From NCBI GenBank assembly GCA_964036665.1, contig OZ038526.1:37014001-37078000 (forward strand): a DNA stretch of 64,000 bases, written 5' to 3'. Made by a program: the position numbers and the translations under genes. Source of the DNA: Gordius sp. MW1 (taxonomy: Eukaryota > Nematomorpha > Gordioida > Gordea > Gordiidae). Positions 1-64,000 of this stretch are shown here, one piece after another. The stretch's first letter is position 1; every line of letters starts with the position of its first letter. Under the pieces are notes generated by a model. It ran no database searches. It was not told the origin of the DNA and worked only from the letters and a program-made list of their open reading frames with translations.

Positions 1-114
1 TTTTTCAAGTTTCGACTATACCTAGTGGTCGACTAAGAAAAACAGACCAACTCCTGATCCTTTATGTTTAGTCAGCTAAAACCAAAGGCCGACAACTCAG
101 CCGTTCTTACAATA
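1..114. mobile_element. Partial TAGTGTTG-family MITE (right end)
   Basis: Contains the internal blocks of this family (TCGACTAAG, AAACAGACC, TTTATGTTTAGTC) and ends in GCCGTTCTTACAATACT, a degenerate copy of the family's right terminus. The left end is outside the window. Confidence 0.55.
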
Positions 115-1600
115 CTAACACCCCAATTAGATACTATACCAACTTTTTGTAAAAAGAATTTAAGAAATTTGGTTTTTTAATAAAAACTTTCTTTTAATAT
201 TTATTGAGATTGGGGCGGGGGAATATATAGGGAAAAACATATAGTAAAAACCGGTAGTAGCGAACGTTTATACGCTTTGCATTTATATATAAATATATAT
301 ATATATGATAGTAAAGTCAAAACAACGTACATAAACGAGACGAAAGAGTATCGATCTTAATGCGAAAATTAGGATCTACAAATCATATTACATTAATCAT
401 AACAAACACCAATATATACGATTTAACGAAAACAAAAATAATAGAAAGTTAGTGAAATTGTTTGAAGACGTCAATTTCTATTATATACAAAATTTGGATT
501 TTGCCCTATATATTATACAATATTTTAAAATTTAGGTAAAGAAATAGAAATACAACAATATTTGTAATGGTCAATATGTTAAATTTTTTCTCCGCCTTCT
601 TCACTCTTGTCAATAAAGGTGACCACGTTATTTGTACAATTGTTTGGAGGTTGTATTATTTGGTGTTGATATTTGTCTGAACCTTCCTTACTAGTAACGA
701 TGGAATCTAATGCTGTGTGTACATTACCAAAAAGGTCTTTATTTAGAAAAATTTTGCTTAAACATCAACTTAAAACTTATGATTTGAATCATGGGCCTAA
801 CCAGCATTGGATTAGAGGGGGGTGCAATAATGATTTAGGGAGGGGCAAAATGATAATTTTTTGAAATTTTAGCCATACTTTTAATAAATTTCAAATATTT
901 GGGGGGTGGGCAGCCGCCCCTCCCTGCCTCCCCCTGGCTACGCCCATGGGCTTAGCCAATTAAGTTGGAAGGGGGGGGGGGGGTAAAAAGTCTAACATCT
1001 TAATGGTGATTTTTGGGGGCCTGCCTCCGCCCCAAGACTTATGTTAAAAAGCGCCACTGTTGTTTTACTAACCATTATTTCCAAAATCCAATTAAATAAA
1101 TTCATTAATTAGAAACCGCGCATACTATTATTACTAATATTTTATTAAATACTAAGTTCTATCATTCCCGATAATAAATCTATGAAGAACATTGATTATG
1201 AGGGAAAAATCTTCTAGAATATAAATACTAATTTATTGAAAAATATCATTGCTACACGTTAAATACTAAACGGTTGCCTGATGAAGAATTACCTATTTAG
1301 AAAAGAGTCAACTCAAAATAACTTTATCAGCAGCTATTTATCGAGCAACTTGACTATATTTAGTAATTTAATATTTCAGTTTAACAAAGCATTGGTAAAC
1401 TAAATTTGATTCCTAATAACAAAATTGACCAAATAAAGGGGAAAATGTTAAGTTGGATGTACATCTTATTACAATGTGATTGAATAAATCTTCCCTAATT
1501 TTATAACATTCTTAGGTGACTACGGGTAGATCCTATCAAGAACAAATAAAATTCGTTTGGTTAACAATATCTAATCACATAATCATAACAAAATTCAATT
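115..1600. other. AT-rich intergenic DNA with one MITE
   Basis: No coding exon seen. It holds the MITE at 790-947 and a G-tract and inverted GC-rich patch near 970-1040. The rest is featureless AT-rich sequence downstream of the transporter. Confidence 0.5.
790..947. mobile_element. CATGGGCG-family MITE
   Basis: Left end CATGGGCCTAACCAG and right end CTGGCTACGCCCATG are near-perfect inverted repeats, with the family's GGGGCAAAATGATAAT core. No clear target duplication, so it is old or rearranged. Confidence 0.65.
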
Positions 1601-1611
1601 GTTTTTTTCAT

Positions 1612-1882
1612 TTAATTATTTAAACCAGGATTTGTGTGAGATCCACGTGGGGTAAAATGGTGAGGAGTTGTCTTATGCATGCCGCCACCACCACCATGAT
1701 GTAAATGTGACATTTCATAATTATCCCCCGACGCATCAGCGAATTCTTGAGCCGCAGCTGCTGCAGCCTGAGCAGCTGCATGGTCTGCATCTACTTGTTC
1801 GAGCTCGTGTCGACTCAAATGATCAACTATCCCCGCCCCAAATCCATCACCCAATACATTTATCGAAGTTCTAAGACGATCT
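1612..1882 (-). CDS. EAAT: EAAT last exon with stop codon
   Basis: Starts [20 protein letters not shown], the TM8 end where the family Asp and Arg residues contact the substrate amino and carboxyl groups. A cytosolic tail follows: an Ala-rich run, a His/Gly-rich stretch ([11 protein letters not shown]) and the stop codon at 1612-1614. The tail is not conserved and ends in NPGLNN, so no classic PDZ ligand is evident. The intron before it (1883-2766) contains a stranded repeat terminus at 2150-2213. Confidence 0.92.
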
Positions 1883-2149
1883 CTGTATTAATGCCACATG
1901 TAATATAAGAAAAATAATTCTAATATGTTATATGTAATATAAGAAATAAAAATATAATATAATTAGTCGGGCACAAAAACAATAATGGAGTTTGGGCTCG
2001 GGCGAGGTCGAAAAAATGTAGCCAATCAGCGGTCATTAGCTAATCTATTTACGGAAGCTTAATAAAGACTTTTGCAGAAGCATAAGTCCAAGGCCAAAAA
2101 AACCGTATAAGTTTCTACGGCAATTTTTGAAAATTACGAGTTGGACAGG

Positions 2150-2213
2150 GCGGACAGGACAGGACGGGACGGACGGACGGACAAAGCGAGTCCATAAATT
2201 GCTTAGCAATTAA
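2150..2213 (+). repeat. Stranded terminal module of the CCAAT-hairpin composite repeat
   Basis: A GGAC-rich minisatellite runs into AGCGAGTCCATAAATTGC and then TTAGCAATTAA. The same order, (GGAC)n - GAGCCCATAAATTGCATAG - CAATTA, closes the composite repeats at 33.1, 40.0, 43.5 and 45.4 kb. Confidence 0.6.
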
Positions 2214-2766
2214 AACTAGGTAAACCCTTACAGAGTCGGGGTAGTGTGTGTATATTATGAAACGTAATAGAAGGCATAAAATTGTTCATTTGACTGTCGA
2301 TCCTTGATTTAAGTTAAGCATAAAACTAAAATTTAAAATCTCTGTTTAAATGCCTATACTAATATATGGAAAGAGCGATAATAAATTGCATAACTAAATA
2401 TCCAATTTTATCTAATTGATTTGCTTTGAGGCAAAAGGAGCAAAGTTCAGACGCTAAAAGACTTAAAGGGGTTGGTGTGAGTTTGAAAAATGATTGTCAA
2501 AACGTATAGCTTGTGACAAACATAGCAGATTGAATTTATTAAACGTGGAGAACTGCCTCATTTTTGGAATAGCGACCTAATTCTAATGTTGGCTACGCAT
2601 TCGATTGTCATAGTGAATGAGGTAAACAATACATAAACCTAAAATGATTGGTAGTAACTCATTGAGGCTTTATTTTATTTATTTATTTATTGACAACATT
2701 AAATTGGCCTATTTCCACTTTAAAATTTTATGGTAGCATTCATCATATTTATACTATTAATTTTAC

Positions 2767-2901
2767 AAGAGCCAATCGACAGCCACTATCAAGCTAATAT
2801 CTTTGGTGGGCAATCCAACTGACGTCAAGACCAAAAGCATCGTCACCAGGCCCGCACTCGGTACACTAGCTGCCCCTATACTTGCGATCGTAGCTGTCAA
2901 A
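2767..2901 (-). CDS. EAAT: EAAT exon 7 (HP2 and TM8 start)
   Basis: Translates as [20 protein letters not shown], then a hydrophobic stretch, then [10 protein letters not shown]. This is the HP2 gate and start of TM8. Both ends are phase 2. It is too short for an ordinary ORF list and was found by looking for the missing family block. Confidence 0.93.
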
Positions 2902-2968
2902 CTATAAATAATATGTAAAAATTAATATTTAAAACTTGTAATAAATAGATGTGAATGTGTGGAACTAC

Positions 2969-3163
2969 CTAACAGTAATGATTTGTCCGGGATTTAGCTT
3001 GATCCCATTGATTTGAGCGATGAATAGAGCTGCTACGGCTTCGTACAAAGCGGTTCCATCCATGTTAATCGTAGCCCCAACGGGTAATACAAAACGGGTT
3101 ACTCTCTTGTCAATTTTATTATTCTCTTCCAAGCACTTAAAGGTGACGGGCAATGTGGCTGAA
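2969..3163 (-). CDS. EAAT: EAAT exon 6 (substrate-binding core)
   Basis: Starts [15 protein letters not shown] and carries [20 protein letters not shown]. The NMDGT motif of TM7 binds Na+ and substrate in this family. Ends at GQIITV with a phase-2 donor. All residues expected in the motif are present, so this part looks functional. Confidence 0.95.
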
Positions 3164-3535
3164 CTATTATTTCATTCATTTTATCAAAATAAACAAACAG
3201 GTTTTGCATTATTAGTAATGATATACTTATTTTGAGGTATAAATTATTTTTAATAAATATCATTAGGTATGATTGTTAATATAAGTTTGAAACAAATAAA
3301 TTAAAATGAGGTTCGTCTAATTCAAATCAATAAATCATTTAAAATACGACTAAAATTATACAATATTCATTATTTGACATTTAATGTACACAGCATATTT
3401 TAATTCCCCCATACTATGTTTGAAGTTTAAACTTTTTAAAGTATTGTTTTAAAACCTTCTCAGTTATAATGTTTACAGAATCGAAGCATGTAAGGCTCCA
3501 AATATTTGAAGACGATTCAAAATGTGAGCTAAGAT

Positions 3536-3710
3536 TATGGGCGTAGCCAGCATTGGAATTAGAGGGGGGGGCAATAATGATTTAGGGAGGGGCAAAATGA
3601 ACATTTTTTATAATTTTAGCCATAAAGTTAATAAATTTCAACAAACTGATGGATTTAAAGGGGGAAGGGCAGCCGCCCCTCCCTGCCACCCCCTACTGGC
3701 TACGCCCATG
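3536..3710. mobile_element. CATGGGCG-family MITE with target duplication
   Basis: Ends are TATGGGCGTAGCCAG and CTGGCTACGCCCATG. It is flanked by GCTAAGAT (3528-3535) and GCTAAGAC (3711-3718), an 8-bp target duplication with one mismatch, which is the hAT superfamily hallmark. It lies in a transporter intron. Confidence 0.85.
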
Positions 3711-3730
3711 GCTAAGACATATAAAAGTAC

Positions 3731-3964
3731 CTAGATGAGGTGCCCAAGGCTGTTACCCAGGCTTGAAGCATGCCTTTCATGAACAAAAATGGATTTTTCC
3801 GTGTGACTACAAAGTAAATGGCGGGTAGTATAATCAAAGCGTGGATGATAAGACCGGTGATGACAGTTATCATGTACATTCCCAGCTGTTCTACCAATTG
3901 ACCAATGTCGTCTATCGACAATATCTTTCCCGCTATCAAGCACATTATACCGAAAGGTGAGTAC
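3731..3964 (-). CDS. EAAT: EAAT exon 5
   Basis: Encodes [15 protein letters not shown] (TM5), TM6, and [18 protein letters not shown] (TM7a approach), and ends at ALGTSS within hairpin HP1. The serine-rich HP1 motif (TSSSSATLP) is completed across the intron. A CATGGGCG-type MITE sits in the following intron, with its target duplication ending only 13 bases from this exon's donor. Confidence 0.94.
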
Positions 3965-4652
3965 CTAATTGTGTGATGGAGAATGTTGGAATAAATCAAA
4001 GTTTCTAAACATAATTCTATCTGTTTATTTCATTTATTTATTACATATGACATCATAATTTGGAAGGACCGAAGCGCGTTTAACCCGAAAAGTACCAATG
4101 TAACATTTAAGCTACACCTATTTAAATGATGTTTATATAAAAAGCGTTTAACGAAATTAAATTTTTTTAAATGAATTCAGCACATAGCTGTTGCCCAATT
4201 AGCTCACAAAACTTTTATCTCCTCCGGATCTATCATTCTTAAAATATTCTATTCCAAAGTTCAGGATTTTTTCACAATGGTTTTTTAAGGCCGTGGGCAT
4301 CGCAATGAATTGAAGGTTTTATTATTGGGAAAGACGAAATAATTATTATTTTAATTTTAACAATATTTTAATGAATATATAGGATTTCCAGCCCGTGCAT
4401 CCTAAAGACTTTTACAATTGAAATGTTTTCAGTTAATACCTTTTCCTAAAAATATTAGAGTCTTGCATGAGTGGCCCGAAACAGTTAAGTTCGGGTCTAA
4501 AAATGAAAAAGGAAATAGGAATGGTTAAAAAAATTTCGGGTCGGTTTGAGATTTAATATAAAAATAGGGTTAGACTTTGTAGGACTCTTTTAGCTTTTTC
4601 ACGTATTGACGAAAATAAAATTTATCTACGTTATTTTTGTAATGTTGCTATA

Positions 4653-4798
4653 TAGTGTTGTCCAAACGGCTGGTTTGGTCTATTTTTCTTAGTCGCCTAA
4701 ACAGACCAAGGATTTTTGGTCAAATCTTTGTCTGTTTAAGTTTAGTCTTAGTAAAAGCAAAGGTTGAACGAACGAAACCCAGACGTTTTTACAACACA
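4653..4798. mobile_element. TAGTGTTG-family MITE in transporter intron
   Basis: Left end TAGTGTTGTCCAAACGGCTG and right end AACCCAGACGTTTTTACAAC are inverted. Inside are the paired GTCGACTAAA/AACAGACC blocks seen in the other copies. No matching flanking duplication is visible. Confidence 0.7.
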
Positions 4799-5271
4799 AG
4801 TTAACATAGTTCTCTATATAAATTAAATATATTGTTATTTAGGGAGAGGGAGTATAGACAGGCTATAATTTACGTTAAAATTAGAGAGTAATAAAAATCT
4901 ACCAAAATTCCAAATTATTTATCTGATGGATCGGGATTGTAATGTAAATATAATTTTTAGATCAGGCCAGATTCGAGAAAATTTCTGAATATAAAGAGTT
5001 TGGGTTAAAAAATCAAGTTTGCAGGAATCGAGTATGGCAGTTAAACTTAGTTGCATTATAATGCAGCAAATAATAAAACAATATGGTCAATTTAGCTTGA
5101 CCTATCTTTGTCGACCAACCCATCGAAGGTTTTATGGTGAATATGCATGTGGCAAACTATTTATAGCTAACAACTCTATATATACTTTAGTTCTAATTTG
5201 ATATCAAATACACCCTCCTCACTTTATATGTCATATGGTGCTTTTAGAAAATAGAAGGTTTAATTACATAC

Positions 5272-5398
5272 CACATAATGAGGTTGACCAATCTCATGAT
5301 TATGTCGTTGAGAACGTTGACAAATTCAATCATTATCCCCGCTTTTTCCCCCATTTGGCTCACAATAATGCCAAAAGCGGTGGAAAATGTGATTATAC
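5272..5398 (-). CDS. EAAT: EAAT exon 4
   Basis: Encodes GIITFSTAFGIIVSQMGEKA and then FVNVLNDIIMRLVNLIMW (TM4c-TM5). The donor GTATGT follows ATG TG, so the Trp codon is split and completed by the first base of the next exon. Confidence 0.92.
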
Positions 5399-5449
5399 CT
5401 ATTAAACAAATATTTAATTATAGCGAAAAAACAAAAAATATATTGAAAC

Positions 5450-5640
5450 CTAAAACGTTCATGTTATTATTGTATTCCAAGCCCCTCTCTAGCACGACTT
5501 GAGGAGACGATGATGATACTGGTTGAAATGGAGTGGTTGAATTGGCTAAATTACTGACTATAGGCTTCACCGTTACGTTCTTATAAACGGTTCCTATGCT
5601 TTGAAAGCAGGCTTTAATTAAATTCTCAGGGAACATATTT
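5450..5640 (-). CDS. EAAT: EAAT exon 3 (variable extracellular loop)
   Basis: Starts with NMFPENLIKACFQS, the conserved start of the TM4 region loop, then a Ser/Thr-rich extracellular stretch (with NVT and NST glycosylation sequons), and ends in NNNMNVL at a phase-1 donor. The intron that follows is only 51 bases (5449-5399), which makes short introns a normal feature of this genome. Confidence 0.9.
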
Positions 5641-6536
5641 CTAGAAAAAATTAACAATTAATCATTTGTTAAGGTAAAAAAATACAAATTATGTGAAGGT
5701 AGAATAAATAAATTTAAAAAAGTTGAAAATTATAAATCGTTAAAAAACATTTCGATATTGCTAAGAAATTATATTTAAAGATAGTAATGCCAATTTTCTG
5801 TCTCATAAAAAACGATTCGCGATTATCAGGGGATAGTAAAGAAATTTGTTTCTCTATTTTTTAATTATTTTTAAGGCCTTGGGGGCCAAAGGTTGTAAGA
5901 GTGGTTGTCGCAAAGGGACAAAAAATTGTTAAGTTCAGAATATTTTGGAATTTTTAGTTGCTCGGCTGAAGAGACTTTATAAATATTTTAAAATTTAAAT
6001 ATGCTAAATGTACTATTTAAAATTAATGTGTTTTATTTAAGGCTAGCCAGCAGAATTTTACTTTTGAGGCTACAAATTATATACATTTATAATGGTGTGT
6101 CTTAAATATGCGATTTTGAAGCGCGACAAAGAGCAAAAACACGTAAAAACATAGCTGCGTCTTCATACGCGCGTCACTTTTTTAATTAAAACTTTACACT
6201 ACCAATTAACCCGCGATTGCGTAAATTAAGTAATTTCACTTTGTTAATTAAAATTTTGTTTATTTTTATATAACTATTTCTTTTTAAATAACATGACCGG
6301 CATATTTTAAATATAGTGGGTTTGAAGCTGAGCCTAAAGCAACAAATATATTTCTCCAAAAATGTTGAATCCTTTTTAAAAAAATGTTTTAAAAATTATT
6401 CTTACTAACATAAAAATACACCAAAAATAACCTTTTGTAAGTAAAAATCACATTTAAATACTTAAACTAGACAAAATTAAATAAATTTTATATCATAAAA
6501 CATCATGATAATTTAATGTAATAACAGACGTATTAC

Positions 6537-6747
6537 CTAATCAAATCTAGGAATGCATCGATTGAGGATGGGGCCACTGTGGTCTCTGCTTCAACGCTAA
6601 TATTTTTCTTAATATTAGGGTTGCCTGGATGAAAAATGACGACGAGAATGATACCCAATATTGCAGCTATGATTGTGGTTGTGAGGTAATAAACCAAAGC
6701 TCTGTACCCAACTTTTCCACTTGATTTTGGATCCAATTGAGAAAGTC
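6537..6747 (-). CDS. EAAT: EAAT exon 2
   Basis: Encodes [20 protein letters not shown] followed by the TM3 region and [10 protein letters not shown], a typical EAAT block, and ends in [10 protein letters not shown]. The acceptor is CATAG at 6749-6748 and the donor is GTAAT after ATT AG (phase 2). It joins the previous exon as SSLISG-LSQLD without loss or gain of a residue relative to other family members. Confidence 0.93.
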
Positions 6748-7325
6748 CTATGGGAATTCAATATATTCTTTAAGTTTATTTACATAGATTATTATGTCGC
6801 AACCGTGGTTCATTTGTAAGCCATTTTAAAACGACTCGCGATTTTCTATGTGGTAATGTTTAAGATTTTTAGAGTACTCTATAACCATTATTTTGCTTTT
6901 GATTTTCCAAATTGCCATTTATTTTAAATTTATGAGTTAATATTTTACCTTATTAATCAACTTATCGCATTTAAAATAATGTAGACATAATGAAAAAGGG
7001 GGACGCCTCCAGGGAGCATGGACAAACTAAATATTTAGTTGTAATGTAAAATTAATGATTAAAAAATAAATACATTAATGAATTAGATGAGCCAAAACAT
7101 TTTTATATAGAAAAAAAAACAGGAAACACAAAAATTGGGAGTTTTAACTGAAATCTGGTGTTAATTCTAGTTGGTTTTAAATCATTTAAAAATACCCATT
7201 TTAAATCTGACTATATCTACAAATTATAAAAGAATTTAAAATTTGTGAATCCAAACAGAATTACCATTAAAAAATAATGAAATATAAAAAAAATAAACAT
7301 ATTTGGGGTAATTCAAATTATTTAC

Positions 7326-7524
7326 CCGAAATTAAGCTGGACACTATGAGAGGAAGGATCAGCATTTTGAGCATACCCATCAGCAAATCACCAGGAAATG
7401 TGATCAAAGCAATTGTGGTAGGGTAAGGTTTGAATCTTCTCACCACTACACCTAGTACTAAACCAGCAATGACAGCGGCTATTGTCAGAACTAATAGCAA
7501 ATTTTCCCACAACCACCGCGTTAC
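7326..7524 (-). CDS. EAAT: Glutamate/aspartate transporter (EAAT, SLC1 family), first resolved exon
   Basis: Na+-coupled excitatory amino-acid transporter of the plasma membrane, which clears glutamate or aspartate around neurons and glia. The whole model on the minus strand is 7524-7326, 6747-6537, 5640-5450, 5398-5272, 3964-3731, 3163-2969, 2901-2767 and 1882-1612. All junctions are GT-AG and all phases agree, giving about 520 residues against roughly 500-570 for the family. This exon encodes TM1 and TM2 and ends in the family signature [16 protein letters not shown], split after the first base of the last Gly codon. It starts at an acceptor (GCAG then GTA ACG CGG) in phase 0, so an upstream exon with the start codon is missing from the model; I could not find it. 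Exon calls come from reading frames and family resemblance, not from transcripts. Confidence 0.93.
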
Positions 7525-7632
7525 CTGCATTAACAATGTTATATTTTTTAAAAGTAATTACCAACTAAATTTTAACTATATAATAAAATCTTACATAATA
7601 TTAAATCGATATAAAAAAATTATATTCACGAC

Positions 7633-7690
7633 TAAAAAACTATAAAAATGCGCTAAAAAACTAAACGGATGGCATTGATCCATATAATAG
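7633..7690 (-). mobile_element. Extreme 3' stub of the R2-like retrotransposon
   Basis: On the minus strand this matches the last codons and short 3' untranslated region of the element at 9626-12436 (GGATCAATGCCATCCGTTTA, then AGCGCATTTTTATA). A 5'-truncated copy of only about 50 bases fits abortive target-primed reverse transcription. It marks where the retrotransposon's 3' end lies. Confidence 0.6.
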
Positions 7691-8154
7691 TTTTTTTTGG
7701 AGTTATATGAAGTTAAGAACATATAAAACGAAGGTAAATCAAATATAAAAAGTCCGGCCAGCTTTCAATATCATTTATAGGTTTACTTTTTAATAAACCA
7801 GTTTTGATATTAAATATTTTGCTGAAAAAGTCTTAAATAAAACCATAAATTAATTTCAAAAAAAGGTCTTTTTGAAACATTTCTTTATATGTCTAGATAC
7901 GCGAAATTAATATTTAATTATAGATTGTTTCAAATTTGAATCAATCTGATATTACTTTAAGCAATTTTTTGAATGTAACACAGGTATAAGTATGCCTAAA
8001 AACACATTGTCAAAACTTCAAATTTATCTCCATTTTTAAAATGAAAATAAATGTCTTTAAATATACGAATCTAACGCCGTTTTAAAAATATATATAGGTT
8101 TTTGTAAATATACTATTCAACTTCAACATTTATAATATTATAAATATTTCAAAG

Positions 8155-8520
8155 TTAAACAAGCAAAATCCGATAAAATATTGGATTATTACGCAATTTA
8201 TATAAGCAAACTTTTTTTCTGCGAACTGACGGTGTATTCAGGTATAAAAACCATCTATGCAATTTTTCACCCAATTTAGTTTTAAACATTGCATTTTTTG
8301 TATCGACTTTAGCAGAGCTAATTTCTTCATTGGATGAAGCATATTTTTGTCTTTTTAAAGAATTCGATCGTTTAACATTAACAATTTCAATCTCTTTCCC
8401 ACTTAATGCTTGTATCGGAATATTCCAAACCATGCCATTATTGGTGTTTTGAGAATCGCTAATAGGCGGGAGTTCAGGCTGGAATAGAGTTTCTTTAATT
8501 TTTTCAAATAACATCTTCAT
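8155..8520 (-). CDS. Unrecognised 121-codon open frame
   Basis: A lysine-rich frame starting MKMLFEKIKETLFQPELPP and ending in YRILLV. It has no recognisable domain, signal peptide or membrane segment. It lies upstream of the transporter on the same strand, where a 5' exon would be expected, but I see no good phase-0 donor that would join it to the exon at 7524. It may be a chance frame. Confidence 0.2.
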   Translation of the reverse strand: MKMLFEKIKETLFQPELPPISDSQNTNNGMVWNIPIQALSGKEIEIVNVKRSNSLKRQKYASSNEEISSAKVDTKNAMFKTKLGEKLHRWFLYLNTPSVRRKKVCLYKLRNNPIFYRILLV

Positions 8521-9600
8521 TTGAACTCGATGATAGTTTTATAAAACATTTATCGGGAAATCATAAAGCATATTTACTGTTTTTTGCAGATTCAAGATTT
8601 TTAATAGTGTTGGAACAATTGTGAATATTAAAATCACCAGTTACAAATCTTGCATATTGTCGAATTTCATTGCCAAGGCTATTAGCCTTTTACTTGATGA
8701 TAGGGGAAAATTTTAAAAGTCTCAATAATTTTGAAAGTATATCAAGTTAATAAATAATAAGCTCGAACGATAAAGCTTGTAAAAATAATTATTACAATCC
8801 TTTGAATGATTAATTTATTATTTCATAATTTGTTAATGTGTTATAATAAATTATAAGGAGCGAAAATTTAAATTTTTTTAAATAAATTATAAGGAGTAAA
8901 AATTTAAGAGTTGCATAAAATTTTTTTAAATAATTTTATGTGTTAGACATTCGTGAAATGAGTCTAACTGATTTGCTCTTCTATCCATTCTTTCTATCAT
9001 GAAGGCCAGATTTTTTTGGCAAACCACTTTTGAAATGGGGAAGTGAAATGAACGAAAACTTCATTAAAATGATTTGTACATTGTATGCTATTTTAAATTT
9101 ACCATCAGACAATTCGGAAAAGGTAAAGGCAAATTTATTACTACTGTCATGAACTATTCCCCCATGAATCTTTAATTTTTAATTTATAACCGTTATTGGC
9201 TTATATACATTAATTTTTATATGTGATTTATGGGGACAGATAGAGACTCAGAATTCTATAAAGGTACCTTGATAAAATTAAAAAAGGATGTTGATCATGA
9301 TAGTTGTAAATTATTAACAATAAATTTAGGATAAGTCTTATTGTGGACGCGTTATTGGTGTAAAAGACAATAAATTATACAGGAAGAAATATTTTAAAAG
9401 ATGAAATAATCTGAAATATTTATTGAAATGAAAAACATTTGTTTTCAAATTAGTGAAAGATGTGAAGGAAGTTTGGCGATCAATTGGATTTTGCGCATAT
9501 CCTCTATTATTGGGTAAAAAATAATTTTGTATTTTTTTTGTTTTTAGAAATCTAAAAGTTTTATTCAGAAACAAATAATTATAATTATGATATACACGAA
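8521..9600. other. AT-rich spacer
   Basis: No recognisable gene or element apart from a local near-duplicate of AAATTATAAGGAG(C/T)(A/G)AAA at about 8848-8903. The small open frame at 9338-9574 looks like chance. Confidence 0.4.
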
Positions 9601-9625
9601 TAAAAAATATAAAAACGCGCTATAA

Positions 9626-12436
9626 CTAAACGGATGGCATTGATCCGTGTATGGAAATCGTGTTGGATTTAACGATTTCCATTGTGATCTTTTGCCTGAT
9701 AAAAAAGTATTCTTTGGGATCGTGAGTAATGGAGGTTATATATTTTGAAATTTGTTTTAGGAATTGGCTGCCCTCGGGACCTAAGTTACCGAGGGTCGTA
9801 GCTACTACTGGTATGAAAATAATATTGTTTAGGTATTTGTATTTATCCTCCTTCTTTCTCTCAGTAGAAGAGATGAGGTCGGGAGAGGCGTTAGATTTGG
9901 CGAATACGTCCACTGCAGTGAAGTCCCAGCAGGCGTTTAGGCCACGAGCCCACGGGATGATTGTTACTCCATCGGGTCTTTTCCCGTCAGTGGAGCTTAG
10001 GCCAGTGGGTTCTATTGTATTGGGAAAGCCGGCTTTCTTCAAAGATTGTCCGATTATTTTATTTATTGTGGCATGACGGGGATGCCGCCCCTTGCTGTAT
10101 TGGCAGTGTAGAGGATGATGGCCGTTTGCAAGAACGGGTTGGCGGCAGAGGTCGCAGTTGAATGGGGACACAATTTCACAGCCGAGGCGTAGGCCTACAG
10201 CTATTCGGAGTTCCTCGCCCGACAGGTGTAACCCTAGGTTTTGGCTTGGTAGGGCCTCGAGCCATTCGTAACCCCCGGAGGATGCCCAATTGAAGTGGAG
10301 ATTTCCCAAAGATAGGTTGTTCGAAGTGAGGTAAGCTACGGAACGTGCTATCAGTGGTAAGTCCCAATCCTTTTGGGTGGTTCCATTCGGGTAAGTAGCG
10401 GAATCCAGTTTGAGGTCATCCCACGCCTGAAGGGCGCTGTCGAGGTGCGGGTCTTGGGTTTGAGTGATTTGCTTGATTAACTCATCCGTTGATAAACGGG
10501 ATGAAATGAACCCTGCTAGTGAGAGTAGATGGGGGGGTCGGATGCCTATACCACCACTCTTGGAGGGAAGGGTGGCTTGGAGCCATTGGAGAGGGCTAAA
10601 TTTAAGGTTTAGGCACCTTTCGACTAGCAATTGGATTTTTTTTTCCATCGCGTGGAGTAGGTTAACGGCTAGGAAGACGGGCGAGGCGCGTAATGCATAG
10701 TTAATTTTGGGTATTAGGAGGAAGTTTTTTAAGAGGAAAAAGGCATGGTGGGGAGTTAGACGCTCCAGGGTGTGGGATATGGAGTCGATGAAACCGGAGA
10801 AATGCTCTAAGAATGTTTCAGTTGTTTTAACGCCTCCAATGGGAGCGCCTAAGTAATGAAAGTCATCTCTTGATATGACTGGGAATGGGAGGGAGAGTTT
10901 GTCAATTGTGAGATCTTTGGTGAAGATCTCACATTTCGATGTGTTTAGGCTGAGTGATATATTGTCTGCGAAGCCATTGATGATCTGTGGGATTTGCCGG
11001 ACTGCTTCGGCTGGGCCGACCAGGAATCCGTCATCAAGGTACCATAAATTGCATGAGAAGGCTCCTAGGGAGGAGAGTTTATCGATGATAGTTTGAATGG
11101 CCAAACAGAAAAGGGCCGGGCCCAAAGGATCTCCTTGTTGGATCCCTTGGGATGATTTGATTATTTGGTCCCCAAAGAGTAGATACGTTGGGTTCCCATA
11201 GCTATTTAACAGAAACTGATGGTATTCCGGAAATTGTTGTATGAACGGTTCAATAAAGGCTGCTCGGTTTACGCTGTTAAAGGCGTTTTTAAAATCGAGT
11301 TTCACCAGGAGGTCATTTGATGAAGAAGACTCAAGAAATGTTCGAGCTACATGGGAAGCAGCCTCGCATCCTCCTTTCACGCCAAAACCAAGTTGGTTTG
11401 GGAGGAGAGAAGCCGTTAAAGGTGAACGGATTCGAGAGGTTATTATTTTGGAAACCATGCGTCGGAGGACTGATCCAACAACAATGGGTCGGATCGAACC
11501 ATCTGGTTTTTTAAAAGCAATCAGTTTTCCACCAAATAGGAGAGGAACTATTTCAGAAGGAAAATGTCCCCGCCTTATTATGTTACAAAGGTTGGTTAAG
11601 TTGGCTAGAAGAGCATGTGAACCGCTAAGTTGAGGTTTGGTGAGGTCCTGAAGGTAAATTGGTCGTATACCATCGAGGCCCCCGGCTGAGTCTTTTTTGA
11701 AAGACATAAGAGCTTCGGCTACTTCTTGGAGAGTGAAGTCCATGAGGGGAATATCTGAGACGTTTAGGAGGTTAGGCGGTAATGGATGACCTTCGGGGTG
11801 TTTTTGCAGGAGGAGGTCGAAGGTGGTATTGGTATTTGGCGCTATTGAGTCATCCGATTCCAGGATTTTAAGCGCTGAGCGGATTTCCATGTTGTTGATT
11901 TTGTTGGCTATCCTTTTAGCTTTGTTGTCAACTGGGTGATGGTTGTGCTTCAAGGGTGGTTTTAAGGGATTAAGGAGATCAAATTCCAAGATTGATGCTT
12001 TAATGTCTTTTGAGAGGTGCTTTGTAGCAGGGTTGGGGATGGCTAGAGTGTGAAAACTAAGGGTAAAGAGGCTTTCCCAATTCTTATGATTAGCAGGGTT
12101 GTGTATGATTGAGGTAATAATTTGGTTTAGGAGAGTACTAAAACATTCACGAGCACCTCTGGGAATCCTAGAGATGGTGTTAGGTTTTTGGAGGCTTATT
12201 ATTTGGCTAGCCCAAGAAGAGTCATTTTGTTTCGGGGGTTTATCAGGAGCAAGCACGTGCTCAGGGGTTGCGTTGTGGTGGCTGTTAAAGAAACTGCTAC
12301 TGGAGATTGTTGATGTACTTGAGGGAAATGAGTTTGATAATGGGCAACGGTTATCACGGGGACCATGGATGATAAATTTGCCAGCTTTAGTGAGTGTAAA
12401 AGTCTTATTGCAAGATGGGCAATTTGTGGTAGGCAT
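9626..12436 (-). CDS. R2-like non-LTR retrotransposon polyprotein (RT plus restriction-like endonuclease), intact
   Basis: A 936-residue uninterrupted frame. An N-terminal zinc-finger-like motif (CPSC..H..C, residues 6-31) is followed by a Ser/Pro-rich linker. The reverse transcriptase spans about 235-540: RPIVVGSVLRRM at 316-327, motif A KLDFKNAFNSV (D381), motif B GIQQGDPLGPALF (431-443) and motif C WYLDDG (D468, D469). A thumb region follows, then a CX2CX8HX4C knuckle (761-778), then KRPDG (819-823) and WDFTAVD (837-843), matching the RPD...D endonuclease pattern of R2-type elements. There is no apurinic endonuclease domain. The family is known from many invertebrate genomes, usually annotated only as an RT protein. 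It would nick DNA and copy its own RNA at the target. All catalytic motifs are present, so this copy may be active. Confidence 0.92.
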   Translation of the reverse strand: MPTTNCPSCNKTFTLTKAGKFIIHGPRDNRCPLSNSFPSSTSTISSSSFFNSHHNATPEHVLAPDKPPKQNDSSWASQIISLQKPNTISRIPRGARECFSTLLNQIITSIIHNPANHKNWESLFTLSFHTLAIPNPATKHLSKDIKASILEFDLLNPLKPPLKHNHHPVDNKAKRIANKINNMEIRSALKILESDDSIAPNTNTTFDLLLQKHPEGHPLPPNLLNVSDIPLMDFTLQEVAEALMSFKKDSAGGLDGIRPIYLQDLTKPQLSGSHALLANLTNLCNIIRRGHFPSEIVPLLFGGKLIAFKKPDGSIRPIVVGSVLRRMVSKIITSRIRSPLTASLLPNQLGFGVKGGCEAASHVARTFLESSSSNDLLVKLDFKNAFNSVNRAAFIEPFIQQFPEYHQFLLNSYGNPTYLLFGDQIIKSSQGIQQGDPLGPALFCLAIQTIIDKLSSLGAFSCNLWYLDDGFLVGPAEAVRQIPQIINGFADNISLSLNTSKCEIFTKDLTIDKLSLPFPVISRDDFHYLGAPIGGVKTTETFLEHFSGFIDSISHTLERLTPHHAFFLLKNFLLIPKINYALRASPVFLAVNLLHAMEKKIQLLVERCLNLKFSPLQWLQATLPSKSGGIGIRPPHLLSLAGFISSRLSTDELIKQITQTQDPHLDSALQAWDDLKLDSATYPNGTTQKDWDLPLIARSVAYLTSNNLSLGNLHFNWASSGGYEWLEALPSQNLGLHLSGEELRIAVGLRLGCEIVSPFNCDLCRQPVLANGHHPLHCQYSKGRHPRHATINKIIGQSLKKAGFPNTIEPTGLSSTDGKRPDGVTIIPWARGLNACWDFTAVDVFAKSNASPDLISSTERKKEDKYKYLNNIIFIPVVATTLGNLGPEGSQFLKQISKYITSITHDPKEYFFIRQKITMEIVKSNTISIHGSMPSV

Positions 12437-13330
12437 GTCAAAATGGAGAAATAGTAATGTAACAGCTTACATATAAGAAATAGACATAGTTATATTAATT
12501 ATAGAGGAAGGATACGGGAAAATCTTAAGGATATAGTGGGGGAGCATTGATGTTGTTTTAAAGAAAAAAAAAAAAAAAAAATTTTGTTACCTTGATTAGG
12601 TAAATTATTTTGTAAAAGAGATGAGATTCCATATTGTAAAGGTTGGTTCTAATTATGTTACTACTTGCCTAATAAGGAACATTGGTGTCGTTTAATAGAA
12701 AAAAAAAAATTACTAATTTTTGTTACCATGATTAGGATGAATTATTTTGTGAAAGATATGAGATTGCATATTGAAAAGGTTGGTTCTAATGATGTTAAAA
12801 GATTCCTATATATATAATTTGAATGTTTGGGTATTTAACTTTAGGTCTAAATATGTGTTGATTAAAAAAAAAAAAAAAAAATATGGAAGTTAAAAGAAAT
12901 TTTATGTTACCTTGTTTAGATAAATTATTTTGTAAAAGATATGAGATTGCATGTTGTAAAGGTTGGTTCTAATTATGTTAAAAGATTCCTATTTATATAA
13001 TTTAAATGTTTGGGTATTTAAATTTAGGTCTAAATATGTGTTGATTAAACAAAACAAAAATTTTAAAAATATGGAAGTTAATAAAGTAGTGATAAGAAAT
13101 GTATAAATAATTGAAATACTGACAGTGAAGGGTTTTGAGGTTACTAAATGGAGGATTCAGTATGCTTTGAATAGTAAGTTGTGATGTAATTAATTGGGTT
13201 GATTGTTTTCATTATTTGTGTGTTTGTGAAGAGTTTTTGAAGAGTTTCCAGGTAAATTAGTAGAGGATTCAGTTTGCTTTGATTAGTAGTGATGATGATA
13301 GCAGATCATTTGAGGGATATACAAATACGT
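12437..13330 (-). repeat. Tandem, A-tract-rich 5' region of the R2-like retrotransposon
   Basis: Directly upstream of the RT start codon. A degenerate unit of roughly 135-180 bases recurs at about 12580, 12719 and 12901. It carries TTTTGTTACCTTGATTAGG, GAGATTGCATATTGTAAAGG and a run of A. A second pair of repeats (GAGGATTCAGTATGCTTTGA-like) is at 13152 and 13264. Repeated 5' untranslated units can carry promoter activity in LINEs; that role here is inference. Confidence 0.6.
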
Positions 13331-14519
13331 ATTTGGAATGCAGGATCAAAATTATATTATGATTATTCTTAATTAACTCTTGCATTTGAATTTATCAATC
13401 CAACCAACACACTTCACTACTATGAATGCAAATGATATTCGATTAGGAGGGATGATTTTCGGAAATGGACGAATGTATTTTTTATTTAATTACTTATTTT
13501 TGAATTCATACGTTTATTTAGTAAAAAAAATTATATTTTATTAGTATAAAATCCATATGTATAAATCATAAAAAAGAATGCCATATAATTTAGCCTTTGA
13601 TTTAATTTTAATATCAATTATTGTGTTTATAAATATTATAATTGTGCAAATTTTGAAAAGGCGAATTGATATGTGATCGAGGTTATATACCGTTTTGTAA
13701 AAAGGGCTGGGTTTTGTTTAATCGATCATTGGTTACAGTCGACCAAACTTAAACAGACCAAAAGTTTGACAAAAACCTTTGATTTGTTTATGTGAAAAGC
13801 ATTGGTCTGTTTATGTTTAGTCGACTAAAATCAAAGGTTGACGAAACAAAACCCTGCCTGCCGTTCATACAACATTATTTACCCACTTTAGAAATTTAGC
13901 AAAATTGACGGTGAGATAACAAAATTTATTTACTTTAAAAGGTTAACTTTGAGCCTTATTGTGGCAGCGCCATCTTTCAAAGGCCTATAACTTCCTTTTC
14001 CCCTGGAGGGTGTAAATATTGGGTAATGAATTGTACAATGCATTAGCATGATACTATAGATATGCAAAATCTCAGTAATAAAAAGGAAATGAAGTCGTTT
14101 ATGGGTCTGATTACATCTAAAACCGTTCATTTCTACAAGTAAGCTGACCCAATAAATAAGATGCCTAGACAAAATACTCGACGTTTTTAAACAACCGTGT
14201 TTATGAGTTCGGCTGCCCGCAGGTACCCGTTTCGAAAACTTTCAGGCCCGCAGCTCGTCCCTTATTTTTTCCCATGCACACCAGGCCCGGCTGATTTGAA
14301 AATCTAAATCTTTGTAACATTTATTGCGATTTTATATATATTCATAGGATATCTCGAGTAATTGAATATTGTAAGGGTTTGACTATATTCCACACCGATC
14401 AGTAAAAATAATATTAAGAATATTTTTTGATTAATAACTCCAAAGTTACGATACGTTCAACTCCATATTTATTCCCTCATTTTTTTTCATTAACTCAAAT
14501 GAATGCTAAGTGTCAAGAT
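13331..14519. other. AT-rich DNA with a decayed TAGTGTTG MITE and a GC-rich fragment
   Basis: About 13690-13876 is a degenerate MITE (AAAAAGGGCTGGGTTTTGTT to AAACAAAACCCTGCC). About 14215-14285 resembles the CCCGCCCGTACCCG core of the 27-kb hAT-like element. No gene is supported. Confidence 0.5.
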
Positions 14520-14672
14520 CATGGGCGTAGCAAGGGGGAGGGGCGGCTGCCCTTCCTTAAATCCATTTCTATAGAATTTAATATAAATTTGGCTAAAATT
14601 AAAAAATCATCACTTTGCGACTCCCTAAATTATTATTGCCCCTATCTAATTCATATCCTGGTTACGCCTATG
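14520..14672. mobile_element. CATGGGCG-family MITE
   Basis: Ends CATGGGCGTAGCAAGG and CTGGTTACGCCTATG. Target duplication not preserved. Confidence 0.6.
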
Positions 14673-15016
14673 AAATCATATGTCCATAGTTGGCACAACA
14701 CTTAAGGATAATCTTAATTTCCGGAAATTGAAAAAAGTCAATAAAGGTGCAATAAACCCCTAAAATATTGAATTATTAGTTAGCAGTTTATATATTTACT
14801 TGAATTGCATTATAAATGTCTTAAACTTCTATTAATTAGTTTTCACTAGAGAAGCTAACTTAATAAGTTATATAGAAGTGTACACCCCTAAAATATTAAA
14901 ACTAAAATATGTGCAATTTCTTAAATTTAATAATAGCACGAAATGCAAAATGAATGAATATAAAAGGGAAAATATTTCTAAATAAGACCATTGATTTATA
15001 TAATAATGTAAACACC

Positions 15017-15159
15017 TATGGGCGTCGCCAAGGGATGCCCGGCTCTAAATCCAAAATTTATATTTATTAAAATTATGGCTAAAATGTGAAGAAATGATGA
15101 TTTTGCCCCTCGCTAAATAATTATTGCTTCCTCTGATTCAAATGCTGACTACGCCTATG
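15017..15159. mobile_element. CATGGGCG-family MITE with perfect target duplication
   Basis: Ends TATGGGCGTCGCCAAGG and CTGACTACGCCTATG, flanked on both sides by TAAACACC (15009-15016 and 15160-15167), a perfect 8-bp duplication. Confidence 0.88.
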
Positions 15160-15365
15160 TAAACACCATTTTTAGTTTCATATAAGAAATAAGGTCATTT
15201 ATTTATATTATATCATTAAACAATGTTGTTTTAAATACTAAGAAAATCCATATCTTCACATTTTTATCTAGAAGCCCTCTTGTGGTCGGGTTAAATTAAA
15301 AATAAATTCCAGGACCGTTTACAGATTTAATGAAACTTTTTTAGCCCTCCAGACCTCGTTATTAA

Positions 15366-15520
15366 ACCTGCTTGGCGCGCCCGCCCGGCCGTTACAATTT
15401 TTTCCTTTTAAAGCTCTTCCGTACCCGTCCGCGGGCCGGGCCTGCCCGTGCAGATCTCTAGCAAGAATGTTTGTTAGGAAAGCCCGATAGTGGGCGGTCA
15501 TCAGCTTGAGAATAAAGTTT
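15366..15520 (+). mobile_element. 3' fragment of the TAGAGATCTG hAT-like element
   Basis: GC-rich segment ending GGGCCTGCCCGTGCAGATCT CTA, the same right terminus as the complete element at 27057-27950. The left part is missing. Confidence 0.55.
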
Positions 15521-15759
15521 ATTATTCGGTAATGTATTTCGCTATAAAAATTAAAACCCTTTAATTACTATGTAATAAAGTGCGAAGCTTTGACCTTGAT
15601 ATTTGATTTGAAACGGTGTAAAGATATTTAATAAGTAACACTATTTATCGTATGCACAGACATGCTTAGCCTTAAACAAACATGTTGATAAATGCTAAAG
15701 TGGCTATTGCTGTTTTCTTTAGGTTAAGTCTAGATGCTAGCTTGGAAGAAGGTGCCTAG

Positions 15760-15926
15760 CATGGATGTAGGCAGGATTAGATTTAAAGGGGAGCGATAAT
15801 GATTTAGGGAAGGGCAAAATAATAATTTTTTTAAAATTTTTGCAATTATATTAAATTCCAACGTGTTTTTAGATTAAAAGGGGGGGGGGCAGTTATCCCT
15901 TCCTGCCTCCCCCAGTTACGTTCATG
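15760..15926. mobile_element. CATGGGCG-family MITE with imperfect target duplication
   Basis: Ends CATGGATGTAGGCAGG and CCAGTTACGTTCATG. Flanks GTGCCTAG and GTGTCTAA are an 8-bp duplication with two mismatches. Confidence 0.7.
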
Positions 15927-16309
15927 GTGTCTAATATTGTCCTCATTCGTAAACATCAACATTGCTGAGACTGTAAGTATATCTTGGTAAAGAAACGCGA
16001 TAAAATATGTCTTAGTAGTTTAAATCTGTCTCATATATTTTTAATAAATTGAAGACAATTCCTTAAAAAGGGTAAATAGATTACTTATACTGAAACTTTG
16101 AGACCGGCAATTTAAGAAATACTGCATAGGAGACGTTTTGGAGAATTAAAATAATGCTTTAGTTGGACAGTATGAAAGGCAAGTTGTGGATTATGCATGC
16201 TTAATACTCCAATTTTCCAAAGAGGGCACTTAAACTTTTTTAAGATGGAAGAAATATTATGCTAACTTAGTAAATGCATGATTCGGTTGGAGGGAAACAA
16301 TAACGAGGT

Positions 16310-17170
16310 CAGCGAGCGTCGTAAATTAAGAAAAATTTATTATAGAAAAATGAAACATGTGTTAATGCCGCCTTATCATCCCAGTTCAATGGTCAGGTGG
16401 AACGATATATGGGTAATGGTTAAGGGTTTTTAACACGGAGAGCGATGGTGTTTCAACGCAAAACCCCGTTTTCCTAATGATTTTTCAATAGAAATGCAGT
16501 TTCGTAAGTTAAGGTCTCCTCTAGGTATATTTTACCAAAGGAACCTGGAATTAAATAATAGTAAATCTAAATATATAACAATTAATCGATCAGCTAGTGT
16601 GGTGTAAAAATTAGATAGGTACACCCAAATGGACGTTATCGGGCGTAGCAGGGCGAGTGCGTCCAAAAATACTAAATAGCGGGTGATATGAGTTTTAAAT
16701 GATATTCAATTGTATTTATATGATAGGATGGACATTCATTATCGTGGTGTAGAATTCGCATTTCCATCAAATGGGTGCAACAACTTGTAGGATTGGGGCG
16801 TGTTATTTTAAGTTTTAGACGTGGCGGATAAGTTTTCTCGAGTAGACCTTAGGAACCTTATAGTAAGTAGTGTTGTAAAAACGGCTGGGTTTTCTTTGGT
16901 CGACCTTTCATTTTGCCAAAAACTAAGGGTCGCTTCTGGTCTGTTTTTTAAATTTCGACTAAGTCCAGATGTCGAAAAGAGAAACAGACTAAAAAACCTT
17001 TGGTCTGTTTATTTCTAGTCGATTAAAGCTAAAAGTCGAACAAACAAAACCCAGCCGTTTTTACAACACTGCCTTGAAATCTTCAGTGATCTGAGCTCAA
17101 GGTAGAAGGATAGCCAGGTCAGGGGAGCTGCCAAAAGACGTCCGGAGTATGTGGGCCGTATTTATAATGG
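16310..17170 (+). pseudogene. Decayed Ty3/gypsy retrotransposon integrase and C-terminal tail
   Basis: Near 16345 a frame reads KHVLMPPYHPSS and, after a one-base frameshift, NGQVERYMGNG. This is the PYHPSSNGQVER signature of the Ty3/gypsy integrase core. Around 17115 a frame reads AKRRPEYVGR, like the basic RRPxY tail that closes such polyproteins. Stops and shifts are frequent, and a TAGTGTTG MITE (16869-17070) is inserted in between. The element's gag, protease and RT are not recognisable here. Confidence 0.7.
16869..17070. mobile_element. TAGTGTTG-family MITE, full length, inside gypsy remnant
   Basis: About 200 bases with long inverted ends: AGTGTTGTAAAAACGGCTGG on the left and CAGCCGTTTTTACAACACT on the right. 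Interior carries GGTCGACC, GTCGACTAA and AACAGACC blocks. It is inserted in the gypsy remnant and is therefore younger than it. Confidence 0.8.
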
Positions 17171-17285
17171 ATGTCCATTGCACAGCAAAACTCAATTGTG
17201 CAACGAGGTAAGGAAGAAATTACAGAAAGTAATATTAATGGTGAAGGCTTCCTACGGAATTAAGGCTTAAAGGCCTCGGTAACGG

Positions 17286-17669
17286 TGTGTGTAAAAGCCA
17301 ACCCAACAATCATATGGCGCTAAAATGCGTAATAGCTCCCCAATAGATAGTGATGTTAATTTGCTGCTCCAGTTGGCATTGCTCACTGTGAGCTCTGCCC
17401 CCTCACACGCACTGTGTATCCTACTCTACTCATGAGGCTTTTAATGTATCAGATGAATGCTCGAGACGAGAGGCGAAGGGGTAGTAGCAAAAACTAACTC
17501 ATCTATAGAGCTGTGTCCCTGAGCAGCATTATAAGTTAACTAACCGATTTAATATGAGCAAATGCTATGAGCAGTTTCTCTAAACTGCTCATATCATCTC
17601 ATCTATTATAATGTGATGCGTGCGATGAAATAAAGCGTGTTTTGTTTTAGTAAATTCTGTTGTTCAACA
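17286..17669 (+). repeat. Putative 3' LTR of the gypsy remnant
   Basis: Starts TGTGTGTAAAAGCCAACC and ends CTGTTGTTCAACA (TG...CA), with a polyadenylation signal AATAAA at 17629-17634 about 35 bases before the end. It lies where the LTR should follow the integrase tail. No second LTR is in the window, so the boundaries are inferred. Confidence 0.5.
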
Positions 17670-17690
17670 CATTATAATTATGGCTATTTG

Positions 17691-17924
17691 CATAGGCGTA
17701 AGTGGATTTCCTCAAGGGGGGGGGGGTATAAAATTTTCAAGGTCCAATTTTTTGTAACTATTTTTTGGATCAAAATGTTATGTTTCCTAAAAGTTTAAAG
17801 TGACCTTTAAGTAAAAATAATAAAATACTAAAAGCAAAATTCCAACAATTTTTTTTAAAATTATATAAATTAAAAATCATGGGAGGGGTTCTAACCAGAA
17901 AACCACCCCCTCCTTACGCCATTA
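17691..17924. mobile_element. MITE with ends CATAGGCGTAAG and perfect 8-bp target duplication
   Basis: Flanked by GCTATTTG at 17683-17690 and 17925-17932. Ends CATAGGCGTAAGTGG and CTCCTTACGCCATTA are related to, but distinct from, the CATGGGCG family. Subterminal G-run and C-run. Confidence 0.82.
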
Positions 17925-17932
17925 GCTATTTG

Positions 17933-20186
17933 TTATGAATTTATATTTTTTAGGGCGAATTTTTTTTGCAATTTTCTTTATATATGGCAAAAATATGTTT
18001 AATGATATTAAAATTTACATGCCAAAAATTTGTTTTAATTATAAATTTTTGAATTTTCTGTCTCATTCAGGTGGTAATAATTTTTTTGACAATTTTAATA
18101 TGGTTTAACTTTATATTTTATAAAAACAGGTGTCAATGTTATAATTTTTTTAAAGGTGCGAACTAATATTTTTTTCGATTTTCATTATCTATATATAAAA
18201 TGATTTTTAAAATTTATTTTTTATAAATGGCGAAATTATGTTTTATTGTACAAATATTTTTTTGACATTTTTAATATGGCTTAATGTTTCTAAATTTATA
18301 TTTAATAATATTTTTAGTCCTTTTAAAGGTGGGAAATTTTGCTTTATAGAATATTCTATATAGATGGCTAAAATCTGTTTCATGATTTCAAAATTTACGC
18401 CTGTATACATGCCAAAAATATGTTTTATTGTTTTAAACATAAATTTTTGAATATTCTGTCTCACGCAGGTGCTAATAAATTTTTTTACATTTTGATATGG
18501 TTTTATTTTATGGGGAGAGAGGAGGACTTTTTAAAATAAGAATAACAACGTTTCATGCTATTAAAGATAGGGAAGAGGGGATAGGCGTGTCACATAAAAC
18601 ATAAGTAATTAACACATTTGCTGAGCAGATTAAATGCGATATGTCACATAATTAATTAACACATTCGTTGAGCAAAATGGATGAGCATTTTGCTCTCAGC
18701 AATAGCTCGTACAAAACTACTTTTATTTAAAGTTGTAAACAAGCTGATATTCCTAATGCTTGAGCTTGTATTTGTAGTTACAACTTAACCCCTCAAGCAT
18801 TTTACCCCTCTTGATGACAAAGCTTATGCCTCCAAGCACATATGCTAGCTATGTGTTTACGTCCAAGTCGGAGCATAATAGCAACTTTACTACTATATGC
18901 ATACCCAGCGTATTTCCACGAAATGGCTATTAAGAGATAGGGCGTTGATTTTTTGACGGAAAACAACATCGCTAAAATACATGAACTGAGAATTTCGTAA
19001 TATTTTTGAGATAGAAAATTAGAAAGCTACATATACCCGTTTATACTCAATAATATAAATCGAATTTTTGTACAAAATATGTTTTACGCTAAAATATTTA
19101 TTGTTCACGTTTGTATGCAATTATATAGAGTCTAGGGAAAAGGGTTTGCCTAAATGCGAAAAATTTATTAATAGAGGTGAAACAAAAAACTAAAATAATG
19201 GACAAGTAGATGAAACTATGAAACTTTGATCTACAGGAATAAATAAGTTTTTTCAGTTTTAATTAAAAATATCGTTGTAAATAGCCTCAAAATTAAAGTG
19301 GGAATTTTTTGCACCTTCAACCTCGTTTATCTAAAAAACTGGAAGTTTTGGAAAAAGAACTAAAAACATATTATTATTCAAAAACTCTATATCATTATTG
19401 GTCTGATTGCGGGATAGAATCACAAGTCAATATTGTAGACCTGTGTTATTTTTTATGACGGGGTAAACTAGAAGTGACAAGTACCTTAAATGATTATGAC
19501 GTCATATTAATCATAGGCGTCTGTCTGCTAAATATTTACTAGATCGTATGGTTATACGGGTCAAAGTATCTAGTTAAAAATTCAAAATTTGACAATTATC
19601 TAAAATAATTAAATATAAAGCATGATTTTAAGGCCGGTATTCTGTTTAGACTTAAAATTCAATTCAGTTAAACCCATTGATTAACAAGTGTATCATGGGC
19701 GTAGCCAGGGGGAGGCAAAGGAGGACGGCTGTCCCCCTTTAAATCCAAAAAGTATTATAAAATCTATTAAAATTATGGCTAAAAATTCAAAAAATGATCA
19801 ATATGCCCCTGCCTAAAGTATTATTGCCCCCTCTAATTCCAATGCTGCCTATGCCCTGGGACTATCGACACTAAGTCCTGTCAGGGGCATAAGCAGATTT
19901 CCCAAATGTTTTAACTTAATATATTACAAAGATACTTTTAACTTGAACAAAATTTATATTGTAAATAACAAATCCCTAGATCTCACATTTTTAAAAAGCC
20001 ATAATACAAGAACTATTGCTTTTGGATAAAGGTTTATCAATTGACTTTGCAATCAATTTCATCTTCCCCTTACGATTGAATGACATTTACTTGCCTCCCA
20101 AAACCAGTGGCGTAATTAAGCCCCCCCCCTGTTTTTTGATTAATAACTAAATTAAATGGGTTAAAATATTATAGTTTAGTTACATC
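17933..20186. other. AT-rich intergenic DNA
   Basis: Several TTTTTT-rich, loosely repeated stretches at 17950-18500 share the words GGCAAAAATATGTTT and AATATGGTTT. A degenerate CATGGGCG MITE is at about 19694-19858. No gene is supported. Confidence 0.4.
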
Positions 20187-20335
20187 CATGGGCGTACGCA
20201 GGTTCTGAATTAGGGGGGGGGGCAGATTAAAAAAAAAGCTCTCGAAATTTTCCTGAGAGCAAAAAAAAAAGGTTTTTGTATTGAAAAAATTAGGGGGGGG
20301 GGCGGCTCCCCCCCCCCCCCCTGCGTACGCCCATG
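20187..20335. mobile_element. CATGGGCG-family MITE (CGTACGCAG variant) with perfect target duplication
   Basis: Ends CATGGGCGTACGCAGG and CCTGCGTACGCCCATG are perfect inverted repeats. Flanks are GTTACATC at 20179-20186 and 20336-20343. Sharp ends and an exact duplication indicate a recent insertion. Confidence 0.92.
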
Positions 20336-20343
20336 GTTACATC

Positions 20344-22142
20344 AAAAACTTTAAGACACTTATAAAAACCTAAAAACATAATAAATAAATCAAATTTTTT
20401 GATTTAATTTTTGACAAAATGCGCTGTAAAATTTCCGAATATGATTGTGAAAATTGCTATGAAAAAAAAATGTTTGAACATTTATTTCCCGTGAAAACAC
20501 CAGACCGCCCCCGGGAAGTAGATAACTAAGCGATTATTATAATGTTCCCCATTCTATATAATATTAATACTTTTATCATTTATCATATCTGTACAAAATT
20601 TTCTGCTAGAACCTATCACGGTTTGATAACTAAATTGCCTGCCAAGGCCAGCCACAACCTTTAATTGCCCAATTCACGAGTCCGAAGATTTTAAATTTCA
20701 AGAATTAATTTTGTCTTATTTTCAGAAAATTTTGATCTAATTCTAGAATTTTTATAAATAGAAAGGTGACAAAAAAATAATAAACTATATATGCTTTGTA
20801 AGACATATTTTTATACAAAACCATTAATTATTTACAAAAATCACGGTTTTTAAATGATAAATAGCATTTTAACTAATGCAGTAAATTATGTTATAAGGAA
20901 GAAATATACTGATTTTTTAGATTTAGTGATTATTTGTATTCTTACATAGAAATCCAAACGGTGAATAAAGTTCCGGAACTATTGGTCCTGAACGAGTTTT
21001 TAAGAATATTGTACAAAAAAAGATAAAAGCTACAATTAAAACAAATATACTAATTTTATTTTTATTCGGGCCTTTTTTATTTCAAAATTAGTTAATTAAT
21101 TGTTGTAATATATTATTGATGCAAAAAATTTCCCTTAATTACTATGGTAGACACTGAAATTTATCAATATTAAAAATGCATTTTAAATGAAATTATTGAA
21201 ACATAACAAAATCCATATTAGGTACTTATTAAAACTATATAGTGTGAATTTTTTTACTTCCCTGCTGGAAGTTTCCTATCGCTAATAATATTGAATAATA
21301 AATTAAAACTAAGTATAAGTCATCCATCAAAGGCGTAGCCAGGATCTCAAGGGGGGGGGGGTTTTAAAAAAACTTATTTCATAATACTATCAAAAAAATT
21401 TGACGGGCCCGCCAAGGAGATGGGGGTCTGGGGGCGGAGCCAGCATTTTTTCAGTATATATGATTAGTTTTTGGTAAAAAATGCATTAATAATATCTTAA
21501 GCGACGCAAATTGCAAATAGCTCCTTCCAATTTTTCTGTTTGCGCTAATTAGGGCCATTGTTTAAACTAAACACTTGCATTAGCCTTTTAGACTTAAATC
21601 TCCCACCAGAACCAATAATTGTCCTGCCCGGGACCGTTTAAATTAAATTATGAGCCCAAGTTCGCCCCGCTGCTAAAGTTTGGCTTGTATCAGCATCTTC
21701 CTCGTTTTCCCTACGCGCTTGTACCCATACACATGTTTAATTAAATTTTTTGTTAAAAATAAGTGTATAATTGTAATTACGTATAGCATGAAGAGTCATC
21801 ACAAGACTAGGAGAAATACCAAGTATAAGGCAAATTTTTTAATTGTATGGATCTTGATCTATTGCATTTCTGAATTAATAAAGGCAATAAAGGGTAAGAT
21901 TATCGCCCAAGAATTCTCGGAACTTAGTTGAGAAAAATATTGTTCCTCTAAGGCTATTACTACCTAAGTCCTCACGGCAAATCATTTTTTATGACGAGTT
22001 AAAATAGAAATGACAAATACCCGAAATATTAGTCATGTGTGTCTGTCTGCTAAAAATGCAATAGATCGTAGTTGTATAAATGGCTGAGGGGTCGGTATTT
22101 TGTTTAGGCTAAATATAATTCAGCATTGATTCACTATATAAT
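20344..22142. other. AT-rich intergenic DNA
   Basis: No coding exon or complete element recognised. A G-run with AAGGCGTAGCCAGG near 21331 looks like one end of another MITE. The frame at 21680-21931 has no family signature. Confidence 0.4.
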
Positions 22143-22296
22143 CATGACGTAGCCAGAGGGAGGCTAGGAGGGACGGCTTCCCCCCTCTAAAAAAATATTT
22201 AAAACATATCAAAATTATGGCTAAAATTTCAAAAATATATAATCTTGCCCCTCCCTAAATCATTATTGCCACTTCTAATTCCAAGCTACATCCATG
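22143..22296. mobile_element. CATGGGCG-family MITE, degenerate
   Basis: Ends CATGACGTAGCCAG and AGCTACATCCATG. Flanks TATATAAT and TATAAAAT differ at one position of eight. Confidence 0.7.
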
Positions 22297-22423
22297 TATA
22301 AAATTATAGTAAAAACCTAAGTTAAGCAGGGTTGGCTATTTAGGCTTAAAATTTTAATTTTAAAATGCAATATCAATTATTCATTTGGTCTAAATTCAAT
22401 ATTTAATTTAATCTTAGACATTA

Positions 22424-22781
22424 GCTGCCAATACAGCAAAGGGCGGCTTCCCCGTCATTTTACAATAAATAAAATATCGGGCAATTTTTGCAAAAAGGTG
22501 GCTTTCCTAACTCACAGGAACCCACAGGCTTAAACTTCACTGATGGTAAAAGACCAGACGACGTAACAATCATCCCATGGGTTCGTGACTTAAACGCTTG
22601 TTGGGACTTCACTACGGTGTATATATTGGCCAAATCTAACATCTCTCCCGACCTAATCTCTTCTACTAAGAGAAAGAGTGTGGAAAACTATAAATATCTC
22701 AACAATATCATTTTTGTCGCAGTAGTGGTCACGGCCCTCGGTAATTTAGGTCCCGAGGGCAGCCACTGCTTGAGAAAATAA
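22424..22781 (+). pseudogene. 5'-truncated, decayed copy of the R2-like retrotransposon
   Basis: Encodes the endonuclease end only. The frame from about 22488 reads GGFPNSQEPTGLNFTDGKRP, then DDVTIIPWVRDLNACWDF, and continues as ISPDLISSTKRK. RPDG has become RPDD, and the VD after the WDFT motif has become VY, so the nuclease would be dead. The stretch before (CQYSKGRLPRH) is in frame with the zinc-knuckle end of the intact copy. It stops at GSHCLRK before the true C-terminus. Confidence 0.85.
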
Positions 22782-22804
22782 ATATCAAAATCTATTACCC
22801 GTCA

Positions 22805-23165
22805 TTAAACACCAGGAAAGGAAAGCTATTACAAGCGACAGAGATGAGAATGATAAGTATGTATGCTCGACCATATGACGAATGACCTTCCCATGCCAAA
22901 AATGGGTATTCAACCTATGGCGGAATGGTTAAAAAATCGGCTAAGGTGGTATGATGGGCATATACTAAGAAGGGAGACAAATGATGTAAAGCCTGAAAAG
23001 TACTGGACAGCGAGGTACCGGGAAAGAGAGGAAGAGGACAATCTCGTGTCACGTGGGAAGGGCAAGTGGACAAAGTTATGAAAACTAAGAAGATTAATCA
23101 AGACATGGCACTTACCCGATCAAGATGGAAGAAACTTAGCAAAAAAAACCCTATGACTGTGGAAC
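22805..23165 (+). pseudogene. Fragment of a second LINE (C-terminal region)
   Basis: Frames read LDHMTNDLPMPKMGIQPMAE and NRLRWYDGHILRRETND, then KGKWTKL with a shift. The same protein end is better preserved at 46-47.6 kb and 54.1-54.6 kb (NRLRWYGHILRRD). It begins abruptly 24 bases after the R2-like remnant. Confidence 0.8.
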
Positions 23166-26100
23166 CAAATTACTTTATTATATGTAAATTATTATTAGTA
23201 AAATGTGGATACGCGTATATGTGAAAGAAAAATTAAATATCATTTGTACATAAATTTATAAGCCTCTGAAATTATAATTAACGTTAACATTTTTGCCATT
23301 TTTGATAAATATTAAGAGCATTTCTATGCATGCGGTTGCTTGCAGCGGCTAGAATTTTTTACCTAGAACTAGTTGAAAATGAAATTTTATTCATTTCATT
23401 TAATAACTTTTATCCTTACATAAAAAAGTCAAAACCATGCAAATGTAAAAATTATTTAAATAAATCATTTAAAACCATTTCACTGGAGGCTAAAAATTGT
23501 AAAAGGGGAGACTGTGACAGATAAATAACTTTGAAACCTGTAAAAAGTTTGTAATTATAAATTCAGTTAGGTAGTAATGTATGTCATGGTGGACCCTATT
23601 TTGCAAGAAACTTAGGCACTTGTGAATTAATAAAAATTTGAAAAATAGTCCGTTCGTTTTATACAAAATGGGATTTCTTTTATAATAACGATCTATAATA
23701 GTACCTATATTTATTGTCTTTACAAAATATTAGGTGCGTAGGTAGGGCTTAAAAGAGAGGGTTGGCTTTATTTGGAATATAAAAATTTTGCAATAAACAA
23801 TAGAAATGCCTTAAATGTTACTAATTAATTGTCATAACCAAGCCTCTAGAAAAAGGGTATGTGTAATTTGATTATAAAACCTTGGAATTATTGACGTTGT
23901 AGCCGTTAAATCTGGTTGAGAGGTGATTTATAGGCGATTGCTTGAGGATTGGTTCTTTTGTGGAAGCTATATCGGAATCCATGAATTCTTTGGAATTTCA
24001 ATAAAAATTTGGTATTCTAGCAGATATTTAAGTAAGGTTGATCCCTTTAATTAACTCTTCATGTGTAATATTTGCAAAAAATCCGCAAAAAGTCCTAGAT
24101 ATTACACGGGAATTTGTCGGAAACTTATTCAAATCGACGCAAAATTCCGAATTTCAGTTGTGGAAGCAATTCTATAATAGTAATAATTAATATTTTAGCA
24201 GAATATCGAGATTAAAATATATGTATAATGGGATTTTGAGACATTTTGGCAATGGCGTCTTTAGGTTGTCATGCTTATATAGCTATGGTGAAAGGGGACG
24301 GGTAGGGGGAAATGACAAAAAAACATTTATCTTCTCTCCCCATACTACACTAAGCTAAATAAGCTACGCTACTACACTCCACTCATACTATCCGCTTTTT
24401 ACTTTCTCCACAACATAACATATTATACGTTACACAGAGATCAGAAATTGTAGCGCGCGCCTGGTGTAGTGAAATAAAAAAATAATTTTTAAGCTCTCTG
24501 AAACATTTATAATTTACAAGGGGACAACGACAAATCTTTTTAGCGGTAGGTTTTGATTAATTTCCGATTTCCAACATTTTTCTCCTTACACTTTAATGAT
24601 ATTTCATTGAGACGTGCTGTCAAAAGGGCTTAAAACGCATAATTTTGAGTTGGCAAAAACGTGATATGCCAACTCTTAGATTTCCCTGCAAATGAGTATT
24701 GATTAATTGTTAATGAATCAAAAAAATGTAAGGTTTGATATCTTGCATCATATTGAAACGACGATCAGTGCCAATTGTACGCCCATTTTCCATCAAATAA
24801 AAATCACTTATCGATTACGCGCTCAATCACATTCCCAATAAATGATAAAAATTATTTTTAACCTGGCACATTTGATTTTATGGAATTCTTTCGGTGTATT
24901 ATGGACTTAAGCCCAGCTTTGTGATAAAAAAATCAGGAAAATAATAATATTGTTTTCCTTGGGGTGCGGGTGAATGAAATAATAATATAACAAACAACCA
25001 AAAAATAAACTTTATCAAATCAGGGCACAGTTTAAATTTCCCATGCCTCAAAAATTACATAATGCCGCCTACTAGCATTTAAATATAACATTCACTCTAA
25101 CTATATTATCAAATAAACCACAATCCATTGCTTAAATTTTATCATTTAGGGGAAATCTTGTTAATACTGTCACCCGAGGAGGGATTTTATAAAAAGTAAA
25201 TTTATCTAACTTTTTATTGATTTTTATAATTAAATTTAGATTAAACACCCCGACGATTGAACTAGAGAATCGAGCGAAATAAAAATAATAATATATTAAT
25301 GATGTATTATTTATAATTTGCAAATAAAAAAAATCTATAATAATATTTTTTAAATATTATAATAAAATTGTTCAAAAAAAGAGATGTCTTCTTGTGTAGA
25401 GTAAATTGCCACACATATTTCAATTTATGAGGTTACACAAAATAATAAATTGAACTACTTTTATATCATAAATCATTCAGGAATCAAAATGCATGTGCGG
25501 TCCTAGGTCTTGTTTAAAAATGATGTTTCCAACAAATTCCCCAACAATAATATGGTTCTAATGTTAAGTGCCAGAGTCAATTAAGTTTGTTTTTGCAAGA
25601 AGATTTTAGACATATGGTTCTTCGCTTGTTTTTAAATGATTAGGCAAAAGAAGTGGATTTTAAGTAGACCTTTTAAAATTTATCCTAATAATTCTTCATT
25701 AGGCTGTAATATTTTCATAAACTATAAAAAAATTCAGAATTTTGAATTTAAAATACTTTTATCCAGTGCTATCCTATAAAGCAACCTATATTTTAAATTT
25801 GAATGGGTTATGTATAATAGCTATATTGGATTAATTTCGCACTTACAAGGACATATCCAGGGACGGGTATAAATTTTTTAGGTAGATTAAGGGGGGGGGG
25901 GGAGGAAATTGCCATTTTTTATGTGCAAAATAATTACATTTCCAATAAGCAGGTTAATTGTGCGGATTAGTGTTAACGGCTGGTTTTGTTAGGTCAACCT
26001 TAGCTTTTTCTGGGCTTATTAGAAATTTAAAAAACCGACCAGAGTCGACCATTAGCCTTAGTTGAACCAAAGGTGGACTAAACAAAACCTAGCCGCTTTT

Positions 26101-26173
26101 AAAACACTAGTAGGAATTTTTTCGTAATGCGTTTTAAACAGCCATTTATTGAATAAGATAAAACGTACATGAT
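23166..26173. other. AT-rich intergenic DNA with one TAGTGTTG MITE
   Basis: A diverged MITE at about 25966-26109 runs from TAGTGTTAACGGCTGG to AGCCGCTTTTAAAACACTA. Its flanks GTGCGGAT and GTAGGAAT could be an 8-bp duplication with two mismatches. Otherwise nothing recognisable. Confidence 0.45.
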
Positions 26174-26463
26174 CATGGGCGTAGCCAGCCTCCCCCCCCC
26201 CCTAATTAAAAAAAAATTTAATGCAAAAACCCTTATAAATTAAAAAATTATGTTTTGCCCCCCCCCCCTAATTAGCCGGGGGGGGGGGGTCCGGCTGCCC
26301 TCACTGCCTAATTAGGGGAGTTGCTTTTTTTTGCTCTCAGGAAAATTTTTGGATAGTCAAGTTTTTTTATTGGTCGCAGGAAGGTTTTTGGATATTCAAG
26401 CTAAAAAATTTTGTTAAAAATAATCTGCCCCCCCCCCTAATTCAAAACCTGGCTACGCCAATG
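26174..26463. mobile_element. CATGGGCG-family MITE (290 bp) with perfect target duplication
   Basis: Ends CATGGGCGTAGCCAGCC and CCTGGCTACGCCAATG. Flanks TACATGAT at 26166-26173 and 26464-26471. The interior has duplicated G/C-run segments, so this may be a tandem or nested version of the usual 150-170 bp element. Confidence 0.88.
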
Positions 26464-27056
26464 TACATGATAGCAAATTGTGTAATTTTTGGCATGGTCA
26501 GGATTTGGATTAGGGGGGGGGGGTGCAAATTATTTGATGTTGATTTATAAAGAGGTAGTAATGTAATTTTTTGTTTAAATTTTTACCTTATTTCGTTAAA
26601 TTTATTTGAAGTTTAATTAGAGACTCCTTTCCTTGCCGCTCCGCACATAAGACTAATTGGTGTTAAAAATGTATAATTGTCGTTTTTAATCTTTTTGTTC
26701 GAATTTTAACGCTGAATTATTAAACACAGGCCATTGGATTGAATAGAAAATTACAAGTCAGATTTTTGGCCTAAAAATAATTTTTTAAATAAAATTTGGA
26801 TTAAAAATTGTTTTGGTTTCTAAGTAAAGCCAAAATAAACGCTTTTAAAAGCATCAAGTTATATTTTATATATTCTATTCCATCTGTATTGTGCGTGCCC
26901 TTTTAGTAAAATGATAATCGGATATTAGAAATTTAGTGTATATATAATACAACTACTTTCCAATTATACAACCTTTTCCCATCAACCATGCAACGAATAT
27001 CATTTTATATATATAGTTCCTGGCCTCAAATTCTATCTTTGATATTAAATTTGAAC

Positions 27057-27950
27057 TAGAGATCTGTAACGGGCCGTTTTAGAAGGTCGGCCCGCCCGTA
27101 CCCGTTTTCAAAACTTCAAGGCCCGTCCTAGCCCGCCCGTAATATTTTTTCTACACTACAGGCCCCTCCGAGCCCGCCCGTACATAATTTTATTTTATTT
27201 TTTGACATATTTATAAAAAAACATCAATTATTATCATGTAAAATTAATAAATCATCAATTATTTCGCAGTTAATACAAAAATTTTTAATATAGTACTAAC
27301 AGTAAATTACTATAAAAATTACATGAGAATATTCCACTTTCAACACTTTACTTTTATTTGATTAATTTAAGTTAATACACCTAAGAATTTTTCATTATTA
27401 CCATTGAATTAAAATACTTTATAAAAATACAGGAGAATATTCAACTTTCAATAAGTAGTTTACAGTTTTGATTAATTTATATTAGTTAATACACCTAAGT
27501 TTTAGATTAGAACAAAAATATTTATTAAATTATATAGCCTTAATTATAATTATACTAGTAAAATTTGTGATAAATTAAACACAAAAATGTTGGTGCATTG
27601 TAAATAGGTAATTGAACTAAATATATAGGAAGCTATAATCTTGAATTATGTAAACAAAAATCTATAATAGAATAAAAATGTTTTAAAGTAAAATTTAGCG
27701 CTTTAAAAAGTAATAAATGCTACAGGATATACAAATTAGATGTTACAAAATTAAGCAATTAATAAATAATCTCTGGCCCGTTCAAGCCCGTTTATAAAAG
27801 GTCAGGCCCGTTCAAGCCCGTACCATTAGTTGTTAAGCCCGTCCGGGCCCGGCCCGTTAAAATTTCTATGATACAAAGCCCGTCCGTACCCGCCCGCGGG
27901 CCGGGCTTTTAGGCCCGTCCGCGAGCCGGGCCTTCCCGTGCAGATCTCTA
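27057..27950. mobile_element. Complete 894-bp hAT-like non-autonomous element
   Basis: Ends TAGAGATCTG and CAGATCTCTA are perfect inverted repeats. Flanks ATTTGAAC at 27049-27056 and 27951-27958 are an exact 8-bp target duplication. The two ends carry GC-rich CCCGCCCGTACCCG/GGGCCGGGC blocks around an AT-rich core with no transposase. Partial relatives occur at 14.2, 15.4 and 45.65 kb. Confidence 0.9.
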
Positions 27951-27958
27951 ATTTGAAC

Positions 27959-28736
27959 CATTATTAGAGTTATTAGAGCATAGAAAAATTGACTCCCAGA
28001 AATGCCTAACGCACAATCTCATTATATTTGTTAATTGCTTTTTATTAAATCTAACTTCAATTTATAATCGTAAATGTGATATAAAAATTGGCTTTTTTAA
28101 ATTTAAGCGATTACTAGTGAATACCTATAATAAATTTTAGAATTCAAAATTATATTTAGATTATATCTATTTTTATGCACATCATAAATTAAATGCAACC
28201 AGAGAATTTTATTTTTTACAGTTTATAATACTGCTATAGACAAAAGGGATTTTAGGACACTGGGAAGATGGCACTTAGGAGGAGTGTAATATAGAGCTGG
28301 CACACATGGTCGGTCACCTTGAAAGATTTGGTATAAATTCAAGGTCTTCCATCTTCTGCTATTCCCATTACATTGCTCTCCTCAATTAAGAACCTTTTAG
28401 CCACAGACATATAATTATTTCCACCCTTGTTTATTTGCTCCGAAACAAGGCTCTTATCTAAATTACCTCTGCAATCAAAACCAAATCTTACTCAATTACA
28501 CCAAATTAATTATTTATCGCCACAATTTTTGATCACTATACACGTCGTCTCTCTAACTTTTTCAGTTAAACATATTAATTCACTAATTTGAAATTTTAAA
28601 ACTTTCAAATAATTTTCAGTTATCCCTAATAATAATTATAGTTATCACCAATACATCTACGTATTTTTTGGTTTAAAAAATTTCTTTCTTAAGCTATATT
28701 CTTACTTTTAAGATTCATTTTAAGTGTGTCCAGGTT
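27959..28736. other. AT-rich intergenic DNA
   Basis: No gene or element recognised. The slightly richer stretch at 28245-28400 has no open frame of note. Confidence 0.4.
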
Positions 28737-28904
28737 CATGGGCGTAGCCAGGGGGGCAGGCTGGGCGGCTGCCCTCCCCCCCTAAATTACGAAAAAAAAT
28801 TTCAATGCAAAAACGTTAAAAAATTTTATGTTTTGCCCCCCTCTAATTGAGCTTTTACACGTTTTGCCCCCCCCCCCCTAATCCAAAACCTGGCTACGCC
28901 CATG
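28737..28904. mobile_element. CATGGGCG-family MITE with target duplication
   Basis: Ends CATGGGCGTAGCCAGG and CCTGGCTACGCCCATG. Flanks TCCAGGTT and TCCAGATT (one mismatch in eight). Confidence 0.87.
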
Positions 28905-31840
28905 TCCAGATTATAATTAAAAAATCATCAGGAAATATTTAATGTGAGCTTAAAAAATGAAAAAGATTTTTAAATGTTGAATTTCCCAACAACAAAAGCA
29001 ACATTGGAATAATATTTAGGTAATGTGTCCATTAGTCTTTGTGGAAGTTTTAAAAATGGATTAACATTTTTAAAATTAATTAAACTTAATCTTTTTCAAC
29101 CGAAAAAGGTCGTTTTCAACCGAAAAAGGTTGGTGATATAAAAAGGAGTCCACTTTTAAACTACGTGCTGCTGCTGCTGCTGTGTGTATAAAAAAGCAAT
29201 AATTTAATGTCTGAAAAAAGCTTTTATGTTATCCGATTACTATAATAATATCCAATCTCTTATATATGGAAAATTTAGGTGACCAAAAATGTGACTTTTG
29301 CTCCGACTAAGCCAGAAGGGCTCATTAATATAAATTGAAAATACTGTATAATGAAAGCGAAAGGAAATAGAAATTTGGACAGTACATAAATTGAATTACG
29401 AAGCTATACTACCTAGTGGTTATTTTATAAAGTTATAATGATAAAAGTCATAATTTTTAACCTAGATTGAATTAAAACACAAACCCGGTTGTTTAGACTC
29501 CAATTTTAATATAAATTATCTTTCAAAATTAATTTTGAGATAGGCCGGTCAATATTTTATTGAACCATGACAAACCAACTAGCTGTAATAAGATTCAACT
29601 ACCTTCACCCTTTAACCAATTATTTTACACTTTTAATATTAATTTTTCTTGCTAATTTACACTATCTAATTGCAAATTAGGTACAAACTAAAATACGTCT
29701 TATAATGTTTTCAGAAGAAAGTCCCTTTGGCGATCCATAAAATTTATTAGCTCCTTAAATATATCTATATAAAATAATTTAATAATTAATATTTTTAAAG
29801 TAATTTGGTTTTATATTAATTATATATTAATCTCACGTTCGCTTAAATTATTTAAAGCTCCATAAATTGTTTTTGTGGTCACTCCCCTCCCCTCCACTTC
29901 ATCAATATTTAATGTCACCCTTGGGATTTTCAAACTACTGCAACCCTACCTGTGTCTGACTGGGTTAGCCAATTTCCTAATTTTGAAATACCCTAACACA
30001 AGGTAAATGCTTGGGGAAGGGAAACCTTAAATAATGCATTAAATAGCTCTAAAAGGGGGTTATTTACCTCCCGTTCATTGTATAAATAGCTATGAAGTGG
30101 TCACTTTTTGGACAAAACAAGGGCGCTTGGCATCATCAAACATTTATAAAGCACACACGCTTTTTGACTAAGAGACTGGACTGGAGTAACATCAAAGCTT
30201 AAAATGATGTGACTATGATACATACCAAATTCTTTCAGGCATCGCAAATACCGTGCCGCATTGAATGTTTGGGTTAATAATTGCCCAACCGTAGCTCGAT
30301 ATTTTTTTGAAAACAACGCAGTGAGAAAATAATTTTAGGGCTTAAAATTATAAGACCTTTACGTAGCCAAAGGGGGGGGGCAGAGAAGGGCGGCTGCCCC
30401 CCTCTAAATCCAAAAATTTGTTTGAATTTATTAAATTATGGCTAAAATTTGAAACGATGATCATTTTGGCCCTCCTTTAATCATTATTGTCCCCCTTTAA
30501 CGCCAATGCTGGCTACACCCATTTTACCAAACATTAACTCCTATAAGCAAGCAAGCTTTATAATATTCGTTTAAATCGAACGAAAAATATCAGGAGTCCC
30601 TAAAGTTGACTTTTTTTTATCAACTTTTGGGGATGCTTGGCATATCATTTATTACTGACTAAACCTTATGTTCAAGCAGCACTATTTGTCACTTAATTTT
30701 GTAAAATAATAATATAAATGATTGTAAATAATTTTACTGCAAACCCATTCAAATGAATAGTATAACTTTGTTTTATCACGGGCCCGATCTTAACTTCGGC
30801 GCTTACTGTTAACATTTTATTTAAAAAGTTTTAACTGTAAGATTTATATTGCTCCTTAATTTTAAAACTTCTACAAAATTGAAATTACAATTTTTGAAAA
30901 GACCAAGTGATTTAATTTTTAGATTAAAAAAAATGTTTAAAGTTGTGCTCAATCGCCAAACAAAAGACTTACATAAAACGTTTTAAATTTATTTTTTGTA
31001 GTTATATAGGTAAGGTGACCTCGATAATTTTTGTAAAATATTTTAGATCGAGTTGGTTATATGTTAAATAAAACATAAAAACTTAAATTCTTATACATGA
31101 TAATCTGGATTATTTTTAATAGGCAAACATTAAATTAAATATGTTAACTGATTAAAAAAGTTGGCCAAAAACGTAGGCTTTTAAATTACCATAAAATTGT
31201 AAAATTAAATCAATGAAAAGGTAGCTTAAATGAAATAAAGAAATTTGGCAATCTAAGGACTGCATAAATTTAGTATTTTAAATTACTTGGTAATTATTTA
31301 AGGAATCAGTGAGTCGCCGTGCAAGATTAATAATAATGTCCGATCGATAAATGAGATTTTAAATATTTTATTTATATACCCAAAATGATCAAATACAGGA
31401 ATTATTGGATGTAACAAGGGATAAGTGAATTAAATAAATATTTGCTTGGGTGGGTAGTCAATAAGATTTAAAATGTATCTAACTAATCGTATACTTTTTG
31501 CGACTTTTTAGTTAATGTTAAATTTATAGTATCGTGTGTGACAGTTATGGACATGTTTTTAATTTCCTGGATAGCGTAATAAAATCTATGGTATGGGTAA
31601 GAGGCAAAAGCTAATATCATTAAAATTATGGTTAAAAGGGAGGCCGAGCTTGGGCTGTTTATTTAAAAACGAGTTAGAGGGTAGGCGGCAGAAATGTAAA
31701 TAAATAAATACATGATTTGTACTCTCTTCAAATAATGCCTGGAAATTAAATAAATTAAAAAGTTTTTGAATTAAAGATTTTAAATAGTGTGTGAAACGCT
31801 TTATTAGTTATTATTATTGATACCAATACAAAAAGAAAAA
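28905..31840. other. AT-rich intergenic DNA
   Basis: Contains a short direct repeat TTCAACCGAAAAAGGT (29094-29130), a small CTG run at 29168 and a decayed CATGGGCG-type MITE at about 30360-30523. The frame at 30101-30316 (minus) is not recognised and may be chance. Confidence 0.4.
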
Positions 31841-33085
31841 CTCGGGCCTTCGCCCCTCGTGGGAAGGGGGAGGGGAGAAGGGAAGGGAAGGGGGGAAGGG
31901 AAGGGGGGACGACTCATCTATACTTCGTATAAATGTATCATATTTGCTATGCAATTTATGGGCGAGAAAGGTGGGAAGGGGCGAGAATGCTTATAGGGGG
32001 GTATTCAATGCCTAATGATTAATTAATTATTAATTTTTATGCAAATTTTCCATTTATGGGCAAAATTTAATATAGGCAAAATGTAATATAGGCAAGGGTT
32101 AGGGTTAGATTTAGTGTTTGCATCTAGTTGCGTATTACATTAGTTTTTATGGCCTTTAGTGATTATGGGTCTAACAAACATTATATTATAAAACAATGTT
32201 AAGAATTTGCAGAATTGGGAGAAATTTTTTGTTGAATTTGAACAATTTTTAATTAAAAAATCAAAAATTTGGCGAATGGTCATTTTTTCTCCATTGGTCA
32301 GTACCAACAGATACTCTATAAGTCAATGATAGCCAAAAAAACGGAAAAAAAATTTGATGCTCACTTTGGCCAATGGTCATTTTTTTCCATTGGTCAGCAG
32401 CCAGCACACGGTAAAAATGGATATAAATTCATAAGAGTAAAAAAAAAACGAAAAAAAAATTTTCAAATCACATTTTGGCCAATGGTCATTTTTCCATTGG
32501 TCACCAGCCAGGACACGGTACAAGTGGATATAAATTCATAAGAGTAGAAAAAAACGAAAAAATAAACTTGGATTCACATTTTGGCCAATGGTCATTTTTT
32601 TTCATTGGTCAGCACCCAACGGACGGCCAAAAAGTCATAATAGCAGTGGTAGTAACAGGAACAATCATAATAGTCAAAAAAAAACCGGGATTCGAACCCA
32701 AAAACTAGTTAAATTAACAAAAATTAAAAGTAAACAAAATAAGACATTCGGTGCACACTCGGTGCGTGACCGAACAGCGTGACAAAACAAATTGGAAAGT
32801 GAGCCCATAAATTGCATAGCAATTAAAAATTAATAAAATGAAACAATAATAGAACAAGCGGACGACCAAAAAGTCATATTATCAATGGGGCACCTCTTAT
32901 GCATTAATTTAAAAAATAACACAGCGAGGGAGATAGAGATGAGGGGTGGGGCACCTCTTTCTTATGCATTAATTTAAAAAATCGATAACCTAATATACCC
33001 AATGCAAACTAATAACAAACAGCGTGACAAACAGCGGGACAAACAAAAGCAAAAGCGAGCCCATAAATTGCATAGCAATTAATTA
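31841..33085. mobile_element. Composite CCAAT-hairpin repeat element, copy A
   Basis: Starts at CTCGGGCCTTCG(C/G)CCCTCG, a small GC hairpin, then a purine-rich GGGAAGGGGG block, then TTTGCTATGCAATTTATGGG (31945-31966), which is the inverse of the terminal module. The centre is a tandem array. The right side ends in GAGCCCATAAATTGCATAG at about 32800 and again at 33056. No transposase is present. The layout (inverted subterminal module, central tandem array, terminal hairpin) resembles Helentron-associated (DINE-1/HINE-like) elements, but the assignment is inference. Confidence 0.6.
32262..32650 (+). repeat. Tandem array of CCAAT/ATTGG hairpin units
   Basis: Units of about 106-109 bases start at 32270, 32368, 32477 and 32583. 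Each has GGCCAATGGTCATTTTTT followed by CCATTGGTCAG, so CCAATGG and CCATTGG form a 7-bp hairpin, and a spacer such as CAGCGGACGGCCAAAAAGTC. Short open frames here are by-products of the repeat period. Confidence 0.8.
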
Positions 33086-33974
33086 TGGTTGTGTTAAGAG
33101 TAGAACTCTTAAGTTGTGTATAATTTAAGCATTGATATTTAATATTAATCTTTTACACATTTTAAAAAAATTTTAATATTCCCATTTTATTGTATCAATT
33201 ACATATTGTTTTTTTAAAAGTTATTTGTTAAACAAAGCTTGAAATAACATATTAAGGCCAAATTTTATTTACAAATTTTGCATAGGACATTATTGAATTT
33301 TTATATCATATCTATCAAGCAAAAAGAAACAACAATTTGGCAAATTTTAAACCATCTGATAAAATATACCTTTAGGAGGCCAAAAATGGTTTTGGGAGCT
33401 TGATTTTATTTATCTTCATTAGGGGATGGTTCAATAAATTTAAATTTAATTATCTAATCGATATGGGCGCACACATATATCATATATTTTCATTATACTA
33501 ACTTTAATTAAATAATTTATGAGAAAAATATTGATTTTGCATTATTTATGCCTTCTCCAACTTTGTAATACAATTTCGATTAATGCAAAAGCCCCTAACG
33601 GTTAATTATTTTCTGTAGTATACTATTAAATTACTGCGTGAGTTAGCGAGACTGACCATACGACTAGAGTTTTATTGAATGAGCATTAGAATAAGAGTGG
33701 AACGCGTAAAAAATGGAAAACCTCTGGACACAATAATCATACACTATACATATAAAGGTTTTTTAGGCGTCTCAGCCGTTGATGCATCGTAGGATGAAGC
33801 ATAATTAAGGTCGGTCGCGTCACAATATGCTCCAGACTAAGTTCCATATGTTCCAGATTCTGATCCATAAGTTCCTTCAGTTCCGTAGGTGCCCTCAGTC
33901 TCATAAGCTCCGCATTCTGTACCGTAAGTGTCTTCAGTTCCATATGTTCCTGATTCAGTTCCGTATGTTCTTTC

Positions 33975-34687
33975 CAGTTGCGTACGCAAGGGGGCTGTTT
34001 TGAGGTTCAACCCCCCCCCCCGCGGATTTCGGAAAAAATATTTTTCATTTTCTAATATCGCATTATATAACAAATATTATGAAATAAGTGTTACTTAATT
34101 AACTATGAGCACTTTTATTCAACAACCATTAAGTATTTTTACGCGTTAATGTATCAGAATTTTCCTTGTGGTTATAAAACGTAAGCATTTCATATGATTT
34201 CCTCGATCAATTTGAATAGAAAAAGGCACAATATTTAAATTTTGTGTCAAAAAAGTTAATCATGTTGAACAAGAGCCTGCTGCTGGTAAGATTTTAAAAT
34301 GATTATAGTTAGATAATTATTTTAGATTTAGTTCATGTGGAACAAGGATCTGCTGTTTAAAATCTTAATTTGGCTGGACAGACTCACATGGATGCTACTA
34401 TCCATGGGCGTAGCCAGATTTTGAATTAGGGGACGGGGCGAAACGTTTAAAAGTTTAATTAGGGGGGGGGGGACAAAACATATTTTTTTTTAATTTTTAA
34501 GGGTATTTGCATTGAACATTTTTTTGTCATTTAGGGGGGGGGGGGGCCTGGCTACGCCCATGTATAGATCATTAATCAAATTGGATTAAAAAAATATCTT
34601 ATAGGTTTTTTTCGATATTCGAAGCAAAAATTTGAAACCCCCCCCCCCAAAAAAAAAATATATAAAATAAAATCCCGTACGCCCCTG
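33975..34687. mobile_element. hAT-like MITE inserted in the Tyr/Gly-repeat frame, with nested MITE
   Basis: Ends CAGTTGCGTACGCAAGG and GTACGCCCCTG, flanked by GTTCTTTC at 33967-33974 and 34688-34695 (exact 8-bp duplication). Another element, ends CATGGGCGTAGCCAG and CTGGCTACGCCCATG, sits inside it at 34403-34562. Confidence 0.85.
34403..34562. mobile_element. Nested CATGGGCG-family MITE
   Basis: Perfect 15-bp inverted ends inside the 33975-34687 element. Flanks CTACTATC and TATAGATC do not match well. Confidence 0.8.
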
Positions 34688-34839
34688 GTTCTTTCTGTCC
34701 CATAAGTCCCTGAATCAGCTCCGTATGTAAGGCTCCATAATCCCCATAAGAACTGGCATATATTATTAAGTAAATAAGGATGCATGTATGTTGTTGATAT
34801 GGAAGAAATGAATGATATAAACGATGCCGGTATGTAAAG

Positions 34840-35033
34840 TAGTGTTGTAAAAAGGGCTGGGTTTTGTTTGACCTTTGGTTTTAGTCAACTAGACATAAAG
34901 AGATCAAAGGTTTTTTCGTCAGCAGTTTTTTGTGGACCTTTAGGTTTAGTTGAATTAGAAAAAAAGACGAGAGTCGATCGTTAATCTTAGTTAAACCAAT
35001 GGTCGACCAAACAAAACCCAGCTGTTTTTGCAA
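34840..35033. mobile_element. TAGTGTTG-family MITE with target duplication
   Basis: Ends TAGTGTTGTAAAAAGGGCTG and CAGCTGTTTTTGCAACAATA. The word ATGTAAAG precedes the left end and follows the right end, giving an 8-bp duplication and placing this family with hAT-like elements. Confidence 0.8.
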
Positions 35034-35810
35034 CAATAATGTAAAGTAAATTGTGAGGAAAATACATGGGCTAGCCATTGGAATTAGAAGGAGTGGGCGA
35101 TAATCATTTAGAGAGGGGCAAAATGAGAGTTTTTTGAGATTTAGACCAGTTATATTGGATTTTATATAATTTTCAGATTTCCCTTGTTTCCCCTCATATG
35201 TAAATTGTTAGGGTTAAATGGTTAATTGGATGTAAAAAATTAGCATGCTATTAGTAAATTAAGAGGAAAATAGTTATAATGATTTGATATAATATCCTAT
35301 ATAGTCTTGAGAACCCAGGTAGTTATTGGTTGTTTTGTTTCTCTTTTGCGCTATTTCCGATTTTATCCTATAAATTATACTACATATAAATGAATAATGA
35401 TACAGTCAACTACACTGTTGTGCTATGATAGGCTTAATTTGTGGTATAGAAAGCAAAAACAAAAACAGCAAGATAAAAGGAATTTAGTCTTAAATTATTT
35501 ATAGAGAACTTGTAAAAATATTTATGCTTTGCATCAAATTAAGTTTCGAGGCATGTTGATTCATAGAAACCTTGTTTCAAATGTCTTTCAATTTATAATT
35601 ATGGGTTTATATGTTTTAACTTTATTACCTATATCCGAATGGTCTAAAATTTAATAGATGCCAGAACCATAATGAGAATTATGTTTGTGAAAGTATTTTT
35701 TTATCAACAATCTTTCTGCAAAAAGGACCTTTATTCTTAATAGACATTTCAATCAGATGGAGTTAAAATTATGTTAAATAATCTCTGATTAGGAATAAAA
35801 CAATTTATAA
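35034..35810. other. AT-rich intergenic DNA
   Basis: A degenerate MITE half is seen around 35070-35170 (GGCAAAATGAGAGTTTTTTG). Nothing else recognised. Confidence 0.4.
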
Positions 35811-37388
35811 TCTATATAAGTAAAGTGTTTGTATATATGTATGTAAGAGCTAATCTCTGAAACTACCGGCCCGATTCGCGCCAAAATTTACCCCTAGGTT
35901 CCCAGGGCGGCCAGGGGTAAAATAGCTTTTTCAGATTTCTAAAATTCCTTTTAATTTTCGAGATATTGGGTTTTATGCGTTTTGACGTTCAATAAAATGT
36001 CAATCAAACGCACCTCCTCGCGTTCGTCGAAAATTTGAATATACAGACAGTTCTGTAGTAAAAGTGTATCACTTATAGTAGTTTGTAGTAAAACGTAATC
36101 TTTTCTTAACGGTGACAACATAAAATTTATGAATTAAATTTCTTAAACGTCATCTTTTCTTAACGGTGACAATATAACATTTATGAATTAAATTTCTTAA
36201 ACGTCATCTTTTCTTTACGGTGACAAGACAACATAAAATTTATGAATTAAATTTCTTAAACGTCATCTTTTCTTAACGGTGACAACAAAAAATTAATGAA
36301 TTAACCTGAAATAAATAAAATTATAGATTATTTGAGAAAATATATAGGTGAAGAAGATGAATTTTTCTCATTATCATAAAATGAGATATTTTAAATGAGA
36401 AAGATGAAAGTATATATAATTTAAATGTAATATAAAATAGTCCAACGTTGATTATTCTGAGTAAATGCTATTTATATATAAATGTCATTATTTGTCTATC
36501 ATTAATTTTTATTAAATGAGATATTTAAATGAGAATAAATTCTGAAACTACCGGCCCGATTCGCGCGAAACTTTACCCGTAGGTTCTCAGGGCGGCCAGG
36601 TGTAAAATAGCTTTTTCAGATTGCTAAAATTCCTTTTAGTTTTAAAAATATCGGACATTTCTCGGCCTTTTGGTTTTAAAAAAGGGCTAAATTCTAAAAC
36701 TTCAAATCCGATTCGAGCGAAAATGCCGTAGATGCCCAGATAGGCCAGGGGTAAAATAGCTTTTTCAGATTCCTAAAATACCTTTTTGTTTTAAAAATAT
36801 TTGACATTTCCCGTCCAGTTTCATTTATAGCAGCATATACAATAATGACGTCATACATACAAAGCTCAAGTTTTCTCGAATTAGATATTTAAAAGTATAA
36901 TAAAAATGTTACAGTATACGGTTAAAATTATTGGGGTTTAACAGACTATTTAAATTAAATAAATAAAATTTAAATTATGCGGTTTTTGTCATTATTATCA
37001 CGTGGTCGTTCATAGAAGCATATTTTTAATAATTATCCATCCTTCAATTAATTATTTTATTATATTAAAGATAATTGTATTTCAAATAAATCAGCTAACT
37101 AGAAAAATAAATAATGGTATTATTGTATAATAAGTAACAGCATTAATAAGCAATTTTTTCAAAAATTTTAATTTTAGTCGGATTTGATGACTAAAACAGA
37201 ATTTGCATTTGGTTTGTCTTATTATATAAATATATACTAAAAATAGTGGGTTCATAAAATCATTCGGACCTTTCACATTATAAATTATTTCATATATGAC
37301 CCCATTTTAGATAAGTCTTATTAATAGCTTATACTTAATTAACCACTTAAGGACTGAGCCAAAGCAACGCTTGGCCGGGCACAGCTAG
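35811..37388 (+). mobile_element. Complete non-autonomous Helitron
   Basis: Starts TCTATATAAGTAAAGTG after a host A, and ends in AACGCTTGGCCGGGCACAG then CTAG followed by a host T. The 5' TC, 3' CTAG, GC-rich sequence just before the end and insertion between A and T are the diagnostic set for Helitrons. It has no Rep/helicase. Inside, GAAACTACCGGCCCGATTCG recurs at about 35867 and 36543 with a weaker third copy near 36700, and a 60-70 bp tandem repeat is at 36088-36300. Confidence 0.85.
36088..36300 (+). repeat. Minisatellite within the Helitron
   Basis: About 3.5 copies of a 60-70 bp unit containing CGTCATCTTTTCTTAACGGT and TTTATGAATTAAATTTCTT. Copies are nearly identical, so the array is recent. 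Confidence 0.85.
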
Positions 37389-38160
37389 TATATAACTAAT
37401 CACCTTAGAAAAGGTATCTTGGGATTCATCATAATCGTAGTAGTCCTAAATATAATATACATATAAACAAGTGGTATTTTTAAAATAATTTATATATAAT
37501 TTTTAGAACATCTGGCAAAACAATTATTTGATTATAGAATTTGTCATAATTAGCACAATAAGAAATCAGCATAATCTAATATTTAACGTTTTGCAGATGT
37601 TGCTCTACAGTTCAAGAAAATTTGACTTTCGTAAAGAAAATTTTTTAAGGAATTATTTTTAGAAATCAAAAGTTTATGTACGTGTGCAAATCTATAGCAT
37701 GAGCTCCCTAAATTTTTTGCTTATAATGTATACAAGATTTTAGGATTGATATAGCGTTTATAGTTCGGCAACATACCAAATTTTGACTGTAAAAGTAAAT
37801 TTCAAAAACTCCAACAAAGGAGTTTCAATATGCTTTATTTACTAAACTAAAATGTCTAAAGGCTACATGAAATATTACTGCTCTACATTTAAATATTTAT
37901 TTTGTTTTATATCCTTTGAATCCAAAGGTGTAGACAAGATTGGAATTAGAGAGGGGCAATAATGATTTAGGGGGCAATAATAATTTAGGGTGGGGCAAAA
38001 TAATAATTTTTTAAAGTTTTAGCTACAATTATACGCTTTTTAAGAAATTTTTGGATTTAGAGGGGGCAGCCGCCCTTCCCTGCCAACCCCTGGTTACGCC
38101 CATGGTGAAAGCATAAGGGCTTTCCGTTATACTTTCAAAATAAGCACAACAATCAAGGTT
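37389..38160. other. AT-rich DNA with decayed MITE
   Basis: About 37926-38103 is a CATGGGCG-type MITE with an eroded left end (right end CTGGTTACGCCCATGG). No gene. Confidence 0.45.
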
Positions 38161-38960
38161 TTTTCTCATTATTTTGTGGTCCGTCTCCTAATTTTAGACC
38201 CAATTGTTTTCGTAAACGCAACCCAAAAGATTCTCATGTTTTTTCCACGAGAGCGAGACAGAAACATCTTCTTCTCCCCTTCCCCCTCCCCCTTCCCACG
38301 AGGGCCGAAGGCCCGAGTTTGTTTTCTGGTTCGTTCTTTGAATTGGTCTTCTCAAAAAACATTGAATCGCACTTTACCATCGATCTTGCTAGGGGGTCTT
38401 GCCAGTGTATCTGAGCGTCGTTGGGTTCGGGATACACTACCCAATTGTTTTCGTAAACGCAACCCAAAAGATTCCCATGTTTTTTCCACGAGAGCGAGAC
38501 AGAAACATCTTCACCACTCTAAGTCGTTCAGGCCGCTTCTCCATAAGAGCTGCTAGCCTCTCGACCCAAAGCGTAGTATATTTCCGATAAATTATTAATT
38601 TGTCACAGGCGTATCTCGCATAAAATGCAACTCCGCCTACCATAATCACCTGGGACCTATGAACTCTATAACAACTTGGACCTGACAACGATGGTATTAC
38701 CTCTCATTATAACACATGCGACAATTCGGTGCTAACCACAAAATGTAACTAAATCATGGGCAATTTGCCCACCCAGGAAACTCGACCTCATCAAACCTAA
38801 TTAAAGGTGATACGGCATTAAGCCTCCGAATTAATTAAACGCGTCCGTAGAGCCGCACCCGTAGACGCCGCACCCGTAGGCGCCACACCAGAAGGTGTAC
38901 CGACGCTTAGCGTCGCAAATGGTCTCAGGTTTAAATCAAAGGAGGAAAAACGGATTAACT
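38160..38960. other. GC-richer island with a long direct repeat and short gene-like frames
   Basis: A block of about 75 bases (ACCCAATTGTTTTCGTAAAC ... GACAGAAACATCTTC) occurs at 38198-38272 and again at 38440-38514. Minus-strand frames read VYPEPNDAQIHWQDPLARSM (near 38430) and VGGVAFYARYACDKLIIYRK (near 38620). I recognise no family. A GAGGGCCGAAGGCCCGAG hairpin at 38298-38316 is the start of the composite repeat in reverse orientation. 38850-38900 has GCACCCGTAGRCGCC repeats. Confidence 0.4.
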
Positions 38961-39378
38961 TTAATTGAGAAGAATAATTAACCTACTAAATTACTAAAAA
39001 ATACTTTATTTATTCTACCAAATGCATTAATCACATATTGGTACTTACTTATAATATTCCGAAGTAATTGAATAATTGAAAAAAGATACACTTCGATTAT
39101 TAATTAATACTCGGGCCTTCGACCCTCGTGGGAAGGGGGAGAAGGGAAGGGGAAGAGGAGGGGGGAAGGGGAGGAGGGGAAGGGAAGGAGCATCTATACT
39201 CCGTATAAACGTAGCATATTTGCTGTGCAATTTATGGGCGCGAAAGGTGGGAAGGGGCGAGAATGCCCATAGGGGGGTATTAAATGCAAAATTATTAGTT
39301 AATTATTAATTTATACAAATATTTAAAAAGTTAAATGGTATTAACAAGAACAACATATTTTAAAAAATAAAAAAATTA

Positions 39379-39478
39379 GCCCTCGCCGGGATTCGAACCC
39401 ACATCAGTAGAGGCATAGGCTTTTGTAGGGGCACAGGGACCCATATCAGTAGAGGCGTAGACTCTTTTAGGAAAGGGC
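39379..39478 (-). repeat. tRNA-like B-box module, copy 1
   Basis: On the minus strand about 100 bases begin GCCCTTTCC and end GGGTTCGAATCCCGGCGAGGGC... The ends can pair as an acceptor-like stem, and GGGTTCGAATCCC is a consensus T-arm and RNA polymerase III B box. The part between is an internal duplication (GCCTATGCCTCTACTGAT word twice). No tRNA D-arm or anticodon arm is evident. Confidence 0.6.
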
Positions 39479-39660
39479 ATAGGGTAATTATCAATGTTAA
39501 CCTAATATACCCAATTCAAAAACGAAAAAACAAAATTTCGATTTATTTGGCCAATGGTCATTTTTTCATTGGTCAGTAGCCAGCGGACGGTCAAAATTCA
39601 TATAATGGTATTAACAAAAACAAATATTAATTTAATTTAAAAAAAAAATTAAAAAAAATT

Positions 39661-39728
39661 CGTCCTCTCCTGGGATTGAACACGAGCCTACAAGACACAA
39701 GCCGTGCGCTATACCCACTCACACCCTG
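39661..39728 (-). repeat. tRNA-derived SINE head or pseudo-tRNA
   Basis: Minus strand reads GTGTGAGTGGGTATAGCGCA (A-box/D-arm-like), then GTGTTCAATCCCAGGAG (B-box/T-arm-like) 30-40 bases on, the spacing of a tRNA promoter. The acceptor ends do not pair, so it is not a functional tRNA gene. Similar stretches at about 39920-39980, 41868-41925 and 43350-43412. Confidence 0.5.
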
Positions 39729-40030
39729 CTGGTATTAAAATGGTAGAAGTTTTTATGTTATTTATATAGATAATGAAATAATAAAGTTGTGTTTTATGTT
39801 TAAAAAATCAATATATTTCATCGGTCAGTAGCCAGCGGACGGTCAAAATGTCATATTATCAATGGAATTAACAAGAACAAAATATTAATTTAATTAAAAA
39901 AAAAATAAAAAAATTCGTCCTCTCCTGGGATTGAACTCTAGACCTCCAGATCACAAAGCTGGCGCCATAACTTGGTGGACAGACAACGGACGGACAACAA
40001 AAAACGAGCCCATAAATTGCATAGCAATTA

Positions 40031-42300
40031 AAATATGAAACATTTATGAACTTTAAAATATTATTTAGGGAATACCTGAGTGAAAAAAATTGTTAAGATT
40101 TAAAAAATCGAACCCTAAAATCTCTCATTTTATACAGTTAATGGGTTTTAAACATTATTAGATAAATTTTATGTTTAAACGCTTAAAGCTGTCAAAATTC
40201 ACTTACAGAAAGCGTTTGTTAAAAGAGTGATTTAAAGAGTCTTTTATATTTCTACTAGTTTTTTACACAAATTTATATAGTAAAGTTAATTATAAATAGA
40301 GGCATAGGCCCTTAGTCATTATATATGAAAGACCCTAAAGGCAAGGTCGGCAGAATGATAGATTCAATTGTTGCCAGTCATATGGTGGTGTATAAAATAG
40401 ATTCATCGATTAATTTCAAGCCCAAATCGCAATTTGACTTATGAATAGATATTGGGAAGAGTAGGGGGGGGGGAATATCAATAATGCCAAGTCAGTGGTG
40501 GGCTTATAAGAGGGTAGGAGGTAGGGTAAAGCAAATGTCTTTTACGTGCTATATATATCACTATCCCGTTATATTTTAATCGATCCTGACAAGAAAGTAG
40601 GGAAAAAATTTATCATGCAATGCAAGGATGCGCAAATGTTTTTAATAGATATTGAGCTTTCACATTTAATATAAAATTTAACCAAAACATTTTAATAAGA
40701 GTTGCTCTCTCTTTATTCATATTAGGTGGTTTGTTATTACCAACTAAGCAGTATTTTCATTTATATTCTGCCCCTACTTTTAATTATATCTCAGATTAGA
40801 CGCGAAATATTTTTGTATCTGATTAGTAATTCTATGTTATGGATAGAGCGATATTTTGGTCATCCTATTTAATCACGACAATTCAAGGCCAAATTTTAAA
40901 TTGTAAAAATAAAAACAATAATAAAAATTAAAAGCTGCAGTTTTTATTATCGATAACTGGTTTTCATAACATGCAAAAAAATTTAATGTTGATTTTAATG
41001 AGTTTTTAAGGCAGTATTTAAAACCCGAATTTGTCCATAAATCATGCATTGACGGTGAGCAGTTAATTAGATTTTTGGTGTAAAAAAAATTAATTTTATT
41101 AGAAAGTTTTTTTATAAAATATAAAAATGTGGTGTTCACCCATATTCTAATTCTTCCCCCCCCCCATGCATGCTACGATTTAAATTATATGCATTTTTAT
41201 TTTACCCTACGCTCGATCTTAATTGCGTCAGATTTACTTTACACGTAGTCATCAGTGTTGCCACTGCGCTAAAAATAGATTGTTTATACCACTTCGCTTT
41301 TTATTTCCATCGCGATCGCATATACATATTATTATCACCATGATTTAGAAAATATATTTTTAGATTACCTAACTACGTTGATTATTAATTAATTTAATAT
41401 AATTCTTTTTTCCCTCGTTGTAACCAAATAAATAAATTGAAAAAAGATGTAATATTAAAGGCGAAAGCAAATTCAAAAAAATCCTTTTGAGGATTTTCGC
41501 GCGCGGATATATTTCTTAGAATTATAATACGTCCATATGGAATATATTAATTGGAATTCTAAATAAATTAGTGGAGATGGAAATAAGAGTTGCGGCAGCA
41601 AACTCGATAATTAAATTATTCGAAAACTAGATTATTCAATAAACACAAGCAAAATTCTATACCAATACTTTCTTCGGTATAGAATAAAAAATTTTACAAA
41701 ATTCAAAATATTCTTTACGTAATACCCGAGTGAAAAAAAATGTTAAGATATATAAAATCTTTCATTTTATACAGTTAATGGGTTTTAGACAATTTTAGAT
41801 AAATTTTATGCTTCAACGCTGAAAGCTGTCAAAATCCAATTACAGAAGGCGTTTAATAATTCGAACTCGTTGCCTTCTGTTTACAAGACGTTCGCTATAA
41901 CCAATCACACCTTGCTGGTATTATAAAAAGCAACTTATTATTTATAGTGAAAATAATTTTTTGAATGGTAGAAGTTTTTATGTTATTTAAATAGATAATG
42001 AAATAATAAAGTTGTGTTTTATGTTTATTATATAATAAAATGAAACAATAATAGAAAATATATATTATAGATAATTTAACAAATATAAATTATTATGTAA
42101 AAAATAGGGGGACGCAAAAAAATTATAAAATATTTGGGGGGCCGCGCATATAAAAAGGTTAAGAACCACTGATTTAAAATACTTCAGCAATGGGCGTTTT
42201 TTGATCATCCAATAAATAACTAATTAGTAAATCAATTCAAGAATTTGTTTCAGTATTTTATAATAATAATTTTGAGAGGAGCATTTCGAAATTGTAGCCT
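40031..42300. other. AT-rich DNA
   Basis: Two related stretches (about 40070-40230 and 41710-41850, sharing GAATACCTGAGTGAAAAAAA-like and CATTTTATACAGTTAATGGG) show a local duplication of about 150 bases. A tRNA-like remnant is at 41868-41925. No coding exon. Confidence 0.4.
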
Positions 42301-42742
42301 TTACCTAAAAACAATTGGGCCAATGGTCATTTTTTTTATTGGTCAGTAAAAAGAGACGGTCTATAAATACATACGAGCCAAAAAAAACGAAAAAAAAATT
42401 TCGAATCACAATTTGGCCAATGGTCATTTTTTTCCATTAGTCAGTACCCAGAGACGGTCTATAAATACATACGAGTCAAAAAAAACGTAGAAAATATTTT
42501 GAATCACAATGTGGCGAATGGTCATTTTTTCCATTGGTCAGTAGCCAGCGGATGGCCAAAAGCCATATTATCAATGGTTTTAACAAAAACAATATATTAA
42601 TTAAAAAAAATTTTTTTTTGACAATATGGCCAATGGTGATGTTTTTTATTGGTCAGAAGCCAGCGGACGACCAAAAAGTCATATTATCAATGGTATTAAC
42701 AGGAACAATATATTAATTTAATTAAAAAAAAATAAAAACTTT

Positions 42743-42842
42743 GCCCTCTCTGGGATTCGAACCCACATCAGTAGAGGCATAGGCTTTTGCAGGGGCACAG
42801 GGACCCATAATAATAGAGGCATAGGCCCTTCTAGGGGAGGGC
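42743..42842 (-). repeat. tRNA-like B-box module, copy 2
   Basis: Minus strand starts GCCCTCCCC and ends GGGTTCGAATCCCAGAGAGGGC... GCCCTC pairs with GAGGGC, as in copy 1 where the bases differ. Confidence 0.6.
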
Positions 42843-43063
42843 ACAGGGTAATTATCAATGTTAACCTAATATAACTATTTATTAAAAACGAAAAAAAAGG
42901 TTCGATTTATACTTTGGCCAATGGTCATTTTTTCATTGGCCAGTAGCCAGCGGAAGGTCAAAAAGTCATATTATTATTGGTATTAACAAGAACAATATAT
43001 TAATTTAATTAAAAAAAAAAAAAATTTTGCCCTCTCCAAAATTCGAACCAGCAATTAAGAATT

Positions 43064-43161
43064 TGCCCTCGCCGGGATTCGAACCCACATCAGTAAAGGC
43101 ATAGGCTTTTGTAGGGGCACAGGGACACATATCAGTAGAATAGGCCCTTGTAGGGGAGGGC
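43064..43161 (-). repeat. tRNA-like B-box module, copy 3
   Basis: About 98 bases. Minus strand starts GCCCTCCCCTACAAGGG and ends in the B box GGGTTCGAATCC and GGCGAGGGC. Confidence 0.6.
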
Positions 43162-44146
43162 ATAGGGTAATTATCAATGTTAACCTAATATACCCAATTC
43201 AAAAACGAAAAAATAAAATTTCGATTTATTTGGCCAATGGTCATTTTTTCATGGGTCAGTAGCCAGCGGACGGTCAAAAATTCATATTATCAATGGTATT
43301 AACAAGAATAAAATATTAATTTAATTTAAAAAAAAAGATAAAAAAAATTTTCCTCTCCTGGGATTGAACACGAACCTCCAGGTCAGAAGTCTGGGGCAAA
43401 TAACTTGGTGGACGACGGACGGACGGATGGACAACAAAAAACGAGCCCATAAATTGCAGAGCAATTAATACGCGTTGTCCCCTCTCTCATATCTATCTCC
43501 CCCTCGCTTTGTGATACGCGCATTAATATCAACACGCGTAGTCCCCCCCCCCACCTCTCTCTCTACGCTATGTATACTTGTAATACGAGTGCCAGCTGCG
43601 CTGGCAAGGCAGTCACCTCGAAGGAGCGTATTGCAAATTAATCGTTCTTTGTTCTTAGTAGAATGAGATATACAACAAATAGAATTTCGTTGTTTATAAA
43701 ATATTAGAATTCACCAGCTAGATAAATCAATTGTAAATTCAAAGAAACTCGGGCCTTCGGCCCTCGTGGGAAGGGGGAGGGCAGAAGGGAAGGGGGCAAG
43801 GGAAGGGGGGACGACTCATCTATACTTCGTATAAATGTATCATATTTGCTATGCAATTTATGGACGAGAAAGGTGGCAAGGGGCGAGAATGCCTATAGGG
43901 GGGTATTAAATGCCTAATGATTAATTAATTATTTATACAAATTTTCCATTTATAGGCAAAATGTAATATAGGCAAGGGTTAGGGTTAGATTTAGTGTTTG
44001 CATCTAGTTGCGTATTACATTAGTTTTTACGGCCTTTAGGTCTAACAAACATTATATTATAAAACATCACAATGGTAAGAATTTGCAGAATTGTTGGGAG
44101 AAATTTTTTGTTGAATTTGAACAATTTTTAATTAAAAAAATCAAAA

Positions 44147-44790
44147 ATTTGGCGAATGGTCATTTTTTCTCCATTGGTCAGTACCAACAGATACTCTATA
44201 AGTCAATGATAGCCAAAAAAACGGAAAAAAAATTGATGCTCACTTTGGCCAATGGTCATTTTTTTCCATTGGTCAGCAGCCAGCACACGGTAAAAATGGA
44301 TATAAATTCATAAGAGTAAAAAAAACGAAAAAAAATTTTCGAATCACATTTTGGCCAATGGTTATTTTTTTCCATTGGTCAGCAGCCAGGACATGGTAAA
44401 AGTGGATATAAATTCATAACAGTCAAAAAAAAACGAAAAAAAAATTTCGAATCACATTTTGGCCAATGATCATTTTATTCCATTGGTCAGCAGCCAGCGG
44501 ACGGCCAAAGAGTCATAATAGCAATGGTAGGAACAGGAACAATCATAATCGTCAAAAAAAAATGAAAAAAATAATTTCGATTCACATTTTGGCCAATGGT
44601 CATTTTTTCCATCGGTCAGGAGCCAGCGGACGGCCAAAAAGTCATAATAGCAATGGTAGTAACAGGAACAATCATAATAGTCAAAAAAACGAAAAAACAC
44701 ATTCGGATTCACATTTTGGCCAAGGGTCATTTTTTTCATTGGTCAGCAGCCAGCGGACGGCTAAAAAGTCTTATTATCAATGATAGTAAC
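44147..44790 (+). repeat. Tandem array of CCAAT/ATTGG hairpin units
   Basis: Units at about 44153, 44247, 44353, 44461, 44591 and 44718. Period is near 106-108 for the first and near 128 for the last units, which carry an extra AGTAACAGGAACAATCATAA segment. Confidence 0.8.
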
Positions 44791-45003
44791 AAGAACAATC
44801 ATAAGAATCAAAAAAAACTCCGGGATTCTAACCCAAAAACTAGTTAAATTGCATAGCAATTAAAAGTAAACAACTTTTATTTATGTTTATTATATAATAA
44901 AATGAAACAATAATAGAACAAGCGGATGGCCAAAAAGTCATATTATCAATGGTAGTAACAGGAAAAATATATTAATTTAATTTAAAAAATAAAAAAAAAA
45001 TTT

Positions 45004-45135
45004 GCCCTCTCCGGGAATCGAACCAGCAATTCAGAACGTTCGCCGGGGTTCGAACCCACATTAATAGAGGCATAGGCTTTTGTAGGGGCACAGGGACCCA
45101 TATCAGTAGAGGCATAGGCCCTTGTAGTGGAGGGC
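45004..45135 (-). repeat. tRNA-like B-box module, copy 4
   Basis: Same pairing ends (GCCCTCCAC ... GAGGGC) with two B-box-like words, GGTTCGATTCCC and GGGTTCGAACCCC, because of an internal insertion. Confidence 0.55.
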
Positions 45136-45300
45136 ATAGGGTAATTATAGCAATTAATATCAATGTTACCCAATTCAAAATCGAATAGATATACTTGTGC
45201 ATTAATTTAACATAGCAATTAAAACCCGAGAGATGTGGAGTGGGGCACCTCTTTCTCATGCATTAATTTAAAAAATCGATAACCTAATATACCCAATGCA

Positions 45301-45395
45301 AATAGATAGGGACGGACGGACGGATGGACGGACAACGGACGGACGGACACGGACGGACGGACGGACACGGACGGACGGACGGACACGGACGGACA
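45301..45395 (+). repeat. GGAC minisatellite
   Basis: GGACGGACGGAC runs broken by ACACGGAC and ATGGAC. It sits just before the terminal module, as at 2150 and 43413. Confidence 0.85.
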
Positions 45396-45430
45396 ACAAA
45401 AAACGAGCCCATAAATTGCATAGCAATTAA

Positions 45431-46385
45431 TAATAGTAACGCAACCTAAATAATAATAGTAATTTGTAATTCTCTTGTGTGTCATCTAATTAATTATCTA
45501 TTGTTTGCATTTATCAACTTCTAAATTAATCCAAATGACGAAAGGAACGCAAATAGAGGGTATGACCTTGGAAAAGCCAATAGTCATCCTTCCAAAACGT
45601 ATAACTTTCAATTTAGAGTTTTTTTGATAGTGTATAAATCAGAGACCAGATTGCCCGGCCCGCTGCCCAAACATGCCCGGCCCGCCGGGCAACTGTCTTA
45701 AAATATATTTTCTGGCGAGCACGGTAATAGGATTTGGGCAATTCGGGCTTAATAAAAAATTTTTCCCCCGAACCACTCTATATCCATCAAGTCCCTATCC
45801 CTAGCTACGTTCATGGAAAGGATTTAAATATTTTCTTTGTTTGTAGTTTAAATGTGCCGTCTATAGTATACATAATACAAAAGCGTCATACACAAATTGA
45901 CACAATGCATGCAAGTGTTAACATTTAAACTCTATTGATAAATTATTGTTTTTTATCAAAAAAGTAAGCTCTAAGAGCACAGATTGACTAATTGAACTAA
46001 TTTTATTCATTAAGAAGTTAATTCATAGGGTAGGGGCTTTAACGGGTTAACCCAAAAGGGGAGTATAATACTATTTATTTTAAGATTATTTATAAATATG
46101 TAAAACTTAATTAAAAAATTTCTATATATATATTTTCAAGGACATCGGGTGCATTTAATTAACATTTTGCTGTTATATAATTTGTAAACGTTCTAAAATG
46201 TTTGTACCTAAATGCGTTAGCAAATTAATATATTAAAGTATTGTGACCTCGAGCGGTTTTGCCAGTGATAACTATAAAGAAACTCTGGCCAAATTTCTTA
46301 GAAAGACCAAATACTACGTGTTTTTGAACCATTAGGATTAAAATTAAAGATCAAAAGTTATATTTGGAAAAATCATTCGATTTTT
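45431..46385. other. AT-rich DNA with a GC-rich fragment
   Basis: 45655-45745 has CCCGGCCCGC words like the GC-rich ends of the 27-kb hAT-like element. No gene recognised. Confidence 0.4.
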
Positions 46386-47640
46386 AAATAATATAGGAAA
46401 TTAGATTATGTCCGGGATAATAAAAAAGGCTGAAACGAGGTGGAAATATCGGCTAATCAATTCGAAATTGTGGCCGGCAAATCCACAATCGACCCAATCT
46501 TCGCCCTAAGACAAATGATGGATAAATATGGTGAAAGAGGAAAGACCGACATATGGTTTTTATGGACTTGGAGAAAGCTTATGACACGGTCCCCCGCGAT
46601 TTAATATGGAGGTGCCTGAGAAAACAAAATATCCCTGACGCATATATACGGCTTATGAAAAATACATATGAAGCCTCAAACTCTTGCGTTAGGACGACAG
46701 TTGGAGACTCTAAACCTTTTCGGGTTAATATTGGATTACATTAAGGCTTTGCTTTAAGTCCCTTTTTATTTAATATAATTGTAGACACGATAACGAGGGA
46801 CATTCAAAAGCCATCGCCATGGTGTATGCTATATGCCGATGATATAGTACTATGGGAGGAAACAAGGGAGAAGTATTCGATAAAGCTGAAAAGTGGTCAA
46901 AGCGCTTAGCTGGATATGGTTTGAAGGTCAAGGATCGAAAATCGGTATACATGGAAATAAACGTTACAGGCACCCCATCACTGGATGACCATCTAAATTA
47001 CCCAAAAGTAGACAGTTTTACATACCTCGGTTCGATGTTACATCAAGAGGGAGGTTGCGCAACGGAAGTCAATGCCCGGATTCAAAATGGATGGCTTAAA
47101 TGGCAAAGTATATCTGGTGTGATGAGCGACAAGAAGATGCCAATATGACTGAAAAGCAAAGCTCTCAAATATCGTAAAACCGGTGTTACTATATGGAAGT
47201 GAAACATGGGCTTGGGCATTAAACACCACGGAAGGAAAGCTATTTCAAGCCACAGAGATGAGAATGAAACGGTGGAGCGTGGGGTATACTAAGCTCGACC
47301 ATATGACGAATGACTTTTTCATGACAAAAATGGGTATTCAACCTATGGCGGACATGATTAACGAAAATCGGCTAAGGTGGTATGGGCATATACTAAGAAG
47401 GGACACGGAAGACGTAAATCGAAAAGTACTGGACATGGAGGTACCGGGGAAGAGAGGAAGAGGACGACCCCGTGTCAAGTGGAAAGGGCAAGTCGATAAA
47501 GTTATGAAAACTAAGGAGATTAGTCAAGACATGGCACTCACTCGGTCAAGATGGAAGAAACTTATCAAAACAAACCCCACGAATGTGGGACAAAATAGTG
47601 ATAACGAAGAAAAAGAAAGTGGAAAAATTTTCAGTTAGGA
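46386..47640 (+). pseudogene. LINE endonuclease/RT copy, RT to C-terminus, broken
   Basis: Reverse transcriptase blocks in order: VAGKSTIDPIFALRQMMDKY (near 46470), MVFMDLEKAYDTVPRDL (motif A, 46553), IGLH[15 protein letters not shown] (motif B, 46735), YADDIVL (motif C, near 46830), YLGSMLHQEGG (47020) and the C-terminal NRLRWYGHILRRD (47370). At least three frameshifts and an in-frame stop. It resembles RTE-type or similar APE LINEs, distinct from the R2-like element. The 5' half including any endonuclease is missing. It ends in an AAGAAAAAGAAAG-rich tail. Confidence 0.88.
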
Positions 47641-48773
47641 TTTGTCCAAAATGCGGGAAAATGGGTTTAAATTTTGGATTTATTGTAAAAATTATTATTT
47701 CTAATGTTAGATGTTGTACTATAAACCTCTAAATTTTCAAAATATTGTGATTGGTTGAGGCATTTCTCATTTCGTACATTTTACACATATTAGGTTTTGC
47801 AAATAATTTTAGATTTTGCCAATATAAGTTTTTGGATAATAAATTTTGAGAGGGCAGCCAAGCCTTCCGCCCCCCCCCTTTGGCTACGCCCATGCCCGCA
47901 GGGTTTAACATTATATCTTGATCTAAAATTATATGGGTGAGCTAAAACGTTTTTACAGGTCGGGTTCGAGGTAAACAAATTTAATAATTGGGGGCAGGTT
48001 AGGCTGAAAAATTATTTTGTAGGACACTGGGGTAGTATGGTGTTGTATGCGCTTTTGACAGTTGAAAGGTAGTGAGTGCTGAGAAAGATTATGCTGAAGG
48101 TGAAAATGATGGGGGAATTTAGTAGAAAGTGTAATTTAAAATCCTAAGTGTCAAAATTATAAAAATTTAAATTATACGCGCATAGCATAACTAAGGATTT
48201 ATGTAAAAGTTAAGATCTCATCACAAAAAGAGAGGAGGTTTAAATCTTATTTCTGAACAAGCATCGAAATTCGAAAAACAGACCAAAGTCGAGGCCTTAT
48301 TTGAACCAAAGGCCGACAAAACAGAACCTAGCCGTTTTTACGATACTAGTACATACTAAATAGTTAGCGTTGTTCAACGGTCTTAGCTTTGCGTAAAGTC
48401 GTACCCTAGTGACGCTCGGTTTCAAATTGCTATTTGGAAGGATTTTAATTTAGTAAAATTGGTTAGAACGCGAAGACTACACTGTTCCTCAAAATTGCAT
48501 ATTTTAGTGTAAGAATCTGTAATAAAGGGATTTATGCCCTTTTAGTGTTTTTTAGAATGTAATTGTTGGATGGTATTGCACCAAAATTACTACATGTGCT
48601 TATTAATTTAGCCTTAAACTGTAAACAGGCCCGTCGAAATCTACTCCCTTATGTTATTATTTAAACCTTCTCTTGACATAAAAATTATTATTTTACTTTT
48701 TTTATTTTTCATAATAGTCATGAATTAATTTGTTTTTTCAAAATATTTATTTTAACTGCCCAGAGATCCTTAG
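47641..48773. other. Non-coding stretch with MITE remnants
   Basis: 47830-47895 is the right end of a CATGGGCG MITE (CTTTGGCTACGCCCATG), and 48290-48352 is the right end of a TAGTGTTG MITE (CCTAGCCGTTTTTACGATACTA). Nothing else recognised. Confidence 0.45.
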
Positions 48774-48986
48774 GTGCGTAAAACGGTGCGGACGGCATTT
48801 TACGAGCGCGCTAAGCTAGACGTAAACCCGACCGGGCCCCAAGCCTTGGAAGAGTTGGAAGATGAAGGTCATCCCATGTACCCCATGAAATATCTGAAAG
48901 GCAAGCCCGTTCGAGACTTGTTGAACGACCAGTTTCTTAAAATAGAAGTAGCGCACTCTGGGCAATTAGTTAACGCGCATCTCGGA
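48774..48986 (+). CDS. Exon of an unrecognised host protein
   Basis: A 71-codon block bounded by an acceptor (CCTTAG at 48768-48773) and a strong donor (GTGAGTG at 48987), phase 0 at both ends. It is clearly more GC-rich than its surroundings and protein-like: VRKTVRTAFYERAKLD, ALEELEDEGHPMYPMKYLKG, then DLLNDQFLKIEVAHSGQLVN. No neighbouring exon was found on this strand within reach, so the rest may lie beyond long introns or this may be a duplicated lone exon. I do not recognise the family. Confidence 0.55.
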
Positions 48987-50742
48987 GTGAGTGAAAAAAT
49001 AATAATAATAAATAAAAATTTGCAATGTATGTCTGATCATATTGAGGCTCGGTTGTTGGGAAAGGAAAATAAATATGGCAAAGCAGCGAATTTCTGACTT
49101 CCACGCCTTTGCCCTTAGCAATGTTGCCATATACATATTTCATAACTGAGTCACAGAGGTGTTAACGTCGCAATAAGTACCGTGAAGGCCCCCCCCACCC
49201 CGAATCACAAAGTGTAAACACGAATTTTTATTACGCTATTTAATTTAATGATATTCATTTGCATAATAAATCTCTACAAAATGCAATTAGACATTTTATT
49301 TCAAAGGTTCGGAGAGTAATAAAACAAATAGTAATTGAGTGAAAAATTAGCATTAAATCTTAAAACTGAGAATTATGTAAAAAACTTAGCAAAAAATAAA
49401 AACTTTGCAATCTAGTTTAAAAAATAGGGAAACAAATTTCTTTGCAATATACTACTTGTAAATATAGTTTAATAGCAATATCGGAATGTTTTCCAAATAT
49501 TTTTAGGACCTACCTTTGTAATGTATTTTAAATTAACCAAACCCCAACATGTTTAGAAAACATATATCATTAATTAAATTGTTATCAATTAATTTGCAAA
49601 TTATTGACCTTTAAAAAACGCTAAAATCGCTGTTTTTGGCTACTTTGACATCAAATTTTTAAAAAATTGATGTATATGGAAAATACTAAAAATATATGTG
49701 TGTTCACCGTAAATAACTCTACCAGAATCTGCAAACAGTTTGCCGGATGGTTTTTCTTGTTGAATAATCTAAACGTAGCAAAGAACATATAAATATTAAT
49801 AATTCATTTCAAATGATTAGTTAAACTTTTAATTAGTTTATAAGATTTCTTTATCTATATTAATTTATTGGGGTGTAGAGAAAGTCAATACTGGACGCTC
49901 GGACGACATTAGCTTGTTGTGACCAGATCAATTTATTTGGATGATAGTACCGCCAATAGGTTCAATATTGTGAAGTGTAAAGATTAAATGTTAGAGATGT
50001 TTTATACTTTGCTTATAATAAACTAACAGAGACGTGTTAGTGAGATGGAAATATTATTCAAAAGCATTACAACTTCCATGTGCTTATAATGCGCATTTAT
50101 TGAAACTTGACCACAAGCTATCATTTACTAAACAAGACAAATAGCCTAGGCGGGACCCGGTCAAAGTAGCAGAAAAGTAGCAGCCATTTGGTCAGTATTG
50201 TAAGCTTCTTTCTCAATATTCAACAATTTTATGTTCTTTATTAATGCGCCGTTTCACAATATATTTTCTAACGATTTTCACCGCACAATTTTATAATGAT
50301 TTTCACCAGCACAATTTTATAATGATTTTCACCAGCACAATTTTATAATGATCAAAAAAGAGGGAGAGTTGTCCCATATTGTGATTCATGACGATATTCA
50401 AATATTACATATAATATTTTGCGTATGACATAAGGTTAACATATATGTTGGGTATCTTCCAATATCTTTCTGGATGAGATTGATTAATGTTGCACGAGTG
50501 TAACGTATATTATATTTCTGGACTTTATATATTGGAAGATTGGTAAGGGGTGCGGTGCATGTGTTATCAAGTAGTATTAGAACAGTTTACCCAAAAATCA
50601 AAGAGCGTGTATGTCACTACGATTAAATGGAATTTTAATATTATGCAGTGCATGTGGCGTGTGTTTGTCAGTAAGAGATAGTTTAAATTCGGCAAAGATT
50701 AAGTTAAAACAGGGATGAGTGTAATTTAACCAAGTTTGGTTT
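48987..50742. other. AT-rich DNA
   Basis: Holds a three-copy tandem repeat of about 26 bases (GATTTTCACCAGCACAATTT) at 50273-50352. No other feature supported. Confidence 0.4.
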
Positions 50743-51495
50743 TTCTTCTTCTTCTTCTTCTTCTTCTTCTTCTTCTTCTTCTTCTTCTTCTTCTTCTTCT
50801 TCTTCTTCTTCTTCTTCTTCTTCTTCTTCTTCTTCTTCTTCTTCTTCTTCTTCTTCTTCTTCTTCTTCTTCTTCTTCTTCTTCTTCTTCTTCTTCTTCTT
50901 CTTCTTCTTCTTCTTCTTCTTCTTCTTCTTCTTCTTCTTCTTCTTCTTCTTCTTCTTCTTCTTCTTCTTCTTCTTCTTCTTCTTCTTCTTCTTCTTCTTC
51001 TTCTTCTTCTTCTTCTTCTTCTTCTTCTTCTTCTTCTTCTTCTTCTTCTTCTTCTTCTTCTTCTTCTTCTTCTTCTTCTTCTTCTTCTTCTTCTTCTTCT
51101 TCTTCTTCTTCTTCTTCTTCTTCTTCTTCTTCTTCTTCTTCTTCTTCTTCTTCTTCTTCTTCTTCTTCTTCTTCTTCTTCTTCTTCTTCTTCTTCTTCTT
51201 CTTCTTCTTCTTCTTCTTCTTCTTCTTCTTCTTCTTCTTCTTCTTCTTCTTCTTCTTCTTCTTCTTCTTCTTCTTCTTCTTCTTCTTCTTCTTCTTCTTC
51301 TTCTTCTTCTTCTTCTTCTTCTTCTTCTTCTTCTTCTTCTTCTTCTTCTTCTTCTTCTTCTTCTTCTTCTTCTTCTTCTTCTTCTTCTTCTTCTTCTTCT
51401 TCTTCTTCTTCTTCTTCTTCTTCTTCTTCTTCTTCTTCTTCTTCTTCTTCTTCTTCTTCTTCTTCTTCTTCTTCTTCTTCTTCTTCTTCTTCTTC
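50743..51495 (+). repeat. Uninterrupted TTC (GAA) trinucleotide array, about 251 units
   Basis: 753 bases of pure TTC with no interruption visible. Translated frames of poly-Leu and poly-Lys across it are artefacts. It is followed by internal sequence of a TAGTGTTG MITE (ACCAAAAAATCTTTGGTCTG-like). Confidence 0.95.
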
Positions 51496-51581
51496 ACCAA
51501 GACCAAAAAATCTTTGGTCTGTTTATGCGACTAATCGACTGAAAAAGCTATGGTTTGTTTATGTTTAGACGACTAAAACCA
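51496..51581. mobile_element. Internal fragment of a TAGTGTTG MITE
   Basis: Carries the family's TTTGGTCTGTTTATG, CGACTAATCGACTG and ATGTTTAGACGACTAAAACC. Both termini are missing. It joins the TTC array to the Dicer fragment. Confidence 0.65.
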
Positions 51582-51582
51582 C

Positions 51583-51748
51583 GCAAATTCGTGCCACTAT
51601 CCATAAAAATAGCGCCGGCCACCGATTCAAATATATCACCAAGCACTTTGGGAACCTCGACGGCGTGATAATGTTCATCATCTTTTTCGTCCACTTTTTC
51701 TAAGTTCCACAGCAAGAGCTTCAAGTATAAATGTATCTTAAAAGACAT
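51583..51748 (-). pseudogene. DICER: Dicer RNase IIIb exon fragment
   Basis: Minus-strand translation reads [20 protein letters not shown] and continues as [19 protein letters not shown]. The [17 protein letters not shown].(L/M)DSG block is the second RNase III domain of animal Dicer, including the acidic GD.FE residues that hold catalytic metal. A possible acceptor (ACTTAG) precedes EKVDE. After DSGTNL the similarity stops at MITE sequence, and no further Dicer exon is visible downstream on this strand. It may be a real exon whose donor was rewritten by an insertion, or a captured or duplicated piece. Residues are intact but a working gene cannot be shown here. Confidence 0.75.
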
Positions 51749-51761
51749 ATTTATAAAAAAA

Positions 51762-52110
51762 CTCGGGCCTTCGGCCCTTGTGGGAAGGGGAGAAGGAAAG
51801 GGGATGGGAAGGAGGGGAAGGGAAGGGGGGACGACTCATCTATACTCCGTATAAATGTATCATATTTGCTATGCAATTTATGGGCGAGAAAGGTGGGAAG
51901 GAGCGAGAATGCTTATAGGGGGTACTAAATGCCTAATGATAATTAATTATTTATACAAATTTTCCATTTAATTAAAAAAAATTGCCCTCTCCGGGATTCG
52001 AACCCACATCAGTAGAGGCAGCCTTTGTAGGGGCACAGGGAACCATATAAGTAGAGGTATAGGCCTTTGTAGGGGAGGGCATAGAGTAATTATCGTTGTT
52101 AACCAATTGA
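51762..52110. mobile_element. Composite CCAAT-hairpin repeat element, short copy D
   Basis: Starts CTCGGGCCTTCGGCCCTTG with purine block and GCTATGCAATTTATGGGCG, then jumps directly to the tRNA-like module (51983-52080). Hairpin array and terminal module absent, so it is an internal deletion or truncation. Confidence 0.6.
51983..52080 (-). repeat. tRNA-like B-box module, copy 5
   Basis: About 98 bases. Minus strand GCCCTCCCCTACAAAGGCC at the start and GGGTTCGAATCCCGGAG then AGGGC at the end. Confidence 0.6.
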
Positions 52111-54113
52111 ATTATTCAAGGGGAAAAGGCATACTTTGGTTTTTTTAACTAATGGGTGTCAAAGGTTGTTAATATGAGAAAAGCGAAAAACCCTAAAGAA
52201 GAGGAAATTATAAGAAAATGAAATATGAAACGATATTCTTGATAAGTAAAAGTGAGCAAAAGCTATTAATTTTAAGCATTGCTGAAAAAGAACACCTATT
52301 TAGAACCACAAATTTGGACAGAGTCTTAAATATCCACTCTTGTTCCTTCGTTAATAAATAAATCAAAGGTTTTCCATAAAAAAACGAAATATAAAACTTT
52401 CAAATTTGTTTTTGCAAAATCCAACGCTAACATTATTTGTTTAGAGAAATTATATTTCGTAATTGAACATGCATGGTTCTTTCATATAAATGAGATATTT
52501 TTTAACGTGTAAAAATTAAATTACACATTGATAATAAATTCCAGCCTCCCCCCTGCGTAGCCAGGGCATAGGGAGAGGCATAAAGTGGCAGCTGCCCCCC
52601 CCCCTAAATTTAAAAAACATTAATATTTAAAAAAATTATGACTAAAATTTCAAAACATCAATTCGCCCCTCCCTAAATCATTACTGCCCCCCCCCCCCCT
52701 AAATTTAAATCTTGACTACACCCATGAGTAAAACTATCAAAGTTATAAGAAATTGATTTGATTTACAACGAATGAGATGGCAAAAAACAAAAATCAATAT
52801 AGAATTAAAACGATCTCGCACCAACTAAGGGGCAATCATAACAACTGGGGATGTTGTGTGTTAATAAATGGTGATGAAAAGTTTGTGGGAGTTAAAAATA
52901 AGCTTATTTCTAAAAAAATTAAGAAGCACACATTTAATTTAAAAATGTCAGATAAAATACTGAAGAGCTTAAGGACAGTATTAACTTGTGTGCCTTAATC
53001 GTACTAATTTTATCACCTTCTTCAAACTGAGTGGGTATAATGGCAATTATAATGATTTTAAATTACCAAAAAATTAACATCCTTCATTCTATCATTTTCA
53101 AATGCTTTGTGGCGTCTTTCATCCCAACTTTTCCCATCAAAATCACTATTGTTTGCCTTTTCACCCATTTTTTCTTTAAAGCATTAGATTTTTTTTTAAT
53201 TAAATACAAATCGAGTTACATAGAAACAAAGAGAACAAGATAACTAATATTTCTAATAATTTCTATAATTAATAAAGTTAAAATTTATAATAAGAATGGG
53301 AATTTTAAATAAGTAATGACATAAATTTTTAAACAAAAATTAACTCATCTGATATTTAATTTGTGCGTAGCAATTTCTAGAAGAAAATCATCAGAAATAA
53401 ATTAATAAAATATGATTTTTCAAAGAAACAACCCTCCTGCCATAGTTAAAAATAAATCAATCACAATTTATTTTAAGATAATTTTATATCATTTTTTTCA
53501 ATGACTTAAAATTTTTTTAAAGAAAAACGTTAACAAATTAACATGTATATTTAACAATTTTTAACACAAATATAAATTAAAACCGCTATGTTCTTTCATT
53601 AATTAATTAAAATTACCTATTATCAAAGTAATGTGTAAACTGAAGCAATTGTTTATTTGATTTAAAGTATTGAAGTCTAGGGGAAAAGACACGCAAGGGT
53701 AAAAACAATATTATTTTGTAAAAAGAGTTACTTACTTAACTTCTTTAGAATTGCGCGAAAAATTTGAGAATTTCTAAAACAGCCAACAATTTTAATCATT
53801 TTAAATTTACGGAAATTATAAAATTAAGAAAAGATAGTGAGCATATTCCTAAGGACAGGGTATAATTTAAATTATGACATCTGGGGTTATAAAAATTGTC
53901 AAACTAATCGTGCTTGTTGTTTTACGACGTATATCTAGGATGAGACAGCAACACAGTGATCGGTAGAAATAGATGGATGGAAGGAAAAGTGCTTTTATAG
54001 CTTCTTATTCTTAAAAATAAATAAGTCTTATAATTTACTAGTTCCTTCATATTAATTACTAAGTTTAAGATTATTTTTAAGAGTACCCAGTCCAATTCCG
54101 AATGGAACGAGAA
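52111..54113. other. AT-rich DNA with decayed MITE
   Basis: 52547-52726 is a degenerate CATGGGCG MITE (GCGTAGCCAGGG to GACTACACCCATG). Two small frames (52777-52998 and 53031-53243) show no family signature. Confidence 0.4.
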
Positions 54114-54615
54114 TTATCTCTTCTTCTTCTTTATCAATTATTTGGTCCCACATTGGTGGGGTTTGTTTTGATGAGTCTCTTCCATCTTGACCGGGTGAGT
54201 GCCATGTCTTGATTAATCTCTTTAGTTTTCATAACTTTATCGACTTGCCCTTTCCACGTGACACGGGGTCGTCCTCTTCCTCTCTTCCCCGGTATTTCCA
54301 TGTCTAGCACTTTTCGATTTACGTCATCCTTGTCCCTTCTTAGTATATGCCCATACCACCTTAGCCGATTTTCGTTAATCATGTCCGCCATAGGTTGAAT
54401 ACCCATTTTTGTCATGAGAAAGTCATTTGTCATATGATCGAGCTTAGTATATCCCAAGCTCCACCGTATCATTCTCATCTCTGTGGCTTGTAATAGCTTT
54501 CCTTCCGTGGTGTTTAATGCCCATGTTTCACTTCCATACAGTAACACCGGTCTTACGATGGATTTGTAAGCTTTGCTCTTCCACCATATTGGCATTTGCC
54601 AAGCCTTCCGCCCCC
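54114..54615 (-). pseudogene. 5'-truncated copy of the second LINE
   Basis: An open frame starting near KSKAYKSIVRPVLLYGSETW runs through TTEGKLLQATEMRM, NRLRWYGHILRRD and RGRPRVTWKGQ to TNPTNVGPNN. It is highly similar to the C-terminus of the copy at 46.4-47.6 kb. It is cut off upstream, where GCCAAGCCTTCCGCCCCCCC indicates a MITE end. It ends with ATTGATAAAGAAGAAGAAGA, a microsatellite 3' tail usual for RTE-like elements. Confidence 0.85.
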
Positions 54616-55452
54616 CCCCCCAATTAATTTTATAAGGGCACAATAGCTCATTTTAAACTTTGTTTCACAGCTCTTTGCATGAATTAGGTTTTTAAAATTG
54701 TTCTTTTCTAATAATATTTTAGAAAATATATTAATTTCGTTTACCTTTCTGTTCGGTTAAAGTTATGGAATGAAAACAAAACACATTCATTGCGTTATTT
54801 CTAAAACCTGATCTAAAACCGTTTTATTCTAATAGCACAATATCGAGTAAGAATTTGGCCTTAAAGATAAATTTATATATTCTTAAACTAAAATTAAGGG
54901 GAACTCAAAATTTGTTTTTTAAAGTAAAAATATAGCTATGGTTGGAAGGCGCTAAAATTTACTTTACAAAACAAGGGCTTTATGAATCCCCCCTAACTAT
55001 AGGTTTACATGGAGAACTGGATTAAATAATTGAGCTTCGGGCTCGGGGGCCTGCTCATGGCAAACTCAAAACAGATCATAGCCAAGAAATAATAAAATCA
55101 ATTTACCCAACTATGATTTAAAGATATATAGCTATACTTACAACCCCTCTTCACTGTGATTTTTTAATGGAAATTTTTGCATTTTATTCTTTTTTTAATA
55201 TATACATGCAAGAACACCGAAAAAATATATTTAAAAAGGAAAAACTACTTTATTTTATATCGAAATAATTTGAAGATCTTTGTAAAAATTAAAATTAGTC
55301 ATAGGTTTTAGCAGGATAAACGATTCTTATCTAGTAATAAATTAAGGTTGTTCATGTTCTAAAGCAATTCCACTCATAAATATTAACTATATAAATTATT
55401 TAAATTATACGATTTAACAAAGATGTTCGCGATTTTCGAGCTCGGGTCAATC
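54616..55452. other. AT-rich DNA
   Basis: Nothing recognised. Confidence 0.4.
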
Positions 55453-56319
55453 TTTTTTTTTTTTTTTTTTTTAAATGTATATATTGTTTATTTGAACGTA
55501 AGAACATTATAAAAACGAAGTGTCAAAATTCGAAAAATATAGCGGATGTAAAACAAAATAAAAATATCATGATTCAAAAATGTCGCATGTGTCATCTTGT
55601 AAAAGTGGCCAACTGTCGGCCAGGGATTTAAAATTGTACTTAGCTATAAAAATACCAATTTTTTGTTTAAGTAAAAAATTAGTGGAATATTTAGAGGGCG
55701 GGCAGCGACGGCTGATTTCTTTAAAAAGCTTAATGGCGGCCGGACCAAAAGTCCCAGAACACGAGGCAACGATAGGGGTAAAGATATTAGATGGTAGGAA
55801 GGCCTGGTATTTAACCGTTTTGCGGTGTTCGGCGAGAGTCAGAGCGTTGTAGTTTTGGTTAGAGGGGGCGAAAATGTCTATGCAGGTGAAATCCCATTTA
55901 AGGGGTAGACCATTTTGCCAAGGGATAAGGGTAGAGCCGTCTGGTCGCATCCTTCCCTCCAACGAAGGGTCTGACGGCTCTAAAACGGAGGGAATGTTGG
56001 CTTTTTTAAAAGCGGCTTGGATAAGGCTATTCACCTTTTCGTGCCTTATGTATTTAAATTTATTGTAAAGGCAGTGTAGGGGATGCCTTGCATAAATGTC
56101 TATGCTCTGGGAGCAGTTGCGGCAGGAATATTCCTTTGAATAGGGAATTCCTAGTCTGAGGGCGATGGCGTATGCTAGCTCTGGGTCCTCCAACATCAAT
56201 CCAGAAAGTGAGCTAGGATAAGCTTCAAGCCACTCGTGACCCGATCCGTCAAAAACTAAAGATTTAAGGTTGAAGTGCTGGCGGGCGTCGCAACTCGATA
56301 AGAGCCAAATAAAAAACAT
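55453..56319 (-). pseudogene. 5'-truncated R2-like retrotransposon of a second subfamily, with poly(A) tail
   Basis: Frame 56319-55567 encodes the C-terminal end: HEWLEAYPSSLSGLML, AYAIALRLGIPYSKEYSCRN with CRNC..ARHPLHC, MRPDGSTLIPW, LKWDFTCIDIFAPSN and a complete end at TCDIFES. Order and spacing match the intact element, but identity is low, so it is a separate lineage. The knuckle His is shifted (RHPLHC in place of HHPLHC), while RPDG and WDFT.(I/V)D are kept. Downstream, AATAAA at 55492-55487 precedes a 20-base A run (T on the plus strand, 55453-55472), so the copy arose from a polyadenylated transcript. RT is absent. Confidence 0.85.
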
Positions 56320-56463
56320 AAACGTCTACTAAATTTACGGTTGCAAATAATTTATTCGATCGAATTGATTATATCTTGAGACTCAATAATTCTCTTGGTA
56401 TGCTTTTTGTTATCTTTTCTCTTTTCAACGACATCTACTATAACATTACCCTTTTTCGAGGTT

Positions 56464-56724
56464 TCACTTTTTATTGTATTTCGTCGCACTTGACTCCGTA
56501 TAATTTTCATCTTCATTTTCATTAGTTTTACCTCTTATCCATTTACTACTTCTTATATCTGATATTCTGGCCCTCTTATCGATATCCGATTCTAGCAATA
56601 TATAAATCAGTTCTTTCACTACGGTAGAAAGCTTTTTTGATCGCGAGAATCCAACTCTTTTCTCGGTTTGTTCTTTAATCATCTTTTTGATATTAGAATC
56701 ATCGTATGGCATTGAACCACACAC
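56464..56724 (-). CDS. TSSK: TSSK-type serine/threonine kinase, last exon
   Basis: Testis-specific serine kinase family, cytosolic and normally linked to late spermatogenesis. The model on the minus strand is 58193-58045, 57992-57910, 57233-57109 and 56724-56464, all GT-AG with matching phases, about 205 residues from the hinge to the stop. This exon starts VCGSMPYDDSNIKKM, a near-diagnostic TSSK block, continues through the C-lobe helices (DIDKRARISDI, then SSKWIRG), and ends in an acidic tail with SATKYNKK and a stop. An R2-like retrotransposon end lies 145 bases past the stop. The N-lobe (Gly loop, VAIK) was not found in the remaining 5.8 kb, so the gene may be partial here. Confidence 0.9.
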   Translation of the reverse strand: MCGSMPYDDSNIKKMIKEQTEKRVGFSRSKKLSTVVKELIYILLESDIDKRARISDIRSSKWIRGKTNENEDENYTESSATKYNKK

Positions 56725-57084
56725 CTAGTATACAACGGTTTTAATATTTTTTTAAATAATAGCCAAGTTCTTTAGTCTAGTCTTAAGTCATTGATAAAAC
56801 AGGAGTTTAAACAGTTTGTACATAATATATTGGCAAGCAAATGAATCCCATGGTAAATTTTTTCATATTAGAAGTCATGTAAATTAATATAAATTACATT
56901 ACATTATTAATTATAGTGGAATCAATATCTATAATAGGTTTATTAAAATGTTTGGTTGCCTAAAAGATATGCACTTATTCGCAACGGGTTAGCCCAAAAA
57001 ACTTGTTTAAAGGAGCAATGTACATGTAACTTCTGGAAAATTCCAGATCAACTAGAAATTACAAAACAATAGTTGGTCGAATTA

Positions 57085-57285
<201 letters not shown>

Positions 57286-57297
57286 TCAGAATATCTT

Positions 57298-57875
57298 ATT
57301 GTAACATATCGTGTTTATATACATTTAGAGAAGAAGAAAAATAAAAAAAATAAAAAAAGAAGAAAAAAAAGAAACATAAAAAAAGAAGAAAAAGAAAAAA
57401 AGAAAAAAAAGAAAAATAAAAAAGAAGAAAAAGAAAAAAAATAGAAGAAGAAAAAGAAGAAAAAAATAAACATAAAAAAAGAATAAAAAGAAAAAAAAAG
57501 AAGAAAAATAAAAAAAGAAAAAAAAAGAAAAAAAAAAGAAAAATAAGAAAAAGAAGAAATATAAAAAAAAGAAAAAAAAGAAAAAAATGAAAAAAAGACA
57601 AATAAAAAAAAAGAAGAAAAAAGAAGAAAAAAAAAGAAAAAAAATAAAAGAAAAAAAGGAGAAGAAAAAAAAGAAGAAGTAAAAGAAAAAAAGGAGAAAA
57701 AGAAAAAAAAAGAAAAAAAAAAGAAAGATAAAAAAATAAAAATAAAAAGAAGAAAAGGTAGAAACAAAATAAAAATAAAAAGAAGAAGAAAAAAAGAAGA
57801 AGAAAAAAAGAAGAAGAAAAAAAAGAAAAATCTCTAAATGTAAGTAGGATATGTTACAATTCAGTTACGTTTTGG
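57298..57875. repeat. Polypurine AAGAAAA tract flanked by inverted repeats, in a TSSK intron
   Basis: About 500 bases of A with scattered G (57332-57832), bounded on the left by ATTGTAACATATC ... ACATTTAGAGA and on the right by TCTCTAAATGT ... GATATGTTACAAT. The flanks are near-perfect inverted repeats of about 35 bases. This looks like a foldback element whose centre became a microsatellite. Confidence 0.75.
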
Positions 57876-57909
57876 GCTATATTAAGGTAAGTATGGCTAG
57901 TAACCATAC

Positions 57910-57992
57910 CTTCGTAGTATCGCGCAAATCCAAAATCCGATATTTTGATACTGTTATTGACGTCCAACAACAAATTTTCACACTTCAAGTCC
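57910..57992 (-). CDS. TSSK: TSSK exon (catalytic loop to DFG)
   Basis: Translates as DLKCENLLLDVNNSIKISDF then GFARYYE. The HRDLKCEN catalytic loop (the HR is in the previous exon) and DFG are intact, so catalysis is predicted. 83 bases; too short for an ordinary ORF list. Confidence 0.92.
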
Positions 57993-58044
57993 CTAAGATA
58001 TAATAATGGCACAAAGATAAAATAATTATAGATTTAGATTTTAC

Positions 58045-58193
58045 CTATGAACTATATTATTTTGGTGTAGGTATGAAATGCCGTTCGTCAGTTCTAGAAA
58101 CATGCGCCTGGCCCGTCTTTCATCGAGCGCACCCTTGAGTTTTATGTATTGTAATAAATCTCCGTGACCAGCCAATTCCATTGCCACATAAAT
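58045..58193 (-). CDS. TSSK: TSSK exon (hinge and helices D-E)
   Basis: Reads IYVAMELAGHGDLLQYIKLK, then GALDERRARRMFLELTNG and LHQNNIVHR. The pattern MELA..GDLL.(Y/F)IK..GAL matches TSSK1/2. Starts at acceptor TTTACAG in phase 0; the preceding exon is not located. Confidence 0.92.
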
Positions 58194-58546
58194 CTGTAAA
58201 ATGAAAAGGAAGAGTTTTCAAAGCAAGGAGCATTAAGCCAAATCATGTATTAGTCGCGTCATTATTGAAGTTTAAATCGAAATACTAACGCTCAAGGAAC
58301 TGCTAATATATAAATTTTGTAAAATGTAATGAATAATATAATGTGACGAAGTATCAATACCAATCACCAAATCATTACGTGTCTTATAACAAATAGGTAT
58401 AAAATGCGACATTGATTGTTATGTAATATTGCAAAAAAATATTACAACAAATACATTTTAAATATTAAATACTGTACTGGTTTTTTATAATTACAATTTA
58501 TTTTGAAATATCTTCATTTCATAAGTCTTAATACTATGGTTCTATG

Positions 58547-58699
58547 CATGGGCGTAGCCAGTATTGGAATTAGAGGAGGCAATAATGATTTAGGGAGGGG
58601 CAAAATGATCATTTTTTGAAATACTAGCCATAATTTTAATAAATGTAAACAAAATCATAGATTTAGAAGGGGGCAGGAGCCCCCCTAGCTACGTTCATG
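58547..58699. mobile_element. CATGGGCG-family MITE with target duplication
   Basis: Ends CATGGGCGTAGCCAG and CTAGCTACGTTCATG. Flanks GTTCTATG and GTTCTAAT (two mismatches). Lies just upstream of the first resolved TSSK exon. Confidence 0.78.
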
Positions 58700-60253
58700 G
58701 TTCTAATTTACATTTTAATTAAATATGTGTAGGTATTAACTGTGCTTGAAAAGCCCAATCAATCAATTAAATAGGTTGTAGTGCTTCAATTAATACCATC
58801 ATATACAATGTAATGGATTTTACGGATAAAATTTAGATACCGTTTAATCTATAGTTCGGCTCCTCTACCTGCCTAAAACAATAATGCGCACCGCTACTTA
58901 GCTGAATGGACGTAGCCAGGAGGTGGCAGGCAGGGAAGGGTGGCTGCCCCCTGTAAATTCAAGAAATTTTCAAAGCTTATTATAATTATGATTAAATTAC
59001 TAATCATTTTGCCCCTCCCTAAGTCATTATTGCCCCCCACCCTTAATCCAATTTTGGCTATGCTTATGCAACGCTACATTATTAAAATTCTTAATTTTTG
59101 TAGTATAATTCTGAAAAAAGACGTGTGGGCTTTTTGCCAAATTCCAAATGCATCCCATTAATGGGTTTAGATAATTTTGTAGTTATAGTAGCGCTGTGTC
59201 GCTCATTGTTAACTTATAAAATTTTGCCCATGTAATAAATTTTTTAGACATTCATAATTGATTAATTAACTTGCTAGAGATTTAATGGATTTAAAAAGCT
59301 AAACTTTTAATTAGTAATTTAATTTCTCATAATTCAGGCCTTCAAGACATTTACAAAAAGTGTATATACATTAAAATCTCTGTAAAGACATATTATTTTC
59401 AATTAAATTCAAAAATACTTAAGTAATAATACACATTTGTTAGACTTTTTGATAAGTTATGCTAATTGTGTTATAAACAATTTTCGCTCACATTCATACT
59501 TTTGGTACAAATATGGAATTTTTAGTAATATTAATCTGCGCAGCAAAATCCGATATTAAGACACGCCCTTGAAATAATATTTAGAACATTTAAAATAATC
59601 GTTAGTATATATTTCTATAAATAAGCATTGCCTATGAAGCAAGCATGGGCGTAGCCAGGTTTTGGATTAAAGGGGGAGGGGCAAAACGTTTAAAAGTTCA
59701 ATCAGGGGGGGGTGCCAAAACCTAAATTTATTTAATTTTTAAGGGTTTCTGCATTGAAAAATTTTTTTTTCATCATTTGGGGGGGGGAAAATAATCTCAT
59801 ATTATGTCTAGACTTAAATAATCGTTTGCAACACAATTATAAAATTATTTATTACACATAATATTATTGCACGATGAGTTAAATCCATTTGTCTAAGGGA
59901 ATGTAAGCGTATTGCACATCGGACTGAGCTTTAAAATAAAATGTAAATTGCCGTAGTCAGAATAATATAACATGAAAGGGGAAGCGAGGTTATAATTTAA
60001 GGAAAGGGTAAAATAATTAATTTTTGTATTTTTAAAACATAGTTTTGTTATAATTCTATAATAATTTTAAATTCAAAGTCTTTGCCGCTCAATTTTGCTA
60101 AGGAGATGTGTCACTCTCTTGTTTAAAATCACTTCCAACCTCCGCCATTTTATCATTTAGGGGGGGGGGTGGACTTGTTGTATCGTCTGAATTTAGGTAA
60201 GGAATTGTAAATGAATAATATCCGTAATTTTTGTCAGCGTAATTGTAACCTAG
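58700..60253. other. AT-rich DNA with two MITE remnants
   Basis: About 58908-59068 (GGACGTAGCCAGGAGG to TTGGCTATGCTTATG) and a left half at 59645-59790 (CATGGGCGTAGCCAGG). I looked here on the minus strand for the TSSK N-lobe and did not find it. Confidence 0.45.
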
Positions 60254-60316
60254 TCAACGGGGATCGAATGGTTTCACATATTTCTTTTGTCGCGCTCTGG
60301 AATTTTGGAACCATAC
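60254..60316 (-). CDS. Awh: LIM-homeobox gene (Arrowhead/Lhx6/8 type), last coding exon
   Basis: After an acceptor (TTGATATAG) the frame reads VWFQNSRARQKKYVKPFDPR and stops (TGA at 60256-60254). VWFQN.RA..KK is homeodomain recognition helix 3, and SRARQKK is characteristic of Arrowhead, with CRARHKK in vertebrate Lhx6/8. The intron position just before VWFQN is the conserved one in LIM-homeobox genes. The rest of the homeodomain and LIM domains are not in the window. The tail after the homeodomain is only a few residues, shorter than I would expect, so the stop may be bypassed by an alternative donor. DNA-binding regulator, nuclear. Confidence 0.75.
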   Translation of the reverse strand, partial: VWFQNSRARQKKYVKPFDPR

Positions 60317-60734
60317 CTATATCAAAAATAAAAAAATTTTATATAATCCCATAGCTTCTGCTCTCATTTCATTGCAAAAGAATTTTAATTAAATGACATA
60401 ACATTTTGGTCTTCAGAGAAGCAGATGTTGATAGGTAGCATAGTTGTGATTTAATTGTTTTTGTTACTAATTTTATAAATCTTATCTTTAAAAACTTTGC
60501 ATAACAAAGTCCGCGGCAAAGGCTTGGAAAAAGGATGGAATTTAAGCAACAAGACTTACAAATTGAAGACTTTAATTGGAAAAATGGCTTAAATGGAGTT
60601 TAATTTAATTTCGACCAAAATATATTACTTATTACACTTGTTATTTTGTGGTTATATGTTAAAATAAAATGTATAAACTCAATTTTAAGGACATATTTCT
60701 TGCCTGGCATAATTACGATAAAGCCTTTAAAGAT

Positions 60735-61857
60735 GCAATTTATGGGCTCACTTTCCATTTTCCGAAGTAACGCACCGAACGTGTAACGCACCTTCGTGTA
60801 ACGCGCCGAACGTGTAACGAATCTTCATTTAACGCCGAACGTGTAACGCACCGTCATGTCACGCTCTGAGCGCTTATGCCTCTCTAGATATGGTTTTTGC
60901 TAGGGCGTATGTTTAATTGCTATGCAATTTATGATTTTTTTTTAAATTACTATTTAATACCAGTGACGTTTTTTTAGCTTAACATTTTTATATTAATAAA
61001 TTGTTCCTGTTAATACCATTGACATTTATTTAGCCTAACATTGATTGTTTATGTTACTAGCATTAATAAATTGTTCCTGTTAATTTATACCATTGACGTT
61101 TTTTTGGGCTGACATTGATTGTTTATGTCACTACCATTGATAATATTCCGTTTTTTTTGACTCTTATGATTGTTTATGTCACTACCATTGATAATATTCC
61201 GTTTTTTTTGACTCTTATGATTGTTCCTGTTACTACCATTGACAATATGACTTTTTGGCCGTCCGCTGGCTACTGACCAATGAAAAAAAATGACCAGTGT
61301 CCGAAAGTGTGAAGCGAAATTTTTTCCCCGTTTTTTTTTGACTTTTATGATTGTTCCTGTTACTACCATTGATAACATAACTTTTTGGCCATCCATACCA
61401 TTGACATTTATTTAGCCTAACATTGATTGTTTATGTTACTAGCATTAATAAATTGTTCCTGTTAATTTATACCATTGACGTTTTTTTGGGCTGACAATGA
61501 TTGTTTATGTCACTACCATTGATAATATTCCGTTTTTTTGACTCTTATGATTGTTTATGTCACTACCATTGATAATATTCCGTTTTTTTTGACTCTTATG
61601 ATTGTTCCTGTTACTACCATTGATAATATAACTTTTTGGCCGTCCGCTGGCTACTGACCAATGAAAAAAATGACCATTTGGCCAATGTGTGAAGCGAATT
61701 TTTTTTTCCGTTTTTTTTTGACTCTTATGATTGTTCCTGTTACTACCATTGATAATATGACTTTTTGGCCGTCCGCTGGCTACTGACCAATAAAAAAAAT
61801 GACCATTTGGCCAAAGTGTGAAGCGAAATTTTTTTTCCGTTTTTTTTGACTCTTATG
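60735..61857 (-). mobile_element. Composite CCAAT-hairpin repeat element, reverse-oriented copy
   Basis: Starts with the inverted terminal module (ATGCAATTTATGGGCTCAC) and a tandem repeat with CGAACGTGTAACGCACC (60768-60862). It repeats ATTGCTATGCAATTTATG at 60918, then runs into inverted hairpin units (TGACCAATGAAAAAAATGAC) at about 61275, 61655 and 61790. The array is cut at 61857 by a hAT element. Confidence 0.65.
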
Positions 61858-64000
61858 CAGAGCTGTTAAGTAACTAGTTGCATGTAACTAGTTCCTGGAA
61901 CCAGTTCCTTTTCTTCAGTAAAGTAACGTAACTAGTTACTTTTACTTCAGAGTAACTGTAACTGTAGTTAGTTACATTATTTCAGTAACTGTGTAACTAA
62001 AGTTACAGTTACTTTTTATTAAATTGTTTCAAATTAAATATCAAAATTACACGTCTAGTTTGTGTTAATCACTTTAAATTTAAATTTTCTTTGTGGATCA
62101 AATTTGAATTTCGAATAGATAGTCCATCCTATCAGTAAATTATTACTATTATTTAAAATATTATTTTAGAACATTGTATTCATATCTGCAAAGTTTAAAA
62201 CTAAAAAACTATAATAACTGACAAATTCAAAATTTTGATTAAAAAGTTTATATATTATTTATTTGCAGGTAAAAAATGTAATATTTTGTAATTATTTCGG
62301 CCATCTAAATTAACATTTAATAAATTTTAATTTATTATCTCCTATCAACTGGTTTGTAAAAATACCTTTTTTTATACATGTGCGAAAGAGATTTTTATCA
62401 ACATAAAGAATCTTATAATTATTGCCCAACCTCTAAATTTAAATTTTGATCATTTGGCCATTTGATAAACTACTTATAATAAAAAAATTATGATGGTTAT
62501 TAAATTAATAATTCAAATCTATTATTTAGTCTAAATTAGCATTTATATCTGCAAAGATTTTGAACGAAAAAATTAAAAAATATAGGTGCAAAACTTTTAG
62601 ATATGATATATTTATTAGCAGGTAAAACTTTGACTAATAGTTTAATGTAAGGTTTGGTATTTAGATTTTGGCCATTCATAAATTATGTTATTAATAATTA
62701 TTGATTTCTTTCAATTTTTTGATAAAAAATAGCCCATCTTTATATAACATATGCAAAAGAGATTTTCATCACCTATAGTATTATATGATTTTGGATGAAT
62801 CAAAATATCTAAATTTTGGTAATTAAGCCATTGGATAAATTAGCGATAATATATTACAATATTAATGAAGGTTATTGAAATTATAATATTTTTTTATTAT
62901 CTAGCTTGTATTATTTTTTGACATGGAACAAGAGAAAACTCCCTTGCCCCTTTTTGTGATTATTTTTTGTTAGAGAAAGAAAAGAAAATTGTGCAGCCCT
63001 AAAGTAAATAAATATCAGCTCCTTTAAATACCACTACAAATTTATGGAAGCACATAAAAGTAACTATTTAAACCTTACTTCCGCCATTATTTTTTTTATC
63101 TTAATTAAGAAACAATATAAAGATTATTATTATTGTTTCTGAATAAAATTTTAATTATTATATTACAAATAAAAATAAAGATGCTGTAGTTTCAGATGTC
63201 CACCATGAGGGACTAAAGAATATGCAAGAGTTGTTAAATTATTAAGCATAAAACCATTGAACTGCCTTGTGCAGTGAGATGGACAAGTAAATTAAAATCG
63301 ATGATGGGACTTTTGCATAATTATTCTGCAATATCTAATTATCTTAAAAATTTAGAAAGGACAAAAGACATGGCTAGCCAATGGGATTTTACATAACCTT
63401 TTTGTCTTTTGATATAATTCTAATTTTAATAATATTTCAATATATTTTTGAAATTGTTCAAAAAGTTCAGAACGAGTTTCAAAGCCCAACTATTTATTTA
63501 ATAAATGCAATTACAACGGTTAATAGACTAATATTAACTTTAAATGATATTAGAAATGAGGACCACTATCCAATTCTTTATAATAAGGCAAAAGATTTAG
63601 CTGGAATTTTTGATTTATTACCTTCTTAACGTATTAAAAAACCCAAAAAGTATGACACATTTTACTTTTTTGAATTTACTAATTCATTAATTGATTTCAA
63701 AATTGATTTATATTATTCAATCATCGATAGAATAATAGCAGAATAAACATAAGATTTTCGGAAATTATTTGTAATTTATATAACTCCTTAGAAGGTTTAA
63801 ACCCTTCATCCCCCTTTTTTGCGATAAATCTCTTTTCTCAAAAATAATTAACCATTATGAATTAAAACTGGAAGACGGCGAAATAAAAATGACAAAATTT
63901 TTTGTAACACATTATAAATCTTTATCTTCAAATAAAATAAAATGCAATGATATTTTTTCACTTATTAAAATTTTGCCCCCAATAGTGTTTCCAAATTTTA
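61858..64000 (+). mobile_element. hAT DNA transposon, left end and decayed transposase
   Basis: Begins CAGAGCTGTTAAGTAACTAG and continues with many AGTAACTAGTTAC/GTAACTGTAACT words (61858-62020), the subterminal transposase-binding layout of hAT elements. It interrupts the hairpin array directly after CTCTTATG. A degenerate transposase follows from about 63250. The right end is outside the window. Confidence 0.75.
63255..63629 (+). pseudogene. hAT-family transposase fragment
   Basis: One frame (63262 onward) reads PCAVRWTSKLKSMMGLLHNY and SAISNYLKNLERTKD, matching the RW..RL..L..LL.NY..I pattern of hAT/ZMYM1-like transposases. After a stop, the frame at 63381-63629 reads IFQYIFEIVQKVQNEFQSPT and YNKAKDLAGIF, also typical. 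AT-rich, shifted and stopped, so not functional. Confidence 0.6.

Follow-up and report, generated by a model that had tools for sequence, protein, structure and literature searches.

Copies of the repeat in the window

The window, which is the whole 64-kb stretch of DNA that was analysed, contains three copies of a composite repeat with both ends present (31839-33082, 39109-40031 and 43746-45430) and five truncated pieces. The natural reading strand of the element is opposite to that of the initial annotation, so that what was taken there as the start is the 3' end of the element; strands are given here for the element in its 5' to 3' direction. The copy at 31839..33082 (minus strand) is complete, with both termini and an array of four CCAAT units. 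Its 3'-terminal hairpin (31844..31856, minus) reads GGGCCTTCGCCCC on the plus strand, with one mismatch to the family form, and a second palindrome, TATACTTCGTATA (31919..31931), adjoins a 3' subterminal inverted repeat (subTIR; 31944..31963, minus) which is an inverted copy of the 5' terminus. These are followed by the CCAAT/ATTGG tandem array of ~107-bp units (32271..32618, minus), a second, internal 5' terminus (32803-32826), and the 5' terminus proper, TTAATTGCTATGCAATTTATGGGCTC, with its palindromic subTIR (33057..33082, minus). The copy at 43746..45430 (minus) is also complete and carries (GTCC/GGAC)n close to its 5' end, while the one at 39109..40031 (minus) is diverged, with both ends and a changed interior.

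The initial annotation had counted at least six copies and a stub at 2.15 kb; the repeats are real, but only the three above have both ends. The copy at 42.3 kb (42307..43468, minus) is truncated on its 3' side, thus lacking the supposed start, and contains a duplicated 316-bp unit bearing a B-box. At 51.8 kb, a 3' module (51760..51970 and further on, minus) belongs to the repeat, but no 5' terminus was recognised downstream of it. The piece at 60.7 kb (~60913..61857, plus) is diverged, truncated and inverted, consisting of an array that has a sequence resembling the 5' terminus on its low-coordinate side, without the 3' end, and a weaker terminus-like sequence lies nearby at 60728-60747. The stub at 2143..2213 (minus), which had been recognised, is a 5'-terminal one with (GGAC)n, and an additional 3'-terminal stub of hairpin and pyrimidine tract, which had been missed, is found at 38271..38319 (plus). 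Open reading frames of at least 110 aa within the window copies run through the array, and no match to a Helentron or Helitron protein was found in the window at E 1e-4. The window copies have no coding capacity, as is the case for HINEs, the non-coding derivatives of Helentrons.

Anatomy of the element

The element begins with TTAATTGC and finishes with GAGTT. Its 5' end is formed by TTA and a palindromic subTIR (ATTGCTATGCAAT...GGGCTC), followed by an optional GTCC microsatellite and B-box-bearing spacer, and then by the CCAAT/ATTGG array. The right half consists of a core of ~300 bp, the inverted 3' subTIR, the palindrome TATACGAAGTATA, a pyrimidine tract, and the hairpin GGGCCGAAGGCCC, after which only GAGTT remains. 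HINEs are defined by subTIRs of at least 11 bp, with the 5' copy a few nucleotides from the end and the 3' copy inverted (PMC4067079); here the inverted pair is 20 bp long and its 5' copy lies 2-3 nt from the end. The 3' palindrome GGGCCGAAGGCCC is located 5 nt from the end, and one copy of it was folded as a hairpin. The start AACTCGGGCCTTCGGCCC, purine block and end GAGCCCATAAATTGCATAGCAATTAA that had been described as shared are present in the copies, and the terminal module reported as inverted near the start corresponds to the inverted 5'-terminus copy, 87-149 bp from the 3' end in 24 copies. This is outside the 38-60 bp reported for mite HINEs, a distance which is not a criterion for the family (PMC4067079), and is explained by the pyrimidine tract. 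Two further features hold in part: the array exists, but instead of a single ~107-bp unit it usually has two monomer spacings of ~108 and ~128 bp, mostly in blocks (the 128-bp class is absent in one of 24 copies), and (GGAC)n is present but optional, with 4 of the 24 scoring positive under the criterion used.

Genome-wide copies and their ends

Exact copies number 6,169 for one terminus and 3,277 for the other in the 211.8-Mb genome, and exact 5' termini outnumber exact 3' ones roughly two to one. Reversed-pattern controls of both termini gave no match in the same 211.8 Mb, and these copy numbers are far beyond chance. Contig C1 was surveyed over its first 3.17 Mb, where a 5' terminus lies within 3 kb on the same strand for 32 of the 53 exact 3' termini and on the opposite strand for 6 of the 53; this count omits one exact 3' terminus just past the end of the list of 5' termini.

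The ends were defined, as had been proposed, on a set of genomic copies. It comprises 24 two-ended copies. Of the 28 loci fetched first, 22 are included, among them L001, which is the 31839 copy of the window; the other two members are the 43746 copy of the window and a copy lying in the Helitron J2. Six loci without a 5' terminus in the fetched stretch (L002, L003, L005, L006, L008 and L010) were left out, as was the 39109 copy of the window, because the search pattern does not recognise its diverged 3' end. The 24 copies span 1.24-2.39 kb and share their ends while their flanks are unlike; similar 5' flanks were seen only in L007/L017, a duplicated locus that is included in the set, and in L011/L023 (77%, inverted). 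The 5' terminus is exact in 22 of 24 and the 3' subTIR in 21 of 24, and with at most one mismatch the 3' hairpin is present in all 24 and the second palindrome in 23. The cores differ by a mean of 1.1% from their majority, a value biased towards young copies because most of the 24 were among the best matches to one copy. The terminal sequences gave no match in a literal search of a collection of papers and are absent from viral contigs, and one full copy searched against phages had no match.

Empty sites and target

Empty sites were found for six insertions, five of which were resolved, and a target duplication of more than 2 bp was seen in none. The number of A/T at the join varies, as has also been reported for mite HINEs (PMC4067079). 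For this search 17 of the 24 junctions were entered; the best 40 matches all derive from two junctions and are uninformative on the other 15. On the plus strand, A occupies position -1 in 21 of 24 copies and T position +1 in 21 of 24. The site is T-rich and agrees only loosely with the T|T insertion point that the initial annotation had named beside A|T, as most copies have A|T at the 5' base pair.

A Helentron frame in the same genome

A DUF6570 search of the genome led to a frame of 1,767 aa (L062) with DUF6570, Helitron_like_N (Rep), PIF1 and a C-terminal endonuclease, the last recognised by an Exo_endo_phos match barely over the cut-off (score 25.0 against 24.5). Its Rep motif 2 has the published Helentron form, FKRIEFQHRGSPHAH (F/Y-x-R, G-S-P), whereas two Helitron frames of the same genome have SVEWQKRGLPHAH. 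By this domain order and motif the frame belongs to a Helentron, which is the probable gene-bearing relative of the repeats. Upstream of it lie diverged CCAAT units, which score 49 against the best of the 24 HINEs (the maximum was 21 in 60 shuffles, run against 6 of the 24), and then a unique segment. At another locus (L068), an exact HINE 5' terminus and an array are followed by this Helentron segment, 87% identical over 68 bp, with a score of 50 against a maximum of 18 in 200 shuffles and 11 for the best HINE. At L049, HINE-class units (85-86%) run into Helentron-upstream DNA, with 93% identity over 106 bp. The junction between array and segment is spanned in all 40 places scored, among 445 candidates; a second copy with the same order (L065) is 99% alike, too similar to count as independent.

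The search for an autonomous Rep/helicase partner, which the initial annotation had called for, has thus provided a Helentron frame with a common array junction, but not one seen with the same ends. The fetched Helentron stretch contains no exact HINE terminus, and none of the copies examined combined both HINE ends with an intact Rep. Instead of forming the 5' end of the Helentron itself, the array and segment may be part of a HINE-type element situated upstream of the frame. The 3' boundary of the Helentron was sought and not placed. No exact HINE 3' terminus occurs within 14 kb of the two junction copies on the C1 list, so their 3' end may differ. As regards the RPA gene expected of a Helentron, one frame downstream has REPA_OB_2 (42.1 bits) and there is an OB-fold match below the cut-off; these RPA-like exons may belong to a host gene, and a recurring stretch considered as an RPA exon turned out to be non-coding DNA between them.

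Other routes to a partner were rejected. The OTU search (PF02338) yielded 22 matches, of which several are nearly the same, and the one fetched had no HINE termini; it lies downstream of an integrase-like frame and, judged by eye, looks gypsy-like. Long gaps between exact 3' and 5' termini on C1 were considered as autonomous copies, but the five places fetched contained no Rep homologue and no Helentron or Helitron protein match at E 1e-4: two hold one long copy each (3.8 and 4.0 kb) with its two ends, and the remaining three are nested, incomplete or interrupted by the limit of the fetched sequence. A DUF6570 frame next to the 5' half of a HINE (L067), at first a candidate partner, has its own 5' boundary. 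Matches to its 5' region begin at the edge of the HINE part, at query position 86 in 9 of 40 scored places and at 99 in 5, which makes it a probable separate element that adjoins a HINE half.

Identity of the family and alternative explanations

Taken together, the repeats are very probably high-copy HINEs moved in trans by the Rep/helicase/endonuclease protein of a Helentron. They form a new family within a known kind, and a hybrid with a tRNA-derived element finds no support. The suggestion of a non-autonomous, Helentron-associated rolling-circle family is borne out by the common ends, the empty sites without duplication and the published HINE anatomy, and further by the array and its junction, which recur upstream of a Helentron coding frame. 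Rolling-circle chemistry, mobilisation in trans and this Helentron lineage as the mover are inferred. In the likely mechanism, Rep would nick the HINE at its 5' end and the helicase would displace one strand; the hairpin near the 3' end would signal where to stop, and the strand would be joined into a T-rich target without duplicating it.

The abundant canonical Helitrons of the genome, with at least 150 Helitron_like_N matches, could in principle move a non-autonomous family of their own kind. As a class they make no target duplication (PMC4067079), the repeats likewise insert without one at a 5' base pair that is mostly A|T, and J1 and J2 of this genome share the Rep and PIF1 helicase class. 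Canonical Helitrons have a 5' TC and a CTRR end (PMC4067079 for the latter), and of three families reached via Rep-domain matches, the two whose 3' ends were read (J1 and J2, with Rep motif 2 of the RGLP type) finish with CTAG then T, so these two are not partners. The HINEs run from TTAATTGC to GAGTT after a hairpin and have subTIRs, which makes this reading improbable. Even less is to be said for a TIR/MITE-type transposon with the 20-bp motif as its TIR: the motif is inverted on both sides, but only one copy is terminal while the other lies well inside, and the resolved empty sites have no target duplication.

The other option considered in the initial annotation, a rolling-circle element that had gained a SINE (here taken as tRNA-derived), is just as hard to sustain. 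The module described as tRNA-like is a B-box/T-arm-like word only, of which the 24 copies hold 25, and an A-box-like word precedes none of them (chance rate 2.6%), so the A and B boxes of a tRNA-derived head are not both there. ARAGORN found no tRNA in the window and the 24 copies, nor did Rfam at the gathering score give any match in the window and 20 loci. With E up to 10 in 39000-52500 of the window, the module had only 13-15-nt matches to tmRNA models, a search in which a weaker tRNA match would be hidden since tRNA and tmRNA belong to one clan. Least credible of all is a repeat that cannot move by itself, whether a plain dispersed satellite or a composite. The array makes up a large share of each copy and many copies are truncated, but varying ends and missing empty sites, the signs by which a satellite was to be recognised, are not what was found; the ends are sharp and common, the flanks unlike, and the empty sites show both boundaries.

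Within the HINE reading, a modular family is a tentative and rather unlikely extension. One 5' terminus with its CCAAT array would be joined to at least two right halves, namely the core and hairpin type of the window and a half with DNA common to the Helentron neighbourhood. Exchange through the array, perhaps helped by a host CCAAT-binding factor, would swap 3' ends, so that a single Helentron Rep could mobilise several chimeric lineages. The roughly twofold excess of exact 5' termini would in part be accounted for in this way.

Relation to known systems

The family does not change the general picture of transposons. What it offers is a clean HINE family in high copy number on large contigs, with well-defined ends, empty sites and a Helentron that is probably its source. 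On such material one could study the choice of T-rich targets by Helentrons, the reason for the satellite-like arrays of their passengers and a possible exchange of 3' ends among derivatives.

The closest likeness is to the HINEs of the mite Metaseiulus occidentalis and to DINE-1 of Drosophila (PMC4067079), which have one subTIR near the 5' end and an inverted one on the 3' side (in the mite these are palindromic), a 3' palindrome, and optional tandem repeats and microsatellite. They also insert into T-rich targets without target modification and with variable terminal Ts, and coexist with Rep/helicase/endonuclease elements. Unlike in these systems, an extra palindrome (TATACGAAGTATA) is present here and the target usually has A|T in place of T|T on its 5' side. 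Cg_HINE of Crassostrea gigas and the bivalve Pearl elements (PMC7492417) share the left module with a subTIR, the satellite-like middle array, and the right module with subTIR and palindrome. Compared by description only, the monomers are ~160 bp in Pearl and ~108/128 bp with a CCAAT/ATTGG inverted pair here. Several Cg_HINE/Pearl elements also carry a GTCC-type microsatellite in the left module (PMC7492417), as do some copies of the present family.

A family of non-autonomous Helentron derivatives

The composite repeats are members of an abundant family of HINEs, non-autonomous derivatives of Helentrons, and are described here on the strand opposite to that of the initial annotation. The rolling-circle nature proposed there is supported by the ends, by empty sites without duplication and by a HINE layout, and the shared termini, purine block, CCAAT array and inverted terminal motif were all found in the window copies. 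The list of copies stands in part: both ends are present at 31839-33082, 39109-40031 and 43746-45430, but truncation affects those at 42.3, 51.8 and 60.7 kb, of which the 60.7-kb copy is also inverted and diverged. Stubs lie at 2143-2213 and 38271-38319. The window corresponds to C8:37014001-37078000 in a genome of 211.8 Mb and 12 contigs, throughout which the 26-mer of the 5′ terminus, GAGCCCATAAATTGCATAGCAATTAA, occurs exactly 6,169 times and the 27-mer of the 3′ terminus, CTCGGGCCTTCGGCCCTCGTGGGAAGG, 3,277 times, with no occurrence of either reversed control. Pairing was counted over the 3.17 Mb at the beginning of contig C1, the stretch common to both terminus lists. There, of 53 exact 3′ ends, 32 are accompanied within 3 kb by an exact 5′ end in the same orientation and 6 by one in the opposite orientation; an exact 3′ partner was found for only 33 of 100 exact 5′ ends.

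Both ends were recognised in 24 of the copies fetched, which measure 1.24-2.39 kb; two longer copies outside this set reach 3.8 and 4.0 kb. The element starts with TTA-ATTGCTATGCAAT-TTATGGGCTC, and its palindromic subterminal inverted repeat (subTIR) lies 2-3 nt from the 5′ end (exact in 22/24). An inverted 20-bp copy of the subTIR, exact in 21/24, is found 87-149 bp from the 3′ end, followed by the palindrome TATACGAAGTATA (23/24 within one mismatch) and a pyrimidine tract; the 3′ end itself, GGGCCGAAGGCCC-GAGTT, is within one mismatch in all 24. The array comprises 4 to 11 CCAAT/ATTGG units, for which the claimed unit of roughly 107 bp agrees with a spacing of about 108 bp but misses a second one of about 128 bp. 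A conserved core forms a further part between the subTIRs, where GTCC repeats are optional (4/24). The mean divergence of the 24 cores from their majority is 1.1%, a young value in copies that had been picked for similarity. This is the published HINE layout of mites and Drosophila (PMC4067079) and also that of oysters, in which several elements carry a GTCC-type microsatellite in the left module (PMC7492417). The terminal letters of the family had no literal match in the literature searched, and judged by literature text the family is new; its kind is already known and its significance is modest.

Insertion sites and the tRNA-like module

Common ends, duplication-free empty sites and a target bias are directly supported. 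On the + strand, A precedes AACTC in 21 of 24 copies and T follows TTAA in 21 of 24. Likeness among the 24 5′ flanks is confined to L007/L017, one duplicated locus, and L011/L023 (weak, inverted, 77%). The HINE in locus L026 sits in a ~346-bp tandem satellite (about 1-1900), whose adjacent units are natural empty sites; five units were found and three read at the join. The empty site of L007/L017 is a paralogue, and those of L011 and L020 are related repeat copies. Among the 40 best rows, spanning matches numbered 27 for L024 and 13 for the copy in the canonical Helitron family J2, of which six and two were read at the join. In five of these six insertions the empty site restores the flanks and at most 2 bp are duplicated; the right side of the L020 site is weakly alike, and the L011 join is not resolvable to a single base. 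The A/T count at the join differs by 1-3. This is the behaviour published for mite HINEs, whose T-rich target is described in PMC4067079 as unmodified and variable in T number.

The initial annotation had also suggested a hybrid that gained a SINE. The tRNA-like module does contain a B-box-like word, but no tRNA was found. Rfam at its gathering score gave no match in the window or 20 loci, and when matches as weak as E 10 were admitted for window 39000-52500, a search whose clan rule would hide a weaker tRNA-model match, only 13-15-nt matches to the tmRNA model fell on the module (E 0.65, 2.1, 2.1). ARAGORN reported no tRNA in the window or the 24 copies, and an A-box-like word lay upstream of none of 25 B-box-like words (shuffled rate 2.6%). 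The SINE hybrid was dropped.

Probable relationship to a Helentron

A genome search for DUF6570 gave 21 places, of which C8:4091010 falls in a frame of 1,767 aa whose domains are DUF6570 (68.5 bits), Helitron_like_N (84.7), PIF1 (97.3) and Exo_endo_phos (25.0 against a cut-off of 24.5). Motif 2 of this Helentron frame, FKRIEFQHRGSPHAH, has the Helentron form published in PMC4067079. The frame coexists with HINEs and shares array and junction homology with them. Upstream of it stand two diverged CCAAT units, about 70% identical to HINE units (score 49 versus a maximum of 21 in 60 shuffles), and then a unique segment. At L068 (C1:2684420), an exact HINE 5′ terminus leads into an array of HINE type, 83-89% identical to HINE copies, and the next 68 bp match the Helentron segment at 87% (score 50; shuffle maximum 18, n=200; best of 24 HINEs 11). 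At L049 (C1:2836300-2846299), array units of the HINE class (85-86%) give way to 106 bp of Helentron upstream DNA at 93%, which takes in the last array unit along with the segment. All 40 scored places (of 445 candidates) extend across the array-segment junction, and the HINE 5′ terminus was read at one of them. The L068 query matched through its end at C1:2685109, C8:36245237 and C4:16125444, and at each of these, pieces of the non-coding DNA that follows the Helentron frame lie less than 1 kb away. Elements that carry the HINE 5′ terminus plus array therefore share DNA with both sides of the frame, as would be expected of deletion derivatives.

Alternatively, what lies upstream of the frame, array and segment alike, may be a fragment of a distinct HINE-type element. 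Among the loci examined, none combined an intact Rep with the two HINE ends, and the C1 list shows no exact HINE 3′ end within 14 kb of either junction copy that it covers; the junction class may therefore use a different 3′ end. At L067, a HINE 5′ half adjoins another DUF6570 frame, 59% like the first across 113 aa. It was rejected as a partner: that element begins at the break in other copies, which makes adjacency the probable explanation. A probable 5′ boundary of another Helentron-type element, AATAAAATTTTATCAAG with the palindrome ATAAAATTTTAT, lies at about position 1035 of the L067 reverse strand, where 9 of 40 scored places start. A related terminus, TTAATTGCTATGCAATTTATGCCTTA, occurs twice in L063 (3072-3097 and 2784-2809, 288 bp apart) and is that of a second HINE-like subfamily with the first 21 nt in common.

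By analogy with established Helitrons and Helentrons, a HUH Rep would nick the 5′ end, a PIF1 helicase would displace one strand, the 3′ hairpin would terminate transfer and the single-stranded DNA would be joined into a T-rich target. A host CCAAT factor might conceivably bind the array.

Downstream of the Helentron frame are RPA-like exons, one frame having REPA_OB_2 (42.1 bits) and another a below-cut-off OB-fold match; the RPA-like gene may be the Helentron's or the host's. Local duplication has taken place here, since non-coding pieces between these exons recur on the upstream side of the array. A ~180-bp non-coding stretch downstream of the frame is present at 20 places (C1:1360825, C1:3622741, C2:1550352 and others) at 92-93% with the same ends; portions of this stretch and of adjoining DNA are found upstream of the array as well.

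Other mobile elements

Rep-domain matches above 100 bits are numerous (at least 150, with 150 scored of 714 candidates), and those sampled represent at least three DNA families. In two of these the 3′ end was read as CTAG then T, the canonical Helitron type. Canonical Helitrons lie at L041 4975-9297 (C6:4548734-4553056) and in L043/L044; one family has a 1,441-aa frame (Rep, PIF1, Pif1_2B) and ends in CTAG then T, and a second has a 1,046-aa frame and the same kind of end. Motif 2 in the two Helitron frames is SVEWQKRGLPHAH. An OTU-domain frame of a multi-copy family (L061 4711-5184, in C2:1560500-1570499), downstream of an integrase-like frame, apparently sits in a gypsy-like element. The window, with a G+C content of 32%, also holds a perfect (TTC)251 microsatellite at 50743-51495 (753 bp, 100% matches) and, on the minus strand at 9626-12466, an open frame of 946 aa whose reverse transcriptase domain (RVT_1) scores 82 bits and which probably belongs to a retrotransposon.
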